Shown one piece after another: positions 1-64,000 of a DNA stretch of 64,000 nucleotides. A model generated the notes under the pieces. That model ran no database searches and was not told the origin of the DNA. It was given only the letters and a program-made list of their open reading frames with translations. Positions within the stretch are counted from its first letter, which is position 1; every line of letters begins with the position of its first letter. The translations under genes were made by a program, and so were the position numbers. The DNA comes from Phytohabitans houttuyneae (GTDB lineage: Bacteria; Actinomycetota; Actinomycetes; Mycobacteriales; Micromonosporaceae): contig NZ_BLPF01000001.1 in assembly GCF_011764425.1 (NCBI RefSeq), forward strand, positions 2,409,001-2,473,000. The letters are read 5' to 3'.

Positions 1-360
1 CCGGGTTGGCTCGGCCCCGTGCTGGGCCAGGTCCCGAACGGGTTCGACCTCGGCTCGCGGAGCACCTACGAGCGCGCGGGCCGCACGCTGACCGGCAAGG
101 GACTCTGGTTCGAAGCGCGGGCGGTGCTCGCCCGCCTCACCTTCCCCACCGGCGACGTCCCGCCGGTGCGCCTGCCGGACCAGGTCGCGGCGCTGTCCAC
201 AGTGGTCGGCCGCCGGGACGCCGAGCGGGTGGCCGCCCTGGTACGGACCGCCTTCGACCTGCGCGAGCGCACGCACGTGGGCGCCGGTGAACTCGCCGCC
301 CTGGCCGGCCGGATCGATGCCGTGCGCCAGCGCTTCGGCCTGCCCGGGACCCGGCCATGA
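1..360 (+). CDS. C-terminal part of an unrecognised protein (5' end outside window)
   Basis: The reading frame is open from the first base and stops with the TGA at 358-360, so about 119 C-terminal residues are visible. The piece is rich in Arg, Leu and Ala, looks mostly helical, and contains the stretch TLTGKGLWFEARAVL. I see no catalytic motif I can name and do not recognise the family. Its stop overlaps the start of the PCP-thioesterase gene (ATGA at 357-360), so the two are probably translationally coupled and this gene likely belongs to the biosynthetic cluster. Its function stays open. Confidence 0.6.
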   Translation, partial: PGWLGPVLGQVPNGFDLGSRSTYERAGRTLTGKGLWFEARAVLARLTFPTGDVPPVRLPDQVAALSTVVGRRDAERVAALVRTAFDLRERTHVGAGELAALAGRIDAVRQRFGLPGTRP

Positions 361-1412
361 GCGCGGATCCGATCGCGGGCCTCCTCCTCGACGCCTTCCG
401 GGACGTCATGTGCTACCCCGAACTGCGCACCGACGAAAACCTCTTCGAGGCCGGCTGCACGTCGCGGATGGCCATGGAGGCGATGGGCCGGGTGCGCCGG
501 CACGGGATTTCGGTGGACCTGCGCGACATCCTGGAGCGGCCGTTCGTCGAGCAGTTGGCACGGCACGCGGCCGAGGAGGTCATGTTCGACGGCCGGATGT
601 GGGCGCCGTTCGACCTGTCCGGCCGGTTCGTGCCGATCAAGGCGCACGGAACCGGCCAGCCGCTGGTCGTCGTGCACCCGGCGATCGGCGAGCCGCTGTC
701 GCTGTGGAACCTGGGAGTCAGCGACGTGCCGTGCCCGATCCTCGGCGTACGCGCCGTCGGGCTGGACCCGGGCGAGCGCCCGCTGGCCCCGATGGAACGG
801 ATCGCGAGCCGCTACCTGGCCGACCTCGCCGCGGCCGGCATCGGCCACCCGCACCTGCTGGGCGGCTACTCGATGGGCGGCCTTGTCGCCCTCGAGATGG
901 CCCGGCAGCTTGTCGAGGCGGGCCAGCCGGCCAAGCTGCTGGTCATCTTCGACACCGTCGTGCCCGAGCTGCGGGCCGACCACAGCCGCGGCCTGCTCGA
1001 CGTCGACCTGGCGCACGTCCGCCGGCACCGGCACGACCTGCTGCTGGGCGAGTTGCGCGGCCGGACCGGCCGGGACCTGCCCGCCGGGGCGAGCTACGCC
1101 GACATCCACGAGGCGCTGCGGCAGGAAGGGGTGCTGGAGCCGGCGACCACGCTGGACAGGTTCATCCGCATCCAGGAGGTGTGGTGCCACAACACGTACT
1201 CCGCCCTGCGGTACGCGTGCAGGCCGGTTCCGGTTGACACCGTCTACTTCCGCGGCACCCGGACCGGCGGCTCAGACCTGCAACGCGAGTACTGGGCGGC
1301 GCTGCAGCGCGGGCACATCACGTTCATCGATCACGCGGAGGACCACGACACCCTGATGCGCAGCCGCGCGGTCGGGCGGGACGTGGTCGAGCTGCTGGCG
1401 CGGTCGTCATGA
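357..1412 (+). CDS. Free-standing carrier protein-thioesterase didomain (PCP-TE)
   Basis: A 351-residue protein with two parts. Residues 1-75 form a carrier domain whose motif NLFEAGCTSRM offers Ser36 for the phosphopantetheine arm. Residues about 100-345 form an alpha/beta-hydrolase thioesterase with GYSMGG (nucleophile Ser172) and a late His in DHAEDHDTLM. This is the layout of the last part of an NRPS releasing module, but condensation and adenylation domains are absent and no neighbour supplies them in frame. It could accept the finished chain in trans and release it by hydrolysis or cyclisation. The start overlaps the upstream stop (ATGA), and its own stop overlaps the start of the SDR gene at 1409. 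The domain calls are firm; the role in release is inference. Confidence 0.85.
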   Translation: MSADPIAGLLLDAFRDVMCYPELRTDENLFEAGCTSRMAMEAMGRVRRHGISVDLRDILERPFVEQLARHAAEEVMFDGRMWAPFDLSGRFVPIKAHGTGQPLVVVHPAIGEPLSLWNLGVSDVPCPILGVRAVGLDPGERPLAPMERIASRYLADLAAAGIGHPHLLGGYSMGGLVALEMARQLVEAGQPAKLLVIFDTVVPELRADHSRGLLDVDLAHVRRHRHDLLLGELRGRTGRDLPAGASYADIHEALRQEGVLEPATTLDRFIRIQEVWCHNTYSALRYACRPVPVDTVYFRGTRTGGSDLQREYWAALQRGHITFIDHAEDHDTLMRSRAVGRDVVELLARSS

Positions 1413-2442
1413 CCGCGGGATCGGTGGCGGTCATCGGCAGCGGCGGGTTTCTCGGCTCGCACCTGGTCCGCTCGTTGCGGGCCGCCCGCATCCGGGTGTC
1501 CGCCTTCACCCGGCACCGCCCCCTCCCACACGCGCTGCGGGCCACGACCGTGTTCTTCGTCGCGGGCTCGGTGACGCCCGCCACCGCCGAGTCCCGACCC
1601 GGTCTCGTCGCGGCCGACCGTGCCCTGCTCGACCGGGTGCTCGCCGCCGTGGGCCGGGCCACCGAACCCACCATGCTCGTGCTGGCGAGTTCGGGAGGGA
1701 CGGTCTACGCCCCCGACGCGCAGCCGCCGTACACGGAGCGGACCCCGGTGGGACCCGACACGGCGTACGGCGAGATGAAGCTCGCGATGGAGGGCGCGGT
1801 GCTCGGCTGCCCGTGGGTGCGGCCGGTCGTGCTGCGGTTCGCCAACGTGTACGGGCCGGGCGAGCGGGCCACCAAGGGACAAGGGGTGATCGCGCACTGG
1901 ATGGCGGCGCTCGCGGCCGGGCGCCCGCTGACCGTGTACGGCGATCCCGCCACCAGCCGCGACTACGTCTACATCGACGACGCGGTCAGCGCGATGATGC
2001 TCGCGCATCGCTCGCCGGAGGTGCCGCCCCGGTGATGAATATCGGATCCGGCGAGGCGACGAGCCTGCACCATCTCGTCTCGCTGGTCACCTCGGCCGTC
2101 GGCGGGCGCCAGGTGTCAGTCGGGCGGCTGCCGGCCCGCCGGGTCGACCGGGCGTACGTGTCCCTCGACGTGGAGCTCGCCGCGTCGGCGCTCGGCTGGC
2201 GGCCGGTGGTCTCGCTGCCCGTGGGGCTCCGGCGTACCTGGCGCCACGTGTCGATCCACCAGCCCGGCCCGCCGCCTGAGTTTCAGGGATCCGGGTGGCT
2301 TGGTGGACTACCCGGTGCCCTCGCCGGCCACCGCGAGCTGCGCGGACCGGATGGCGTCGAGGACGCGGTCGGCGGTGCGCTCTCCGTACAGCGCGCTCGC
2401 GCAGGACACCCGGATGCGCCACCGATGCGGCCGGATTCTTAG
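1409..2442 (+). CDS. NAD-dependent epimerase/dehydratase (extended SDR), frameshifted
   Basis: The first frame (1409-2035) encodes a Rossmann N-terminus with GSGGFLGSHLV, a catalytic-type SSGGTVY, and YGEMK (YxxxK), as in sugar-nucleotide epimerases such as GalE. It stops at 2033-2035 just after YIDDAVSAMM, where the family normally continues. The continuation, VMNIGSGEATSLHHL, is in the next frame from about 2034. Adding one G at cggtg (about 2030) joins the two parts. The second frame stays open to 2442, running into the convergent PCP-C gene, so the true C-terminus may be near 2290 and end in a further defect. It overlaps the PCP-TE stop by 4 bp. It could make or modify a sugar or other hydroxyl-bearing unit; no glycosyltransferase is seen nearby. 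Confidence 0.75.
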
Positions 2443-3828
2443 CTGTACCGACACGTTCGGGTCGACGAACCCCGGCAGCCCCGGAAGCGGCTCGCACGGC
2501 GCACCGTCGAGGTCCCATGCCGGGACCTCGTCGCCGTCCTCGACCCGGAGGTCCCACGCGATCCGGTTGGGGGTCTGCAGGTAGTTGGCCGGCGCGCACT
2601 CCCGCAGTACCTCGCTCCAGGGCAGGTCGGCGTGGCGCAAGGTGGACCGGACCGCGCGGGTGGTAGCCGCCAGCACCTGCGCGGGCGTGGCGCCGGGGGC
2701 GAACCGGGTGCGAAACACGATCCTTGTCGCGAACGATCCCACGGTCTCGGCGAACTCCGGGCGGGACCGGTTGGCGGTGTGCGAGGCGATCACCACGTCC
2801 GGGTCGCCGGTGAGCTGGTAGGCGGCGAGGTTGACCGCGGCGAGGACGGTGGCGAACGGTGTGGCGCCGGCCGTGCGTGCCGCGTCGCGCAGCGCGGTGA
2901 GCTGGCTCCCGGTGACTGTCCACTCGCGAACGTGAGCGGCCGGTCCCCCGGGCTGCCGCTCGGCCGGCGGGTCCGCGGGCAGGGGGTTCTTGAACGGGGA
3001 GCTGCCGGCCAGATGGCGCCGCCACCACTGCCGCACGTCGCTGTCCTCGGCGAGCAGCGGGGTGCTGCGCTGCCAAGTGGCGTAGCGCCACCAGGCCGCC
3101 GCCGCGCGCGCCGGGAGGCGGCCGGTCCGGTAGGCGGTCGTCAGATCGCGGACGAACACCTGGTAGGACAAGCCGTCGAACACCGCGTGGTCGAAGCCGA
3201 ACAGGATCAACCATTGGCCGCCGACGCGGACGAGCCGGGTGCGGAAGACGTCGCCCTCGGCCTGCGCCCAGTCGACCTCGGTGAACTCGCGGATCAGCCC
3301 GTCGAGACCTTCGGGTGTGGTGTGCAGCAGCTCCAGCCGAAGGTCGCTCGGGATGACCTGCTGGCGGGCGCTTCCGGCGGCGTCCCGGAAGATCCGGGTG
3401 TGCAGGGCGTCGTGCCGCTCGGTCACCTGGGCCAGGGCGTCGGTAAACCGTCCAGGGTCGACGGCGGCGCAGCGGACGAAGTGCCAGAGGCGGAAGCTGC
3501 GGGACAGATCCGACCTGTCGCGCAGCAGCCTGCGCTCCTGGTCGAAGGTCGCGGGGTACGGGTCGTCCGGCACCGACCGGCCCGCCGTCTCGTCCAGGTC
3601 CGCACCGAGCAGCCGGGTGCCGAGCCCGGTGGGTGTCGGAGCGGCCAGCAGGTCGGCGAGCGTGAGCGTGCGGCCCGAGACGCGGTGCAGCTGGGCCACC
3701 GCGTGAAGGGCCTGAATGGAACTGCCGCCGAGGAGGAAGAAGTTGTCGTCCGGCCGCACCCGCTCGTCCAGCAGCTCTGACCAGACGTCGACGACAAGCG
3801 CGACCGCGCGGGCGTGGCTGAGTTCCAT
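2308..3828 (-). CDS. Free-standing carrier-condensation didomain NRPS protein (PCP-C)
   Basis: From ATG 3828 the protein has about 506 residues. Residues 1-75 are a carrier domain with NFFLLGGSSIQAL (phosphopantetheine Ser). The rest is a condensation domain whose active-site motif reads FDHAVFDG, keeping the second His, the Asp and the Gly of HHxxxDG. The upstream extension to 3975 is compositionally noise, so ATG 3828 at MELSHARAV was chosen. A PCP followed by C without an A domain suggests a protein that holds a chain loaded in trans and passes it through its own C domain, or receives a unit from one of the free ligases. It is divergent from the thioesterase gene at 3921 and convergent with the SDR gene. 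The partner assignment is inference. Confidence 0.85.
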   Translation of the reverse strand: MELSHARAVALVVDVWSELLDERVRPDDNFFLLGGSSIQALHAVAQLHRVSGRTLTLADLLAAPTPTGLGTRLLGADLDETAGRSVPDDPYPATFDQERRLLRDRSDLSRSFRLWHFVRCAAVDPGRFTDALAQVTERHDALHTRIFRDAAGSARQQVIPSDLRLELLHTTPEGLDGLIREFTEVDWAQAEGDVFRTRLVRVGGQWLILFGFDHAVFDGLSYQVFVRDLTTAYRTGRLPARAAAAWWRYATWQRSTPLLAEDSDVRQWWRRHLAGSSPFKNPLPADPPAERQPGGPAAHVREWTVTGSQLTALRDAARTAGATPFATVLAAVNLAAYQLTGDPDVVIASHTANRSRPEFAETVGSFATRIVFRTRFAPGATPAQVLAATTRAVRSTLRHADLPWSEVLRECAPANYLQTPNRIAWDLRVEDGDEVPAWDLDGAPCEPLPGLPGFVDPNVSVQLRIRPHRWRIRVSCASALYGERTADRVLDAIRSAQLAVAGEGTG

Positions 3829-3920
3829 CGGCTTGGATGTTAGGGGCTGCCTCGGGCGGGCGTGCGTCGCCGGTACCAGGGACAGGCCGCCACCTGGCCC
3901 GCCGTGGTTGGCTGAGCTGG

Positions 3921-4709
3921 ATGACGACCGGGGCAGAGCGCGATCCCGCGCCGCAGTGGTTTGTGCGGCTGCCACCGCGCGCGGAGGCGCCCGTACGGGT
4001 GATCGGGTTTCCGTCCGTCGGCAATGGACCCGCCCAGTTCAGCCCGCTGGCCAGGGCCGGGCGCGGCCGCCTGGAGGTGTGGGCGGCCAACTTGCCGGGA
4101 CGCCAGGCGCGGTACACCGAGCCGTCGTTCACCCGCTTCGACCCGCTGATCGACGCGCTTGTTCCCGCCGTGGCGGAGGTCCTGGACGACCGGCCGTGCG
4201 TCCTGGTCGGGTACTGCTCGGGTTCGCTGATCGCGTTCGGGCTCGTGCGGGCGTTGCGCAGGCGTGGCCTGCCGGCTCCGGCCGGGCTTGTCTGTGTGGC
4301 GTACCCGCCGCCGCGCGACGGTCTGCACCCGGACCTGTCCGGGGTGTCCTCCGACGACTTCTGGGACCACCTGCTGCACAGTGGTGGTGTGCCTGCTCGG
4401 CTGGCCACCGGTGCGCACCGCCCGCTGTTCGAGCCGGCGCTGCGGGCGGACTACGCGGTGCTGCGCGACTTCCGCCCCGCCGACCCGCAGGATGTCATCG
4501 ACACTCATATATATGCGGTCGTGGGAACCGGCGAGCCCGCGTGGTTGCGCGAGGAGATGAGCGGCTGGGCCCGATTGACCAGCGCCGGTTGCCAGGTGGT
4601 CGAGCTCGACGGCGGCCACTGGCTGCTCGACGAGTCACCGGAGGCGTTCGTCGACTTGGTCGCGGAAGGTCGATGGGTTACCGATCCGGCCCGCTCCGCC
4701 CGCTCCTGA
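3921..4709 (+). CDS. Type II thioesterase with Cys in the nucleophile position
   Basis: A 262-residue alpha/beta hydrolase of the external (type II) thioesterase family found in NRPS/PKS clusters, which normally removes misprimed groups from carrier domains. Family marks are VIGFPSVGNGP near the start, WAANLPGRQAR, and GGHWLLDE with the catalytic His near the end. The elbow motif that should read GxSxG is GYCSG, so the nucleophile position is Cys99 instead of Ser. The start is ATG 3921; the upstream frame to 3837 is not supported. It is divergent from PCP-C and convergent with the ligase gene ending at 4719. A Cys nucleophile is known for some NRPS thioesterases and may change what is released or transferred. 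Confidence 0.85.
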   Translation: MTTGAERDPAPQWFVRLPPRAEAPVRVIGFPSVGNGPAQFSPLARAGRGRLEVWAANLPGRQARYTEPSFTRFDPLIDALVPAVAEVLDDRPCVLVGYCSGSLIAFGLVRALRRRGLPAPAGLVCVAYPPPRDGLHPDLSGVSSDDFWDHLLHSGGVPARLATGAHRPLFEPALRADYAVLRDFRPADPQDVIDTHIYAVVGTGEPAWLREEMSGWARLTSAGCQVVELDGGHWLLDESPEAFVDLVAEGRWVTDPARSARS

Positions 4710-4718
4710 CCGCCGCAG

Positions 4719-6088
4719 CTACCCGCGGGCCGGCACCTCGACCGCTTCCGGAGCTGTGAGCAGCCGCCACAGCTCGGCACGAATGGGCTTGCCGACGGGA
4801 GTGCGCGGGATTGCCGAAACGACCCGCACCCGGGAGATCGGCGGACCGATGCCGGCCACCGCGGCGAACGCTTCCGGCTCGCCGCCGCCGTCACCGAGCA
4901 CGACACAGGCGCCCAGTCCGTCCCATCCCCCGGCGCCGTCGATCGCCGCCACGGCACAGTCCTTGATGTACGGTCGCCCGCTCAGGCGTTCTTCGATCTC
5001 GGTGAGGACCGCTCGCCCGCCGGGCAGAAACACGATCTCCTTGGCCCGCCCGACCAGATGCACCCGTCCCCGCTCGTCCAGGTAGCCCAGGTCTCCGGTG
5101 CCGATCCAGCTCCGGCCGGCTGGGGCCGGATCGCCCGCGTGGTGGGAGACCTGGATCTCGCCGACCGTTCCGGGTGGAGCCACGCCCCCGTGGTCGTCCA
5201 CGATCCGGGCTTTCGTGCCCGGGCTCGGCACGCCCAGCACGTCGGACTCGCCGCGCTTGGCGAGGCGCGTGAAGATCGCGGCGCCGAGCTCGGTAGCGCC
5301 GTAGATCGAGAAGATCCGGGCCGCCGGAAACGCGTCCATCGCCGCCGAGGCGAGCTGTTCGGAGAGTGGGCCGGCCACCACCTTGACCGTGGTGATCCGG
5401 CTCGACGCCGCCGGCGGCAGGCCCGCCGCGAGCAGCTTGCGCAGGGCGTACGGCGTCACGACCAGCTCACGGCAACCGAACCTCTCGACGAGATCGGGCA
5501 CCTGCGCCGGGTCTTTGGCGGCGGCGCTGAGCGCACCCACCGCGAGGTGCCGCAGGAGGATGCCGTGCACGCCGGTCGAGGTGCCGAACGGAATGCCGCA
5601 GTGCACGACGGCGCTCCCAGCCGTACCGGACGGCCGGAAGGGCCAGTCCCGGTGATGGAAGACCGCCGGTTTCGGTACGCCGGTCGTGCCCGAGCTGAAG
5701 ACGATGTCCAGTGGGTCGTCGGGCGCCGGACGGGCCCGGCCGGTAGCCCTCGGCTCGGCCGGCTCCGGGTGAGGTGCTCGTCGAACCGCCCGACCGGGCC
5801 GTCGACGAGCCGCAGGAGCCGCTCGTCGTTGATGAGGACCGCGACCGCCCCGATCCACGCGCAGGCGAGGTAGTCCACCGCGATGGACCGCCACGGGCGG
5901 CCGGCGAGGGTGACCGCCATCCGGTCGCCGGTGCGGACACCCGCTCGGCGCAGTCGCTCCGCACGCCGGACGGCGTCCAGCAGCAGTGGCCGCACCGCGG
6001 TCGCGCCATCGATGTCCGCGAGACCGCCTCCGGCCGGCGTGAACACCCGGTGGGCGATGAGCTGCGCGACGGTCGCCGTTTCTGACAT
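4719..6088 (-). CDS. AMP-forming acyl/aminoacyl ligase (adenylation enzyme), frameshifted
   Basis: An ANL-superfamily adenylating enzyme. Visible marks are VFSSGTTGVPKP (A3), YGATELG (A5), GTGDLGYLDERG (A7/A8), VGRAKEIV, and PRTPVGKPIRAEL with the C-terminal Lys. The N-terminal third (MSETATVAQLIAHRVF...) lies in one frame and the rest, from about PEPAEPRATG, in another. One C added in the CCC run near 5767 joins them. ATG 6088 is preferred because GGAG lies six bases upstream, while ATG 6094 has no spaced ribosome site. It is the last gene of the carbamoyltransferase-ACP-carbamoyltransferase-ligase operon, so it may load the carrier protein at 8094-8326. The substrate is unknown. Confidence 0.8.
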
Positions 6089-6106
6089 AGCCATCTCCAG
6101 CGTGCT

Positions 6107-8097
6107 TCAGCGCGGTTTCCGCGTCCTGGGGTTGTGCGCCTGGTAAATCCACGCGGTGAAGAGCCGCCGCAGTTGGGGGTCTTTGGCGAGCCAGGTGTCG
6201 ATGGTCTTTTTGAGGATGGTGGCGTTTCGTGGGTTGGTGAGGTCGAATTTGCGGCGTAGGAGTGGGTAGCGGAGCCAGACGTGTAGGTAGAGGTCGTCCA
6301 GGCCGGTCGGGTTGAGTTGTTCGGCGAGTTTGGTGATGTGTGCCGGGTCGCGTTCGAACGGTTTCGTGGTGCGCGGCAACGGCTGGGTCGACTGGTACCG
6401 GGCGGCGTTGGTGAACGTGATCCGGTGCTGGTTGAGGTAGGCGAACGGCAGGTTCTTCCGTAGACAGAAGTTGATCGCCTGCGGGATGGTGTCGATGATC
6501 GGCTCGCCTTTGTCGTTCAACGACGTGTTACACAGCAGCGGCACCCCGGTCGCTTCAGCAAAACCGGTCAGGATCTGATGCAGGACCGGATCCTGCCGCG
6601 CGGTCAGGGTCTGCACCCGCGCCGACCGGTCCAGATGCGCGATCGCCGGCACCAGATGCTCACGGTCACCGCGGACGGTAAAGGTCTCCAACATGTAGGG
6701 CGAGGGCCGCGGGTTTTCGAACCAGTCGGCGTGGTCCTCTTCCCGGATGATCGGAGCGACCGGCCGCCACCACTGCCGCTGCTTGAGCCGGTTCAACTCG
6801 TCCTTCGAGGCCAACCGGGTCGGATCAGCCAGGATCGACCGGTGCCCCAGCGCCCGCGGGCCCAGCTCGGCACGCCCGTCCAACCACACCACCGCCGCAC
6901 CCGACCGCAAATCCGCGACCACGTCCGCCACACTGGCCGGCCGAACCTCCGCGATGAACCCCTCAAAACCAGCCAACGCGGCAGTCACATCAACGTCTTC
7001 GTGTCCGACGTAGGCGCCCGGGAAACGGAACGAAAAATCCGTACCACAACGGCGGAAGAACGCGCCCAACGCGATACCCAAAGACTGGCCGCTATCGTCC
7101 ACACACGGCGGTGTCAACAACCGCGCAAACCCGTACCTGTCCATCAACGCACTATTCGTCGGACAGTTCAACGCGAACCCACCAGCCAACGCCAAAGCCG
7201 TAACACCCGGATCAATACCGAACCGGTCACACGCCTCATCAATATTCCGCTCCATCACCGCAAGCGAAATCCGCTGGATCTCCTTCATCACCGCACTCAT
7301 CACCTGCTCCTCAGGCGTGAACCGATGATCCGGCACCCAACCAGCCTCCACCACCGCATCATGCAAACGCCCAACAAAACGCTCACACTCAACCAAAAGC
7401 GTCGCCGCCCGACCAGAAAACGACAACTCCCGCAACGCCTCGTCCCGCAACCCACCCACATCAGCATCACACGACGCCGCCGAAGCCAACGCCATCAACG
7501 TACCCTCACGCAAACCAAACCGATGACGCGCCGCCGTAAACAACCGCGCCGGCGAACCCACCGAAAACCAAGAAACCCGCCCCTCCACGAAATAGGCACC
7601 GGCGCAGGATGACGGGTAGTCCTTCGTGGCGAGGACGGCGTCGGAGTCGGGGCCGCCGTCGACGGCCATCGCCAGCACGGGCATCGAGCTGGCAACGTCG
7701 GTGTCGAGCAAGGCGCAGCTGAAGACGTGCGCGAGGCTGTGCGGTGGCAGGTCGGCGTCGGCGTAGTCGCCGCTGACGTCGACATAGCGGTCGCCGCCTA
7801 TCCCGGGCGTCCCCCAAAACTCCACCACGTCGCCGACATCGACACCCACTGACGCCAACAGCGACGCCACAAGCCCGTCACCGGACACCTCGTCAGCGAC
7901 CGCCGCCCCATGACGACGCCAGCCCGACAACCGGTCGACCGGCCAATAACCCACCAACCGCACCACACCCCCGACTTCTGCCACAAAGACACGTTCGTGT
8001 TGTGGCGAAGCCAGGTGTCCAGGACATGGGGAAGGCCGGGTGGGGTCAGGTAGGTGGAGACGTAGTAGCCGTCCCTCATCGCGGCTTGTTGCGTCAT
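6107..8097 (-). CDS. O-carbamoyltransferase, copy 1 (NodU/CmcH type), frameshifted
   Basis: The enzyme family moves a carbamoyl group from carbamoyl phosphate through carbamoyl-AMP to a hydroxyl. Seen here are the Kae1-like part (PPHSLAHVFSCALL, LALAGGFALNCPTN) and the YrdC-like part (GRAELGPRALGHRSIL, CNTSLNDKGEPIIDT). The N-terminus from ATG 8097, MRDGYYVSTYLTPPG, is in a different frame from the main body. Adding one G at TTG|TGG (7983/7984) gives the family-like HNTNVSLVAEVGGVVRL. Without repair, translation could restart at the GTG encoding MAEVGGVV. The start overlaps the ACP stop (ATGA, 8094-8097). Its C-terminal end after LAKDPQL differs from copy 2, while the 1407 bp before that is shared. 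Confidence 0.85.
6171..7577. repeat. 1407-bp near-perfect direct repeat, copy 1 (inside carbamoyltransferase 1)
   Basis: This segment matches 8424-9830 at a constant offset of 2253 bp. By eye I found no difference, and the encoded residues are the same throughout. Outside it, the two genes differ at the N-terminal part and at the last residues. The sharp edges suggest recent duplication followed by gene conversion, or conversion alone. Such a repeat could also collapse or be mis-joined in a short-read assembly. Confidence 0.95.
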
Positions 8098-8326
8098 GCC
8101 TGGTGCAGGACCGTGACCTGGCGCAGCGGCATGGTCGAGGAGAGCTCTTCGATGTCCACGTGCAGCCCTTCGTCGCCGAGCGTCTCGACGATGACGATGG
8201 CCGACAGCGAGTCGCCCCCAGGTCCTGGAAGCTCGCGGAGCCGTCAGGCGGGTCGATGTCCAGGGCGTCCGCGACGGCGCCGAGGAGTCGGGACAGCGGT
8301 GGGGCGTCGGCCTCTGTCTGGGGCAT
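8094..8326 (-). CDS. Acyl carrier protein between the two carbamoyltransferases, frameshifted
   Basis: A stand-alone carrier protein of about 77 residues. From ATG 8326 it reads MPQTEADAPPLSRLLG and then FQDLG. The motif GDSLSAIVIVETLGD, with the phosphopantetheine Ser, follows in the next frame. Inserting one G in the G run at about 8218-8222 restores FQDLGGDSL and an in-frame end VTVLHQA with TGA at 8094-8096. The start is four bases after the stop of carbamoyltransferase 2, and the stop overlaps the start of carbamoyltransferase 1. The tight placing suggests that the carbamoylated or ligase-loaded intermediate is carrier-bound. This is inference from context. Confidence 0.8.
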
Positions 8327-8329
8327 GGT

Positions 8330-10337
8330 CTAGCCCTCCCCTCCGGTCGGCGTCGCCAGCTCACCGGCCATGGCGTCGGTCGCGCCGGTCGCGCGCTTGA
8401 TCCACAGCCTGATCCCCTCGTCGAGTTGGGGGTCTTTGGCGAGCCAGGTGTCGATGGTCTTTTTGAGGATGGTGGCGTTTCGTGGGTTGGTGAGGTCGAA
8501 TTTGCGGCGTAGGAGTGGGTAGCGGAGCCAGACGTGTAGGTAGAGGTCGTCCAGGCCGGTCGGGTTGAGTTGTTCGGCGAGTTTGGTGATGTGTGCCGGG
8601 TCGCGTTCGAACGGTTTCGTGGTGCGCGGCAACGGCTGGGTCGACTGGTACCGGGCGGCGTTGGTGAACGTGATCCGGTGCTGGTTGAGGTAGGCGAACG
8701 GCAGGTTCTTCCGTAGACAGAAGTTGATCGCCTGCGGGATGGTGTCGATGATCGGCTCGCCTTTGTCGTTCAACGACGTGTTACACAGCAGCGGCACCCC
8801 GGTCGCTTCAGCAAAACCGGTCAGGATCTGATGCAGGACCGGATCCTGCCGCGCGGTCAGGGTCTGCACCCGCGCCGACCGGTCCAGATGCGCGATCGCC
8901 GGCACCAGATGCTCACGGTCACCGCGGACGGTAAAGGTCTCCAACATGTAGGGCGAGGGCCGCGGGTTTTCGAACCAGTCGGCGTGGTCCTCTTCCCGGA
9001 TGATCGGAGCGACCGGCCGCCACCACTGCCGCTGCTTGAGCCGGTTCAACTCGTCCTTCGAGGCCAACCGGGTCGGATCAGCCAGGATCGACCGGTGCCC
9101 CAGCGCCCGCGGGCCCAGCTCGGCACGCCCGTCCAACCACACCACCGCCGCACCCGACCGCAAATCCGCGACCACGTCCGCCACACTGGCCGGCCGAACC
9201 TCCGCGATGAACCCCTCAAAACCAGCCAACGCGGCAGTCACATCAACGTCTTCGTGTCCGACGTAGGCGCCCGGGAAACGGAACGAAAAATCCGTACCAC
9301 AACGGCGGAAGAACGCGCCCAACGCGATACCCAAAGACTGGCCGCTATCGTCCACACACGGCGGTGTCAACAACCGCGCAAACCCGTACCTGTCCATCAA
9401 CGCACTATTCGTCGGACAGTTCAACGCGAACCCACCAGCCAACGCCAAAGCCGTAACACCCGGATCAATACCGAACCGGTCACACGCCTCATCAATATTC
9501 CGCTCCATCACCGCAAGCGAAATCCGCTGGATCTCCTTCATCACCGCACTCATCACCTGCTCCTCAGGCGTGAACCGATGATCCGGCACCCAACCAGCCT
9601 CCACCACCGCATCATGCAAACGCCCAACAAAACGCTCACACTCAACCAAAAGCGTCGCCGCCCGACCAGAAAACGACAACTCCCGCAACGCCTCGTCCCG
9701 CAACCCACCCACATCAGCATCACACGACGCCGCCGAAGCCAACGCCATCAACGTACCCTCACGCAAACCAAACCGATGACGCGCCGCCGTAAACAACCGC
9801 GCCGGCGAACCCACCGAAAACCAAGAAACCTTGTCGGGAGATTGGCCGGGAGAAAAGTACGCACCGGCGAACGAGGACCTGTAATCCGCCCTGGCCAGCA
9901 CGGAGTCCGGTCCGCCGTCGACCGCCATCGCCAGCACGGGCATCGACCGGGTCACCTCGGTGTCCAGCAGCGCGCAGCTGAAAATGTGCGCCAGGCTGTG
10001 CGGCGGGAGGTCGACATCGGCGTAGTCACCGCTCACATCCACATAGCGGTCGCCGCCTATCCCGGGTGTCCCCCAAAACTCGACCACGTCGCCGACATCG
10101 ACCCCTACCGACGCCAACAACGACGCCACCAGCCCGTCACCCGACACCTCGTCGGCCACCGCCGCCCCATGACGACGCCACCCCGACAACCGCTCGACCG
10201 GCCAATAACCCACCAACCGCACCACACCCCCGACTTCTGCCACAAAGACACGTTGTTGTCGTGGCGGGCGCGGAGGTTGAGGACGTAAGGCAGCCCGGGG
10301 GCGTCAGGTATGTCGAAACGTAGTAGCCGTCCCTCAT
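8330..10337 (-). CDS. O-carbamoyltransferase, copy 2, frameshifted at two sites
   Basis: Same family and motifs as copy 1: PPHSLAHIFSCALL, LAGGFALNCPTN, GRAELGPRALGHRSIL, CNTSLNDKGEPIIDT. The intact body runs from the GTG at 10243 (MAEVGGVV). The true N-terminus probably begins at ATG 10337 (MRDGYYVSTYLTPPG), continues as LPYVLNLRARHDNN after one missing G in the run near 10294, and joins the body after another missing G at 10243/10244. The second break is at the same place as in copy 1. HDNN fits the conserved HD of the family's N-terminus. The C-terminus ends in ATPTGGEG, unlike copy 1. It is the first gene of the four-gene minus-strand operon, and the divergent P450 lies upstream. Confidence 0.85.
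8424..9830. repeat. 1407-bp near-perfect direct repeat, copy 2 (inside carbamoyltransferase 2)
   Basis: Partner of 6171-7577. A second, shorter identical patch of about 60 bp occurs near the N-terminal ends (about 7937-7995 and 10197-10255) and contains the shared frameshift site. Between the two identical patches the copies are clearly diverged. Confidence 0.95.
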
Positions 10338-10502
10338 CGCTTCGCCCCCAGAAGAGTCGCCCCAGAAGAAAGGAATCCACTGTTTACTTTATCGAGCGAC
10401 ACCTTTTGACAGCCGTCACTAGATCCAGGGACAGCCCCGAACGGTGGCCTCTGGTTAGGTGAATCCGACACCGATTCCGGCTGCCGCGGCCGATCCTCCG
10501 GA
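10338..10502. promoter_or_regulatory. Divergent promoter region between carbamoyltransferase operon and P450
   Basis: 165 bp between divergent starts, more AT-rich than its surroundings (for example tgtttactttatcgag at 10381). A TTGACA sits at 10406-10411 on the plus strand, but I see no good -10 hexamer at normal spacing. On the minus strand, ATAAAGTAAAC is a candidate -10 area. It is the only apparent place for promoters of both transcription units. I saw no clear operator palindrome. Confidence 0.4.
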
Positions 10503-11684
10503 ATGGAATGCGCCGTGAACATTGACATGCTCAGCGATTACACCGGCGTCGACGTGGCGGACACTTTTCGCCAGATCGCCGAAGCCGGTCAGGACATCGT
10601 CGATGCCCAAACCGGAGAGCTGATCATCGTGCGGCACCGGGAGGTGCGTGCGCTGCTTCCCGCCGCCGGACTGACGACCAAGCGTCCGCAACGCGACCTG
10701 TTGGCCCTCGACTCGCTGCCGCCGGCCGCGCGGGAGATCCAGCTGGCGATGAAGGCCCACTACGCCCGGTGGCCACTGTTTTCGGACGGCGACTACCACC
10801 GGCGCCTCCGGCGGTACCTGACCAGGTCGATGACCGACATCGTCGAGGTCGTGGCCGGCAATGCCGCTGACCATCTCCGGGAGGCGCAGCGGCAGACCGC
10901 CGGCAGCTCGTTCTCCTGGCTGGAGCGGGTCGCGGAGCCCATCGCGGCGTCGCTGGTCGGCACCATTCTGGACGTTCACGCGGACGAGGCGGCGGTGCTC
11001 ATCGACCGGGCGACGGTGATCGTCCGTGAGCTCGCCTGGCCGATCCTGGACGACGCCCGGGCGGCCGACGCCGTCACGGCGCAGCGGGATCTCGCCAGCT
11101 GGCTTGAGCGCGCCCTGCCGTCGGCGCAGGGCTCCACCCGCTACCTGCGCGCGCTGCGCGCCATCGCCGACGACCCGGCACTCGGGTTCGAGTCGGCATC
11201 GGCCACCCTCGCCCAGACGATCACCGGCGCGTACGACCCGCTCGTCTCGGTCCTCGGCACCCTCGCACTCACCGTCGGGCCGCGGGAGTTGGCCGCGCTG
11301 GCGCCCGAGACGATCGCCGAGGAAGTGCTCCGGCTCGCCACCCCGTTCCGCTTCGCGCGCCGTTTCACCACCGAGCCGGCGCGGCTGGCCGGTCACGAGG
11401 TCCCGGCCGAGACAAGGATCTTCCTCGGCCTCGCGGCGGCCAACCTGGACCCCCGGGCCTTTCCCGACCCCACGTCCCTTGCCGCGCGGCAGAGCCCGCA
11501 CGTCGCGTTCGGCCTCGGCCGCCACTACTGCCTCGGCGCCGACGCGGTGCGGAGCTGCCTCGTGGGGGTTGTGGGCGCGCTCGTCGAGGCGCGGGCCGCG
11601 TTCACCGCGCACCACGTCGCGTACGCGCCGGAGCTGTCGATCCTGCGGTTCACCGCGATGGACGGGAGCTGGCGGGCGTATTGA
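10503..11684 (+). CDS. Cytochrome P450
   Basis: 393 residues, the normal length of a bacterial soluble P450. The heme loop FGLGRHYCLGA gives the thiolate Cys343, and the K-helix ExxR is in EEVLRL. The I-helix stretch ITGAYDPLVSV has the acidic residue but Pro where the oxygen-activating Thr usually stands. ATG 10503 was chosen; GTG 10515 and ATG 10527 are alternatives, since no strong ribosome site decides. It opens the plus-strand unit followed by an AMP ligase and a carrier protein, so the substrate may be a carrier-bound acyl or aminoacyl group. Redox partners are not encoded in the window. The call as P450 is firm; the substrate is inference. Confidence 0.93.
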   Translation: MECAVNIDMLSDYTGVDVADTFRQIAEAGQDIVDAQTGELIIVRHREVRALLPAAGLTTKRPQRDLLALDSLPPAAREIQLAMKAHYARWPLFSDGDYHRRLRRYLTRSMTDIVEVVAGNAADHLREAQRQTAGSSFSWLERVAEPIAASLVGTILDVHADEAAVLIDRATVIVRELAWPILDDARAADAVTAQRDLASWLERALPSAQGSTRYLRALRAIADDPALGFESASATLAQTITGAYDPLVSVLGTLALTVGPRELAALAPETIAEEVLRLATPFRFARRFTTEPARLAGHEVPAETRIFLGLAAANLDPRAFPDPTSLAARQSPHVAFGLGRHYCLGADAVRSCLVGVVGALVEARAAFTAHHVAYAPELSILRFTAMDGSWRAY

Positions 11685-11779
11685 GCCACACGAGGGCCGC
11701 GGCGGCAACCAGTCGCATGAACCTGCGACAAGTCGGCGACCGGCGGGCGTGGTGTGCTGCTGGGCGTGAGGGCTGAGCC

Positions 11780-13297
11780 ATGACCCGGACGGGGGCGCAT
11801 ACTCTGCCGGCGATGCTGGCGGCCAGGGCGGACCTGGAGCCGGACCGGGTGGCCATCGAGACCTTCGGCGTCGGCACGCTCACCTTCGCCCAGTGGCGCG
11901 GTGCCGTCGACACGGCGGCTGGCGGGCTGCTCGAGTCGGGCCTGCGCCGCGGCGATCGGGTGGGGCTGCTCTTCACGAGCCGGGACTGGATCGAGTACGC
12001 CATCGCCTACTGCGCGGTCCAGCGCGCCGGTGGCGTCTGCGTGCCCTGCCCCGAGCAGGCTCCCGCCGCCGACCTGCGGTACCTGCTCGACCACTGCGGC
12101 GCGGTGGGAGTGCTGCATTCCGCGCAGCATCCCGCGCCGGAGGTGACCTCGTGGCGGCGTACCCTCGCGGACCTGCAGGGGCCGCCCGATCGCGCCGGCA
12201 GCGTGCGCCTGAACGCGGGCGACCTCGCCCAGATCCTTTACACATCCGGGACCACCGGGCGCCCGAAAGGCGTGGCGGCGAGCCACCGAAACCTTGTCGC
12301 CGGTGCGGCGGCGCGCGGCGGGCGCCGGCCGCTGGCACACTCCGAACACTTCCTGCACGCGTTTCCGATCGGGACGAACGCCGGCCAGACCATGCTGGTC
12401 AACGCGCTGGACGCCAAGCCGGCGGCGTTGACGCTGCCGCACTTCACGCCGGCGCGCTTCGCACGGCTTGCCGAGGCGTACCGCGTCGGTTCGATCTTCG
12501 TCGTGCCGGCGATGGCGATCGAGCTGATCAACTCGGGCGCACTCACCGGACGTGACCTGTCCGCCGTACGGCTGCTGGGTTCGACCGCCGCGCCGCTGCC
12601 GCCGTCCGTCGCGGCCACGCTCGCCGGCCTCCTGCCCCGCGCAGTCATCGTCAACTACTACACCTCCACCGAAGCCGCACCCGCCCATACAGCGATGATC
12701 TTCGACCCCAAGCGCCCCGACTCGGTCGGCCGCCCGATCGCGGAGGGGCTGATGATCAGGGGTACCGACGGCGAGCCGCTGCCAACCGGCGAGGTCGGCG
12801 ACGTCTGGCTGCGCAACCGCCACTCCCGCCACTACTTCCGGGACGAGGCCGCCAGCCAGGCCGTCTTCCAGGACGGCTGGGTACGGATGGGCGACCGCGG
12901 CCGGGTCGACGGCGAGGGCTTCCTCTACCTGACCGACCGCGACCCCGACGTCATCAAAGCCGGTGCGCACAAGGTGTCCACCCTGCACGTGGAAGCCGCG
13001 CTCTTCGAACATCCGGACGTGCTCGACGCCGCCGTGCTGGGCGTGCCACATCCGGTGCTGGGCACGGCCGTCGCCACCGCGATCGTCGCGCGGTCACCGC
13101 TGCGCGCCAGCGACCTGCGCGCATTCCTGCTGGACCGGCTCGCGCCGTACGAGGTGCCGGCCCACGTCGTCTTCGTCGACCAGCTCCCCCGCAACCCCGC
13201 TGGCAAGGTCGTCAAGAGGCACCTCTCCCCGCTCTTCACGCCGGAAGGCGAGCAGGCGGGCGCGGCGGTGCGAAGGAGTGTCCACGTTGAACGATGA
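11780..13297 (+). CDS. AMP-forming acyl/aminoacyl ligase (adenylation enzyme)
   Basis: 505 residues of the ANL superfamily. Motifs: ILYTSGTTGRPKG (A3), VNYYTSTEAAP (A5 position, where YGxTE is more usual), GDRGRVDGEGFLYLTDR (A7/A8 region), IKAGAHKV, and PRNPAGKVVKR with the catalytic Lys. It lacks a carrier domain, but the next gene encodes one and overlaps it by 11 bp, which suggests that the ligase activates an acid and loads that carrier. About 95 bp separate it from the P450. It is a second ligase-ACP pair in addition to 4719-8326. The substrate cannot be read from the sequence. Confidence 0.9.
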   Translation: MTRTGAHTLPAMLAARADLEPDRVAIETFGVGTLTFAQWRGAVDTAAGGLLESGLRRGDRVGLLFTSRDWIEYAIAYCAVQRAGGVCVPCPEQAPAADLRYLLDHCGAVGVLHSAQHPAPEVTSWRRTLADLQGPPDRAGSVRLNAGDLAQILYTSGTTGRPKGVAASHRNLVAGAAARGGRRPLAHSEHFLHAFPIGTNAGQTMLVNALDAKPAALTLPHFTPARFARLAEAYRVGSIFVVPAMAIELINSGALTGRDLSAVRLLGSTAAPLPPSVAATLAGLLPRAVIVNYYTSTEAAPAHTAMIFDPKRPDSVGRPIAEGLMIRGTDGEPLPTGEVGDVWLRNRHSRHYFRDEAASQAVFQDGWVRMGDRGRVDGEGFLYLTDRDPDVIKAGAHKVSTLHVEAALFEHPDVLDAAVLGVPHPVLGTAVATAIVARSPLRASDLRAFLLDRLAPYEVPAHVVFVDQLPRNPAGKVVKRHLSPLFTPEGEQAGAAVRRSVHVER

Positions 13298-13547
13298 GCG
13301 CCGAAGGCTGGCCGACCTTGTCGTCGCCGCCACCGACGGGGAGATCAGCCTCGAGGACGCTCTGGCGGCGGAAGTCCCGTTCAGCGCCCTGGGCATGACC
13401 TCGCTGGGCATCATGCGGCTGATCGACGCGATCGAGGACGACTTCGGCATCGAGCTGGACCTCACCGCGGAGGTGCCGGTCGCGCTCACGCAGACCGTCG
13501 ACTCCATCGCCGTCTACCTCGCCGAGGTCTCCGCCGCCGGCCGCTGA
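13287..13547 (+). CDS. Acyl/peptidyl carrier protein paired with the upstream ligase
   Basis: 86 residues beginning MNDERRRLADLV. The carrier motif SALGMTSLGIM gives phosphopantetheine Ser39. A TTG start at 13287 is chosen because AAGGAG lies about eight bases upstream (13273-13278). The in-frame GTG 13278 would overlap that site. The gene overlaps the ligase stop at 13295-13297, so translation is probably coupled and amounts matched. It ends 24 bp before the convergent NRPS gene. Likely role: hold the ligase-activated unit for the P450 or for the first condensation domain. Confidence 0.85.
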   Translation: MNDERRRLADLVVAATDGEISLEDALAAEVPFSALGMTSLGIMRLIDAIEDDFGIELDLTAEVPVALTQTVDSIAVYLAEVSAAGR

Positions 13548-13571
13548 CCCCGGCCCGCGGTCCCGCACCGG

Positions 13572-16569
<2,998 letters not shown>

Positions 16570-16583
<14 letters not shown>

Positions 16584-17355
16584 GAACCCTCCTCGTCGAG
16601 ATCCTGGCCAGGTCGGTTGCCACGTCGGCGAGGATGCGAGCCCCGTGCTCGGCCAGAAACAGGTGACCGCCGGTGAACGTGCGCAGCCGGTACGCCCCGG
16701 TCGTGTGGTGCTCCCACGCCGCGACGTCGGCCACGTCCACCTCCGAGTCGTCGACGGCGGCGAAGCAGGTCAAGGGCGTATCGAGGGGTGCCTGCGGCCG
16801 GTGCGGGTGGCGTTCGCACAGCTCCAGGTCGACCCGGGTGATGCCGGCAAACGCCAGCAACAGCTCGGGATCGCGGATCGCCACCGGGGAGTCGCCGGCT
16901 CCCTCCAGCAGGCGGGCCACGAACTCGTCGTCGGGCAGGCGGCTCATCGGGCCGCGTTTGGGCGGCCGGCCGGGTGCGCGGTGTGCGGAGACGAACAGGT
17001 GGACCGGCAGCGCTGCCCCGCGCCGGCGCAGCAGTCGGGTCAGCTCCACCGCGACGAGCGCGCCCATGCTGTGCCCGAAGAAGGCGAAGGGCCGGTCCAT
17101 CAGGGCGGCGAGGCCGTCCGCGCAGGCCTCGACGTACGGCTCGATCCGCCGGATCAGCCCTTCCCTGGCGCGCGTCTCCCGGCCCGGCGGCTGCACCGCC
17201 CACACCTCGGCCGCCAGCTCGTCCGGCAACCGCCACCCGGCGTAGGTGGAGGCGCCGGCACCGGCGTACGGGAAGCCGAACAGCCGGAGCGCCGGAGCGG
17301 GGTGGCGCGGCTGGTAGGTCTGTGCCCAGCCGCCCACCGTCTCCACCGCGATCAC
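16570..17355 (-). CDS. Type II thioesterase (Ser nucleophile)
   Basis: 261 residues. LRLFGFPYAGAG, WAVQPPGRETR and FFGHSMGAL (GxSxG, Ser96) are typical of external thioesterases that clear stalled or wrongly primed carrier domains. A C-terminal GGHLFLAEH supplies the His. It is the only one of the three type II enzymes here with the usual Ser. A GTG start at 17355 overlaps the PKS stop (GTGA), and its stop overlaps the start of the downstream NRPS gene. Editing of the PKS/NRPS carriers is the likely job. Confidence 0.92.
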
Positions 17356-20300
17356 TCCAGCCCCCGGTCCCGGAGCGCGGCACAGAGGTCGCCGAACGTG
17401 CGGGACTCCAGGAGCAGGCCCACCCGCAGGTCTGCGCCGAACTCCTCGCGGATCAGCGCCATCAGCTCGATCGCACTCAGCGAGTTGCCGCCGGATTCGA
17501 AGAAGTCCTGGTCGGGTCGGATGTCGGTCGCGCCGAGGGCCTGCTGCCAGAGCGCGAGCAGGCGGCCCTCAAGTCCTTCCGCGACGGGTGCCGGTGCGAC
17601 CGGCGCGATTTGCGCAGCGGGCGCCGACTCGCGTGCCGGGGGCACCGGCTCGCGCGGCGGGAGCGCCGGCTCGCGCACCCCCGGCGCGGGTACGGACGCG
17701 AGCGGTGCGGGTGCGCCGGACACGAACGGGCGGACCAGCACGTGCCCTGTCACGCCGGCGTCGAGCAGCCGGAACATGATGTCGACGCCGGTGTCGGAGG
17801 GCAGCCCGTCCCGGGCCGGTGCCGCCGCGGGCTGCGTGGCGTGCGACGGCGCCGACGCGGCCTTCGCGGACGCCGTCAGCCGCTGCTCGTCAACCATGAT
17901 CATCGTGAAGCCGGTGATGGTGGCGAGTACCGTGCCGTCGTCGTCGATCAGGTCGATGTCGCCGGACGGCGTCTCGGCCGGGGCGGCCGTGTCGCGACGG
18001 GCATGGGCGTGGAAGCGCGCCGGCAGCGAGCCGTACACGACGAGCCGCTGGTAGTGGAACGGCACCGACGACGCTTGCTCCGGAGTACGCACGCCGGCCG
18101 CGGTCGCCGTGTCCAGCAACGCCGGATGCAGGCTGTGCCCGGCGACCTCGTCCCGGTACGGCGCCGGCAGCTCGATGCACAGCAGCCGCTCGTCGGGCAG
18201 CGCGAGCAGGTCGGCGATGTTGTCCCACCGCGGGCTCAGCTTGAGCAGCCGGCTCTTGGTCTGCCCCCGCGGGCGGCCACCTGGAGCGCCGGCGGCCGTA
18301 AACCGCCGCCGCAGCGATGCCAGGTCCACCCGTTCCGGCGTGCCTTCGACCGCCCGTATCCGACCTGTCGCGTGCACCGTCCAGGCCCCGCCGTCGCCGG
18401 CGGGCCGGGACTCCATGCGCAGGTCGTGCCGCCCGTCGACCGGCCCGAAGGTGATCCGCAGCGTCCGGGGAGCCCGGTCCAGCAGCGGCGTGTGAAACAC
18501 CATGTCCGAAAGCTCGATCGGGGCCGCACCGCGCACGACCTGCTCGCGGTACGCGGTGACGGCCAGGTCGATGTAGGCGGTCGCCGGCAGCAACGGCATC
18601 CGGCCGACGCGGTGCTCGTCCAGCACCCAGTCCGTCGCGGATCCCATCTCGCGCTTGACCACCACGGCGGGGCCGGCCTCCGGCGCCGCGGCCTGACCCG
18701 AGTCCAGCTGCCGGACCGCGCGGTGCAAGGTGGCGATGTCGACGTCACCGGTGGCCGCCATGCCGGCGTCGCGCCAGACCGGCCAGCCGATGCTGAGGGC
18801 ACCGCTGGCGGCCCCCTCGACGGCGACGCCGTCCAGAAAGGCGTTCGCGGCGGCGTAGTCGGCGCCGCCGACGAGCCCTTCGACCGCTGCCCGGCTGGAG
18901 AAGTAGACGGTGAAGTCGGGCGCGGGCCGGTCCGCGAAGACAGCGGCCAGGTTGGCGGTACCCGCCGTCTTGGGGGCGAGGACGGCTTTCGCGTCCGCCG
19001 GCTCGCGGAACGCCAGCATGCGTTCGCCCGGCACCCCGGCGAGATGGAACACACCCGCCACGGGGCCGAACCGGCTGGTGACGTCTTCGACGGTCTGGCG
19101 CAGGCCTTCGAGGTCCGTCACGTCGCACGGGTAGACCCGCACCTGCGCGCCACAGTCGGCAAGTGCGGCCAGCTCCGCCTCGTCGACGCCGTCGTTGCCG
19201 CGGCGCCCGAGCAGGGCGAGGCGCGGCTGCAGGCCGGTGGCCGCCAGTCCTCTGGCCACCTCGAGGCCGAGCCCTCCGGTACCTCCGGCGATCAGATAGA
19301 CGCCGCGCTCGCGCAGCGCGCGGCCGGTCGCCGGGGGCAGCGGCAGCGGCAGCTCCGTGGGGAGCCATCGGCGGTTGCCCCGCAACGCGACCACCGGCGC
19401 CGTCGTGCCGAAGGCGATCTCCGATGCCAGCTCCGACACCGGTACCCGTCCGGTCGCGTCGATCGCCGTGCACGCCGTCCGCGGCGACTCGGCGGCGACC
19501 GTGCGGAACAGCCCGTGCAGCGCCACCCTGGCGGGCATGACCCGCTCGCCGCCGGACACGTCGACCGAGTGGCTGGTGAGCAGCACCAGCCGCGGCTGGA
19601 CGGTCCACTGGTTGGAGGTCACGACCAGCCGGCTCAGCGCCATGAGGCTGTAGAACCCGTGCTTGAGCTGGGCGTCGAGTGGCTCGTCCGGTTCGGCGCC
19701 GTACGTGGCGGCGTGCACCAGCACGTCCGGCACGCGGCCCGCGTCGGCGAGGCGGGCCAGGACCGACTCCAGGTCCGCCTGCTCTCCCGGCCGCACGCGG
19801 AAGCCGTCACCACCTTCGGCGTACCCGTCACCGGGGCGCACCGCGACAGGTTGCAGGCCCGCCCGGCGTACCGCCAGCAGCACGTCGATCGCGGCGGGCG
19901 GAGCGGCGGGGAGGATCACCAGCGCACGCTCGCCGGACCGCCCGGACGTGTCGCCGGTGCGCTCTCCCTCCACCCACCGCACGGTGCTCACCGGCGCCGC
20001 CGGTGCCTCGACCGGCGCGGGCACGGCCTCGACCCGAGCGGGCGCCACGTCGCCGGCCTGAACCGGCGCGGTCTCGACCGGCAGGTCGGCCCAGTGCCGG
20101 TCGCGGGCGTACGGATAGCCGGGCAGCGGGACCCGCACCGCCGGCGGCGGCATCTCCGCGTGGGACCAGTTCACCGGGCATCCCGACAGCCACAGCCGGG
20201 CGGCGGCGGTGAGCACGTCGGCCCGGTCGCCGGGCCCGTCGCCCAGCGTGGCAACGGTCCTGGCACTGCTGGCGTGCGGACTATGCCGGGCCAGACCGGT

Positions 20301-23038
20301 CAGCGTCGTGCCCGAGCCGACCTCCAGCAGCACGGCGTCGCGATGCTGGAGCAGCAGCGCCGACAGGCCCGCCTCGAACCGGACCGGCCGGGTCAGCTGG
20401 CCGGTCCAGAACTCGGTGCGGGTCACCTCGTCCGGATCGGCGAGCCGCCCGGCGTAGGCCGAGTAGAACGGCACCTGTGGCGGGCTGGCCAGGACATCCT
20501 GGAAGGCTTCCGACCAGGCGTCCGCGGCGGGGCCCCACCCGGGTGGTGGAAAGCCGCGGCGTGCCGCAGGACCTTGCTGATGATCTTCCGCGACTGCAGG
20601 CGGACGGCGAGTTCCTCAAGCTGCTCGGTGGGTCCGGACACGCAGACCTGGCGGGTGCCGTTCGACGCGGACAGCGCCAGCGGCTCGGCGACGAGGTCGC
20701 TGACGTCGTCCTCGCCCGCGGCGACGACGAGCATGCTGCCCGGCACCGGGTGCTCGGCCATGGCCACCGCGCGCGCGACGACGAGGCGCACCGCGTCGGG
20801 CAGCGTGAAGACCCCGGCGACGGCCGCCGCCGTCAGCTCTCCCAGGCTGTGCCCGAGCACCGCGGTTGGCGCCGCGCCGAGCTTGCGCCACATCGTCGCG
20901 AGGGCGTATCCGATCGCGAACAGCGCCGGCTGCGCCACCATGGGATCGGCCAGGCTCTCGTCGCCCGACTCGCTGCCGGCCCAGCGGCGGTACAGCGGCA
21001 CACCGTGGTCCTCGAAGAGCTCGATGCACTCGTCCATCGCCACGCTGAAGCTGCGGACCGTGCCGTAGATGCCGCGCGCCATCCCGGCGCGCTGAGTCCC
21101 CTGGCCAGGCAGCAGGTACGCGACAGCGGGCTCGTCCACCGCGGTGTCGACCATGACGAGCGAGCCGTCGCGGAGTGCGGCAGCCGCCGAGGCGGCTGAG
21201 TCGGCGACCACCGCCGCCCGCACCCGGTGAGCGGTACGGCCGTGCAGCAGGGTCGCGGTGGCATCGCCGAAGACCTCTGCGCCGGAAGCGGAGAAGTATC
21301 CGGCCAGATCGGCCCGCAGGCGCCGCTCGCCGGCCTCGTCGCCGGCCGACCACGCCACCACGCGGGGGCGGCCGTCCGGTGGCTCGTACAGCGGCGGCGG
21401 ACCTTCGGTGAGCAGGAGGTGTGCGTTCGTGCCGCCGATGCCCAGCGAGGTCACGCCGGCCACCCGGCGGCGTGACGGATCCCTCGGCCACGGACGCAGG
21501 TCGGTGCTGAGCTCGAACGGCGTCTTCTCCAGTTCGAGTACCGGGTTCGGCGTGGCCAGGTTCACGGTCGGCGGGATGGCTTCCCGCTGCAGCATCAGCA
21601 CGGTCTTGATCAGGCCGGCGATACCCGCCACCGCGCCCATGTGGCCGATGTTCGACTTCACCGAGCCCAGCACGGTCGTGGCCATCGGCGCCCCGTCGGC
21701 GAGCCGCCGGTACGCGTCGGCGAGCGCGGCCACCTCGACCGGGTCGCCGAGCGCGGTGCCGGTCGCGTGCGCCTCGACGTAGCCGACCTCGTCCGGGGCG
21801 ACGTCGGCCAGCAGCATCGCCTCCATGACCGCGTTGGCCTGTCCGGTGAGGCTCGGCGCGCTGAAGCTCACCTTCTCCGCGCCGTCGTTGTTGACCGCGC
21901 TGCCGAGGATGACCGCCGCGATGTTGTCGCCCGCGCCGAGCGCGTCGTCGAGTCGCTTGAGGACGACCGCGCCGGCGCCGCTGCCGAAGATCGTGCCGGT
22001 CGCCTCCGCGTCGAACGGCCGGCAGTGCCCGTCGGAGGTCAGCACGTTGCCCGGAGTCCACAGGTGCCCCCGGCCCAGGTCCACCACCGCGCCACCGGCC
22101 AGCGCGGCGTCGCACTCACCGGCGCGCAGCGCCTGGCAGGCGAGGTGCACGGTGACGAGCGTGCTGGAGCAGGCGGTGAGGGCGGTCAACGCCGGCCCGC
22201 GCAGGTCGAGCTTGTACGCGACGAGCGTGGACAGGTAGTCGATCTGGTTGAGGGTCTGCAGCAGCATGCCCGCGCGGCCCACCAGGTCGGGACGGCGGCG
22301 CAGGTAGAAGTCGAGGTACGAGTTGGGGCCGGTCGCGCCGAACACGCCGACGCTGTCCGCCATCGCGAACGGGTCGTACCCGGCGTTTTCCAGGGCGCTG
22401 TGACACATCTCCAGGAAGACCCGGATCTGCGGATCGCAGATCTCGGCCTCCCGGTCGGTCATGCCGAACAGGCTCGCGTCGAAGCGGTCCGCCTCGGGCA
22501 TGACGGGCGCGACGGGCACGTAGTCCGGATTGTCGATGTGGGCTTGCGGTACGCCGGCGCGGCGCAGCTCGTCGGCGCTCAGGAAGGTGATCGACTCTTT
22601 GCCCGCCACGAGGTTCTGCCAGAACTGGCTGAGGTCGCGAGCGCCCGGAAAGCGCCCGGCCAGGCCCACGATGGCGATCGGTTCGAGACTGCTCTGCGTT
22701 GGCGCCGTCACCTGTTCCCCTCTCGGATCCGTGCCCGCAGCTCCTTCCGGGACTGTCCGGCGCCCGCGGTCCAGACCGGGCGCCGGCGGCGGTCCGGCGG
22801 TCGCCGCGGTGGCGAGGTGACCGGCGAACGCGCGGACGTTTGGGTACCGGAACAGGGCCAGCAGCGGGATGTCCCGGCCCAGCCGGGCGACCAGCGCCCG
22901 GTGTACCCGGACGAGATCGGCGGAGCTGATACCGCCCTCGAAGAAGTTGACGTCCGGTGCGATGGCGATCCCGGTCGTCTCCTGGATCACTTCGCTCAGG
23001 GCCGCACGCATCACCTGCGGATCGGCGACGTCGCTCAT
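17352..23038 (-). CDS. Type I PKS, ACP-KS-AT-KR-DH-ACP, one frameshift in AT
   Basis: Starts at ATG 23038 (MSDVADPQ), overlapping the NRPS stop (ATGA). Order seen: carrier domain (NFFEGGISSADL, Ser38); ketosynthase with TACSSTLV Cys, VEAHATGT and KSNIGHMG His residues; acyltransferase with LGHSLGE and an AAFH box resembling the malonyl-type HAFH; then a ketoreductase with GGTGGLGLEV, YFSSRAA and YAAAN; a dehydratase-like fold with DEHRVGRMPLLP and HPALLDTAT (Asp kept, the usual His/Gln after it absent); and a C-terminal carrier, FFESGGNSLSA. The frame breaks inside AT near 20539; one added G restores HHPGWGPAADAW. KR placed before DH is unlike the usual DH-KR order. One malonate extension with beta-keto reduction, possibly dehydration, is inferred. 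Confidence 0.88.
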
Positions 23039-26000
23039 CCGCCACCCGCTTCGGGCGCCGCTGCGCGGTCGCGCCGGATCAGTGCGGCAAGCGCCGCCGG
23101 TGTGGGCGCCGCGAGCATCATCCCCAGCGAGACCGGTACGTCGCTCCAGGCGCTGATTTCTTCCGCCGTCTGTGCCGCCAGCAGTGAGGAGCCGCCGTAC
23201 AGGAAGAAGTTGGCCTGTGCGTCGAGGTCCGGCTCGCCGAGGGCGGCCGACCACGCGTCGACGAGGCGCCGCTCCAGCGGATCCCGGACCTCGCCCGGCG
23301 CGGCGGCGGAGCCGGCCACCGGCGCGTCATAGCCGGCGAGGGCGAGCAGGTCGACCTTGCCGTTCGCGGTCTCCGGCAGCCGTTCCAGCACCATCACGCG
23401 GGCCGGCAGGCTGTACCCGGGCAGCCGCGAGCGGGCGAAGGCCCACACGTCGTCCACCAGGCCGGGCCGGTCCTCGGCCACCACGTAGGCCGCCAGCTGG
23501 CCGTCCCCGTCCGGCCCGGTCCGCAGGATCACCGCGGCCGCCGCCACCTCGTCGTGGGCGGACAGGACCTGCTCCACCTCGCCGAGCTCGATGCGGTGGC
23601 CGCGCAGCTTCACCTGGCGGTCGCGGCGGCCGAGCAGCTCGATGCGGCCGTCCGGCAGCAGCCGGGCCAGGTCGCCGGTGCGGTAGTACCGGCCCAGCGC
23701 CGGATCGTCGCGGAACCGCTCGGCGGTCAGCTCGGGGCGGTCGTGGTAGCCGGCCGCGACGCCCGTCCCGGCCAGGCACAGCTCGCCGGTCACGCCGGTC
23801 GGGCAGGGTGTTCCCCAGGCGTTGAGGACGTACGCCCGGGTGTTGGCGATGGGCTGGCCCACCGTGAGCCGATCGGGGTCCTCGGTGTCGAGCGGCGCGG
23901 CGGTGGACCAGATCGTGGTCTCGGTCGGACCGTACACATTGGACGCCCGGCAGCCGGCCGCGCGTAGCTGGCGGGCCAGCGAGGGCGGCATCGGCTCGCC
24001 GCCGCAGAGCGCTGTCCGGCCGGCCAGCCAGCCGCTGCCCGCCGCCAGTCCGAGCCGCCACGTGGTGGGCGTCGCCTGCACGACCGTCACGTTTTCCCGC
24101 TCCACGAGGGTGGCCAGCCGCTCCGGCAGCACGCGTACCTCGTCCGGCCCCACGACCACGCGCCCGCCGGCGCTCAGGGGAAGCCACAGCTCCAGCGCCG
24201 AGATGTCGAAGGCGACGTCGTCAGCCACAGCATCGTCGTTTCCGGCCCCGCCGGCAGCCACGCGGTGAAGTGGCGGACGACGTTGGCCAGGTTGCGGTGG
24301 GTTATCCGGACTCCCTTGGGACGGCCGGTCGACCCCGACGTGTAGATCAGGTAGGCCAGGGCGTCCGGGTCCGAGGGCGCGGGCGCCGCGGCGCCCTCCT
24401 GCGCCGCTGTCGTCCATTGCACCGGTACCGCCGTCGCGTCCAAACCGTCGAGGCAGCCCTCCGGCAGCAGCTGCCCGTCGAGCACCACGCCCACCCCCGC
24501 GTCGGCGAGCTGCTCGCGCAGGCGGCTGGGCGGGTGCTCCGGATCGAGCGGGAGGTACGCCGCACCGGCCCACCACACGCCGAGCGCGGCCGCCGCCAGC
24601 TCCGGTGCGCGCCGGCCGGCGAGCGCGACCACGTCCCCGGCGCGCACACCGAGCCGGTCCAGTGCCTGCCGGACGCCCTGCGCCGCCTGGCACAGCTCGC
24701 GGTACGCCACCTGGCGGTCCCCGTCGACCAGCGCGACCGCGTCCGGCGTGTCCCGGCCGGCCGTTTCCACCAGCTCGGGCACCGTCTGCGGCCCGGCCCA
24801 CCGCATCTGCGTCCGGTTGACCCGCTCGAGGAGGTCGATTTCCGCCCTGGTCCGCACATCGAGGTCGCGCAGCGGCAGTGCCGGCGCCGCGTGTGCCTGG
24901 GCGATCACCGACTCCACGCGTTCCAGCAGCGCCGCGGCGAACGTGCGCTCGTGCACCTCGGTGCTGTAGAGCAGGCGTGCGCGGAACGCACCGTCGAGCT
25001 GCTCCAGAGTCAGCTCGATGTCAAACCGGCACAGCCCGGTGTGTATGTCGCGCACCTCGCGGCGCCCGGACGGCGAGCGTTGCGGCTCCGCCGCGACGCG
25101 GTAGTTGAACAGGTGCCGGAACAGCCCCGCCCGCCACCAGAGCGGATCCTCCCGGCCCTGGACGAGTTCGCTGGCGAGCGCCTCGAACGGCACGTCGGCG
25201 TGCTCCATGCCGGCGATCAGCCGGGCCGCGACGGTGGAGGCGAGCTCGACGAACGGGCGGTCGGGGTCAATCTTGATCCGCAGCGGCAGGGTCGCCACGT
25301 GGTAGCCGACGCTGCTCGCCCGCGCCGCGCTGCGCGTGCTGGCCATGACGCCGACCAGCGCGTCGTCGGACATGCCCACGGAGTGGAGCGCGACAAGGTA
25401 CCCGGCGAGCAGCACCGCGGCGTCGGTGCTGCGGGAGCGGGCGCGCAGGTCCGCCACCTGGGCGGAGAGCGTGAGCGGGTAGACCCATTCGACCTCGTCG
25501 GCGGCGAACGTGGCGGGCTGGGCGGGCTCGCGGGCCGGGTCGAGCCGGGTGCCCGCCGGGTCGATGCCGGCCAGGTCGGCGCGCCAGTAGCGCAGCGAGT
25601 CAGCGCTGGGCGTGACCCGCGCGGCCCGCGCCGGCTCGGGCAGCGGCGGCGGCTCGCCCGCGTCGGCGAAGGCGGGGTAGCTGGCGTTGAACTCGGCCAG
25701 GAGCACGCGCAGGCTCAGGGCGTCGATGACGACGTGGTGGGCGACGAGGCAGAACACGTCACGGCCGGCGCCGCCGCGAAACCAGCCGAGGCGCACCGGC
25801 CGGCCGCTGGTCAGGTCGAACGGGCGGCCGGCGTACTCGCGCAGGCGCTCCTCCAGCCGGTCCGTACCGTCGATGACGTCGACGCTGACGTCCAGCTCGT
25901 CGGCGGGTACGAGCGTCCTCACCGGCCGTCCGTCCACAGTGGAAAACCTGCACCGCAGGGCCGGGTGGCGGTCGACGAGCCACTCGAACGTGGCGTTCAG

Positions 26001-26156
26001 CGGCCACCAGCGCAGCTGCACCGCCGCCTCCACAGCCATGGCCACGTTTGTGACACCCCGGTCGGGCGCGAGCTGTTGCAGCAGCCACAGCGCCTCTTCG
26101 GCGGCGGTCAACCCCCGCGCCTCGGGCTCGGCAAGTCGTGCCGCGGGTGCCGTCAT
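23035..26156 (-). CDS. NRPS module, C-A-PCP (middle module), one frameshift in A domain
   Basis: Starts at ATG 26156 (MTAPAARLAEPE), overlapping the thioesterase stop (ATGA). The condensation domain has AHHVVIDAL: both His and the Asp are kept, with Ala instead of Gly. The adenylation domain has LIYTSGSTGRPKG in the first frame and FDISALELW, SNVYGPTETTIW, YYRTGDLARLL and TANGKVDLL in the second. The break is near 24220, at LWLTT; one added base gives LWLTTVAFDISALEL, matching the third module's LWLTTFSFDISALEL. The carrier domain has FFLYGGSSLLA. Pocket residues read D-I-L-A-A-C-V-I-W. The stop overlaps the PKS start at 23038. The gene passes its chain to the PKS if the order is collinear. 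Confidence 0.88.
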
Positions 26157-26896
26157 ACCCGCTCCCCCACGGTCAGTGCGCTGCGGACGACCGACGCGAG
26201 GCCGCCGCACGCGTCGTCGAGGAGCCAGTGCCCGCCGGGGAGTTGGACCAGCCGTACGCCGTGGTCGGTCTGCCGCCGCCAGCCGAGCCACGCGCCGCGC
26301 GGTGTCGGGTCGTCCTCGCCGAAGCAGACGACCACCGGGCAGGGCAGCGGCGGCCCGGCGGTGTGCCGGTAGCCCGCGAGTGCCGCGAAGTCTGCGCGTA
26401 CGGCGGGCTCGATCAGGCTCCGGACGCTCGGATCGACGGCCAGGTCGGACGGGACGCCGCCGTCTTCCAGCAGCCGGGCCCACAGCTGGCCGCTGGGCAG
26501 GCCGGCGAGTCCACGCGGACGCCAGGCGATGTCGGGTGCCTCGGCCGAGGCCACGATCAGCGCCCGCGGAGCGGGGGCGCCGCGCTCGTGCAGCGACCTG
26601 GCGACGAGGAACGCCAGCACGGCGCCGCCGCAGTAGCCGAACAGCGCGTACGGGCGGCGGGTCAGCTCGGCGATCTCGTCGGTGAGGGTGCGCACGAGCG
26701 TGGTGAGGTCCCTCGGCGGCGGCTCGGCGATCCGCGCCTGGCGCCCCGGCAGGTTGGCGGCCCACACGCCGATGTCGGACCCAACCTCGTTGGCGAAGCC
26801 GGCGAAGCGGGTGTAGCCGGCTCCGGCGTGTGGAAAGATCACGACCCGCGCCTCGGCGTCCTCGCCGATCCCCACGTACCAGTCGCGGACGCTCAT
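26153..26896 (-). CDS. Type II thioesterase with Cys in the nucleophile position
   Basis: 247 residues from ATG 26896 (MSVRDWYVGIG), which overlaps the upstream NRPS stop (ATGA). Family marks are IFPHAGAGYTRF, WAANLPGRQARI and LPGGHWLLDD. The elbow reads FGYCGGAV, so Cys89 takes the place of the nucleophilic Ser in GxSxG. The enzyme at 3921 shows the same exchange (GYCSG), and both share the WAANLPGRQAR stretch, so they probably form a paralogous pair distinct from the Ser enzyme at 16570. It lies between two NRPS modules with overlapping starts and stops, so it is made together with them. Confidence 0.9.
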   Translation of the reverse strand: MSVRDWYVGIGEDAEARVVIFPHAGAGYTRFAGFANEVGSDIGVWAANLPGRQARIAEPPPRDLTTLVRTLTDEIAELTRRPYALFGYCGGAVLAFLVARSLHERGAPAPRALIVASAEAPDIAWRPRGLAGLPSGQLWARLLEDGGVPSDLAVDPSVRSLIEPAVRADFAALAGYRHTAGPPLPCPVVVCFGEDDPTPRGAWLGWRRQTDHGVRLVQLPGGHWLLDDACGGLASVVRSALTVGERV

Positions 26897-29800
26897 CGGG
26901 CCACGCCGTCCGCGGCCCGTACGCGCGTGTGGAGCAGGGCGTGCATCTGTACCGGAGTGGACGCCTCGAACACCAGCTCGAAGCCCACGTCCTGCGCGAA
27001 CTCCTCGCCGACCCGGGCGGCCAGCGCGACCGCGAGAAGCGAGTGGCCGCCGTGCAGGAAGAAGTCGGCGTCCGGGCCGAGCTGGTCGACGCCGAGGACC
27101 TCGCGCCACAGCTCCACGAGGCGGCGCAGCACCGGGTCGTCGGGTGTCACGGCCGGCCCGTGCTCGGCCCGTACCCGCGTCGCCAGCGCGGGGTAGTCGA
27201 CCTTCCCGTTGCCGGTCAGGGGCAGCGCGTCGAGGAACACGTACCGGCTGGGCACCGCCGCGTCGGGGAGCAGGCCGGCGAGGTGCTCGCGCAGCCGCTC
27301 GGCCGCCGGCGGACCGCCGCCCTCCTCGACCTGCACCGCGGCGACGAGCCTCAGGTGGCCGGCGCTGTCGGGTTCGGCGATGACGGCCGCCGCGCCGACG
27401 CCCGGGTGGCGCTCGATGGCCGACTCCACCTCGGTGAGTTCGATCCGGTGGCCGCGGACCTTCACCTGGCGGTCCAGCCGCCCGAGAAACTCCAGCCCGT
27501 CCGCGGTCAGCCGGACCCGGTCACCGGTGCGGTAGTAGCGCCCGAGCCGCGGCGAGGTCGGGAACCGCTCCGCGGTCAGCTCGACCTGGTCGCGATAGCC
27601 GCGGGCCAGGCCGGCGCCACCGATGCACAGCTCGCCCGGCACGCCGGGCGGCACCGGCCGGCCGTCCGGGGTCAGGACGTGCACGCTGGTGTTGGCGATC
27701 GGACGGCCCACCGGCACGGACTCCGGTACCGGGGACGTCAGCTCCACGGCGGTGGACCAGATCGTGGTCTCCGTCGGTCCGTACACATTGAACAGCCGGC
27801 AGCCGTCGGCCAGGAGCCGCTCGGCCAGTGCGGCGTGCAGCGGCTCGCCTCCACTCAGGACGGTGCGCCCGGCCAGCCGGCCGCGCAGGTCGCCGCTCAC
27901 GTGGCGCCACGTCGTGGGGGTGGCCTGTACGACGTCGACCCGCTCGGTGGCGACGAGGTCGAGCAGGCGGTCGGCGACGACGCGGTCGGCGTCCGGCGCG
28001 ACGACGAGCGTGCCGCCGCTCACCAGCGGCATCAACAGCTCCAGCGCCGAGATGTCGAACGAGAAGGTGGTGAGCCACAGCGTCCGCTGGCCCGGCCCGA
28101 GTGACAGCCGGTCGACGAAGTCGAGGACGACGTTGGCAAGGCCGCGGTGGGCCACCTCGACGCCCTTGGGCTTGCCCGTCGAACCGGAGGTGTAGATGAG
28201 GTACGCGATCCCGTCCGGATCCGGTGCGGGCCAGTCGGCGGCGGCCTCCCCGCTCGCGGGCCGGTCGCCGTCCGCCCCGGGCAGCCGCATCCACTCCCGC
28301 CCGGCGAGGCAGGAGGCGGGCGGCGGCTCGTCCGCCAGGACCAGCCGCACGCCGGCATCGTCGAGCTGCCCGGCGAGGCGGGCGGCGGGCTGCGCGGGGT
28401 CGAGCGGAAGGTACGTCGCGCCCGCCAGCCAGATCCCCAGGACCGCCGCGACGAGCCCGGGCCCGCGCGTGGCGTGCAACGCGACGACGTCACCGCCGCC
28501 GATCCCGCGCCCCGCGAGGTCCTGCCGCACCGTGTCGGCGGCGGCGACAAGCTCCCGGTACGTGGTGTCCTGCCCTCCACACCGGATGGCGACCGCCTCC
28601 GGCTCGCGGGAGGACCAGTCGCGGATCTGCTCCAGCAGGCTGCGAGCCGGCCACTCCCGTTCGGTGGCGTTGTGCTCGCGCGACAGCGCGCGGTCGGCGT
28701 CGCTCCACGCGAGGATCTCCCCGACGGGCGCTTCGACGTCGCGGGCCATCTCGACGATCGTTCCCTCGTACCGCCGCAGCAGCAGCTCGACGAACTCCCG
28801 GTCGTGCACCTCGGTGCTGAAGGTGGCGGTGATGCCGACGTTCGTGCTCGACGGCCAGAGGATCCATTCGAGGTCGAGCCGGCTGATCGGCACGTGAATG
28901 TCCACATGGGTCAGTGGCGCGCCGGCCATCGACCTGTCGATCGCGCGTGGCGAGGCTTCGAGGGTCGCGTGCCCGCGGTAGTTGAACATGTGCCGGAACA
29001 GCGGCACCCGCCAGTCGTCGGACCGGACGGTGAGGCTGCTCTGGATCGCCTCGAACGAGGCACCGGCGTACTCCATGCCGCTGAGCAGTGCCCGTACGAC
29101 CTGACCGACCAGCTCCTTGACCGGCACGGTGTCGTCGAGCGTCACCCGCACCGGCAACGTGTTGGCGTGAAAGCCCGCCACCTCCGGCGCCACCCCGAAC
29201 CGCCCGTTTACCGGCACTCCCACCACGAGGTCCGGTCCGGCACCGTGGCGGGCCAGCAGCAGGTAGTACGCCGCCAGCAGCACCGTGTTCTGGGTGGCCC
29301 GCAGCCGCTCCTGCATCAGCGTGAGCGCCGCGAACGCCGCCTTCGACAGTCGCCACTCCGTCCGGTCTCCCGCGAACGTCGGCCGGCCGCGAAGGGGGCG
29401 GGCGCCGGCGAGCACGAGGCGCGCGGGGTCGACGCCGTCGAGGTGGTGCAGCCAGTACTCGACGGCCGCGCGGTCCTCGACCGGCTCCAGGTACACCGGT
29501 GCGGTGCCGGCGAGGCGCGGGGGCGGCTCGTCGTCGGCCGCGTAGCTGTCGTAGAGGGAAGGAAGCTCGTCCAGCAGCACCTTGAGCGTGAAGTGGTCGG
29601 CCACCATGTGGTGCACGACGATGCAGACCACGCTGGCCGAGGGGAGCGTCAACAGGTACGCGCGCGCCAGCGGCGAACCGTCCATTTCGAACGGTCGCTC
29701 CACGATCGCGGTGAGCTGCTCGTCAAGGCTCTCCTCGGTGGCCGGGACGAGCTGAAACGGCATGTCCTCGTCTTCAGGCAGAAACCGCTTCGACGGCACA

Positions 29801-30018
29801 GCCGCGTCCGTGGCCACGACCGCGCGCAGCGCGGGGTGCCGGCGCAGGAGGTGGTTGAGCGCCTCCTGCAATGGCCACCATCGGACGGCACGCTCCACCC
29901 GGAACGCGAGCTGGATGTTGCAGACGCCGCGATCGGGCACCAGCCGATGCAGGATCCATTGCGCCTGCTCCTTCGCCGTCAGGGCAGTGCGATCAGGCAA
30001 TTCGACATCATGGGCCAT
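26893..30018 (-). CDS. NRPS module, C-A-PCP (first module of the long operon)
   Basis: 1041 residues, intact. The condensation domain (about 1-420) has VVHHMVADHF: both His and the Asp are kept, with His where Gly is usual. The adenylation domain (about 450-920) has [44 protein letters not shown] and GNGKVDYPAL. The carrier domain has DFFLHGGHSLLAV. Pocket residues read D-I-L-A-V-S-V-I-W, close to the other two modules. Its N-terminus (LTAKEQAQWILHRLVPDRGV) resembles that of the middle module, so these two are likely duplicates. The start lies nine bases after the ABC gene stop, and the stop overlaps the thioesterase start. Confidence 0.93.
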   Translation of the reverse strand: MAHDVELPDRTALTAKEQAQWILHRLVPDRGVCNIQLAFRVERAVRWWPLQEALNHLLRRHPALRAVVATDAAVPSKRFLPEDEDMPFQLVPATEESLDEQLTAIVERPFEMDGSPLARAYLLTLPSASVVCIVVHHMVADHFTLKVLLDELPSLYDSYAADDEPPPRLAGTAPVYLEPVEDRAAVEYWLHHLDGVDPARLVLAGARPLRGRPTFAGDRTEWRLSKAAFAALTLMQERLRATQNTVLLAAYYLLLARHGAGPDLVVGVPVNGRFGVAPEVAGFHANTLPVRVTLDDTVPVKELVGQVVRALLSGMEYAGASFEAIQSSLTVRSDDWRVPLFRHMFNYRGHATLEASPRAIDRSMAGAPLTHVDIHVPISRLDLEWILWPSSTNVGITATFSTEVHDREFVELLLRRYEGTIVEMARDVEAPVGEILAWSDADRALSREHNATEREWPARSLLEQIRDWSSREPEAVAIRCGGQDTTYRELVAAADTVRQDLAGRGIGGGDVVALHATRGPGLVAAVLGIWLAGATYLPLDPAQPAARLAGQLDDAGVRLVLADEPPPASCLAGREWMRLPGADGDRPASGEAAADWPAPDPDGIAYLIYTSGSTGKPKGVEVAHRGLANVVLDFVDRLSLGPGQRTLWLTTFSFDISALELLMPLVSGGTLVVAPDADRVVADRLLDLVATERVDVVQATPTTWRHVSGDLRGRLAGRTVLSGGEPLHAALAERLLADGCRLFNVYGPTETTIWSTAVELTSPVPESVPVGRPIANTSVHVLTPDGRPVPPGVPGELCIGGAGLARGYRDQVELTAERFPTSPRLGRYYRTGDRVRLTADGLEFLGRLDRQVKVRGHRIELTEVESAIERHPGVGAAAVIAEPDSAGHLRLVAAVQVEEGGGPPAAERLREHLAGLLPDAAVPSRYVFLDALPLTGNGKVDYPALATRVRAEHGPAVTPDDPVLRRLVELWREVLGVDQLGPDADFFLHGGHSLLAVALAARVGEEFAQDVGFELVFEASTPVQMHALLHTRVRAADGVAR

Positions 30019-30027
30019 CGTGACGAG

Positions 30028-31838
30028 CTAACCATTGTGAGCTGGCGTCAGCCCGTCACCCGTTCTCGGGACTGTGCCCGCGGCCCCGGCGGTCGTTGGC
30101 CGGTCAGCGTACGCGTTCGCCTGGAGCCGGTACAGGTCCGCGTAGACGCCACCGCTTGCCATCAACGCCTCGTGGCTGCCCTTTTCGACCAGGCGGCCGC
30201 CGTCCAGCACGACGATCAGATCCGCCATCCGCACGGTCGAGAAGCGGTGCGAAACCAGGAGCGTGACGCCGCCGCTGCCGGCGTCGGGCCGGCGGCCGAA
30301 GGACTCGTAAAGGTCGTGCTCCGCCTTGGCGTCGAGCGCCGCGCTCGGCTCGTCCAGCACCATCAGCAGTGGGCGTTCCCGCATGAGGGCACGGGCCAGC
30401 GCCAGCTTCTGCCACTGCCCGAGCGACACGTCGACGCCGTCGAAGGTGGGGCCGAGCTGCGTGTCCAGCCCCGCGGGCAGGCTCGCGACCACCCCACCGG
30501 CATCGGCACCGGACACCGCACGGGCGACGGCCGACCGCTCACGGAGCCGCGCGACGTCACCGACGCCCACCGTTTCCCGGGCCAGCAGGTGAAACTGCGC
30601 GTAGTCCTGGAATATCCCGGACATCCTCGCCCGCCACGAGTCCAGCGTGTACTCGGCAAGCGGGCGCCCGTCGATCCGCACGGCACCGGCGGTCGGCTCG
30701 TACATTCCGGCGAGCAGCTTCACCAGCGTCGTCTTTCCGGAGCCGTTGACACCCACAAGCGCCACGGTCTTGCCGGCCGGCAGCTCGAGGTGGATGTCAC
30801 GCAGCGCGGGTGCTTCGGCACCGGGGTACCGGAACGACACGCCGTCCAGAGTGATCCCGCGCTGCAGCCGCTGCGGCACCGGCCGGCGCTGGGGGGAGCG
30901 CTGTGCGCGGGCGTACCTGCGCAGCCACATGAAGTGGCCGACGATGTGGCCGGCGTCGGCGACCCGCCGGCTGTTCCAGACGACGGCCCAGATCTGCCAC
31001 TGCAGCTGGGTGGCGAGGGAGATCACCAGCAGCACGTCGCCAGGCGTCGCGCGACCGGCGCGTACCTGCTGCGTGACAAGCCACACCGCGCCGACCTGCC
31101 CGGCGACGAAACACAGCCAGCCGCCGAGCTCCCAGACCGAGCCGCGCAGCTGCGCCAGCGCCTGGCGGCGGGTGACCTCCCGCCACAGCCGTGCGGCCCG
31201 CCCGTCAAGCTCCCGGGCGGAGTCACTGATGCGCAGTTCCTCGGCGTGCTCGGCGCCGACGCACAGCTCGTGCAGGCGCCGCTCCTGCCGTACCTGTTGC
31301 GCCGAGGCGTCGCGGGCCGCCTGCCGGTACCTGCTCGCGCGGTGGCTGCCCAGGAGCGGGAAGACGGCGAGGACGCAGAGCGCGGCAAGAGCCGGGTAGA
31401 TCTCGCCCAGCAGCACTCCGCTCAGCACGAGGCTGACCGCCGTGGCGAGGGCGGCGGCCATCGACCAGAGCGCCGTCGCCAGCGCCCAGCTGCCCCGCCG
31501 CAGCTGGTCCAGCCGGTCCAGGTACTCCGGGTGCTCCAGGTGCGCGATGGTGGGGATGCCGGCAGCCGTGGTGAGGATCTCGCCGCTGAGCGCGGTGTCC
31601 ACCCGCTCGCCGAGGTAGACGCGCAGCGTGTTCTGGGCACGAAACATGACCAGCACCGCACCGTGGGCCAGCGCACCGACCGCGACCGCCAGCGCGATCC
31701 CCGCGCCCCGGTCGGCGGCCACCGCGTCGACAAGCCACCGTTGGCTGGCGCCGACGCCCGCGGCGACACCCCCTGGACCAGGGCCAGGCCGGCCAGCGAG
31801 AGGGTCGCGGTCCGGTCCGCCCGGTACGTGACGGCCAC
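30028..31838 (-). CDS. ABC transporter half (membrane plus ATPase domains), frameshifted near N-terminus
   Basis: A fused exporter subunit: an N-terminal membrane domain with hydrophobic spans, then an ATPase domain with Walker A GVNGSGKTTL, signature region VSLGQWQKLALARAL (VSLGQ instead of LSGGQ), and Walker B LLMVLDEPSAALD. The first membrane span (ATLSLAGLALVQG) and the following segment (AAGVGASQRWLVDAV) are in different frames. One added G in the run at 31769-31773 joins them. The start is uncertain: GTG 31838 is the first common in-frame start, but the frame extends toward a GGAGG near the end of the previous gene. It likely forms a heterodimer with 31873-33714 and exports the product or gives self-protection. 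Confidence 0.85.
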
Positions 31839-31872
31839 CGCGTGGCGGGCGAACCACCACAGGTCGCTCGCG

Positions 31873-33714
31873 CTAACTCGTCTGATGGGTACCCGCCTCC
31901 TCGAAGCGACGCGCCTGCAGGAGGTAGAGCCGCCGGTACTCGCTGTCTCGCGCCATGAGCTCCCTGTGGCCGCCCTGCTCGACGATCCGGCCGTCGCGCA
32001 GCAGGACGATGCGGTCAGCCGGGCGCACTGTCGAAAGCCGGTGCGAGATGAGCAGCACGGTCGCACCGTCCACAGCGGACACGATGCTTTCGTGGAAGGT
32101 CGCCTCGGCGCGGACGTCGAGGTTGGCGGTCGGTTCGTCCAGCACCAGCACCCGCCTTCCGTGCGCCACGGCGAAGAGGGCCCGGGCGACGGCGATGCGC
32201 TGCCACTGGCCGCCCGACAGGTCTGTGCCTGCGCTCCCCTCCCGCCACAGCGAGCCGTCCAGGCCGGCCGGCAGGGCCTCGTCCGCGCCGGCCTTCCGGA
32301 GGGCGGCGACGACGCCTTCGCGGTCGGCGAGCGCCTCGGGCGCCGCGAGGGCGACGTTGTCGCCGGCCGACGCCGGGTACCGGACGTGCTCCTGGAACAC
32401 CGCCGCAACCGAGCTCCGCCAGGCGGCCAGGTCGAGTTCGGCCAGGTCGACACCGTCGACGGTGATCCGGCCCGCGGTCGGCTGGTACAAGCCGGCGAGC
32501 AGCCTGACGAGCGTGGTCTTGCCGGTGCCGTTGCGCCCCACGAGGGCGACGGTCTCGCCGGCGTGCAGCGTGAGCGTGAGGTCCTTGAGCACGGGTCGAT
32601 CCGGATCGCCGGGATAGCTGAAGCTCACCGACTCGAACCGGATGGTCGGCGCGGTCGCCGGCGGCCGCGCGGACCGCTCGGCGGTGGCCGCACCGCCCGA
32701 TCCCGACTCGAGCCGCGCCAGCGCCTGGGCGGCGCGGGTGCCGTACTCGACGTCGAACATCTCCTCGCCGTGCTCGGTCAGCGTGAAGATGCCCCAGATG
32801 AGGAGGAGCCCCATGGCGATCTCGGCCGTGGTGAAGCTGCCCGAGCCGAGCACTCCCCACGCCACGGCGGCCGCCGCCACGACCAGCACCGCGGAGGTCC
32901 ACTGCTGCCGGACCACCCGGGTGGCCACGCGCCACTGCGGTGTGTTGCTCCGCGCGCTCCACACCCGCCAGCGGCCGTGTATCCACGGTCCGAGGCCGAA
33001 GAGCAGGACCTCCTTGGCCGCCTTTTCTTCGGCAAGCCCGGTCCAGTAGCCGACGCGGCGCCGGTCGGCGGCCGCGGCGTCCTTGGCCGAGGCGAGGGAC
33101 ATCCACTGCCGACGGATCCGGGCGCCGACCACGACCGCGACCGCCAGCAGCAGCACCGCCGGGACGACCGCGATGGCAGCCAGCGCGACGGCTGCGATCA
33201 CCGCGCCGGCCGACCGGGACATCAACGCCAGCTGGCCGATCGCGGCGGCACCCGGTGAACCGGACCGGCCCAGGCCCCGCCCGTCGTCGGTGGCCCGGCA
33301 CGCGTCGTCCTGGAATCTGGGTGACTCGAGGTGTCCGATCCCCGGCGGGCCGAGTGCGACGACCCGGACCCGGCGGCGCACCGCGCCGTCCACCCGGCGG
33401 ATCACCAGGTAGTCGACGGTGCCGCCGAGCGCGTACACGGTCTGCGTGAGCACCACCACGCCGCCGACGCCGCACGCCGCGACAAGCAGGTGGATCGCGC
33501 CGGCCGGCTGGCCGAGCGTGCGCACCACGTACGCGGCGCTCGCCGCAGCGAGCGTGGGCAGCAGCGCCGTGACGACGCGGGTGGCGGCCACCACCGAGAC
33601 GAGCCACCGTCCCTCGGCGACGAGCAGCCGCAGCAGCGACGCCCTTGCCGACCAGTCCGCACGCCGTGCGAACACCCACGACCGGAGCCCGGAGCGCACG
33701 CGGCCGCCGGTCAC
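31873..33714 (-). CDS. ABC transporter half (membrane plus ATPase domains)
   Basis: About 613 residues from GTG 33714, which overlaps the stop of the condensation-like gene (GTGA). The membrane domain has several hydrophobic spans (for example AAVALAAIAVVPAVLLLAVAV). The ATPase domain has VGRNGTGKTTLV (Walker A), DLSGGQWQRIAVARAL (canonical signature) and RVLVLDEPTANLD (Walker B), and ends with the H-loop area LISHRLSTVRPAD. Its signature is canonical while the partner's is degenerate, as in many heterodimeric exporters where the two ATP sites are unequal. Export of the cluster product is inferred from position. Confidence 0.92.
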   Translation of the reverse strand: MTGGRVRSGLRSWVFARRADWSARASLLRLLVAEGRWLVSVVAATRVVTALLPTLAAASAAYVVRTLGQPAGAIHLLVAACGVGGVVVLTQTVYALGGTVDYLVIRRVDGAVRRRVRVVALGPPGIGHLESPRFQDDACRATDDGRGLGRSGSPGAAAIGQLALMSRSAGAVIAAVALAAIAVVPAVLLLAVAVVVGARIRRQWMSLASAKDAAAADRRRVGYWTGLAEEKAAKEVLLFGLGPWIHGRWRVWSARSNTPQWRVATRVVRQQWTSAVLVVAAAAVAWGVLGSGSFTTAEIAMGLLLIWGIFTLTEHGEEMFDVEYGTRAAQALARLESGSGGAATAERSARPPATAPTIRFESVSFSYPGDPDRPVLKDLTLTLHAGETVALVGRNGTGKTTLVRLLAGLYQPTAGRITVDGVDLAELDLAAWRSSVAAVFQEHVRYPASAGDNVALAAPEALADREGVVAALRKAGADEALPAGLDGSLWREGSAGTDLSGGQWQRIAVARALFAVAHGRRVLVLDEPTANLDVRAEATFHESIVSAVDGATVLLISHRLSTVRPADRIVLLRDGRIVEQGGHRELMARDSEYRRLYLLQARRFEEAGTHQTS

Positions 33715-35123
33715 CCGCCCACTCCGGCGAAGTCCGCCGTGTCCGTGCGCGCCTGCTGGCACTGCTCCCGTACCTGTGCGAGGGACACCGGTTCGAAAGC
33801 CGCCGTCACGACGAGGTGTTCGAGCCCGTACAGGAACGCCTCGAGGTGGTGCGGCGGCAGGTACACGGAGTCGCCGTTGAGTGAGATCATCCGGCTGGCG
33901 CCGCTGCCGCGCAGCCGCAGGCAGAACCTGCAGCGCACCTGGGACGGCTCGGGCAGCCAGTGCAGGCGGGTCTGCGGCCGCATGGCCATGACGGCGTCCC
34001 GGTCGGGGTCCTCCGCCGCCAGGCGCGGCACGCCCTCCTCGCTGGTGCTCACGTCGTTGAAGCAGCAGTACGGCAGGACCTCGCCGCCACGCGCCTCGCG
34101 CGCCTCGGTGAGGACCCGGTCGACGGCGGCCTGCTCGTAGTAGGCGTGCCGGTAGGTGGCCAGCGCGCCGGCGCCGCCGCGGGTGAGCAGCTCGTCGAAG
34201 TCGACCTCGCCGTCCAGGTCCAGCGTGAGCAGCCCGCCCTGCTGCAGGTTGCTGACCACGTGCCGGTACGCGGCACGGAAGCGGTTGTGGACGATCACGG
34301 TGAGGGCGCTGACCTTGTGTCCGGTCCAGGCGCCCAGCATCGTGGCCGTCGCGACGAGTAGCACGGTGGACGTGGTGAGGCGGTGGTGGGCCGCGAGGCG
34401 GCGGGCGGCCGCGTTCAGCGCCGGCGAGGTGAACGTCGCTTCCTGCGAGCGGGGCGTACGGCCGGGGCCGGCCGGTGCGCTGAGCATGGTCAGTGGGATC
34501 CGCGCGCACTGTTCGCGCCAGTACCGGACCGCCCGGTCGGTGCGCGACCTGCCGGACTCCTGCTCCCACCGAGCGACGTCCAGCGGCTGCATGGCCGCGT
34601 CGGTCGCGAACGTGCCGGCGGTGAGCAGCGACCGCACGTCGTTCAGGACGATCTGGCTGGCGTGCCAGTCCAGCGTCAGGTGGTTGAACCCGAACACGAT
34701 CCGCTGGACGGCGCCGTCGACCATCACCAGGCACGCCTCAAGTGGCACGACGTCTTCGCGCGGCGTGGGCTGGGTGGCGATCTCGTACCAGATCCGCTGG
34801 GTGTCGTGCTGGAGCCGGTCCCGTTCGGTCTCGTACACCCGCAGCGCGATCTCACCGGTCTGCGCGGCCACCTGGCGCGGGCCGGCGCCGGTGCTGACGA
34901 GCCGCGTGCGCAGGGCCTGATGCCGGGCAACGGTACGGGCGAGCGCCTGTGCCACCGCGTCCGGCGTGCGCGCGGCGCTTGCCGGCAGCGGCAGGATCTG
35001 CGCGATCGTGGTCTGGCTGGTGGGGTTGCGGCCCATGGCGTCCCACATGCCGCGCTGACCCCAGGTAAGTGGACCCGTGCCGCCGTGTTCGGCGGTGAAC
35101 GGGACGTCTATGTGGCCATCCAC
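33711..35123 (-). CDS. Stand-alone condensation-domain-like protein
   Basis: 470 residues starting MDGHIDVPFTAEHGG at ATG 35123. PLTWGQRGMWDAMGRN opens a fold of the NRPS condensation type. The active-site stretch is FGFNHLTLDWHA, which keeps one His and the Asp of HHxxxDG but has Asn and Trp at the flanking positions. No carrier or A domain is attached. It could join a carrier-bound unit to an amine or alcohol in trans, for example in release or tailoring. A truncated relative lies at 35830-36257. The gene is 15 bp after the methyltransferase and overlaps the ABC gene start. Confidence 0.82.
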   Translation of the reverse strand: MDGHIDVPFTAEHGGTGPLTWGQRGMWDAMGRNPTSQTTIAQILPLPASAARTPDAVAQALARTVARHQALRTRLVSTGAGPRQVAAQTGEIALRVYETERDRLQHDTQRIWYEIATQPTPREDVVPLEACLVMVDGAVQRIVFGFNHLTLDWHASQIVLNDVRSLLTAGTFATDAAMQPLDVARWEQESGRSRTDRAVRYWREQCARIPLTMLSAPAGPGRTPRSQEATFTSPALNAAARRLAAHHRLTTSTVLLVATATMLGAWTGHKVSALTVIVHNRFRAAYRHVVSNLQQGGLLTLDLDGEVDFDELLTRGGAGALATYRHAYYEQAAVDRVLTEAREARGGEVLPYCCFNDVSTSEEGVPRLAAEDPDRDAVMAMRPQTRLHWLPEPSQVRCRFCLRLRGSGASRMISLNGDSVYLPPHHLEAFLYGLEHLVVTAAFEPVSLAQVREQCQQARTDTADFAGVGG

Positions 35124-35138
35124 GGTGCGCCTCCGTCG

Positions 35139-35759
35139 TCAGCCCACCCGTCGGGCCAGCACGTTCCTTGTCTTGTGAAGGATCTCGAACTCATCGCTGT
35201 CACCGAAGAACTCGTCGACGGCCCGGACGACTCCGGGAAACGTGGGGCTGTAGTCGTCGAGGAAGACGACTCCCCCGGGAACCACCTTTGGCGCGTAGTC
35301 GTGGATGTCACCGCGGACGGTCTCGTAGGAGTGGCTGCCGTCGACGACGAGAACGCCGATCCGGTCCGGGACAAGGTCGACTGTGGAGTGTGACAGCCCG
35401 GTCAGCACCATGCACTGACCTTCCAACCCGTACTTCCGCACGTTGTTGTGGTATTCCGCGTAGTCACCCTGGACGTTGTTGGCCTCCACGCTGAGAAGGT
35501 CGAAGGCGTCGATGCTGAGTACCGGCAACGGCCGGCCGAGCACGCGCAGGGTCCGCCCGATGAAACAGGCCGTGCCCCCGCGGTAGGTCCCGATCTCGAC
35601 GACGATGGTGCCGGCCGTGGCCGGGCACAGCGCGAGGGCGGAGGCGAGGGTGAGCAGCTCCCCCGCGTCGGCCACCTCTGACGCGTGCTCGCGGGTGAGC
35701 TCGGCGACCTCGTCCGGCAGGTGGACCTCTTCGTCCTTCTGGTTGAGGTACGTCCGCAT
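35139..35759 (-). CDS. SAM-dependent class I methyltransferase (Methyltransf_24/CmcI-like)
   Basis: About 206 residues. VVEIGTYRGGTACFIG is the SAM-binding loop, and LVVDGSHSYETVRGDI matches the DGxHxYxxVxxD box of the small O-methyltransferases related to the cephalosporin hydroxylase CmcI. ATG 35759 is preferred over GTG 35762 by distance from GGGGGAG. It lies between the condensation remnant and the intact condensation-like gene within the same minus-strand unit. O-methylation of the product or a precursor is likely; a sugar substrate is also possible for this family. Confidence 0.88.
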   Translation of the reverse strand: MRTYLNQKDEEVHLPDEVAELTREHASEVADAGELLTLASALALCPATAGTIVVEIGTYRGGTACFIGRTLRVLGRPLPVLSIDAFDLLSVEANNVQGDYAEYHNNVRKYGLEGQCMVLTGLSHSTVDLVPDRIGVLVVDGSHSYETVRGDIHDYAPKVVPGGVVFLDDYSPTFPGVVRAVDEFFGDSDEFEILHKTRNVLARRVG

Positions 35760-35829
35760 CACGCTCTCCCCCGGCTCCCCCGTCGTTATGGCGACCGTAT
35801 GGGATCTGAGCGATCGGTTGATCGTCCCA

Positions 35830-36257
35830 TGAACTCGGGACAGCGAGCCGCGCGGGTCAGGGTTGGGGGTGACACGGCGGCCAGCTTCGACGCGTCCAGC
35901 CTCGTGGAGATCTCCCTCCCGGACCGACCGTCCAGCGCGTCCGGTTCGTCAACGACTTGTCCATGGCGTTGAAGCAGCACAGCGGGTTGATCTCGCCGCC
36001 TCGTTCGGCGTTGACGCGTTCTCTGGCCACATCCAGTCCGGTCCTCGTGCCGGGTCAGCAGCTGCTCGATCGCCTCGAGCGTGGACGCGACACCGGCCCT
36101 GAGGGTCCGACAGGCCGACGACGAACGCGAGGTTCCAGGCCTGCCGGTTGCGGGCCATCCCGTCCCACCTACCGCGTTGACCCCAGGTGAGCGGCTCTTC
36201 ACCGTCCCGCAGGCCGCGGAAGTCCACATTGACTACTCGCGCGTGTGTCGTCGTCAT
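35830..36257 (-). pseudogene. Remnant of a second condensation-like gene
   Basis: From ATG 36257 the frame reads MTTTHARVVNVDFRGLRDG and EPLTWGQRGRWDGMARN, matching the start of the protein at 33711-35123. After about 35 residues the resemblance is lost. In another frame near 35965-36030 appears ERGGEINPLCCFNAMDKS, matching the later part of the intact protein (ARGGEVLPYCCFND). So the ends of the gene remain with a large internal deletion and frame changes. The ATG overlaps the stop of the GH30 gene (ATGA), so the lost gene was once coupled to it. Confidence 0.75.
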
Positions 36258-37621
36258 GCGAGGACGAGGGTGGTCAGCGAGCGCGCTGGCAGCAGGACCG
36301 CCGGGCCGCCGTCCGACCAGTCAACCGACACGGGTGCCATCGACCGTGCCTCGTCGGTCACATAGGCCGTGACGCCCTCAGTCGCGTGCCGCCCCAGGCT
36401 TCCGAACCTCGCCGGCCGCTCGGCTCCACCGTTGATGAGGTTGACGACGACCGGTCCTGCCGGGTTGACGAAGGCGGACACCTTGACCGTGGAGTCGTCC
36501 GCCGTGGCCTCCACGCGGACGGCTTCTGGACGGATGAACCGGCTGTACCCGGCCATCGCCCACAGCCGCTTCGACACGTGGTACCGCGCGCCGTCGAGTT
36601 GGATGAGTGCGCGGGTGCCGCCGACGGAGGCGCCGAGCCAGTAGATGTACCCGCTGACGTTGGCGGCGGTGAGGGCGTCGTGGATGTCGTTGGCGAGCTG
36701 GATGCCGTCCGAGCGGTTTCCGGTGTCCCAACCGGGGATCCAGGTGTTGCCGCCCACGTCCGGTTCCCATTCCGACATCCAGGTCTTTCGCGCGGTCGGC
36801 AGTCTCGACCGGGCCGGCTCGGCGTAGTTGTGTCCAGCGTGGACCGCCACCCGCGCGGCGGCCTCGGGGTCGGCCTCGATGGCCGCGGTGTAGCGCGCCT
36901 GCTGTGCCCACGACATCGCGTCGCAGCAGACGATGGAGACCGGCAGGTCTGACCGCTCGACCGCGCGCCCGAGCACCTTCACGAAGTCGACGACCTGGGC
37001 GTAGTCCATCCGCATCGCGGCGTAGTGGATTTCGTCCGGTCGCTTGACGAGAAACAGGTCCGGCTCGTTGGTGAAGCCGAGGTGGGTGATCTCGATACCC
37101 TCCCTGCGGTAACACCTCACGTACTCGAGCAGGTACTCCGCATACCTGGCGCGCCAGTCCGGCTGGCCCTGCGGCGTCCCGGGTAGACCGTTGAGAAACC
37201 CGCCTCCGGTGTCCTTTCCGTTGCTCATCATGTATCCGGGGGCGCTCCAGGCGCATGCGTAGTACTGCCGTACGCCGTACTCCGCGGCTCTTTGGGCGAG
37301 CCAGAGCTGGCCCGAGTCGTCGGCGTCCCACTCGTACTTCATCGGGGCTTCCGGTCCGCCCGGCGAGATGGGGGCGATCGACCGCATGTGGTCGTACACC
37401 TCATCGCCCGAGGAGCCGATCCCGAGCCTGAGGATCGAAAACCCCGCACCATGAGTGGTACTCAGCAGCAGGTCCAGAACCTCGCGCTGCTTCGCCGGCG
37501 GCAGGCCCCGCGAACCGCGCATGATGGTGGCGCGCTGGAAGGCTTCACAGAACCCGAAGCCGTCGATGGCCTGGTGCCTGACTGACTGGTCAACGTTTAT
37601 GAACACGGTGCTGTCGGCCAT
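36254..37621 (-). CDS. GH30-like glycoside hydrolase without a signal peptide
   Basis: 455 residues resembling GH30 clan-A enzymes (glucosylceramidase/endo-beta-1,6-galactanase type). DGFGFCEAF opens the barrel, HLGFTNEPDL holds the likely acid/base Glu, and KTWMSEWEPDVGG the likely nucleophile Glu. A beta-sandwich tail follows. The N-terminus (MADSTVFINVDQSVRH) shows no hydrophobic leader, so the enzyme appears cytoplasmic, unlike most GH30 enzymes. Its stop overlaps the start of the condensation remnant, placing it at the head of the biosynthetic operon. It may trim a sugar from an intermediate or an inactive glycoside; no glycosyltransferase is visible. An accidental neighbour is also possible. 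Confidence 0.8.
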   Translation of the reverse strand: MADSTVFINVDQSVRHQAIDGFGFCEAFQRATIMRGSRGLPPAKQREVLDLLLSTTHGAGFSILRLGIGSSGDEVYDHMRSIAPISPGGPEAPMKYEWDADDSGQLWLAQRAAEYGVRQYYACAWSAPGYMMSNGKDTGGGFLNGLPGTPQGQPDWRARYAEYLLEYVRCYRREGIEITHLGFTNEPDLFLVKRPDEIHYAAMRMDYAQVVDFVKVLGRAVERSDLPVSIVCCDAMSWAQQARYTAAIEADPEAAARVAVHAGHNYAEPARSRLPTARKTWMSEWEPDVGGNTWIPGWDTGNRSDGIQLANDIHDALTAANVSGYIYWLGASVGGTRALIQLDGARYHVSKRLWAMAGYSRFIRPEAVRVEATADDSTVKVSAFVNPAGPVVVNLINGGAERPARFGSLGRHATEGVTAYVTDEARSMAPVSVDWSDGGPAVLLPARSLTTLVLA

Positions 37622-37720
37622 CGCTGCTTCCGCTCCGTCCTGCGCCGCGCGTCACGCAAGGCTAACCGGCGCGGTGGCGGAATCCGGCTCTGTGCCACAG
37701 ATTTACGGGACAGCGCATCG

Positions 37721-38662
37721 TCAGTGGTCGGTAGATTGCGCATCCGCCAGCCGTCGCGCGAGCGCGGCACCGCGAGCGGCGAAAGGGCGCCAGCTCGCCG
37801 GTGTCTGCTCCAGATACCGCCCCGCCAGGTCGGGCGAGCAGGGACGCTGGGTCCAGGTGCACAGGCGACCGCGCCGCACCTCAAAGCGGATCAGCAGGCC
37901 GTCGGACCAGCCGTACACGTCGCAGCTGTCGCTGGGATCGGCGACCGGGTACGACACGGTCACCTTCTGCTCGGCGACGATCCAGTCGATCGCCTCGATC
38001 TCTTGCTGGATCCGGGCCGCGAGCTCGAAGGCGAGGCCGGCCGCGGCTCGGTCCCGCTGCATGGTGAGGCCCTGGCGCACCGTCTGGACCGCGTCTGGTT
38101 GCCGCCGCAACACCGCGGCGACGGTGGCCAGCAGCGCCTCCCGGTCGGCCACCGCGACACCGCGCACCCGGGCCATGTCCCGCTGGGAGCCACTCAGCCG
38201 ATCCTCGGTGTACCCCAGTGACAGCACCCGATCCAGCGCGGACACCGCCAGCCGCGCCTTGGTCCCGCCCAGGTACGGACCGAACACGTCGCCCGCGTGG
38301 CCCGTCCCGTGTACCACGGCCAGCCGCGCGACACCGGGCCGGCGATCCAGGCGGATGTAGACCGGCACCTCCGCGCCGCCGCGGACCCTGTTCCACCGTG
38401 GCTTCGACCGCTCCAGCAGATTTCGCTCCAGCCATGCCGCCTCGTGTGCCGAGTCGCACTCGACGGCCTCCACACCGGCGATCTGCGGCACCATCCGGGC
38501 CAGGTGGCGCCGATCTCCCAGATCTGTCCAGTACGAAGCCACCCGGCGCCGCAGGTCGACCGCACGACCGACGTAGAGCGCGCGCCCGCGACTGTCACGG
38601 AACCGATAAACGCCGGGCTCGCCAGGCAGCCTGCCTATGACCGCACGCGGAGCCGCGCTCAT
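37721..38662 (-). CDS. GIY-YIG endonuclease related to UvrC/Cho
   Basis: About 313 residues. PGVYRFRDSRGRALYVGRA is the GIY-YIG core as in UvrC and the short homologue Cho, which cut DNA 3' to a lesion. Near the C-terminal part, AFELAARIQQEIEAIDWIV resembles a UVR motif for UvrB contact. The C-terminal endonuclease V-like and HhH parts of full UvrC are absent. ATG 38662 is chosen; GTG 38671 is also in frame. It is separated from the GH30 gene by about 100 bp and probably does not belong to the biosynthetic cluster. Confidence 0.8.
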   Translation of the reverse strand: MSAAPRAVIGRLPGEPGVYRFRDSRGRALYVGRAVDLRRRVASYWTDLGDRRHLARMVPQIAGVEAVECDSAHEAAWLERNLLERSKPRWNRVRGGAEVPVYIRLDRRPGVARLAVVHGTGHAGDVFGPYLGGTKARLAVSALDRVLSLGYTEDRLSGSQRDMARVRGVAVADREALLATVAAVLRRQPDAVQTVRQGLTMQRDRAAAGLAFELAARIQQEIEAIDWIVAEQKVTVSYPVADPSDSCDVYGWSDGLLIRFEVRRGRLCTWTQRPCSPDLAGRYLEQTPASWRPFAARGAALARRLADAQSTDH

Positions 38663-38677
38663 GCCCGCCACCCGTCG

Positions 38678-39403
38678 TCAGCGCAGAAGGGTGAGGCAGA
38701 GGCTGCCAAGGCCGAGCAACAGGGTGAGGACGGCCATGCGCTCGTTGATGTTCCAGCTGGTCCACCCGCGGCGCGGGCGAGGACCGGCGACCCAGATGAG
38801 TGTATGGCTACGCCTCGCCTGCCAGCGGCCGGCGAGGAATCCCACCGCCGTGACAAGAGCGACCGACAGACCCGCGAGCATGAGTACGTTGTTTGTGGCA
38901 TCGAGCCTGCCGGTTCCAATGAGGACGACGATCGCGACGGCGGCGAAAGCGCCGGCGCCAAGTGCGGCCCGACCGGCGTCCAGGCGTCTGAGCCGCGAGT
39001 GTCCGTCCGCGCGGATGAGGAGCTTGCGGAGCTGCTCGGCTCGTCCGATCGCCCAGGCGGCTTCGTTGTCCTCCACGGTCACGGATGCGGCCTGCTCGCC
39101 GATGCGGATCTGAACCTGCCGGCTGCCGCCGCCGATCCGGAGGTCAAGGGTGTCCAAGCGCCGTGGTTCTGCCGGATGCAGGCACACGTCCGCGGCTTGG
39201 CGCAGCCCTTCGAGCGAGTCGGAGCGCAGGTGGGTTCCGCCACTACTCGTGGCGTATTCGACCCGTGGGGTCGCGATGCCGTCGGCTGCGACGGCGACCA
39301 GCTTGTCGATTGCCGCCTTGTCGAGCTTGCAGCCGTAGACCGTTTGCGTGACCAGCGCGGCGGACAGGGACGGCGTCGCCTTCGAGTCAGGAGGGATGGT
39401 CAC
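38678..39403 (-). CDS. Hypothetical membrane protein with soluble N-terminal domain
   Basis: 241 residues from GTG 39403, with GAGGAG properly spaced upstream. Residues 1-145 look soluble. Three hydrophobic segments follow: AALGAGAFAAVAIVVLIG, VLMLAGLSVALVTAVGFLAG and AVLTLLLGLGSLCLTLL. A basic patch (GRWQARRSH) lies between the last two. I do not recognise the family. It lies 15 bp upstream of the GIY-YIG gene on the same strand, so the two could be cotranscribed. Confidence 0.7.
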   Translation of the reverse strand: MTIPPDSKATPSLSAALVTQTVYGCKLDKAAIDKLVAVAADGIATPRVEYATSSGGTHLRSDSLEGLRQAADVCLHPAEPRRLDTLDLRIGGGSRQVQIRIGEQAASVTVEDNEAAWAIGRAEQLRKLLIRADGHSRLRRLDAGRAALGAGAFAAVAIVVLIGTGRLDATNNVLMLAGLSVALVTAVGFLAGRWQARRSHTLIWVAGPRPRRGWTSWNINERMAVLTLLLGLGSLCLTLLR

Positions 39404-39789
39404 ATCATCTCCTCGAGGTGGGGGTTGAGGTCATGACGGCGTCTTCCTCCGGCGCTCACAAGCCGCGCGTTTTACTCCGCCATTGCACGATGTGCCCCAA
39501 TTCGAACTCTAAACACGATATGTTCTCGCCTTTGTTTCATGGTGAAAGACAAAAACTGGTTTACAGAGGTCCCCAGGCACCGCGACAACCGCAGATGGTA
39601 GCAGCACCCCACGCATAGGACGTGAAAACTTTCACGACGACATTCGCCTGTCGCGATACGGAACTTAACGGACATCGCCGCCAATGAGCCCCGACAATCG
39701 GGCCGGCGAGAGCGCGTTGAATCGCGGAGAGTCGATCCCACGATTGGCGAGAAAGGCCACCGCGAGCGGCAGCGGCGCGTGCCCGATGG
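39404..39789. other. Intergenic region, AT-rich patch, no convincing gene
   Basis: The central part (about 39475-39665) is clearly richer in A and T than anything around it. The only long frame (89 residues, minus strand) has no resemblance I can name and no ribosome site. An inverted repeat is described separately at 39621-39636. It may be a promoter region for the gene at 38678-39403 or a trace of transferred DNA. Confidence 0.6.
39621..39636. promoter_or_regulatory. Operator-like inverted repeat CGTGAAA-AC-TTTCACG
   Basis: Seven-base perfect arms around a two-base centre, within the AT-rich intergenic patch about 220 bp upstream of the membrane-protein gene at 39403 and about 150 bp from the end of the gene at 39790. 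The size and symmetry fit a dimeric repressor site. No regulator gene is adjacent. Confidence 0.4.
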
Positions 39790-40359
39790 CTACTTGGCGG
39801 CGCCCTGGAGTGCCGGCTCGGGCTCGGTCTTGGCCGGCGTCGCGGCCGGGCCGGCGGTCGAGCCGGAGGCGGTCAGCTGCTCGTAGAGCATGCCGGCCTG
39901 GTGGGCCAGCGCACCCACCACCGCGGGCACGACCGGCAGCACCCAGTCGGCGATGACGCCGCTGTGCGGGAGGTTCAGGATCAGCACGGCCGCCGCGGCG
40001 CCGCCCAGCCCGTGCGCGAACGCCCGCCACACCGCCTTGCCCGCCTGCCCCGCCATCGCGCGCCGCGCGGCCTTGTCGCCCAGGTCGGGCATGCCGGCCA
40101 GCGCACGAGCGTCACGGCGGCCGAAGTTGAGGCCGGCGACGAGGGCGGTCACGGAGGTGCCCATGACGACCGCCAGAAGGACGTTTCGGGTGAAGAGCAT
40201 CAGCAAGCCGAACGCGGCCAGCCCGATGCCGAGCGCCACGGCGGCGCGGATCCACTCCTTCTTCTCACCCGGGTACCAGTAGTACTTGGTGGTCCCCTCG
40301 GAGACCTGCTTTACGATCCGCCCCATCGCGGTGCTCACCCCACTGGCCGTAACCTGCAT
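39790..40359 (-). CDS. Hypothetical membrane protein
   Basis: 189 residues from ATG 40359. Hydrophobic segments: AAVALGIGLAAFGLLMLFT, LLAVVMGTSVTALVAGL, GGAAAAVLILNL and WVLPVVPAVVGALAHQAG. A basic loop (FGRRDARALAGMPDLGDK) lies in the middle and the tail is rich in Ala, Pro and Thr. The family is not recognised. It stands alone on the minus strand, with about 110 bp before the GNAT gene stop upstream. Confidence 0.7.
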   Translation of the reverse strand: MQVTASGVSTAMGRIVKQVSEGTTKYYWYPGEKKEWIRAAVALGIGLAAFGLLMLFTRNVLLAVVMGTSVTALVAGLNFGRRDARALAGMPDLGDKAARRAMAGQAGKAVWRAFAHGLGGAAAAVLILNLPHSGVIADWVLPVVPAVVGALAHQAGMLYEQLTASGSTAGPAATPAKTEPEPALQGAAK

Positions 40360-40469
40360 CGCGGTCGGTCGTTACGTAGCGTAGGCAAGCGTGAGCAGAG
40401 AGTGCCGACTCCTTGCTGAAAACGCCTACCATTCTCCCAAATACTGGGCGGTAAGGCACCCAAACGGGT

Positions 40470-41309
40470 CTAGAACAGGACGGTCGCGAACTCGCCCGCG
40501 GGGCGGAAGCCACACCTGGCATACACGTGGCGGGCTCGCTCGTTGTGGCCGTTGACGTACAGGCTGACGCTCGGTGCCACCCGCCGCAGGGCGTCGCGGA
40601 CCACGGCTGCCATCGCCGGGCCGGCCAAGCCTCGGCCGCGCCACTGCGGTGCCACCCAGACACCCTGCACCTGCGCGGTGTGCCGGGTGACGACCGCGAG
40701 CTCCGCTTTGAAGATCACTTCACCACCGGCGAACCGCGCGTAGGCGCGGCGGGCGCGCACCAGCTCGGCCACCCTGCGCCGGTAGCCGCGGCCACCGTCG
40801 TCGGCCAGCGGGGAGACGCCGACCTCCTCGGTGTACATCGCGACGGCGGCCGGGAAGAGCTGGTCGACCTCGTCGGGGCGGACCAGCCGCACGCCCGGGT
40901 CGGCCGGGAGCGCGGGTGGCGCGTCGGCGACCAGCAGCGGCTGGTAGGGCCGGACGTCGCGGGCCGGCCCCCAGTGCGGGCCGAGGCGCTCCCACAGCCC
41001 GAGCACCGCGTCGGCGCGCCCCACGATCGAGGAGCAGCCGCGGTCTTCGGACAGGATCATCTCGGCGAATGCGGTGACCGCGGCCGGTGAGGCCAGCACG
41101 GGTGTCAGGTGGCCGCCGAACCAGCACAGTGCCTCAAGGTGGCGGCGCGACCCGTATCCGAAGATGCGCCCGTCGGCCCGCCACCACGACAGGCCGTGCG
41201 TGGCGACGCGCTCGGCCACCTGGGCAGCGCCGAACGGATCGAGGTCGAGGAGTCGCTCGACCGCACCGCGCTCGGTCTCGCCGAGCTGCCGCACGGGCAC
41301 CGTCAGCAC
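40470..41309 (-). CDS. GNAT acetyltransferase with DUF4081-type N-terminal domain
   Basis: About 279 residues from GTG 41309 (VLTVPVRQLGETERG), the start typical of actinobacterial homologues; the frame continues upstream to 41372 but that part looks untranslated. The C-terminal GNAT fold has VQGVWVAPQWRGRGLAGPAM (acetyl-CoA loop) and LYVNGHNERARHVYARCGF. In Mycobacterium and relatives this gene sits beside gcpE/ispG, rip1 and dxr. Here about 4.75 kb of unrelated genes separates it from ispG, suggesting insertion. The substrate is unknown. Confidence 0.85.
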   Translation of the reverse strand: MLTVPVRQLGETERGAVERLLDLDPFGAAQVAERVATHGLSWWRADGRIFGYGSRRHLEALCWFGGHLTPVLASPAAVTAFAEMILSEDRGCSSIVGRADAVLGLWERLGPHWGPARDVRPYQPLLVADAPPALPADPGVRLVRPDEVDQLFPAAVAMYTEEVGVSPLADDGGRGYRRRVAELVRARRAYARFAGGEVIFKAELAVVTRHTAQVQGVWVAPQWRGRGLAGPAMAAVVRDALRRVAPSVSLYVNGHNERARHVYARCGFRPAGEFATVLF

Positions 41310-41396
41310 ATCTGCCAGCCTATATGGAAGCGGCGCGCCAACGAACCGCCGGATATGACGCAAATGCTGCACCGCCTGCCACGGCTACCTCAGACC

Positions 41397-41491
41397 TTGA
41401 CAGTTGTCGCTGTAAGCGCTCACAGTATGACGGCGATGTTTCAGGCATAACTCCATTTCAATCGACTGTGAGCGCTCACAGGAGGCTAGCT
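41397..41491 (+). promoter_or_regulatory. Promoter of the GH53 pair with two LacI-type operators
   Basis: TTGACA at 41397-41402 is a good -35 hexamer. CAGTAT near 41423 could be the -10 at long spacing. Two operators of the LacI/GalR type lie here: 41410-41425 (CTGTAAGCGCTCACAG, one mismatch from symmetry) and 41466-41481 (CTGTGAGCGCTCACAG, perfect palindrome), about 56 bp centre to centre. The first covers the promoter core and the second abuts the ribosome site GGAGG at 41481-41485. This predicts repression lifted by a sugar. No LacI-family gene lies in the window. Confidence 0.85.
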
Positions 41492-42982
41492 ATGAAGGTC
41501 TTACGGCTGGTCGCGGTCGCGGTGTCTGCGGCCCTTGCCGGTGGGTTCCTGGGGACTGTTCCGGCCCGCGCGTCCGCGGACGCCGTGCACAACGCGGGTT
41601 TTGAAGACGGGCTTGCCGGCTGGGCCACCGCCGGCGCGGCCACGGCCGATGCGGGCGGGCACGCCGGCACCACCCGCCTCACGCTCTCCGCCGCCGCCTC
41701 GGCGACACAGAGTCTGTCCGGTCTGTCCCGCGGTCCGTACACGCTGCGGGTGTGGGTCCGCGGCGGCGGTGCTGCGGCGGCGAGCCTTGAGTGCGGCGGA
41801 CCGGCCCGCCGGGTGGCGGTGCCCCGCACCGGCCCGGACCTGTGGGTGCAGGTGGCGGTCGACGCGCCGGTGACCGCCGGCCGCTGCGTGATCCGCCTGG
41901 CATCGAGCGACGGCTGGGCGCACGCCGACGACCTCACGCTGACCCGCGGCGCGCTCGACCCGGTGCGCATCAAGGGTGCCGACATCTCCCACCTGACCAA
42001 AAACGAGGACTACGGCGCCGTCTACCGCGACCACCGGGGGCGGCGCGGCGACGCGGTCCGGATCCTGCGCGACAACGGGGTAAACCTCGCCCGCCTCAAG
42101 GTGTGGGTGGACCCGGCCGACGGCTACAACAGCAAGGCGCGCGTGCTGGCGATGGCCAAGCGGGCCAAGGCGCAGGGCATGCGCCTGCTGATCGACTTCC
42201 ACTACTCCGACGCGTGGGCCGACCCGGGCAAGCAGAACAAGCCGGCCGCCTGGGCGGACCTGCCCTTCGACGAGCTGCGCCAGGCGATGTACGACCACAC
42301 GTACGACGTCATCTCCGCGCTGCGCAGGCAGGGCACGCCGGCCGACATGGCGCAGGTGGGCAACGAGATCAACGGCGGCCTGCTGTGGCCGGACGGCCGC
42401 TGGGACAACTGGGACGGCCTCGCCGCACTCCTGACCGCCGGCAGCAACGCCGTCAAGGCGGCCTCACCGTCCACAAAGGTGGTACTCCACCTCGCCGAGG
42501 GCGGCAACAACGGCGGCCACGTCTGGTGGTTCGACAACGCGATCGCGCGCGGCGTGCCGTTCGACATCATCGGCCTGTCGCACTACGTCTACTGGCACGG
42601 TCCGCTCGGCGCGCTCCAGGCGAATCTCTTCGACCTGTCCGCCCGCTACGGCAAGCCGATCGCGCTGGTGGAGACGGCGTACGGCTTCACCCTCGAGGAA
42701 AACGACCACGAGGCGAACATCTTCAACGCCTCGCTGGAGCAGGCCGGCGGCTACCCCGCCACCCCGCGGGGGCAGGCCGACGCGCTGCGCGACATGTTCA
42801 ACGTGGTGGCCGCGGTGCCGGGCACGCTCGGCGTCGTGTACTGGGAGCCCACCTGGACGGCCGTGGACGGCGCCGGCTGGGACCCGGCCGACCCGACCTC
42901 GGGCGACGGCTGGGAAAACCAGGCGGTCTTCGACTACTCGGGCCGCGCGCTGCCGGCCCTTCGAGTCTTCGGGAGGTTTTGA
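41492..42982 (+). CDS. Secreted GH53 endo-beta-1,4-galactanase with N-terminal carbohydrate-binding-like domain
   Basis: 496 residues. A Sec signal (MKVLRLVAVAVSAALAGGFL... cut near ARASA) is followed by a beta-sandwich domain (NAGFEDGLAGWATAG) and a GH53 barrel. IKGADISHLTKNE opens the catalytic domain, AQVGNEINGG holds the acid/base Glu, and LVETAYGFTL the nucleophile Glu. LKVWVDPADGY and LLIDFHYSDAWADPGKQ are GH53 hallmarks. The enzyme would cut beta-1,4-galactan side chains of pectin outside the cell. ATG 41492 follows GGAGG by six bases. The stop overlaps the next GH53 start by one base (TGATG). Confidence 0.95.
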   Translation: MKVLRLVAVAVSAALAGGFLGTVPARASADAVHNAGFEDGLAGWATAGAATADAGGHAGTTRLTLSAAASATQSLSGLSRGPYTLRVWVRGGGAAAASLECGGPARRVAVPRTGPDLWVQVAVDAPVTAGRCVIRLASSDGWAHADDLTLTRGALDPVRIKGADISHLTKNEDYGAVYRDHRGRRGDAVRILRDNGVNLARLKVWVDPADGYNSKARVLAMAKRAKAQGMRLLIDFHYSDAWADPGKQNKPAAWADLPFDELRQAMYDHTYDVISALRRQGTPADMAQVGNEINGGLLWPDGRWDNWDGLAALLTAGSNAVKAASPSTKVVLHLAEGGNNGGHVWWFDNAIARGVPFDIIGLSHYVYWHGPLGALQANLFDLSARYGKPIALVETAYGFTLEENDHEANIFNASLEQAGGYPATPRGQADALRDMFNVVAAVPGTLGVVYWEPTWTAVDGAGWDPADPTSGDGWENQAVFDYSGRALPALRVFGRF

Positions 42983-44484
42983 TGAGACGGCTCATCGTGC
43001 TGGCAGCCGCGCTCCTGCTGGTCCCGGCGGCACCCGCGTCAGCGGCGACGACGCTGACCAACACCGGCTTTGAGTCAGGGCTCAGCGGCTGGAGCGGCAA
43101 CGGCTACACTGAGTCCGGTGGGCGCTCCGGCCAGCGCCTCACCCACTGGGCCTCGGGCGCGTACCGGTGGGAGACCACCCAGACCCTGACCGGCCTGAGT
43201 GGCGGCTCCTACACCGCGCGGGTGTGGGTGCGCTCCGGCGGTGGGCAGAACGCCGCATACCTCGCTCTCAAGAACTGCGGCGGCGCGGAGCAGCGGGCCT
43301 CCGTGCCGGCCACCGACGCGTGGACACAGATCTCCGTCACCACCACCGTCTCGAATGGACAGTGCACCGTGTCCCTGTTCTCCGACGCGAACGCGGGCAA
43401 CTGGGCCAGCTTCGACGACGTCAGCTGGACCGCCGGCCCCACCGGTGGCGGCGGCACGCTGCAGATCCGCGGCGTGGACGTCTCGACACTCAAGAAGAGC
43501 GAGGACCGCGGCGGCGTGTACCGCGACAGTGGCGGCACCCAGCGCGACGCGCTCACCATCATCCGCGGCAGCGGCGCCAACTACGGGCGGCTCAAGGTGT
43601 GGGTCAACCCGGCCGACGGGTACAACAACAAGGCGCGCGTGCTCACCATGGCCAGCCGCATCAAGGGCCAGGGCATGAAGCTGCTCGTCGACTTCCACTA
43701 CTCCGACTCGTGGGCCGACCCGGGCAAGCAGACCAAGCCGGCCGCGTGGGCGTCGCTGTCCTTCACCGCGCTGCGGCAGGCGGTCTACGACCACACGTAC
43801 GACGTGCTCAACGCGCTCAAGGCGCAGGGCACCACCGCCGACATGGTGCAGGTGGGCAACGAGATCAACGACGGCATGCTGTGGCCGGACGGCCGCTCCA
43901 ACAACTGGGCCAACCTCGCCTCCCTGCTGACCGCCGGCAGCCAGGCCGTCAAGGCGGTCAACTCCTCGACCCAGGTGATGCTGCACCTGGCCGAGGGCGG
44001 CAACAACAGCCAGCACCGCTGGTGGTTCGACCAGGCGGTCAGCCGCGGCGTGCCGTTCGACGTGATCGGGGTCTCGCACTACATCTACTGGCACGGCTCG
44101 GTCTCCAGCCTCCAGTCGAACATCAACGACCTGGCCTCGCGCTACAGCAAGCCGATCGTGGTGGCCGAGACCGCGTACGGCTTCACGCTCGCCGCCGACG
44201 ACAGCGAGCCGAACATCTTCAACTCTTCGCTCCAGCAGGCCGGCGGCTACGCGGCGTCGGCGCAGGGCCAGTCGGACGCATTGCGCGCCGTCATCAACGC
44301 GGTCAAGGCGGTGCCCAACGGTCGAGGCCTGGGCGTCTTCTACTGGGAGCCGACCTGGACCGCGGTGACCGGCAACGGCTGGGACCCGACCAACCCCTCC
44401 TCCGGCAACGGCTGGGAAAACCAGGCCCTCTTCGACTACAGCGACCGGGTGCTGCCCGGCCTGTCGGTGCTCGGCACCGGCTGA
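42982..44484 (+). CDS. Secreted GH53 endo-beta-1,4-galactanase, tandem paralogue
   Basis: 500 residues with the same layout as the previous gene: signal peptide (MRRLIVLAAALLLVPAAPASA), beta-sandwich (NTGFESGLSGWSGNG), Gly linker TGGGGTL, and GH53 barrel with VQVGNEINDG (acid/base Glu) and VAETAYGFTL (nucleophile Glu). GGGAGG at 42971-42976 precedes the ATG. The stop-start overlap means both are made from one mRNA under the LacI-type operators. The two barrels are closely similar while the N-terminal domains differ more, which suggests an old tandem duplication with different binding preference. A terminator hairpin follows. Confidence 0.95.
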   Translation: MRRLIVLAAALLLVPAAPASAATTLTNTGFESGLSGWSGNGYTESGGRSGQRLTHWASGAYRWETTQTLTGLSGGSYTARVWVRSGGGQNAAYLALKNCGGAEQRASVPATDAWTQISVTTTVSNGQCTVSLFSDANAGNWASFDDVSWTAGPTGGGGTLQIRGVDVSTLKKSEDRGGVYRDSGGTQRDALTIIRGSGANYGRLKVWVNPADGYNNKARVLTMASRIKGQGMKLLVDFHYSDSWADPGKQTKPAAWASLSFTALRQAVYDHTYDVLNALKAQGTTADMVQVGNEINDGMLWPDGRSNNWANLASLLTAGSQAVKAVNSSTQVMLHLAEGGNNSQHRWWFDQAVSRGVPFDVIGVSHYIYWHGSVSSLQSNINDLASRYSKPIVVAETAYGFTLAADDSEPNIFNSSLQQAGGYAASAQGQSDALRAVINAVKAVPNGRGLGVFYWEPTWTAVTGNGWDPTNPSSGNGWENQALFDYSDRVLPGLSVLGTG

Positions 44485-44738
44485 GACCACCCCGCCACGT
44501 CCCGAGCCCGGCCGGTCCCCTCGTGGGAGCGGCCGGGCTCTTCGCACATCAGGTGCACCGCTCGGTCGAGCCGGCCGCGCGCCTCCGCCGTGTACGTGCG
44601 CACCGGCCGGTCGGCCACCTCACCAAGGCCGAGCCCCACCAGAAGGCAGGCCGCCAGGGCGCGCGCCCGCGGCATGTCCATGCGCTGCCGCCAGCCGGTC
44701 AGCAGAAGGTGCTCCAGGCCGGTGAGCTCGTCGTCCAC
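44436..44738 (-). CDS. Small hypothetical protein, divergent from PadR
   Basis: 100 residues from GTG 44738, with a strong GGGAGGA about eight bases upstream. It begins VDDELTGLEHLLLTGWRQRM. The first 70 residues look helical. The last 30 lie over the terminator and the end of the GH53 gene and look less protein-like, so the true end may be earlier if a frame error is present. The family is not recognised. It shares the intergenic region with PadR and may be controlled by it. Confidence 0.5.
   Translation of the reverse strand: MDDELTGLEHLLLTGWRQRMDMPRARALAACLLVGLGLGEVADRPVRTYTAEARGRLDRAVHLMCEEPGRSHEGTGRARDVAGWSQPVPSTDRPGSTRSL
44504..44540 (+). terminator. Hairpin terminator after the GH53 pair
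   Basis: A 10-bp perfect stem, GAGCCCGGCC/GGCCGGGCTC, with a partly pairing loop, 20 bp after the GH53 stop. Only a short T-containing tail (ttcg) follows, as usual in high-GC actinobacteria. Confidence 0.7.
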
Positions 44739-44775
44739 GTCACATCCTCCCGAACACTTGTCGGCGATAGGTTAC

Positions 44776-44785
44776 CGATATATCG
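44776..44785. promoter_or_regulatory. Palindrome CGATATATCG upstream of padR-like gene
   Basis: A perfect 10-bp palindrome in an AT-rich stretch, with further CGATA/TATC half-sites at about 44765 and 44791. It lies between the divergent small ORF (44738) and the PadR gene (44833), where an autoregulatory PadR site would be expected. Confidence 0.5.
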
Positions 44786-44832
44786 TCAACGTATCAACGA
44801 CAGAACGAAGCTCGACCTGAGGGGGAAGCACC

Positions 44833-45405
44833 ATGGGGTTCCGCAGAGGTTTCCAAGAGATGCATGAGGCCCGCATGCGCGGGTTCGCGTTCGGCGGTCC
44901 CGGCTGGGGCGGCGGCGGTGGCTGGGGCCACGAGCACGGCCACCGGCACGGCGGCCGCGGCCGCGGCGGTCGCCGCCAGAACGTGCGGGCCGCCGTGCTC
45001 GCCCTGCTGGCTGAGCGGCCGATGCACGGCTACGAGATGATCCGCGAGCTGGAGAGCCGCACCGGCGGCATCTGGCGCCCGAGCCCCGGCTCGATCTACC
45101 CGACCCTCCAGCTGCTGGAGGACGAGGGCCTGATCGTGGCCGAGACCGGCGAGGGCCGCAAGCGGTTCGCACTCACCGAGGCCGGTCGCGAGGAGGCCAC
45201 CCGGGCGGCGGAGGCGCCGCCGTGGCAGGAGTTCGCCGACGACACCGTGTCGCAGGCCCAGGACTTCCGCGACGCCGCCTTCGGCATCATGAACGCGCTG
45301 CGCCAGGTCGGTTTCAACGGCACGCCCGAGCAGCGCCAGCGCGCGCTCGAGGTGCTCACCGAGACCAAGCGCAAGCTCTACGCCATCCTGGCCGAGTCCG
45401 AGTGA
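44833..45405 (+). CDS. PadR-family transcriptional regulator with Gly/His-rich N-terminus
   Basis: 190 residues. After a 45-residue leader rich in Gly, His and Arg (GWGGGGGWGHEHGHRHGG), a winged helix follows: LALLAERPMHGYEMIRELE and SPGSIYPTLQLLEDEGLI are PadR signatures. The tail (about 110-190) is helical for dimerisation. GAGGGGGAAG precedes the ATG. The His-rich leader might bind a metal ion, but could equally be a flexible charge-rich tail. Close to a divergent small gene and a palindrome, it probably represses its own region. Confidence 0.9.
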   Translation: MGFRRGFQEMHEARMRGFAFGGPGWGGGGGWGHEHGHRHGGRGRGGRRQNVRAAVLALLAERPMHGYEMIRELESRTGGIWRPSPGSIYPTLQLLEDEGLIVAETGEGRKRFALTEAGREEATRAAEAPPWQEFADDTVSQAQDFRDAAFGIMNALRQVGFNGTPEQRQRALEVLTETKRKLYAILAESE

Positions 45406-45414
45406 GCACGGCGG

Positions 45415-45449
45415 TGGCGGGTCTCGCGGTTGTGCCGCGAGACCCGCCA
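45415..45449 (+). terminator. Strong hairpin terminator after padR-like gene
   Basis: A 15-bp perfect stem, TGGCGGGTCTCGCGG/CCGCGAGACCCGCCA, with loop TTGTG, starting ten bases after the stop codon. The first intergenic repeat copy begins five bases later. Confidence 0.85.
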
Positions 45450-45453
45450 TTGA

Positions 45454-45517
45454 GCTACCGCGATGTCCGCGGTGGTCCGGACCGTTGCTCCCGCGGCCTC
45501 ACCCTCCGCGGTGGTCC
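45454..45517 (+). repeat. Intergenic repeat copy A (about 64 bp)
   Basis: Begins gctaccgcgatgtccgcggt and contains ccgcggtggtccgg twice. It matches copy C at 52680-52743 with one visible mismatch, and an inverted copy B at 45991-46042 with about three mismatches over 52 bp. It lies just after the padR terminator. It could be a REP/MITE-like element. Confidence 0.9.
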
Positions 45518-45990
45518 GGCATAACCAGGCTCGCCGCACGGCCGTGACGAACTCGACCTGGGCCAGGCCTTGATCGCCGCCACCGGCAGCGGACCATGCC
45601 GGCCCGGCCGCCATCCACGCAGCGGACATGTGTGACGCCTCACCCTCCGCGGTCGCCCAGCTCAACCCAGGAGCCCGCACCGGCAGATCTTGGCAAGTCA
45701 GCGTCGAAATGGCGCGCTAACTCACCAAGATTTCGAAGCTCACGCCGCCTGCACCTGATCCACAGTCACCGACCGCGACGACCGTGCCGAACTGCGGGTG
45801 GACTCGCGCGCGCTCCCGCCTCGAAAGATCTGTAGAGCACGGGGAGAAGCTGACCGCTTACGCCCCTCGGGACACTCGCTGTAACGGACCGTCGCCGTCT
45901 GCTCGACAAAGCTCCCCACAGCGGGCAGCACGCGGTCACGTAGTTGCGCGGCCGGCCGCAGGCCCTGGGGTGAGCTTGCGCCACCGCGCA
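45518..45990. other. Gene-poor segment between inverted repeat copies A and B
   Basis: No frame here has a convincing start site or recognisable protein. A short plus-strand stretch near 45543 could encode DELDLGQALIAATGSG, perhaps transposase debris, but this is weak. Flanked by inverted repeats, the whole 45454-46042 unit resembles a decayed non-autonomous element placed between padR and ispG. Confidence 0.5.
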
Positions 45991-46042
45991 GGGTGAGGCC
46001 GCGGGAGCAACGGTCCGGACCACGACGGACGTCGCGGTAGCC
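45991..46042 (-). repeat. Intergenic repeat copy B, inverted
   Basis: The reverse complement begins ggctaccgcgacgtccgtcg and continues as copy A. It lies 17 bp from the ispG stop. Together with copy A it forms inverted ends about 590 bp apart. Confidence 0.85.
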
Positions 46043-46059
46043 CTAATCCTGACCTTGGT

Positions 46060-47232
46060 TTAGTGCACGGTGACGCGCGGGCCTGGCACCAGGTCGCGCA
46101 GCTCCTCGGGCAGCTCGGCGCCCATCTCATCGGCCAGGCGCAGCGCCTCTTCGATGAGGGTCTCGACGATCTGCGACTCCGGCACGGTCTTGATGACCTC
46201 GCCCCGCACGAAGATCTGGCCCTTGCCGTTGCCCGAGGCGACGCCGAGGTCGGCCTCGCGGGCCTCGCCCGGGCCGTTGACCACGCAGCCCATCACGGCG
46301 ACTCGCAGCGGGACCGGCAGTCCCTCGAGGCCGGCGGTGACCTGCTCGGCCAGCGTGTACACGTCGACCTGCGCACGCCCGCACGACGGGCAGGAGACGA
46401 TCTCCAGGCCGCGCTCGCGCAGGCCGAGGGACTCCAGGATCGCGTTGCCGACCTTGATCTCCTCGACCGGCGGCGCGGACAGCGACACGCGGATGGTGTC
46501 GCCGATGCCCTCGGCCAGCAGCGCGCCGAACGCGACCGCCGACTTCACCGTGCCCTGGAACGCCGGGCCGGCTTCGGTCACGCCGAGGTGCAGCGGGTAG
46601 TCGCACTGCTCGGCGAGCTGGCGGTACGCGCGGATCATCACGACCGGGTCGTTGTGCTTGACCGAGATCTTGATGTCGCGGAAGCCGTGCTCCTCGAACA
46701 GCGAGCACTCCCACAGCGCCGACTCGACAAGCGCTTCGGCGGTTGCCTTGCCGTACTTGGCCATCAGCCGCTTGTCCAGCGAGCCGGCGTTGACCCCGAT
46801 CCGGATCGGCGTGCCGGCGTCGGCGGCCGCGCGGGCGATCTCGGCGACCTTGTCGTCGAACGCCTTGATGTTGCCCGGGTTGACCCGCACCGCCGCGCAG
46901 CCGGCGTCGATCGCGGCGAACACGTACTTGGGCTGGAAGTGGATGTCGGCGATCACCGGGATCTGCGACTTCTTCGCGATGGCCGGCAGCGCCGCGACGT
47001 CGTCGGCCGAGGGCACCGCCACGCGCACGATCTGGCAGCCCGACGCGGTGAGCTCGGCGATCTGCTGGAGCGTCGCGTTGATGTCCGCGGTGAGCGTGGT
47101 GGTCATCGACTGCACCGACACCGGCGAGCCCCCGCCCACCGGCACCGATCCCACCATGATCTGCCGCGACTTGCGGCGCGGCGCCAGCGGCGGTGGCGGC
47201 ACCGCGGGCATGCCAAGGGATACGGCCGTCAT
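46060..47232 (-). CDS. ispG: 4-hydroxy-3-methylbut-2-en-1-yl diphosphate synthase (flavodoxin-type IspG/GcpE)
   Basis: About 390 residues. It converts methylerythritol cyclodiphosphate to HMBPP in the MEP isoprenoid pathway, using a [4Fe-4S] cluster. Cluster ligands are in [11 protein letters not shown] and [36 protein letters not shown] and IKISVKHND are family marks, and the two-domain bacterial length fits. ATG 47232 is preferred over GTG 47241 because AGGTGAG lies properly before it. It follows rseP by ten bases in the order dxr-rseP-ispG on the minus strand, typical of actinobacteria. Essential and intact. Confidence 0.97.
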
Positions 47233-47242
47233 GGGACTCACC

Positions 47243-48520
47243 TCAGAAGGGCAGCTGGATCGGGTTGACGATATCCGCGGCGACGGTCAACAAGGTGAAC
47301 CCGCCGAAGATCAGGATCACCACGTAGGTGACCGGCATGAGTTTGAAGTAGTCGACCCGTCCCGGGTCCGGCCGGCCGATCCGCGCGTACAGCCAGGAGC
47401 GCACCTTCTCGAACCAGGCGATCGCGATGTGCCCGCCGTCGAGCGGCAGCAGCGGCAGCAGGTTGAAGATGCCGATGAAGAAGTTGAGCGCGGCCAGCAG
47501 CAGGATGAACGTCGGCCACTCGCCGCGGTCGAACAGCTCACCGCCGATCCGGCTGGCGCCCACCACGCTGATCGGCGTCTCCGGGTCGCGCTCCTCGCCG
47601 GTCAGCGCGGCCCACAGCGCCGGCACCTTTTCCGGGAAGCGCTTGAGCGCGCTGAACGTGCCCTCGAACATCACGCCGGTCTGCTCGACGGCCTTGCCCA
47701 CCCCGTCGATCGGGCCCGCGGCGGTGCGCGGGATCACCGGTGTGATGCCGAGCATGCCGACGTTTTCCAGGTCGGCGGGGGTGATGTCGGCGGCCGAACG
47801 GTCCGGGTCGTCGCGAATCACCTGCTGCTTGACCCGCTCGGCGACCGGCAGCGTGACGGACTTGGTCTCGGTGGTGCCGTTGCGGTCGTACGTGATGCTG
47901 ACCTGCTGGCCGCCGGATGCGCGGATCTTGGCGGTGAGCGCGTCCCAGCCGCTGATCGCCTGCCCGTTGAGCGCGGTGATGGTGTCGCCTGGCTGCAGAC
48001 CGAGCTGGACGGCGGCGCTGTCGGGGTCGACACCCTTTTCGCACACCCGCTCGCGCTGGGTGGCCGGGTCGACGCTCCACTGCTGCTCGACGCAGGGCGC
48101 GATGCTGGCGATCGTGACCGGCTGGCTCTGCAGCTTGGACTCGTCGTTGAGCGGGACGAACGAGAACAGGCCCCACAGGATCAGGATGCCCAGCGCGAAG
48201 TGGGTGATCGACCCGGCGCTCATCACGATCGTGCGCTTCCACACCGGGTACCGCCACATCGCGCGCGGCTGGTCTTCCGGCGCGACGTCGTCGTCCTGCG
48301 GCGTCATCCCGACGATCTTGACGAACGCACCGGCGGGGATCGCCTTGAACCCGTACTCAACTTCCTTGCGCTTGAACGCGAACAGCGTCGGCCCGAAGCC
48401 CACGAAGAAGCGGGTGACCTTCATCCCGAACATCCGCGCTGTGCCCATATGTCCGGCCTCGTGGAGGGCGACGGAGATCAAGATGCCCAGCGCGAACAGG
48501 AGGATCCCGAAGATCTCCAT
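47243..48520 (-). CDS. rseP: Site-2 intramembrane metalloprotease (RseP/Rip1 family)
   Basis: About 425 residues. HEAGH at the N-terminus and [13 protein letters not shown] near the C-terminus supply the zinc ligands, and a PDZ domain (about 140-250) contains [15 protein letters not shown]. Three to four membrane spans are visible. In Mycobacterium the homologue Rip1 cuts anti-sigma factors. ATG 48520 with AAGGAG upstream is chosen over TTG 48523. Its start overlaps the dxr stop by one base, and ispG follows after ten bases. Confidence 0.95.
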
Positions 48521-49746
48521 CAATCTCCTTCACCGATGATCCGCTGGGCGTGTGATCGCGCCCAGGCCTCCGCCGCAAGCACGTCCTCGACGGTACCTGG
48601 TTCGGCGAAGTCCGGAGCCTCGTCCAGTACCCGTTCGAGCGTTTCAACCATCCCCAGGAATGGCAGGCGGCCGGCCACAAAGGCCGCCACACACTCCTCA
48701 TTGGCCGCGTTGTAAACGGCCGGGCGGCAGCGTCCGGCCGCGCCCGCCTCCTTGGCCAGCCGCACCGCGGGGAACGCGGCGTCGTCCAGCGGCGCGAACT
48801 CCCACGTGTGCGCCCGCGTCCAGTCGACCGCCGGCGCCGCGTCGGCCACCCGGTCGGGCCAGCCCAGCGCCAGCGCGATCGGCAGCCGCATGTCAGGCGG
48901 GCTGGCCTGCGCGATGGTCGACCCGTCCACGAACTCCACCATCGAGTGGATGACGGACTGCGGGTGGACCATCACCTCGATCGACTCGTACCCGATCCCG
49001 AAGAGCTCGTGCGCCTCGATCACCTCAAGGCCCTTGTTGACCAGCGTGGCCGTGTTGATCGTCACGACCGGCCCCATGTTCCACGTCGGGTGGGCCAGCG
49101 CCTGCTCGGGCGTGACGTCGGTCAGCTCCTCGCGCCGCCGCCCCCGGAACGCTCCCCCGCTCGCCGTCAGCACCAGCCGCCGCACCTCGCCCGCCGAACC
49201 GCCGCGCAGGCACTGCGCCAGCGCCGAATGCTCGGAGTCGACCGGCACAATCTGCCCCGGCCGCGTCATAGCGGCCTTGACGAGGGGGCCGCCGGCCACG
49301 AGGGACTCCTTGTTGGCCAGCGCGAGGGTACGGCCGGCGCGCAGCGCGGCCAGCGTCGGCGCGAGCCCGAGGGAGCCGACCACGCCGTTGAGCACCGTGA
49401 CGTCCGCGCCGTCGCGCCCGCCGGCACCCGGCCACTCGGCCAGCTCGGTCATCGCGTCCGGCCCGGCCAGGATCTTGGGGATGCGGAAGTCGCCGGTCGC
49501 GTAACCCCGGCGCGACGCCTCGGCGTAGAAGGCGAGCTGCAGGTCCTGGGCCGCGGACGCCTTGGCCACGCCCACCGCCTCGACGCCCAGCTCGAGCGCC
49601 TGGGTGGCGAGCTGCTCCACGTTGCCGCCGCCCGCGCCGACAGCCACCACCCGAAACCGCTCAGGGTTGCGCCGGACGATGTCGATCGCCTGGGTGCCGA
49701 TCGACCCGGTGGAGCCGAGGAGCACGATCTCGCGGGGAGCACTCAC
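48520..49746 (-). CDS. dxr: 1-deoxy-D-xylulose 5-phosphate reductoisomerase
   Basis: 408 residues. It catalyses the first committed step of the MEP pathway: DXP to methylerythritol 4-phosphate with NADPH and a metal ion. [18 protein letters not shown] is the NADPH loop, [12 protein letters not shown] and [12 protein letters not shown] carry the metal-site Asp/Glu, and [23 protein letters not shown]... is the conserved central region. A GTG start is at 49746. It is first in the dxr-rseP-ispG unit. Confidence 0.97.
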
Positions 49747-49911
49747 CGGGCCATTCTTTCAGCGCCCTCGGCACGTCTTTCAGCGCCCTCCGCGCGCGGT
49801 TGCGCCGAGGGCCGCCGGGGTGGCGTCGACGGACCGGCCGAGCCGTGGTTCCGGCATCACAGAACTTTGATGGCGGTGGCGGTCATCACGCAATGGCCGT
49901 GCGCGGTCGCG

Positions 49912-50230
49912 GCGAGGCGGCATGCTCTGACCGATGCGCAGTGGTGGTGTTGGAGCCTGTGTTGTCGGTGCCCTCGGGTCGGGGTCGTTTGCCCGACGCG
50001 ATCCGCTGGCGAGGCGCCGGTGTGGCCGGCCACGCACCCGCCCGGACCGTGTCCTGGCCGATAAGGCGCACACTGCAAGCCGCCGCGAGGATCAAAACGT
50101 GCATCCCCGAGCACGCTAACCAGGACGCCGACCGCAGGCCGCTCCAACGTGGACGACCCTCGCCGTCTGTTACACCCCACCCTCACCGCCGCCGCCATCA
50201 ACCAATGGCTACCAGGCCGCCCGCCACCCG
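49912..50230 (+). pseudogene. Decayed IS5-type transposase remnant
   Basis: Fragments in different frames: an N-terminal ALTDAQWW stretch at about 49925, then GRPRTRPDRVLADKAHTA and EHANQDADRRPLQRGRPS, which resemble the RPDRVLADKAY and IPEPADQ regions of IS5-family enzymes. The DDE core in between is deleted. No clear ends are seen. It lies between dxr and the tautomerase gene. Confidence 0.65.
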
Positions 50231-50319
50231 AGCCGGAGAAATCGTTTCTGGCAAGCCAACCAACCGCCCTAAACTGCCTAGTCGCACAGGCACCGATCTC
50301 CAAAACCGAGGAGTTGCCG

Positions 50320-50712
50320 ATGCCCCACGTGACGCTCTACGCGCTGGAAGACCAGCTCGCCGGGCGTGAACCCGGCCTAATCACCGAGCTGACCAGCGCC
50401 GTCGTGTCCGTGTACGGCGAATGGGTCCGAAGCTCCGTCGACGTCAAGCTCGTTGGCATCCCCGCCGGGCGTTGGGCGCGCGGCGGAGCGGCCGTCGCCA
50501 CCGCCGCGCCTTCGGTCACGTTCGGCATGCGCGAGGAAGTGTTCGCACGGGAAGACGCGGCCAGGGTCATCGCGCGACTCGTCGCCGCTTTTACCGATGC
50601 CGTCGTTGCGGTGTTCGGCGACGCCTGTCGCGACGACGTGCTCGTCGAACTCGTCGGCCAACCCACATCCCGCTCCGGGCTCGGCGGGAGGGTCATAAGC
50701 GAGGGCGGCTAG
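50320..50712 (+). CDS. Tautomerase-superfamily protein
   Basis: 130 residues from ATG 50320, with GAGGAG at 50308-50313. It begins [15 protein letters not shown], leaving Pro at position 2 as the likely catalytic base after Met removal. The length is twice that of 4-oxalocrotonate tautomerase, like the fused beta-alpha-beta members (cis-CaaD/MSAD group). The second half ([20 protein letters not shown]... DVLVELVG) fits a repeat. The substrate is unknown. Its end overlaps the convergent HxlR gene by 20 bp. Confidence 0.75.
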
Positions 50713-51076
50713 CCTCGTAGGCCGCTCGGCTGGCTTCGACGTGTGGCACGTGCTCGATGGCCCACCCGGCCAGCGCAGAGCCGGCGCGATGAGGCTCTTG
50801 CCGGTCTGGGTCAGCGTGTACTCCACCCGTGGCGGGACCTCCGCGTACACCGTGCGGGACACCCAACCGTCGCGCTCGAGGTTTCGCAGGGTCAGGGTCA
50901 GCATGCGCTGAGAGATCCCCGGGCACCTGCTGGTGCAGGTCGCTGAAGCGGACCGGCCCCTGGTCGAGAGTCGCCACGATCAGCAGCGTCCATTTGTTGC
51001 ATATCCGGTCCAGGATCGCGCGCAATGTGCGGCCGCCATCGCCCCGGATCATGCCCGTGACCCAATACTGACGCAT
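50693..51076 (-). CDS. HxlR-family regulator, with two compensating frame errors
   Basis: The winged-helix start is [32 protein letters not shown]. Then an extra base near 50938 moves the family's [19 protein letters not shown] and [14 protein letters not shown] to another frame. A missing base near 50775 returns to the first frame, with [19 protein letters not shown] at the end. Repairing both gives a normal HxlR protein of about 125 residues. The start is uncertain (ATG 51076 chosen). It is divergent from the DoxX-like gene, a common HxlR partner arrangement. Confidence 0.75.
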
Positions 51077-51142
51077 GATGTGGCCACGCACTTCGCGTAA
51101 CCATCCTGGTCGTCGCGATGCGCCTGTCACCGAGGGGCCCTC

Positions 51143-51507
51143 GTGGAACTCGCCTACTGGATCATCGCCGCGCTGTTGGCCGCGTTTACCTGTACGCCGG
51201 AGGCAGGAAAGTCGTCCAAACTCGGGAGCGGCTCGAACCCATGATGGGCTGGGTCGACCGCATCCCCATGCCGGTGGTCAGGACCATCGGCGTGCTGGAG
51301 GTGCTCGGCGCGGCCGGGCTGATCCTGCCACCACTGACCGGCATCGCGGCCTGGCTCGCCGTCGCCGCGGCGGTCGGCCTCGCCCTGATCCAGGTCGGCG
51401 GCATCGTGGTCCACCTGTCCCGCAACGAGGCTCGACTGATCGGCCTCAACATCACGCTGCTCGCCGCCGCCGCCGCGGCCGCCTGGCTAGGCACCACCTG
51501 GCTCTGA
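51143..51507 (+). CDS. DoxX-like membrane protein, frameshifted near N-terminus
   Basis: GTG 51143 gives MELAYWIIAALLAAF in one frame. After one missing T near 51186, the other frame continues YLYAGGRKVVQTRERLEPMMG and three hydrophobic segments, including VVRTIGVLEVLGAAGLILPP. This matches small four-helix DoxX/DUF-type proteins, often next to HxlR regulators. Function is unknown; a redox-related membrane role is suggested for relatives. The C-terminus overlaps the convergent map gene by 21 bp. Confidence 0.75.
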
Positions 51508-52296
51508 GCCGGCCGAAGCCGGGGGCACGGGCTCGCGCCGCGTGAGCACCAAGGGGGCGTCCTCGGTGATGGCGACCGTGTGCTCGGAGTGCGCCGTGCG
51601 TGAGCCGTCGGCCGAGCGGATGGTCCAGCCGTCGGGGTCGTACACGATCCGGTCGGTCGTGCGGGCCAGCCACGGTTCGAGGGCGAGGGTCAGTCCCGGC
51701 CGCAGCTTGAGGCCACGCCCGGCCTGGCCCTTGTTCGAAACGTGCGGCTCCTCGTGCATGGTGCGCCCGATGCCATGGCCGCCGAACTCGGTGTTGACCG
51801 GATAGCCGTAGCTGTTGGCCACCGCCCAGATGGCCGCCGAGATGTCCCCCAGGCGGTTGCCCGGACGCGCCACCTCGATCGCCGCCTCCAAGGCTTCCTC
51901 GGTGGCGCGGATGATCCGCAGGTCCTCCTCGGCCGCGGTACCAACGATGACAGTGCGCGCCGAGTCGGCCACCCAGCCGTCGATGCCGACCGCGATGTCC
52001 GCGCTGAGCACGTCGCCGTCCCGCAGCGTGTAGTCGTGGGGCAGGCCGTGCAGCACGGCGTCGTTGACCGACAGGCAGATCACGTTGCGGAACGGGCCTC
52101 GTCCGAAAGACGGCGCATAGTCCCAGTAGCACGACTCCGCCCCGCGCCGCTTGATCATGCCGCGCGCGTGGTGCTCCAGGTCCAGGAGGTTGACACCCAC
52201 GTCGGCGAGCCGGCCGACCTCGGTGAGCACCTCGGCGACGAAACGCCCGGCCACGTGCATGCGTTCGATCTCCGCAGGCGTCTTGAGCTCAATCAC
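51487..52296 (-). CDS. map: Methionine aminopeptidase type I
   Basis: About 269 residues from GTG 52296, preceded by GAGG at good spacing; the open frame further upstream crosses the operators and is not used. Metal ligands: DIAVGIDGW and DSARTVIVG (Asp), GGHGIGRTMHEEPHV (His), ALEPWL (Glu), HSEHTVAITE (Glu). It removes the initiator Met from new proteins. It is probably an additional map copy, not the ribosomal-operon one. It is divergent from an XRE regulator with shared operators. Confidence 0.92.
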   Translation of the reverse strand: MIELKTPAEIERMHVAGRFVAEVLTEVGRLADVGVNLLDLEHHARGMIKRRGAESCYWDYAPSFGRGPFRNVICLSVNDAVLHGLPHDYTLRDGDVLSADIAVGIDGWVADSARTVIVGTAAEEDLRIIRATEEALEAAIEVARPGNRLGDISAAIWAVANSYGYPVNTEFGGHGIGRTMHEEPHVSNKGQAGRGLKLRPGLTLALEPWLARTTDRIVYDPDGWTIRSADGSRTAHSEHTVAITEDAPLVLTRREPVPPASAGSEPGGA

Positions 52297-52322
52297 GAGT
52301 ACCTCGCGCAAGAGAGGGTGTC

Positions 52323-52368
52323 GGTATAGTAATACCGGCACACTAACACTTGCCGGTATAGTAATACC
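52323..52368. promoter_or_regulatory. Two identical 14-bp operators GGTATAGTAATACC between map and XRE gene
   Basis: Copies at 52323-52336 and 52355-52368, each with arms GGTAT/ATACC around AGTA, 32 bp apart (about three DNA turns), so a regulator could bind both on one face. They lie 27-70 bp upstream of the map start and just before the XRE start at 52387, and they cover likely -10 sequences (TATAGT, TATACC). The adjacent XRE protein is the natural candidate to bind them. Confidence 0.85.
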
Positions 52369-52386
52369 AGCCATATCCTGGGGCGC

Positions 52387-52655
52387 ATGGTCCGCCACCC
52401 GCTCACCCCCGAGCAGATCGAAGCCGGCAGGCGCCTGGGCGCCCTGCTGCGCCACGCGCGAGCGGGACGCGACCTGGCCGAGGTCGCGCAGGCGGCGGGC
52501 ATCTCGCCGGAGACCCTCCGCAAGATCGAGACCGGACGGCTACCCTCCCCGGCTTCGGCACGATCATCCGTCTCGGTGAGGCGCTCAACCTGCCGGTCCA
52601 AGAGCTGGCCGCCACCTGGCGCGGCAGCGACCTGCCGCTGGAAGCCGTCTCCTAG
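52387..52655 (+). CDS. XRE-family helix-turn-helix regulator, frameshifted
   Basis: About 89 residues. MVRHPLTPEQIEAGRRLG and AEVAQAAGISPETLRKIETG form the helix-turn-helix. After RLPSPA the frame breaks; one added C near 52552 gives FGTIIRLGEALNLPVQELA and an end SDLPLEAVS with TAG at 52653-52655. The protein would bind the twin operators at 52323-52368 and control itself and map. Without repair, the second half of the domain is lost. Confidence 0.8.
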
Positions 52656-52679
52656 AGGACCCACTTTCAAGGGATTTGG

Positions 52680-52743
52680 GCTACCGCGATGTCCGCGGTG
52701 GTCCGGACCGTTGCTCCCGCGGCCTCACCCTCCGCTGTGGTCC
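52680..52743 (+). repeat. Intergenic repeat copy C (about 64 bp)
   Basis: Same sequence as copy A at 45454-45517 with one visible mismatch, 24 bp after the XRE stop and 7.2 kb away from copy A. Copies in the same orientation after different genes argue for a mobile or dispersed intergenic element. Confidence 0.9.
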
Positions 52744-52856
52744 ACCACGTCCGGCACTTTGTGATCGTGGACCCCCGTGGCCCCGGAGGGGCAGCAGACG
52801 TCCACGCGGCCGGACCGCAGGGATCGGTGGTCCACTATGCCCCGGCGTTGGCCGGG

Positions 52857-53256
52857 GTGAGTTGACGGACAAGGCGTGGGCGGCGGTTGAGCCGTTGCTG
52901 TCTGAGCCGGGCGTGCGGTCTGGTCGGTGGCATGAGCACCCGCCAGGGACCAACGGGATTCTGCGGAAGCTGCGCCAGGGGCGCCGTGACGCGTAGGTTC
53001 CTCGATTGTGCGAGCTCACCAGCATGCGGCTGGTGGTCGGCAAGGGGGCGCCAGCGGCGTCCTGGTGGCGGCGACGGACCATGAGGCGATGGGCCGCTCC
53101 CGGGGCGGACTGACCACGAAGATCCACTTGCTGTCGACGGTCGTAGTTGACCACTTTTCGATCCTGCTCACCGGCGGACAGGCCGGTGACAACCCGCAGC
53201 TACTCAACCTGTTGGACGCGATCGCCATCCGCAAGGCCTGGCACACCATCCCGTAA
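52857..53256 (+). pseudogene. Decayed IS5-type transposase remnant
   Basis: The first frame gives ELTDKAWAAVEPLLSEPG and HPPGTNGILRKLRQG, the usual N-terminus of IS5-group enzymes. After a deletion, another frame gives RSRGGLTTKIHLLS and LLTGGQAGDNPQLL, part of the DDE domain, and ends at a stop at 53254-53256. Frames differ and the middle and end are missing, so it cannot transpose by itself. No terminal inverted repeats were found. Confidence 0.85.
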
Positions 53257-53364
53257 CCATCCGATCAGACCGCCCGCCACCGGCCTTCGCTGCGGACAGC
53301 TACCGACACTCACCACCCGACATGCCGAACGGAACGCTCTCATGATCGGCGGGACACCAGCCGC

Positions 53365-55521
53365 TCAGGGGCGTCCGGCGGGCTCGGGTTCGCGGGCGGG
53401 TTCGGCGACGGCGCTCTCCCGGATGCCGTAGCGGCGGTAGACGCGGCCCAGCGGGCCCGGCGCCCACCAGTTCCAGCGGCCCAGCAGCCGCATCGTCGCC
53501 GGTACCAGCAGAGCGCGGACGAGCGTCGCGTCCACCACGATGGCGACGATCATGCCGACGCCGATCAGCTTGACGAACATGATGCCGCCGGTCGCGAAGC
53601 CGGCCACCACCACGATGAGCAGCAGCGCCGCGGCGGTGATGATGCGGCCGGTCGCGGCGAGCCCGCGCGCCACCGACGCGGTGTTGGCGCCGGTGCGGTC
53701 CCACTCCTCGCGCACCCGGGATAACAGAAACACCTCGTAGTCCGTGGCGAGTCCGAACAGGACGGCCAGCATCAGGATCGGGCTGCTCGGCTCGATGAAG
53801 CCGCTCGGCGTAAACCGCAGCAGGTCGGCCAGGTGGCCGTCCTGGAAGATCCAGACCACGACGCCGAACGAGGCGCCGATCGAGACGAGGTTCATGAGCA
53901 CAGCCTTGATCGGCAGTACGACCGAGCCGAACGCGAGGAAGAGCAGCACCAGCGTGGCCGCAGCCATGATCAAGGCCATCCAGGGCAGCCGCGAGGCGAG
54001 GCTGGATACCAGGTCGATGTCGGCGGCGGTACGGCCGGTGACCATCACGTCGGCGCCTTCCGGCTCGGGCAGGTCGCGGATCGCGCGGACCGTGTCCTGC
54101 GCGGTGTCGCTGGTCGGCTCGCCGGTGTACGTGGCGGACAGCAGCGTCGACTCGCCCCGGTTGGCGGTCACCTGCACCCCGGTCACGCCCGGCACCTGCC
54201 CCACCCGCTCGGCGAACCGCTGTGCCTCGGCCGCGGGCACGCCGGATACCAGCACCTCGATCGGCCCCACCGTGCTGCCGGGGAACTCGGCCGCCATCCG
54301 GTCCGCGACCACCCTCGGCCCGCTCCCGGCCGGCAGCACCCGCTCGTCGAAGCCGCCGAACTCCATCCGCAGCGCGGGCACGGCGAAGACGGCGAGGATC
54401 GCGACCACGCCGACCACGTACAGCCAGGGGCGACGCATCACGCTGCGGGCCAACCGTGCCCACCCCGCGCCGGTCGTGTGCTCGCGGCGGCGCCACGGGG
54501 TGGGGATGCGCAGCGCGTTCACCCGGGGGCCGAGCACGGCGAGCAGCGCCGGCAGGACCGTCAGCGCGCCGAGCATCGCCACCAGCACGGCGGCCATGCC
54601 GCCGAACCCCATCGAGCGGAGGAAGACCTGCGGGTAGATCAGCAGGCTGGCCAGGGCGAGCGCGATCGTGAGACCGGAGACCATCACGGTACGGCCGGCG
54701 GTGATCATGGTTCGCTGTATCGCGGTCGAGGTGTCGTGGCCGGCGGCCAGCTCCTCGCGGAAGCGGCTGACCACGAACAGCGCGTAGTCGATCGCCATGC
54801 CCAGGCCGATCAGCGTGATCACGTTGACCGCGAAGACGGAGATGTCGGTGACGAGCGTGAGCAGGCGTACGGCCAGGAACGCGCCGAGGATGGCCAGCCC
54901 GCCGACCAGCAGCGGCATGCCGGCCGCCACCAGGCCACCGAAAATGATCACGAGCAGCACCAGCAGTACCGGCAGGGATAGCGTCTCGGCGCGGATCAGG
55001 TCGCGCTCGGTCTGGTCGTTCGCCTCGTACCCGAACGGCACCGAGCCGCCCGCCTCGGTGGTCAGGCCCGGCGCGTCCAGGACCGGCGCCACCCGCTCGT
55101 ACGCCGCGGTCTTGTCATCCGGCTCGACCGCTCGCAGCTGCACGACCGCGTACGTGGCGTGGCGGTCGGTGGAGACGAGGTTGGGCGCCTGCGTGTCGTA
55201 CCAGCTCGTCACGCTCGCGACCTCGGGCAGCGTGCGGACCTCGGCGAGCGTGGCGGTGACCGGGTCGCGGAAGGCGGGCTGGTCGACGGTGGCGGCGGCG
55301 CTGGAGTAGAGGACGAGCACGTCCACGTCCTGGTTGCCGAGCTCGGCGATGATCCGCTCGCGCGCCTTCGTGGACTCGCTGGCCGGGTCGTCGAAGCCCC
55401 CGCCGGTCAGCTTGCCGAACACGCCCGTGCCCCAGGTCGCGCCCACCACGACGAGCACCGCCGCGGCCGCCAGCACTCCCCACCGCAGCCGGACGACCGC
55501 CCTACCCCACCACGCGAACAT
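53365..55521 (-). CDS. MMPL-family RND-type membrane transporter
   Basis: 718 residues, intact. Twelve membrane spans in two halves, with large soluble loops after the first and seventh. Family marks: GLGMAIDYALFVVSRFREE in the first half and FGLATDYEVFLLSRVREEW in the second, both carrying the Asp-Tyr pair of the proton relay. The family exports lipids, siderophores or drugs in actinobacteria. It is divergent from a TetR regulator with an operator-like site between them, so efflux induced by a ligand is likely. Confidence 0.93.
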   Translation of the reverse strand: MFAWWGRAVVRLRWGVLAAAAVLVVVGATWGTGVFGKLTGGGFDDPASESTKARERIIAELGNQDVDVLVLYSSAAATVDQPAFRDPVTATLAEVRTLPEVASVTSWYDTQAPNLVSTDRHATYAVVQLRAVEPDDKTAAYERVAPVLDAPGLTTEAGGSVPFGYEANDQTERDLIRAETLSLPVLLVLLVIIFGGLVAAGMPLLVGGLAILGAFLAVRLLTLVTDISVFAVNVITLIGLGMAIDYALFVVSRFREELAAGHDTSTAIQRTMITAGRTVMVSGLTIALALASLLIYPQVFLRSMGFGGMAAVLVAMLGALTVLPALLAVLGPRVNALRIPTPWRRREHTTGAGWARLARSVMRRPWLYVVGVVAILAVFAVPALRMEFGGFDERVLPAGSGPRVVADRMAAEFPGSTVGPIEVLVSGVPAAEAQRFAERVGQVPGVTGVQVTANRGESTLLSATYTGEPTSDTAQDTVRAIRDLPEPEGADVMVTGRTAADIDLVSSLASRLPWMALIMAAATLVLLFLAFGSVVLPIKAVLMNLVSIGASFGVVVWIFQDGHLADLLRFTPSGFIEPSSPILMLAVLFGLATDYEVFLLSRVREEWDRTGANTASVARGLAATGRIITAAALLLIVVVAGFATGGIMFVKLIGVGMIVAIVVDATLVRALLVPATMRLLGRWNWWAPGPLGRVYRRYGIRESAVAEPAREPEPAGRP

Positions 55522-55572
55522 GCGCTTACCCCCAGGCCCACAACCGCTAAGCTGTAATAGCCGATCAGTCAG

Positions 55573-55587
55573 GTGAACGATGTTTAC
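55573..55587. promoter_or_regulatory. Imperfect palindrome GTGAAC-GAT-GTTTAC between MMPL and TetR genes
   Basis: A 15-bp site with one mismatch between its six-base arms, in the AT-richer 108-bp divergent intergenic region. TetR-family proteins usually bind such a site next to their own gene and repress both directions. A candidate only. Confidence 0.45.
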
Positions 55588-55629
55588 TATCGCAATCGCC
55601 GTTTCCGAGCGTCAAGGGGGTTCGCGCTT

Positions 55630-56337
55630 ATGACGGCTACGTCACCGTCCCGGCGGGAACGCCTGCGCACGGCCACCGTCTCCGAAATCAAGGAGGGCGC
55701 TCGCAAGCTGCTGGTCACCGGCGGCCCGCCGGCCATCTCGCTGCGCGCCATCGCCCGCGACATGGGCATGACCGCACCCGCCATCTACCGGTACTTCCCC
55801 AGCCTCGAAGCGCTCGTCATAGCGCTCGCCGAAGACCTGATGGCCGAGGTCGCCGCCGTCGTGGCCGAGGCGAGCGATGCGGCCGGCGAGGACCCGGGGC
55901 GCCAGCTCGCGGCGATGGCCCGCGCGTACCGGGCGTGGGCGGTCGCCAACCCGGTCGAGTTCGGCCTCGTCTTCGGCGCGGCGGTGCCGGGCGTCGGCGA
56001 CCTCGGCCTCGAGTGCCTGCCCGACGACCCGGGAGCCGACCTCGGCCGGCCGTACCTGGCCGCGTTCCTCAAGCTGTGGCAGCGCAAGCCGTGGCCCACG
56101 CCGCCCCGCGAGTACATGCTTGAGCACCTCGGCCCCTACCTCGGCCCGCTGCGCGAGGTGCACGGCGACCTTCCGATCGAGGTGGCGTACACCTTCCTGT
56201 CCGGTTGGGCGCGGCTCTACGGCATGGTCGCGATGGAGGTGTTTCACCAGGTGCGGTGGGCGCTGACCAAGCCGGAGGCGCTCTTCGAGGCCGAGATCGT
56301 CCAATTCCTGAGCCAGGTGGGCGCGCTGCCTGAGTAG
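55630..56337 (+). CDS. TetR-family regulator with WHG-type C-terminal domain
   Basis: 235 residues from ATG 55630, with AAGGGGG upstream; the longer frame to 55573 covers the operator and is not used. The helix-turn-helix is ISLRAIARDMGMTAPAIYRYFPSLEALV. The C-terminal ligand part contains YRAWAVANPVEFGLVFG and FLSGWARLYGMVAMEVF, like TetR proteins with a WHG domain. It is divergent from the MMPL transporter and 10 bp before an FAD oxidoreductase gene. Confidence 0.9.
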   Translation: MTATSPSRRERLRTATVSEIKEGARKLLVTGGPPAISLRAIARDMGMTAPAIYRYFPSLEALVIALAEDLMAEVAAVVAEASDAAGEDPGRQLAAMARAYRAWAVANPVEFGLVFGAAVPGVGDLGLECLPDDPGADLGRPYLAAFLKLWQRKPWPTPPREYMLEHLGPYLGPLREVHGDLPIEVAYTFLSGWARLYGMVAMEVFHQVRWALTKPEALFEAEIVQFLSQVGALPE

Positions 56338-56347
56338 GGTGCCAGAC

Positions 56348-57889
56348 ATGAGCGAGACTCGCGCGGACGTGGTGATCGTCGGAGCCGGACACAACGGGCT
56401 CGTCTCCGCCGTCCTGCTGGCCCGGGCCGGCCTTTCCGTCGTCGTGCTGGAGGCCGCCGACGTGATCGGCGGCGCGGCCCGCACCGAGCACCCGTTCCCG
56501 CGGGTGCCGGGCCTGGGCCACTCCACCGGCTCGTACCTGCTCGGCCTCATGCCTCCCGAGCTGCTCAAGACGCTCGACGTCGACATCCCGGTGCTGCGCC
56601 GCGACCCGCACTACTTCCTGCCCACGCGCGGCGACGCGTACCTGCTCTTCGGCACCGACCGCGAGTCCACCCGCGCCCAGATGGCACGCTTCTTCTCGCC
56701 CGAGGACGTGGCCGCCGACGACGCGATGCAGGCGGAGATCGCCGCCCTCCGCGACGACCTCGGTCCCGCCTGGCTGGCCGAGCCGCTGCCCGTCGAGGAG
56801 ACCGCCGACCGCTACATCCGGCCCGCGCTCCAGCAGACCTTCATCGACCTGGTACGCGGCTCGGTCGCCGACTACCTCGCGCGCTTCGACTTCCGCTCCG
56901 AGCTGCTCGTGTCCATGTACGCGGTCACCGACGGCCTCTCCGGCCTCAACGCCGGCCCCGACGACCCGGGCACCGGTCACAACTTCCTGGCGCACAACAT
57001 GTGCCGGCTCCCGGGTGCCGACGGCACATGGATGATCGCCAAGGGCGGCATGGGCACCGTCTCCCGGACCTTCGCCGACGCCGCACGCGCCGCCGGGGCC
57101 CAGATTTTCACCGGTACCAAAGTGAAGCAGATCTCCCTCGACAGCGGCGCGGCGTCCGGCGTCGTCCTGGAAGACGGGCGGTCGGTGCACGCGAACGTGG
57201 TGTTGGGCGCGTGCGACCCGTACCGGCTGATCGAGCTGTTGCCCGACGGCGCGCTGCCGGCGCCGCTCGCCGCGCGCATGGCGGAGGTCCGCCGCCCCGG
57301 CACCACCCTCAAGGTCAACCTGGCCCTGTCCGACCTGCCCCGCTTCACCTGCCTGCCGGCGGACGCGCCCAGCCCGTTCGGCGCGACGATCCACCTCCTG
57401 CCCTACCAGGACTCGCCGATGGCCTCGCTCCGTGCGATGTGGACGGACGTGGTCGCGGGGCGGCTGCCCGCCGAGCCGACCATCGAGTGGTACCTGCACA
57501 CCACAGTGGACCCGTCGCTGCAGGACGAGGGAGGGCACCACTCGTCGGCCCTGTTCGTACAGTCGGTGCCCGCCACCATCACCGACGAGCAGGTGCCGTC
57601 CTATGTGGAGCACCTGCTGTCCATCTGCGACTCGTACGCGCCAGGCTCGTCGGCCCTCGTCGCGGACGCGTTTCCGCTGACCCCGTCCGGGATCGAGCGG
57701 CACTTCGGCATCACCGGCGGCCACATCCACCACATCGACAACACGGTCTCCTTCACCGACCGGATGCCTTATGCGACGGGCATCGACGGCGTGTACGCGG
57801 GCAGTGCCGGCTGCTTCCCGGCCGGCTCGGTGATCGGCGCCGCCGGCCACAACGCCGCGATGCGCATCCTCCGCGACCTGGGCCGCTGA
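56348..57889 (+). CDS. FAD-dependent oxidoreductase of the phytoene desaturase/PYROXD2-like group
   Basis: 513 residues. The N-terminal dinucleotide site is VVIVGAGHNGLVSAVLLARAG followed by VLEAADVIGGAART. The C-terminal GVYAGSAGCFPAGSVIGAAG closes the FAD pocket, as in amine oxidase/carotenoid desaturase relatives. ATG 56348 is chosen; GTG 56339 is also in frame. No phytoene synthase or other carotenoid gene is near, so a carotenoid role is not supported. It follows TetR closely and may be cotranscribed with it. Confidence 0.88.
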   Translation: MSETRADVVIVGAGHNGLVSAVLLARAGLSVVVLEAADVIGGAARTEHPFPRVPGLGHSTGSYLLGLMPPELLKTLDVDIPVLRRDPHYFLPTRGDAYLLFGTDRESTRAQMARFFSPEDVAADDAMQAEIAALRDDLGPAWLAEPLPVEETADRYIRPALQQTFIDLVRGSVADYLARFDFRSELLVSMYAVTDGLSGLNAGPDDPGTGHNFLAHNMCRLPGADGTWMIAKGGMGTVSRTFADAARAAGAQIFTGTKVKQISLDSGAASGVVLEDGRSVHANVVLGACDPYRLIELLPDGALPAPLAARMAEVRRPGTTLKVNLALSDLPRFTCLPADAPSPFGATIHLLPYQDSPMASLRAMWTDVVAGRLPAEPTIEWYLHTTVDPSLQDEGGHHSSALFVQSVPATITDEQVPSYVEHLLSICDSYAPGSSALVADAFPLTPSGIERHFGITGGHIHHIDNTVSFTDRMPYATGIDGVYAGSAGCFPAGSVIGAAGHNAAMRILRDLGR

Positions 57890-57924
57890 CCGGGGAGTCA
57901 GCCTCGGGAGTGGCGGGAGTTGAG

Positions 57925-60734
57925 GTGAGGGTCCAAGTCCTTGGTCCGATCCGGGTGTGGCTCGGACCCGATCCCGTCAAGCTCGGCCCTCCTGGACAGC
58001 GGGCGGTGCTGGGACTACTGGCCCTGGCCGTGGGGCAGCCGCTGTCCCGGGCGAGTTGGTCGACGCGTTGTGGGGCAGCCGGCCGCCGCCCACCGCCGTC
58101 AACATGCTGCACAGCCGCGTGAAGCATCTGCGACGGCTGCTGGAACCGCAGCGGCGCCGGTTCGCCGGCAGCGAGATCCTGCCCGCGGTCGGTGACGGGT
58201 ACGCGCTGGGGCTGCCCGCGGATCGGGTCGACCTTTCCAGCTTCCGGGATCTGGCCGACGCGGCGGCGGTGGCCCACGGCGAGCGAAACCCGCGGCAGGC
58301 GGCGGACCTGCTCGGCCGAGCGCTGCGGCTGTGGCAGGGGCCGCCGCTGGCCGATCTTCCACTGCTGGCCGGCCATCCCAAGGTGGTCGCGTTGATCGAG
58401 CAGCACCGCACCGTGGTCGCCCGCTACGGCGAGTCGTTGATCGAGGCCGGCGACCCGGCGGCGGCGGTGCCGGTACTGGAGCAGGCCGTCGCCGCGCATC
58501 CCTTGGACGAGACCACGTGCGCGCTGCTGGTTCGCGCCTGCCATGCCGCCGGCCGGCGTGGCCAGGCCTTCGCCGTCTACCACGAGACGCGGCGGCGCCT
58601 GGCCGAGCAGCTGGGTGTCGATCCCGCACCACAGCTCGCGGCGGCACATGAGGCCCTTCTCCAGGACGATGGACGCTCGAACGCCGCGCTGAAGACCGCG
58701 GTGCCCACCGCGCCGCGACCCAGTCCCGCCCAGCTTCCGGCCGACCTCGCCGCGTTCACCGGCCGGACCGACTCCCTGCGCCAGCTCGACGACCTCCTGC
58801 CCGGCGACACCGCGGTGGCATCGGTCGGAGCCGTGTCGGGCGCCGCCGGCGTCGGCAAGACCACGTTGGTGGTGCACTGGGCGCACCGCGTCCAGGACCG
58901 GTTTCCGGACGGGCAGCTGTATGTGAACCTGCACGGTTTCGCCCCCGGCGCGGCGGCGACGAGCCCTGAGGAGGCGCTGCGCGGCTTCCTCGACGCGCTG
59001 CGGGTGCCGGCGACACAGATCCCGCGGGACCTGCCGGCCCAGGCCGCCCTGTACCGCAGCCTGCTGGCCGGCAAGCGGATGCTGGTCGTGCTGGACAACG
59101 CCCGCGACGCCGAGCAGGTCCGCCCGCTGCTGCCCGGCGCGCCCGGCTGTCTGGTGGTGGTGACCAGCCGCAACCGGCTGGCCAGCCTCGTCGCGGTGGA
59201 AGGCGCTCGTCCGCTCCCGCTGGACCTGCTGACGGTCGGCGAGGCACGCCAGTTTCTGACCCGCCGCCTCGGGCGGCGGCGGATCGACGGTGAACCCGAG
59301 GCGGTGGACGCGATCATCTCCGCGTGCGCGCGGCTGCCGCTCGCGCTTGCCGTGGTGGCCGCCCGCGCGGCGACCCATCCGCACTTTTCCCTCACCGCGC
59401 TGGCCGGCCAGCTCCGCGGCCCCGCTGGCGGCCTCGACGCGTTGGCCGGCGAGGACGCGGTCACCGACGTCCGGACGGTGTTCTCCTGGTCGTACGACGC
59501 CCTGTCACAGGACGCGCGCCGGCTGCTGCGGTTGCTGGGCGCCCATCCCGGTCCGGAGATCGCGACGGCCGCCGCCGCAAGCCTCGCCGGCGCGCCGGTG
59601 GAGTCGGTGCGACCGCTGCTGACCGAGCTGACCCGCCTGAGCCTGGTCAACGAACCGGTACCGGGCCGGTACAGCTTCCACGATCTGCTCCGTGCCTACG
59701 CGGTCGAGCTGGCACACGCTCACGACGCCCAGCCGGAGCGGCACGACGCGCAGCGCCGGATGTTCGACCACTACCTGCACACGAGTCACGACGCGACGGC
59801 GCTGCTCTATCCCCACCCTGCCCGGGTCACCCCGGCGCCGGCCCACCCCGGCGTGACCATCGAACCGCTGAACGACCGTCCTCAGGCGTTGGCCTGGGTG
59901 ACCACCGAACTTCCCGTGCTGCTCAACACGGTCACCGCCGCCGCGGACGCCGGCTTCACCACCTACTGCTGGCAGCTCGTGGTGACCCTCGCGGAGTACC
60001 TCGAAGGGTGGGCACGCTGGCACGACTGGGCCGATGCCGTTAGCACCGCCCTGCGCGCCGCGCGCGAACACGCCGATCTCGTCGGGCAGGCCAACGCACA
60101 TTGGTGCCTGGCCAACGCGCGCTTCTTCCTTGGCAGCCAGCACGATGCTGACACGCACGTCGAGCGTGCCCTCGAACTCTTCACCCAACTCGACGACCAG
60201 GCCGGACTTGCCCGCACCCACCACAGCGCCAGCGCCTTGACCTGCGACCCGCAGACCGCCCTGCGCCACGCCCGGCAGGCGCTCACCCTTTACCGAGCCG
60301 CCGGCAACCGCTCCGGACAAGCCCACGCGCTGAACAACGCCTGCCAGGCCCAACTCTTCATCGGCGCCCATGACGAGGCTCTCCGGCACGGCGAGCAGGC
60401 GCTGACCATCTTTCAGGAGACCGGCAACACGAACAGCGAAGCGTACACATGGGACACGCTCGGCACGCTCCACCAGGTCCGAGGCGACCACCAACAGGCG
60501 ATCACCTGCTTTCACAACGCTCTCGCCCTGCTACGCGACATCGGTGAACGCGTCGTCGAAGCCGGTGTCCTCTGCCGGCTCGGCGCGCTGCACGTCGGCC
60601 TTGACAACCTCGCCGCCGCCCGCGATGCGTGGCACCGGGCACTGAGCATCTACGACAAGCTCGGCCCGCCGGACGCGGCCAGCGGCCTCCGCGCTCGCCT
60701 TGACGGCCTCGACCAGTCGCCGGCCAGTCGCTGA
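57925..60734 (+). CDS. SARP/AfsR-type regulator: BTAD-NB-ARC-TPR, frameshifted near N-terminus
   Basis: About 936 residues if repaired. The DNA-binding winged helix starts MRVQVLGPIRVWLG at GTG 57925, with GGGAG upstream. The frame breaks after QPLSRA near 58050; one added G gives LSRAELVDALWGSRPPP. The bacterial transcriptional activation domain follows (to about 260), then an ATPase with GAAGVGKTTLVVHWA and LLVVLDN-like walker stretches, and TPR repeats near the C-terminus (ALNNACQAQLF, AYTWDTLGTLHQVRGD). Large SARPs activate antibiotic clusters; this one lies 20 kb from the NRPS/PKS genes with none of its own beside it. Confidence 0.87.
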
Positions 60735-60792
60735 CCAGTCGGGTCTCTCATGCTTTCGCCACGACTCTCTTCGTCCTATGGAGGTCCCGTTG

Positions 60793-62322
60793 ATGATGGA
60801 CTCCGCAGCGACGCCGTGGTGGCGGCTCGGACGGTTCGCTGCCTGCTCGGTGCTGGTCGCCGCCACCACGGCGGTGGTGACACCCGCGCCCGCGGCCGCT
60901 GGTGGCCGGTTTCCGCCGGGGGCGGCCGGCGTCGGCGATCCCTACTTCCCGACGTACGGCAACGGCGGCTACGACGTCGCGCACTACGACCTCGACATCC
61001 GGTACGCGCCGAGCACAGACCTGCTGACCGGGCGCGCGGTGATCCGGGCGCGCGCCACCGCAAACCTGTCCAGCTTCAACCTCGATTTCGTCGGGCTCAC
61101 GATCGACGGTCTGTTTGTCGACGGGCGGCCGGCGGCCTACTCCCGGGCGGGGCAGGAGCTGACCATCCAGCGCACCCTGCGCGAAGGATCGGTCTTCACC
61201 GTCGACGTGCGCTACCACGGCGTGCCCGAGCCCTTCCCCATCCAGTTTCCGGTCCGCGCATGGCCATCGGGGTTCCTGCACACCGACGACGGCGCGGTGG
61301 TGGCTGGGTTTCCGGAGGTCGCCGCGAGCTGGTACCCGGTAAACGACCACCCCATCGACAAGGCGAGCTACTCGTTCGCGATCACGGTGCCGGCCGGGCT
61401 GGAGGCGATCGCGAACGGCGTGCCGCGCGGGCAGACCAGCCGGGCCGGCTGGACGACGTGGCGGTGGGAGCAGCGCACGCCGATGATCAGCTATCTGGCG
61501 ACGGCCGCGATCGGTGAGTTCGACGTGCGGACCACGTGGCGAGAGGGCCGGCCGACGGTGATCGCCATCGATCCGGACCTGCCACCGGGCTTCGCGGACG
61601 ACGCCGTGGCGCGCACCGACGAGATCACCGACTTCTTCGCCGGCTACTTCGGCCCGTACCCCTTCGAGGCCAACGGCGCGATCGTGGACGACTTCCCCGA
61701 CCTTGTGTTCTCCCTTGAGCTCCAGACCCGGCCGATCTACTCGCTGGACCAGTTCGACCAGGGAGCGACAACCCGCGAGACGTACGTCGTCGCGCACGAG
61801 ATCGCCCACCAGTGGTTCGGCGACAGCGTGGGGCTGCGCCAATGGGACGACATCTGGCTCAACGAGGGCTTCGCGACGTACGCGGCGGACTACCTGTGGA
61901 GAGAGCACCTGGGCGAGGGCACCGCGCAGGAGGTCTTCGACTTCTTCTACGCCGAGCCGCCGGACAGTCCGATCTGGACACCGCCGCCCGGCGATCCCGG
62001 CCCCGGCGACCTCGACCTGTTTGGCCCGTCAGTCAACTACCGCGGCGCGATGACGCTGCACGCGCTGCGGATGACCGTGGGCGAAGACGCGTTCTGGCGG
62101 ATCGTGCGCGCCTGGTACGCCGAGCAGCGCAACGGCAGCGGCTCCACCGGCGACTTCGCGGCACTCTCCGAGCGGATCTCCGGCCAGCAGCTCGAGGGGC
62201 TCTTCGAGGCGTGGCTGTTTACCGGAAGCAAGCCGCCGTACCCGCAGGGCGCCGCACCGGTCCCCTCGGTGCTCGTCAGCCCAGGACTTGGGCCTTTGCG
62301 GCGGCATACTCCTGGTCGGTGA
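60793..62322 (+). CDS. Secreted M1-family metallopeptidase
   Basis: 509 residues from ATG 60793 (MDSAATPWWRLGRF...), with GGAGG eight bases upstream. The signal peptide (AACSVLVAATTAVVTPAPAAA) is followed by the M1 N-terminal sheet and the zinc site VVAHEIAHQWFGD with the third ligand in LNEGFATYAAD. The usual substrate-binding GxMEN appears changed (FSLELQTRPI). It lacks the long C-terminal part of PepN. The last residues overlap the convergent SHOCT gene by 47 bp. Confidence 0.92.
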   Translation: MMDSAATPWWRLGRFAACSVLVAATTAVVTPAPAAAGGRFPPGAAGVGDPYFPTYGNGGYDVAHYDLDIRYAPSTDLLTGRAVIRARATANLSSFNLDFVGLTIDGLFVDGRPAAYSRAGQELTIQRTLREGSVFTVDVRYHGVPEPFPIQFPVRAWPSGFLHTDDGAVVAGFPEVAASWYPVNDHPIDKASYSFAITVPAGLEAIANGVPRGQTSRAGWTTWRWEQRTPMISYLATAAIGEFDVRTTWREGRPTVIAIDPDLPPGFADDAVARTDEITDFFAGYFGPYPFEANGAIVDDFPDLVFSLELQTRPIYSLDQFDQGATTRETYVVAHEIAHQWFGDSVGLRQWDDIWLNEGFATYAADYLWREHLGEGTAQEVFDFFYAEPPDSPIWTPPPGDPGPGDLDLFGPSVNYRGAMTLHALRMTVGEDAFWRIVRAWYAEQRNGSGSTGDFAALSERISGQQLEGLFEAWLFTGSKPPYPQGAAPVPSVLVSPGLGPLRRHTPGR

Positions 62323-62590
62323 GTGCGCCGCTGGCGTGCAGGTCGGCGAGCTGCTGGAGCTTGCCGGCCAGGTCTGAAGGGGCAGGCGGCGGTGCCGACT
62401 GCTGCGGCTGCCGCTGCTCGTGGGCCGCCTGCCGGGCAGCCTCCTCCTGGGCGGCCTGCTGCTGCCGCCGGCCCCGCCAGCCGTGGACCGCACCGGTGGT
62501 CGCGCTGGCGGTGCCGGCGATGACCGCGGTGCGGGCCATGGTGCCCAGCAGGCCAGGCCGGCCGCGCCGCACCATGGGACGTCCAAGCAT
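62276..62590 (-). CDS. Small SHOCT-domain protein
   Basis: 104 residues. A short hydrophobic segment (TMARTAVIAGTASATTGAV) is followed by a Gln/Ala/Arg-rich linker, and the C-terminal DLAGKLQQLADLHASGALTD is the SHOCT motif that mediates oligomer formation in many small actinobacterial proteins. It is followed 17 bp upstream by the gene ending at 62607, likely one operon. The exact role is unknown. Confidence 0.85.
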   Translation of the reverse strand: MLGRPMVRRGRPGLLGTMARTAVIAGTASATTGAVHGWRGRRQQQAAQEEAARQAAHEQRQPQQSAPPPAPSDLAGKLQQLADLHASGALTDQEYAAAKAQVLG

Positions 62591-62606
62591 GGATAACCTC
62601 CGATCG

Positions 62607-63047
62607 TCAGATGGCGGCGGCCTCGACGGCGCGGACGACAGCGCCAGGTATCCGTTCGGCGTAGGCCACCTGCCCGCCAGCCTCGGCGACGATCCGCCGC
62701 ACCTCGCTGGCCCAGGTGTTTTCCCACAACAGCACGCCGGCGGTCGTACCCGGCTCGAGCTCCTCGCCGATCTCCATCAGGTCGGACTCACCGATGAGCC
62801 CGTCGACGGCCTGCACGACCTGGTCCAACGCCTCGTACGTGTCTTCGCCGGCACGCTCACCAATCTCGAAGGTGATGACGGTGCCGTCGTCTTCCTTGCG
62901 TACAAAGGCGATGTCGATGATCCGGATAGTGCCGAACTCAGCCAACCGCCGCAGCTCCGGCGCGAGCCGGTCTCCCGGAACGTCGCCGGGAAACTGGACG
63001 ACCACCAGGTCCAGCGGCGCCCGCTCCACGACTTCTTCCCTGGTCAT
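62607..63047 (-). CDS. Small soluble protein of the DUF6325/DUF1269 type
   Basis: About 146 residues from ATG 63047 (MTREEVVERAPLDLVVVQFPG), with GGGAGG just upstream; the frame to 63077 is not needed. IRIIDIAFVRKEDDGTV and GTTAGVLLWENTWA match the small alpha/beta proteins often next to SHOCT genes in actinobacteria. No catalytic residues are apparent. It is likely cotranscribed with 62276-62590. Confidence 0.75.
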   Translation of the reverse strand: MTREEVVERAPLDLVVVQFPGDVPGDRLAPELRRLAEFGTIRIIDIAFVRKEDDGTVITFEIGERAGEDTYEALDQVVQAVDGLIGESDLMEIGEELEPGTTAGVLLWENTWASEVRRIVAEAGGQVAYAERIPGAVVRAVEAAAI

Positions 63048-63077
63048 CGCGCCTCCCAAAGCCGCGTTTCGGCCCAT

Positions 63078-63641
63078 TCTCCCGGGCGGGCTGCTCGTTT
63101 TGTTCGCTTTCGCGGTTTTCGGTGTTGCCTCCGGTCATTGGAGGCGCGCCGCATATCTCATCCGCGTTTTCGGTCCTCGGTCAGCGCCGACGGATCTTGT
63201 CCGGCACTCGCGGCTCTCATCCGCGCCTCCGGGGCGATGCCCGCTGTCCGCTGAGGTCATCACCGCCCTTCGGGTCGCGCCCCGGCACTGGCGGCTCTCA
63301 TGCCCGCCTTCCGGCCCCTGCCCCCGCGTCCGATCCACGCCTGCCGCTCCGGACTTCATCCCCGCCTCCCTATCCACGCCCGCCGCCCGCGGATTCCACC
63401 CACGCCTCCCCGGTCTTCGGTCGGCGCTGGCGGATCTCGTCCCGGTCTCCCCTCCCGGACCTCATCCACGCCGCCGGTCCACGCCCGCCGCCGGCGGACC
63501 TCATCCCCGCTCGTGGTCATCACCCGGCACCGGCGAACTCCGCCCGCGCTACGCGCCGCTTCGGTGAGCTGCTCCGGCATCCCGGCCGTCACCCCGTCCC
63601 GGCCCGCCCGGCGCTGCGAGATCGCAAAGGCGCCCTCCCGG
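63078..63641. other. Non-coding stretch with degenerate repeats
   Basis: No frame here has a believable protein or ribosome site. A motif like gcggacctcatccccgcc recurs with changes at about 63154, 63214, 63294, 63352, 63388, 63435, 63458, 63495 and 63538, at irregular spacing (23-80 bp). It may be the worn remains of a tandem array, or a low-complexity 3' region of the protease gene. Confidence 0.55.
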
Positions 63642-64000
63642 TCACCGCCCCGGGCTGGCAGAGGGCGAGGCGGAGGGCGAGGCGGTCGGATCCGGCGAAG
63701 GCGTGACGGAAGGCGAAGGCGAAGGTGTGGGCGACAACGACGGTGAGGGCGACGGCGGCGGGCCCGGTGTCGTCGGCGGGCAGATCGGGACCGCGTCGCC
63801 GATGTGGAGCAGCAGGTTCGGGCTGCCATCGAGAGGATCCCGGACGGCGCCCGGCGTCGCGGCGGCGATCACGGCTGCCGCAACCTCCGGCGGTGTGGCC
63901 TCGGGATGCTCGGCCAGGTAGAGGGCGGCGGCGCCGGTCACGTGCGGTGCCGCCATCGAGGTGCCGCTCAGGCTGCGGGTGGCGTCGTCGGAGGCGCCCC
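63642..64000 (-). CDS. Subtilisin-like (S8) serine peptidase, C-terminal part (5' end outside window)
   Basis: The frame enters from the right edge. [20 protein letters not shown] holds the catalytic Ser of the S8 family in GTSMAAP. After the end of the catalytic domain comes a Pro/Ser/Thr-rich tail ([18 protein letters not shown]) that stops at 63642 without a further domain. Such linkers often lead to a binding domain, so the tail may be cut short by a frame error, or may simply be a wall-spanning stalk. Asp and His of the triad are outside the window. Confidence 0.9.

What the first reader, a model, noticed from the sequence alone, without database searches (positions are those of the whole stretch)
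1..37621. Split hybrid NRPS/PKS line with many free-standing domains
Three complete C-A-PCP modules and one PKS are accompanied by detached PCP-TE, PCP-C, C-only, two ligase/ACP pairs and three type II thioesterases. The module count does not equal the gene order of a simple collinear line, so chain transfer must occur in trans. I cannot match this set to a characterised cluster from memory.
Basis: partly seen in the sequence, partly recalled or inferred. Interest (0 to 1): 0.7.

Follow-up and report, generated by a model that had tools for sequence, protein, structure and literature searches.

The report
Split glycine peptide-polyketide gene cluster
A soil bacterium's already catalogued but chemically unknown antibiotic-type gene cluster looks more fragmented than it is because of likely reading errors in the genome, yet it carries an unusual pair of cysteine-based helper enzymes that may carry building blocks between its separate parts.

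Summary
The parts are real, but several "splits" are frame breaks. Product unknown. Intact relatives show breaks in the PKS, the second NRPS module and both carbamoyltransferases; G/C runs of six or more are depleted in this PacBio-only genome. Allowing for the breaks, the core is one coupled operon: C-A-PCP, C-A-PCP, ACP-KS-AT-KR-DH-ACP, C-A-PCP. All three A domains have glycine-type codes, one more than published. So "transfer must be in trans" is overstated for the core; ligases, ACPs, PCP-C, C and PCP-TE are separate proteins. The cluster joins two cassettes found apart elsewhere. The surprise: two of three "type II thioesterases" have a Cys nucleophile. In 14 of 14 loci examined (picked by similarity) such a protein directly follows a glycine-type C-A-PCP gene; 12 of 14 have a small ACP nearby, in the window fused to the KS. 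I infer an acyl shuttle; untested.

The parts
1..360 (+). 3' end of a 585-aa protein of unknown family (whole gene L069:7603-9360), overlaps the PCP-TE gene by 4 bp
   Evidence: no Pfam or NCBIfam match at 1e-3
357..1412 (+). PCP-TE (size of Phou_022170)
   Evidence: Pfam PP-binding and Thioesterase; GYSMG motif
1409..2307 (+). NAD-dependent epimerase-like gene, frame-broken near 2005-2045
   Evidence: Pfam Epimerase on 1409-2035; C-terminal part read in another frame
2308..3828 (-). PCP-C didomain
   Evidence: Pfam PP-binding and Condensation; DHAVFDG
3921..4709 (+). TEII_1, TEII-like with Cys nucleophile (GYCSG)
   Evidence: Pfam Thioesterase; alignment; tree
4719..6107 (-). lig1, AMP-ligase, frame-broken in its N-terminal half
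   Evidence: Pfam AMP-binding from profile position 155 only; N-terminal half read in another frame
6107..8079 (-). carbamoyltransferase copy 1, one frame break near 7963-7975
   Evidence: Pfam; S. vietnamensis homolog aligned in two frames
8094..8326 (-). discrete PCP/ACP between the carbamoyltransferases, frame-broken beside a run of five
   Evidence: reading frames only, no Pfam run; run at 8215
8330..10337 (-). carbamoyltransferase copy 2, two frame breaks; 1407-bp tract identical to copy 1
   Evidence: Pfam
10503..11684 (+). cytochrome P450 with haem-ligand motif FGLGRHYC
   Evidence: Pfam
11780..13297 (+). lig2, AMP-ligase
   Evidence: Pfam AMP-binding and AMP-binding_C
13287..13547 (+). 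discrete ACP
   Evidence: Pfam PP-binding; Phou_022270 size
13572..16583 (-). NRPS1, C-A-PCP, glycine-type A code
   Evidence: Pfam; Agly in the paper
16570..17355 (-). TEII_2, ordinary Ser-type TEII (GHSMG)
   Evidence: Pfam
17352..20552 (-). PKS, second part: end of AT, KR, DH, ACP (KR before DH)
   Evidence: Pfam; continuous with the first part in S. fuscum
20537..23038 (-). PKS, first part: ACP, KS, AT; frame break in AT near 20537-20552
   Evidence: Pfam
23035..24252 (-). NRPS2, second part: A (C-terminal, glycine-type code) and PCP
   Evidence: Pfam
24216..26156 (-). NRPS2, first part: C and A (N-terminal); frame break near 24216-24252
   Evidence: Pfam
26153..26896 (-). TEII_3, TEII-like with Cys nucleophile (GYCGG), overlaps the NRPS3 gene by 4 bp
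   Evidence: Pfam; AlphaFold mean pLDDT 86; RifR, RedJ, BorB fold
26893..30018 (-). NRPS3, C-A-PCP, glycine-type A code, HHMVADH in C
   Evidence: Pfam
30028..33714 (-). two ABC exporter half-proteins
   Evidence: Pfam ABC_tran; 48-49% homologs near the same block in G600
33711..35123 (-). free-standing C protein
   Evidence: Pfam Condensation
35139..35762 (-). class I methyltransferase (TylF-like), 15 bp before the C gene, likely first gene of the operon
   Evidence: Pfam Methyltransf_24, TylF

Best explanation
This is the orphan NRPS/PKS cluster pks/nrps-8 of P. houttuyneae. Shown from sequence: a coupled operon encodes C-A-PCP (NRPS3), Cys-TEII, C-A-PCP (NRPS2), ACP-KS-AT-KR-DH-ACP, Ser-TEII and C-A-PCP (NRPS1); all three A codes are glycine-type; NRPS2 and the PKS are each cut by a frame break where relatives have one protein. 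Most likely, not proven: the breaks are sequencing errors. Inferred: the line makes acyl-Gly-Gly-(C2, reduced and dehydrated)-Gly, so the PKS step would give a 4-aminocrotonyl ('vinylogous glycine') unit. lig2/ACP and lig1/PCP load acids in trans, the PCP-TE releases, and the carbamoyltransferases, P450, methyltransferase and left-operon enzymes decorate. Inferred: the Cys-TEIIs (TEII_3, TEII_1) take an aminoacyl or peptidyl group from a glycine module's PCP onto their Cys and pass it to another carrier (the ACP before the KS is the obvious one), like CmaE, CysB or LgnA; the Ser-TEII edits.
For: Identity: 11.34 Mb, 5 contigs, ORF sizes against Table 5. One operon. Glycine codes, Agly for NRPS3 and NRPS1 in the paper. 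Relatives with unbroken PKS and NRPS2. Runs of 6+ against runs of 5: 14/227 here versus 47/194 pooled in two congeners with many more contigs, Fisher p 7.6e-6; outside the cluster 13/180. PacBio RSII with Canu as the stated method, and the authors' own doubt about split genes. Cys-TEII: in a tree of 46 TEII-like rows 19 of the 20 Cys rows form one side of a branch, support 99/98. In 14 of 14 loci a Cys-Asp-His protein starts -14 to +1 bp after a C-A-PCP gene with D(I/V)LQ...(V/A)IW code. A small ACP within 9 kb in 12 of 14. Three Streptomycetaceae genomes hold ACP, NRPS and Cys-TEII as a unit, in two of them with a separate NRPS/PKS gene run next to it. Precedents: LgnA, CysB, CmaE, SyrC.
Against: No transfer was measured. 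LgnA, a demonstrated TEII shuttle, has an ordinary Ser triad, so Cys is not needed for shuttling, and Cys-type thioesterases also do other work: beta-lactone (ObiF), beta-lactam (SulM), tetramate (NcmC). Cys arose more than once among the rows: G461_33454 (GHCGA, long branch) lies among the Ser rows. Only 3 of 8 frame breaks sit on a G/C run of five, a fourth lies directly beside one, so homopolymer error does not explain each by itself. The partner C domains read HHxxxD followed by A, H, Y or V, not G, in 13 of 14; whether they condense is unknown. No acceptor carrier is identified, and no MbtH-like motif was found by pattern in the window or left flank. The 14 loci were picked by similarity to TEII_3, so the pairing is measured inside one clade.
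Confidence: 0.5

Rival explanations
1. The Cys-TEIIs are ordinary editing thioesterases that happen to use Cys; they clear stalled glycyl or peptidyl groups and transfer nothing.
For: Closest solved relatives are the TEIIs RifR, BorB, RedJ; editing is the usual TEII role; a Cys-Asp-His triad can hydrolyse.
Against: A Ser-type TEII of the same cluster (TEII_2) is already there, and 5 loci (window, S. fuscum, G600, G493, G480) carry all three types, so the Cys types are unlikely to be redundant; the strict pairing with one kind of module is more than general editing needs.
Confidence: 0.33
2. The frame breaks are real mutations and the cluster is decaying.
For: Eight breaks in seven genes between 2 and 24.3 kb; only 3 of 8 on runs of five and one beside such a run.
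Against: Long G/C runs are also depleted outside the cluster (13 of six or more against 180 of five in 186 kb); the paper finds split PKS/NRPS genes in the genus and leaves open whether they are artefacts; both pieces of the PKS and of NRPS2 keep strong coding scores.
Confidence: 0.12
3. Two independent clusters lie side by side: the lig2, ACP, NRPS1, C cassette plus the left operon, and the NRPS3-TEII-NRPS2-PKS block with exporters.
For: Each half has its own relatives elsewhere; in the 8 block loci no lig2 match exceeds 33%, against 52-60% in the 10 cassette loci.
Against: NRPS1 overlaps TEII_2 by 14 bp and TEII_2 overlaps the PKS by 4 bp in one operon.
Confidence: 0.1
4. The Cys-TEII is an off-loading cyclase of the TrdC/NcmC Dieckmann kind and the product is a tetramate.
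For: Those enzymes are TE-like with a Cys-Asp-His triad.
Against: The only PKS module in the window has KR and DH, so no beta-keto group is offered next to glycine; TEII_3 lies between modules, not at the end.
Confidence: 0.05

Closest known systems
pks/nrps-8, P. houttuyneae NBRC 108639 (Komaki & Tamura 2020, PMC7692728; abstract, methods, first part of results, discussion and tables read)
   Same: The same cluster: 11 of 12 listed ORF sizes match when the stop is counted, the 12th fits a GTG start.
   Different: The paper deduces x-Gly-pk-Gly-x, does not list the split glycine A domain of NRPS2, writes DH/KR where the order is KR then DH, marks another strand for NRPS1 than for the PKS, and its table covers PKS/NRPS ORFs only (no TEIIs, carbamoyltransferases or left operon).
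Sphaerisporangium fuscum H8589 locus (NZ_JAHDTF010000029.1, L004/L072)
   Same: NRPS3, Cys-TEII, NRPS2, ACP, PKS in the same order at 50, 54, 44-54 and 58-60/42% identity.
   Different: ACP is a separate gene; several more KS-AT-KR-DH modules; no lig2 or carbamoyltransferase among the best matches in the 57 kb read.
LgnA TEII of legonindolizidine biosynthesis (PMC8748450; abstract, passages and discussion read)
   Same: A TEII-like protein beside a discrete loading module; shown to move an aminoacyl group between carriers.
   Different: Ser nucleophile, A-T partner for Thr; no PKS step in the passages seen. No sequence comparison was made here.
CmaE / SyrC / CysB aminoacyl shuttles (PMC7966384 and PMC8748450 passages; original papers not seen)
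   Same: Shuttle protein, loading module, second carrier protein.
   Different: No sequence comparison was made here; a glycine C-A-PCP and a KS-linked ACP are not mentioned in the passages seen.

Membership tests
Hybrid NRPS/PKS gene cluster | C, A, PCP and KS, AT, ACP domains in one coupled gene set | tested here: met
   Pfam; operon joints
pks/nrps-8 of P. houttuyneae | Genome size, contig count and ORF sizes as published | tested here: met
   11 of 12 ORF sizes equal with the stop counted
Type II thioesterase (canonical) | RifR-like alpha/beta-hydrolase fold | tested here: met
Type II thioesterase (canonical) | Ser nucleophile in GxSxG | tested here: not met
   TEII_1 GYCSG, TEII_3 GYCGG; TEII_2 GHSMG meets it
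Aminoacyl shuttle (CmaE, SyrC, CysB, LgnA) | Transfer of an aminoacyl group between carrier proteins via an acyl-enzyme | not testable with these tools
   needs purified proteins
Aminoacyl shuttle (CmaE, SyrC, CysB, LgnA) | Genetic pairing with a discrete loading module and a second carrier | tested here: met
   14 of 14 loci with the module, 12 of 14 with a small ACP; loci picked by similarity to TEII_3
Aminoacyl shuttle (CmaE, SyrC, CysB, LgnA) | Sequence kinship to a proven shuttle | not tested
   none of these proteins was fetched
TrdC/NcmC-type Dieckmann cyclase | Sequence or fold kinship to NcmC | tested here: inconclusive
   PDB searches neither showed nor exclude it

The most novel reading that the evidence does not exclude
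A clade of Cys-nucleophile TEII-like proteins, genetically tied to a glycine-type C-A-PCP module and a small ACP in the window's family, in Sphaerisporangium and in some Streptomycetaceae, is a new line of aminoacyl shuttles that hand glycine (or a glycyl peptide) in trans to the ACP feeding a KS-AT-KR-DH module, building 4-aminocrotonyl units; the window carries two of them and a Ser-type editor.
Probability: 0.3. Interest if true: 0.65.

Novelty: new variant of a known kind. Interest (0 to 1): 0.42.

Why it matters
It bears on a doubt stated in the published account, whether split PKS/NRPS genes in Phytohabitans are real: here relatives and base-run counts point to sequencing error, which changes the predicted product (three glycine units rather than two). 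It also gives a compact, testable set (module, Cys-TEII, ACP) for chain transfer between separate assembly-line proteins, where few enzymes are characterised. If only the first part holds, it is a useful correction to one orphan cluster.

Tried and rejected
A search for near copies of the free C protein in 394 genomes of the class gave at best 39% outside the own genome; none of the 5 other genomes of the genus has NRPS3 at 1e-150. Plasmid records gave no close carbamoyltransferase (best 47%) or PCP-TE (28-29% in the best rows). Six-base G/C runs in 104 kb of this genome alone were few (about 5 seen, about 12 expected); the larger sample was clearer. One of the stretches pooled there, L109 of G001, was fetched for another reason and is unusually rich (8 runs of six or more against 6 of five). 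My first intervals for the frame breaks were partly misplaced and were corrected for the carbamoyltransferases with an intact homolog and a recheck. The automatic 299/301 residues printed are unreliable (the pattern caught a neighbouring position); I rely on the motif text for the window and use only positions 235-239, 278, 322, 330 and 331 for relatives. The three Streptomycetaceae proteins are not in that tree. Loci for Cys-TEII were chosen by score to TEII_3: the window, S. fuscum, all 9 non-own genomes at 1.2e-46 or better of 200 in the family sample, and 3 of the 4 non-own genomes listed at 1e-36 or better of 394 in the class sample (the fourth, G349, is Ser-type). Weaker Cys types may have been missed. 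The small ACPs of relatives were recognised by alignment and motif, not by Pfam. In PDB searches NcmC did not appear among 30 phmmer matches up to E = 10 or the 50 entries shown. antiSMASH and MIBiG are not on hand, so 'no characterised match' rests on the paper's own statement and on literature searches. That I know of no Cys-TEII shuttle in print rests on searches only, of which I saw the top listings and passages of six papers.
Full report
What it is. The window lies at 2,409,001-2,473,000 of contig 1 of an 11,342,817-base genome in 5 contigs. A published survey gives P. houttuyneae NBRC 108639 as 11.34 Mb in five scaffolds, and its Table 5 lists pks/nrps-8 with 12 ORFs. Counting the stop codon, 11 of the 12 listed sizes equal ORFs in the window (471, 1042, 661, 872, 1041, 1004, 87, 506, 296, 507, 352), and the twelfth (398) fits a GTG start at 24228. 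The cluster is therefore already catalogued; its product is unknown.

The splits. S. fuscum carries the PKS as one 1736-aa ORF and the second NRPS module as one 1020-aa ORF. Each aligns to the window in two frames that meet at 20537-20552 and 24216-24252. A Streptomyces vietnamensis carbamoyltransferase aligns to copy 1 in two frames and to copy 2 in three. The PCP between the copies, lig1 and the epimerase also change frame, by reading only. Of these eight breaks three sit on a G/C run of five and a fourth directly beside one; the others do not. In 224 kb of this genome there are 14 G/C runs of six or more against 227 of five; in 170 kb of two congeners with many more contigs, which I take to be short-read drafts, 47 against 194 (Fisher p 7.6e-6); two further congeners assembled as single contigs give 6 against 78 and 9 against 84. 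Outside the cluster this genome has 13 against 180. The paper states PacBio RSII with Canu and asks whether split PKS/NRPS genes are artefacts. I conclude that most splits here are probably sequencing errors, though not each is explained by a long run.

The core. Allowing for the two breaks, C, two ABC exporters, NRPS3, TEII_3, NRPS2, PKS, TEII_2 and NRPS1 follow each other on the minus strand with gene joints of -14 to +12 bp. The PKS order is ACP-KS-AT-KR-DH-ACP, KR before DH, with the usual KS, AT and KR motifs and a DH whose HxxxGxxxxP motif has R in place of G. The three A domains share D-I-L-Q-L-G-V-I-W, the glycine-type code (recalled; the paper's software also says glycine for NRPS3 and NRPS1). 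In gene order this reads Gly, Gly, reduced and dehydrated C2, Gly: one glycine more than published.

Two cassettes. In 10 inspected genomes of the family, taken from the 98 of 200 with a strong NRPS1 match, NRPS1-like C-A-PCP genes at 48-52% occur in the same stretch as lig2-like ligases (52-60%) and a free C protein, 10 of 10; an ACP was also matched in G472, G484 and G029 there and in G601 and G502 by gene calls. The NRPS3-TEII_3-NRPS2-ACP-PKS order recurs in S. fuscum, G600 and G493, and shorter forms in others. In the 8 loci no lig2 match exceeds 33%, and no carbamoyltransferase was matched in the 18 loci. The window cluster joins the two.

The Cys-TEIIs. TEII_3 reads GYCGG and TEII_1 GYCSG where TEII_2 and RifR have GHSMG. 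The TEII_3 model (mean pLDDT 86) is a TEII fold closest to BorB, ClbQ, RifR and RedJ, with Cys89 at the strand-helix turn. In a tree of 46 TEII-like rows 19 Cys rows form one side of a branch (99/98). A recheck showed a twentieth Cys row, G461_33454, on a long branch among the Ser rows, so Cys is not confined to this clade. TEII_1 groups with GYCSG proteins of S. fuscum, G600, G493, G480 and G461; TEII_2 with Ser proteins of S. fuscum, G600, G493 and G480; so five loci have the full set of three. In 14 of 14 loci the TEII_3-type protein keeps Cys, Asp and His and begins -14 to +1 bp from the end of a C-A-PCP gene, whose A code is glycine-type. These loci were picked by similarity to TEII_3. 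A small ACP (102-172 aa; in the window fused to the KS) lies within 9 kb in 12 of 14; it was not seen in G480 and in G471, where the stretch ends. In three Streptomycetaceae genomes ACP, NRPS and Cys-TEII form a unit, in G317 and G365 beside a separate run of NRPS and PKS genes; in G427 that side was not read. In the sample of 394 genomes of the class only these 3 besides the own genome had a match at 4.2e-59 or better.

How it likely works. LgnA is a TEII shown to move Thr between carriers on two proteins; CysB, CmaE and SyrC do so in other pathways; a loading module, a transferase and a second carrier are the common set. For the Cys thioesterase ObiF the acyl transfer is described as an energy-neutral transthioesterification that protects the thioester from solvolysis. 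I therefore infer that the Cys-TEIIs shuttle. This is not shown: Cys also serves lactone, lactam and tetramate formation, LgnA itself uses Ser, and editing cannot be excluded.

Carbamoyltransferases. The two tandem copies share an identical 1,407-bp tract (6171-7577 and 8424-9830, G+C 62%) while the 5' parts differ. Gene conversion or assembly smoothing could each do this.

Verdict. Ordinary in kind, already listed, with a corrected module count and one testable, less ordinary element.

Noticed in passing
L069:2421-11035 (6.6 kb left of the window, into 1-2035): Operon with GT4, radical SAM-SPASM, PLP decarboxylase (PanP/DABA-like), unknown, sulfotransferase, unknown 585-aa protein, ending in the PCP-TE and epimerase: the cluster extends beyond the window.
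   Followed up: partly
window 6171-7577 and 8424-9830: Identical 1,407-bp tract in tandem carbamoyltransferase genes, lower G+C (62%) than the surroundings.
   Followed up: partly
G000:C1:500796-503795 (L089:15757-18816): A second C-A-PCP in the same genome, 43% identical to NRPS3 and also glycine-type; its 1019 aa is the size given for Phou_004780 of the published nrps-10 (other sizes in that table count the stop).
   Followed up: partly
L070:10717-13976, L083:18518-19999, L085:11655-14126: LanB-N-like (PF04738) and FemAB-like proteins near KS-AT-KR-DH genes in S. fuscum; proteins with a similar N-terminus by eye in G026 and G006.
   Followed up: no
L193:9112-14446, L195:8333-13640, L197:3496-8665: Compact ACP, NRPS (glycine-type), Cys-TEII units in three Streptomycetaceae genomes.
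   Followed up: partly
G461 locus (L162/L163 joined) 33454-34053: A distant TEII-like protein with GHCGA, a second and separate occurrence of a Cys nucleophile.
   Followed up: no
window 41492-44484: Two tandem, similar secreted-looking proteins of about 500 aa; no family search run.
   Followed up: no
window 53065-53256: Short ORF that looks like a transposase remnant.
   Followed up: no
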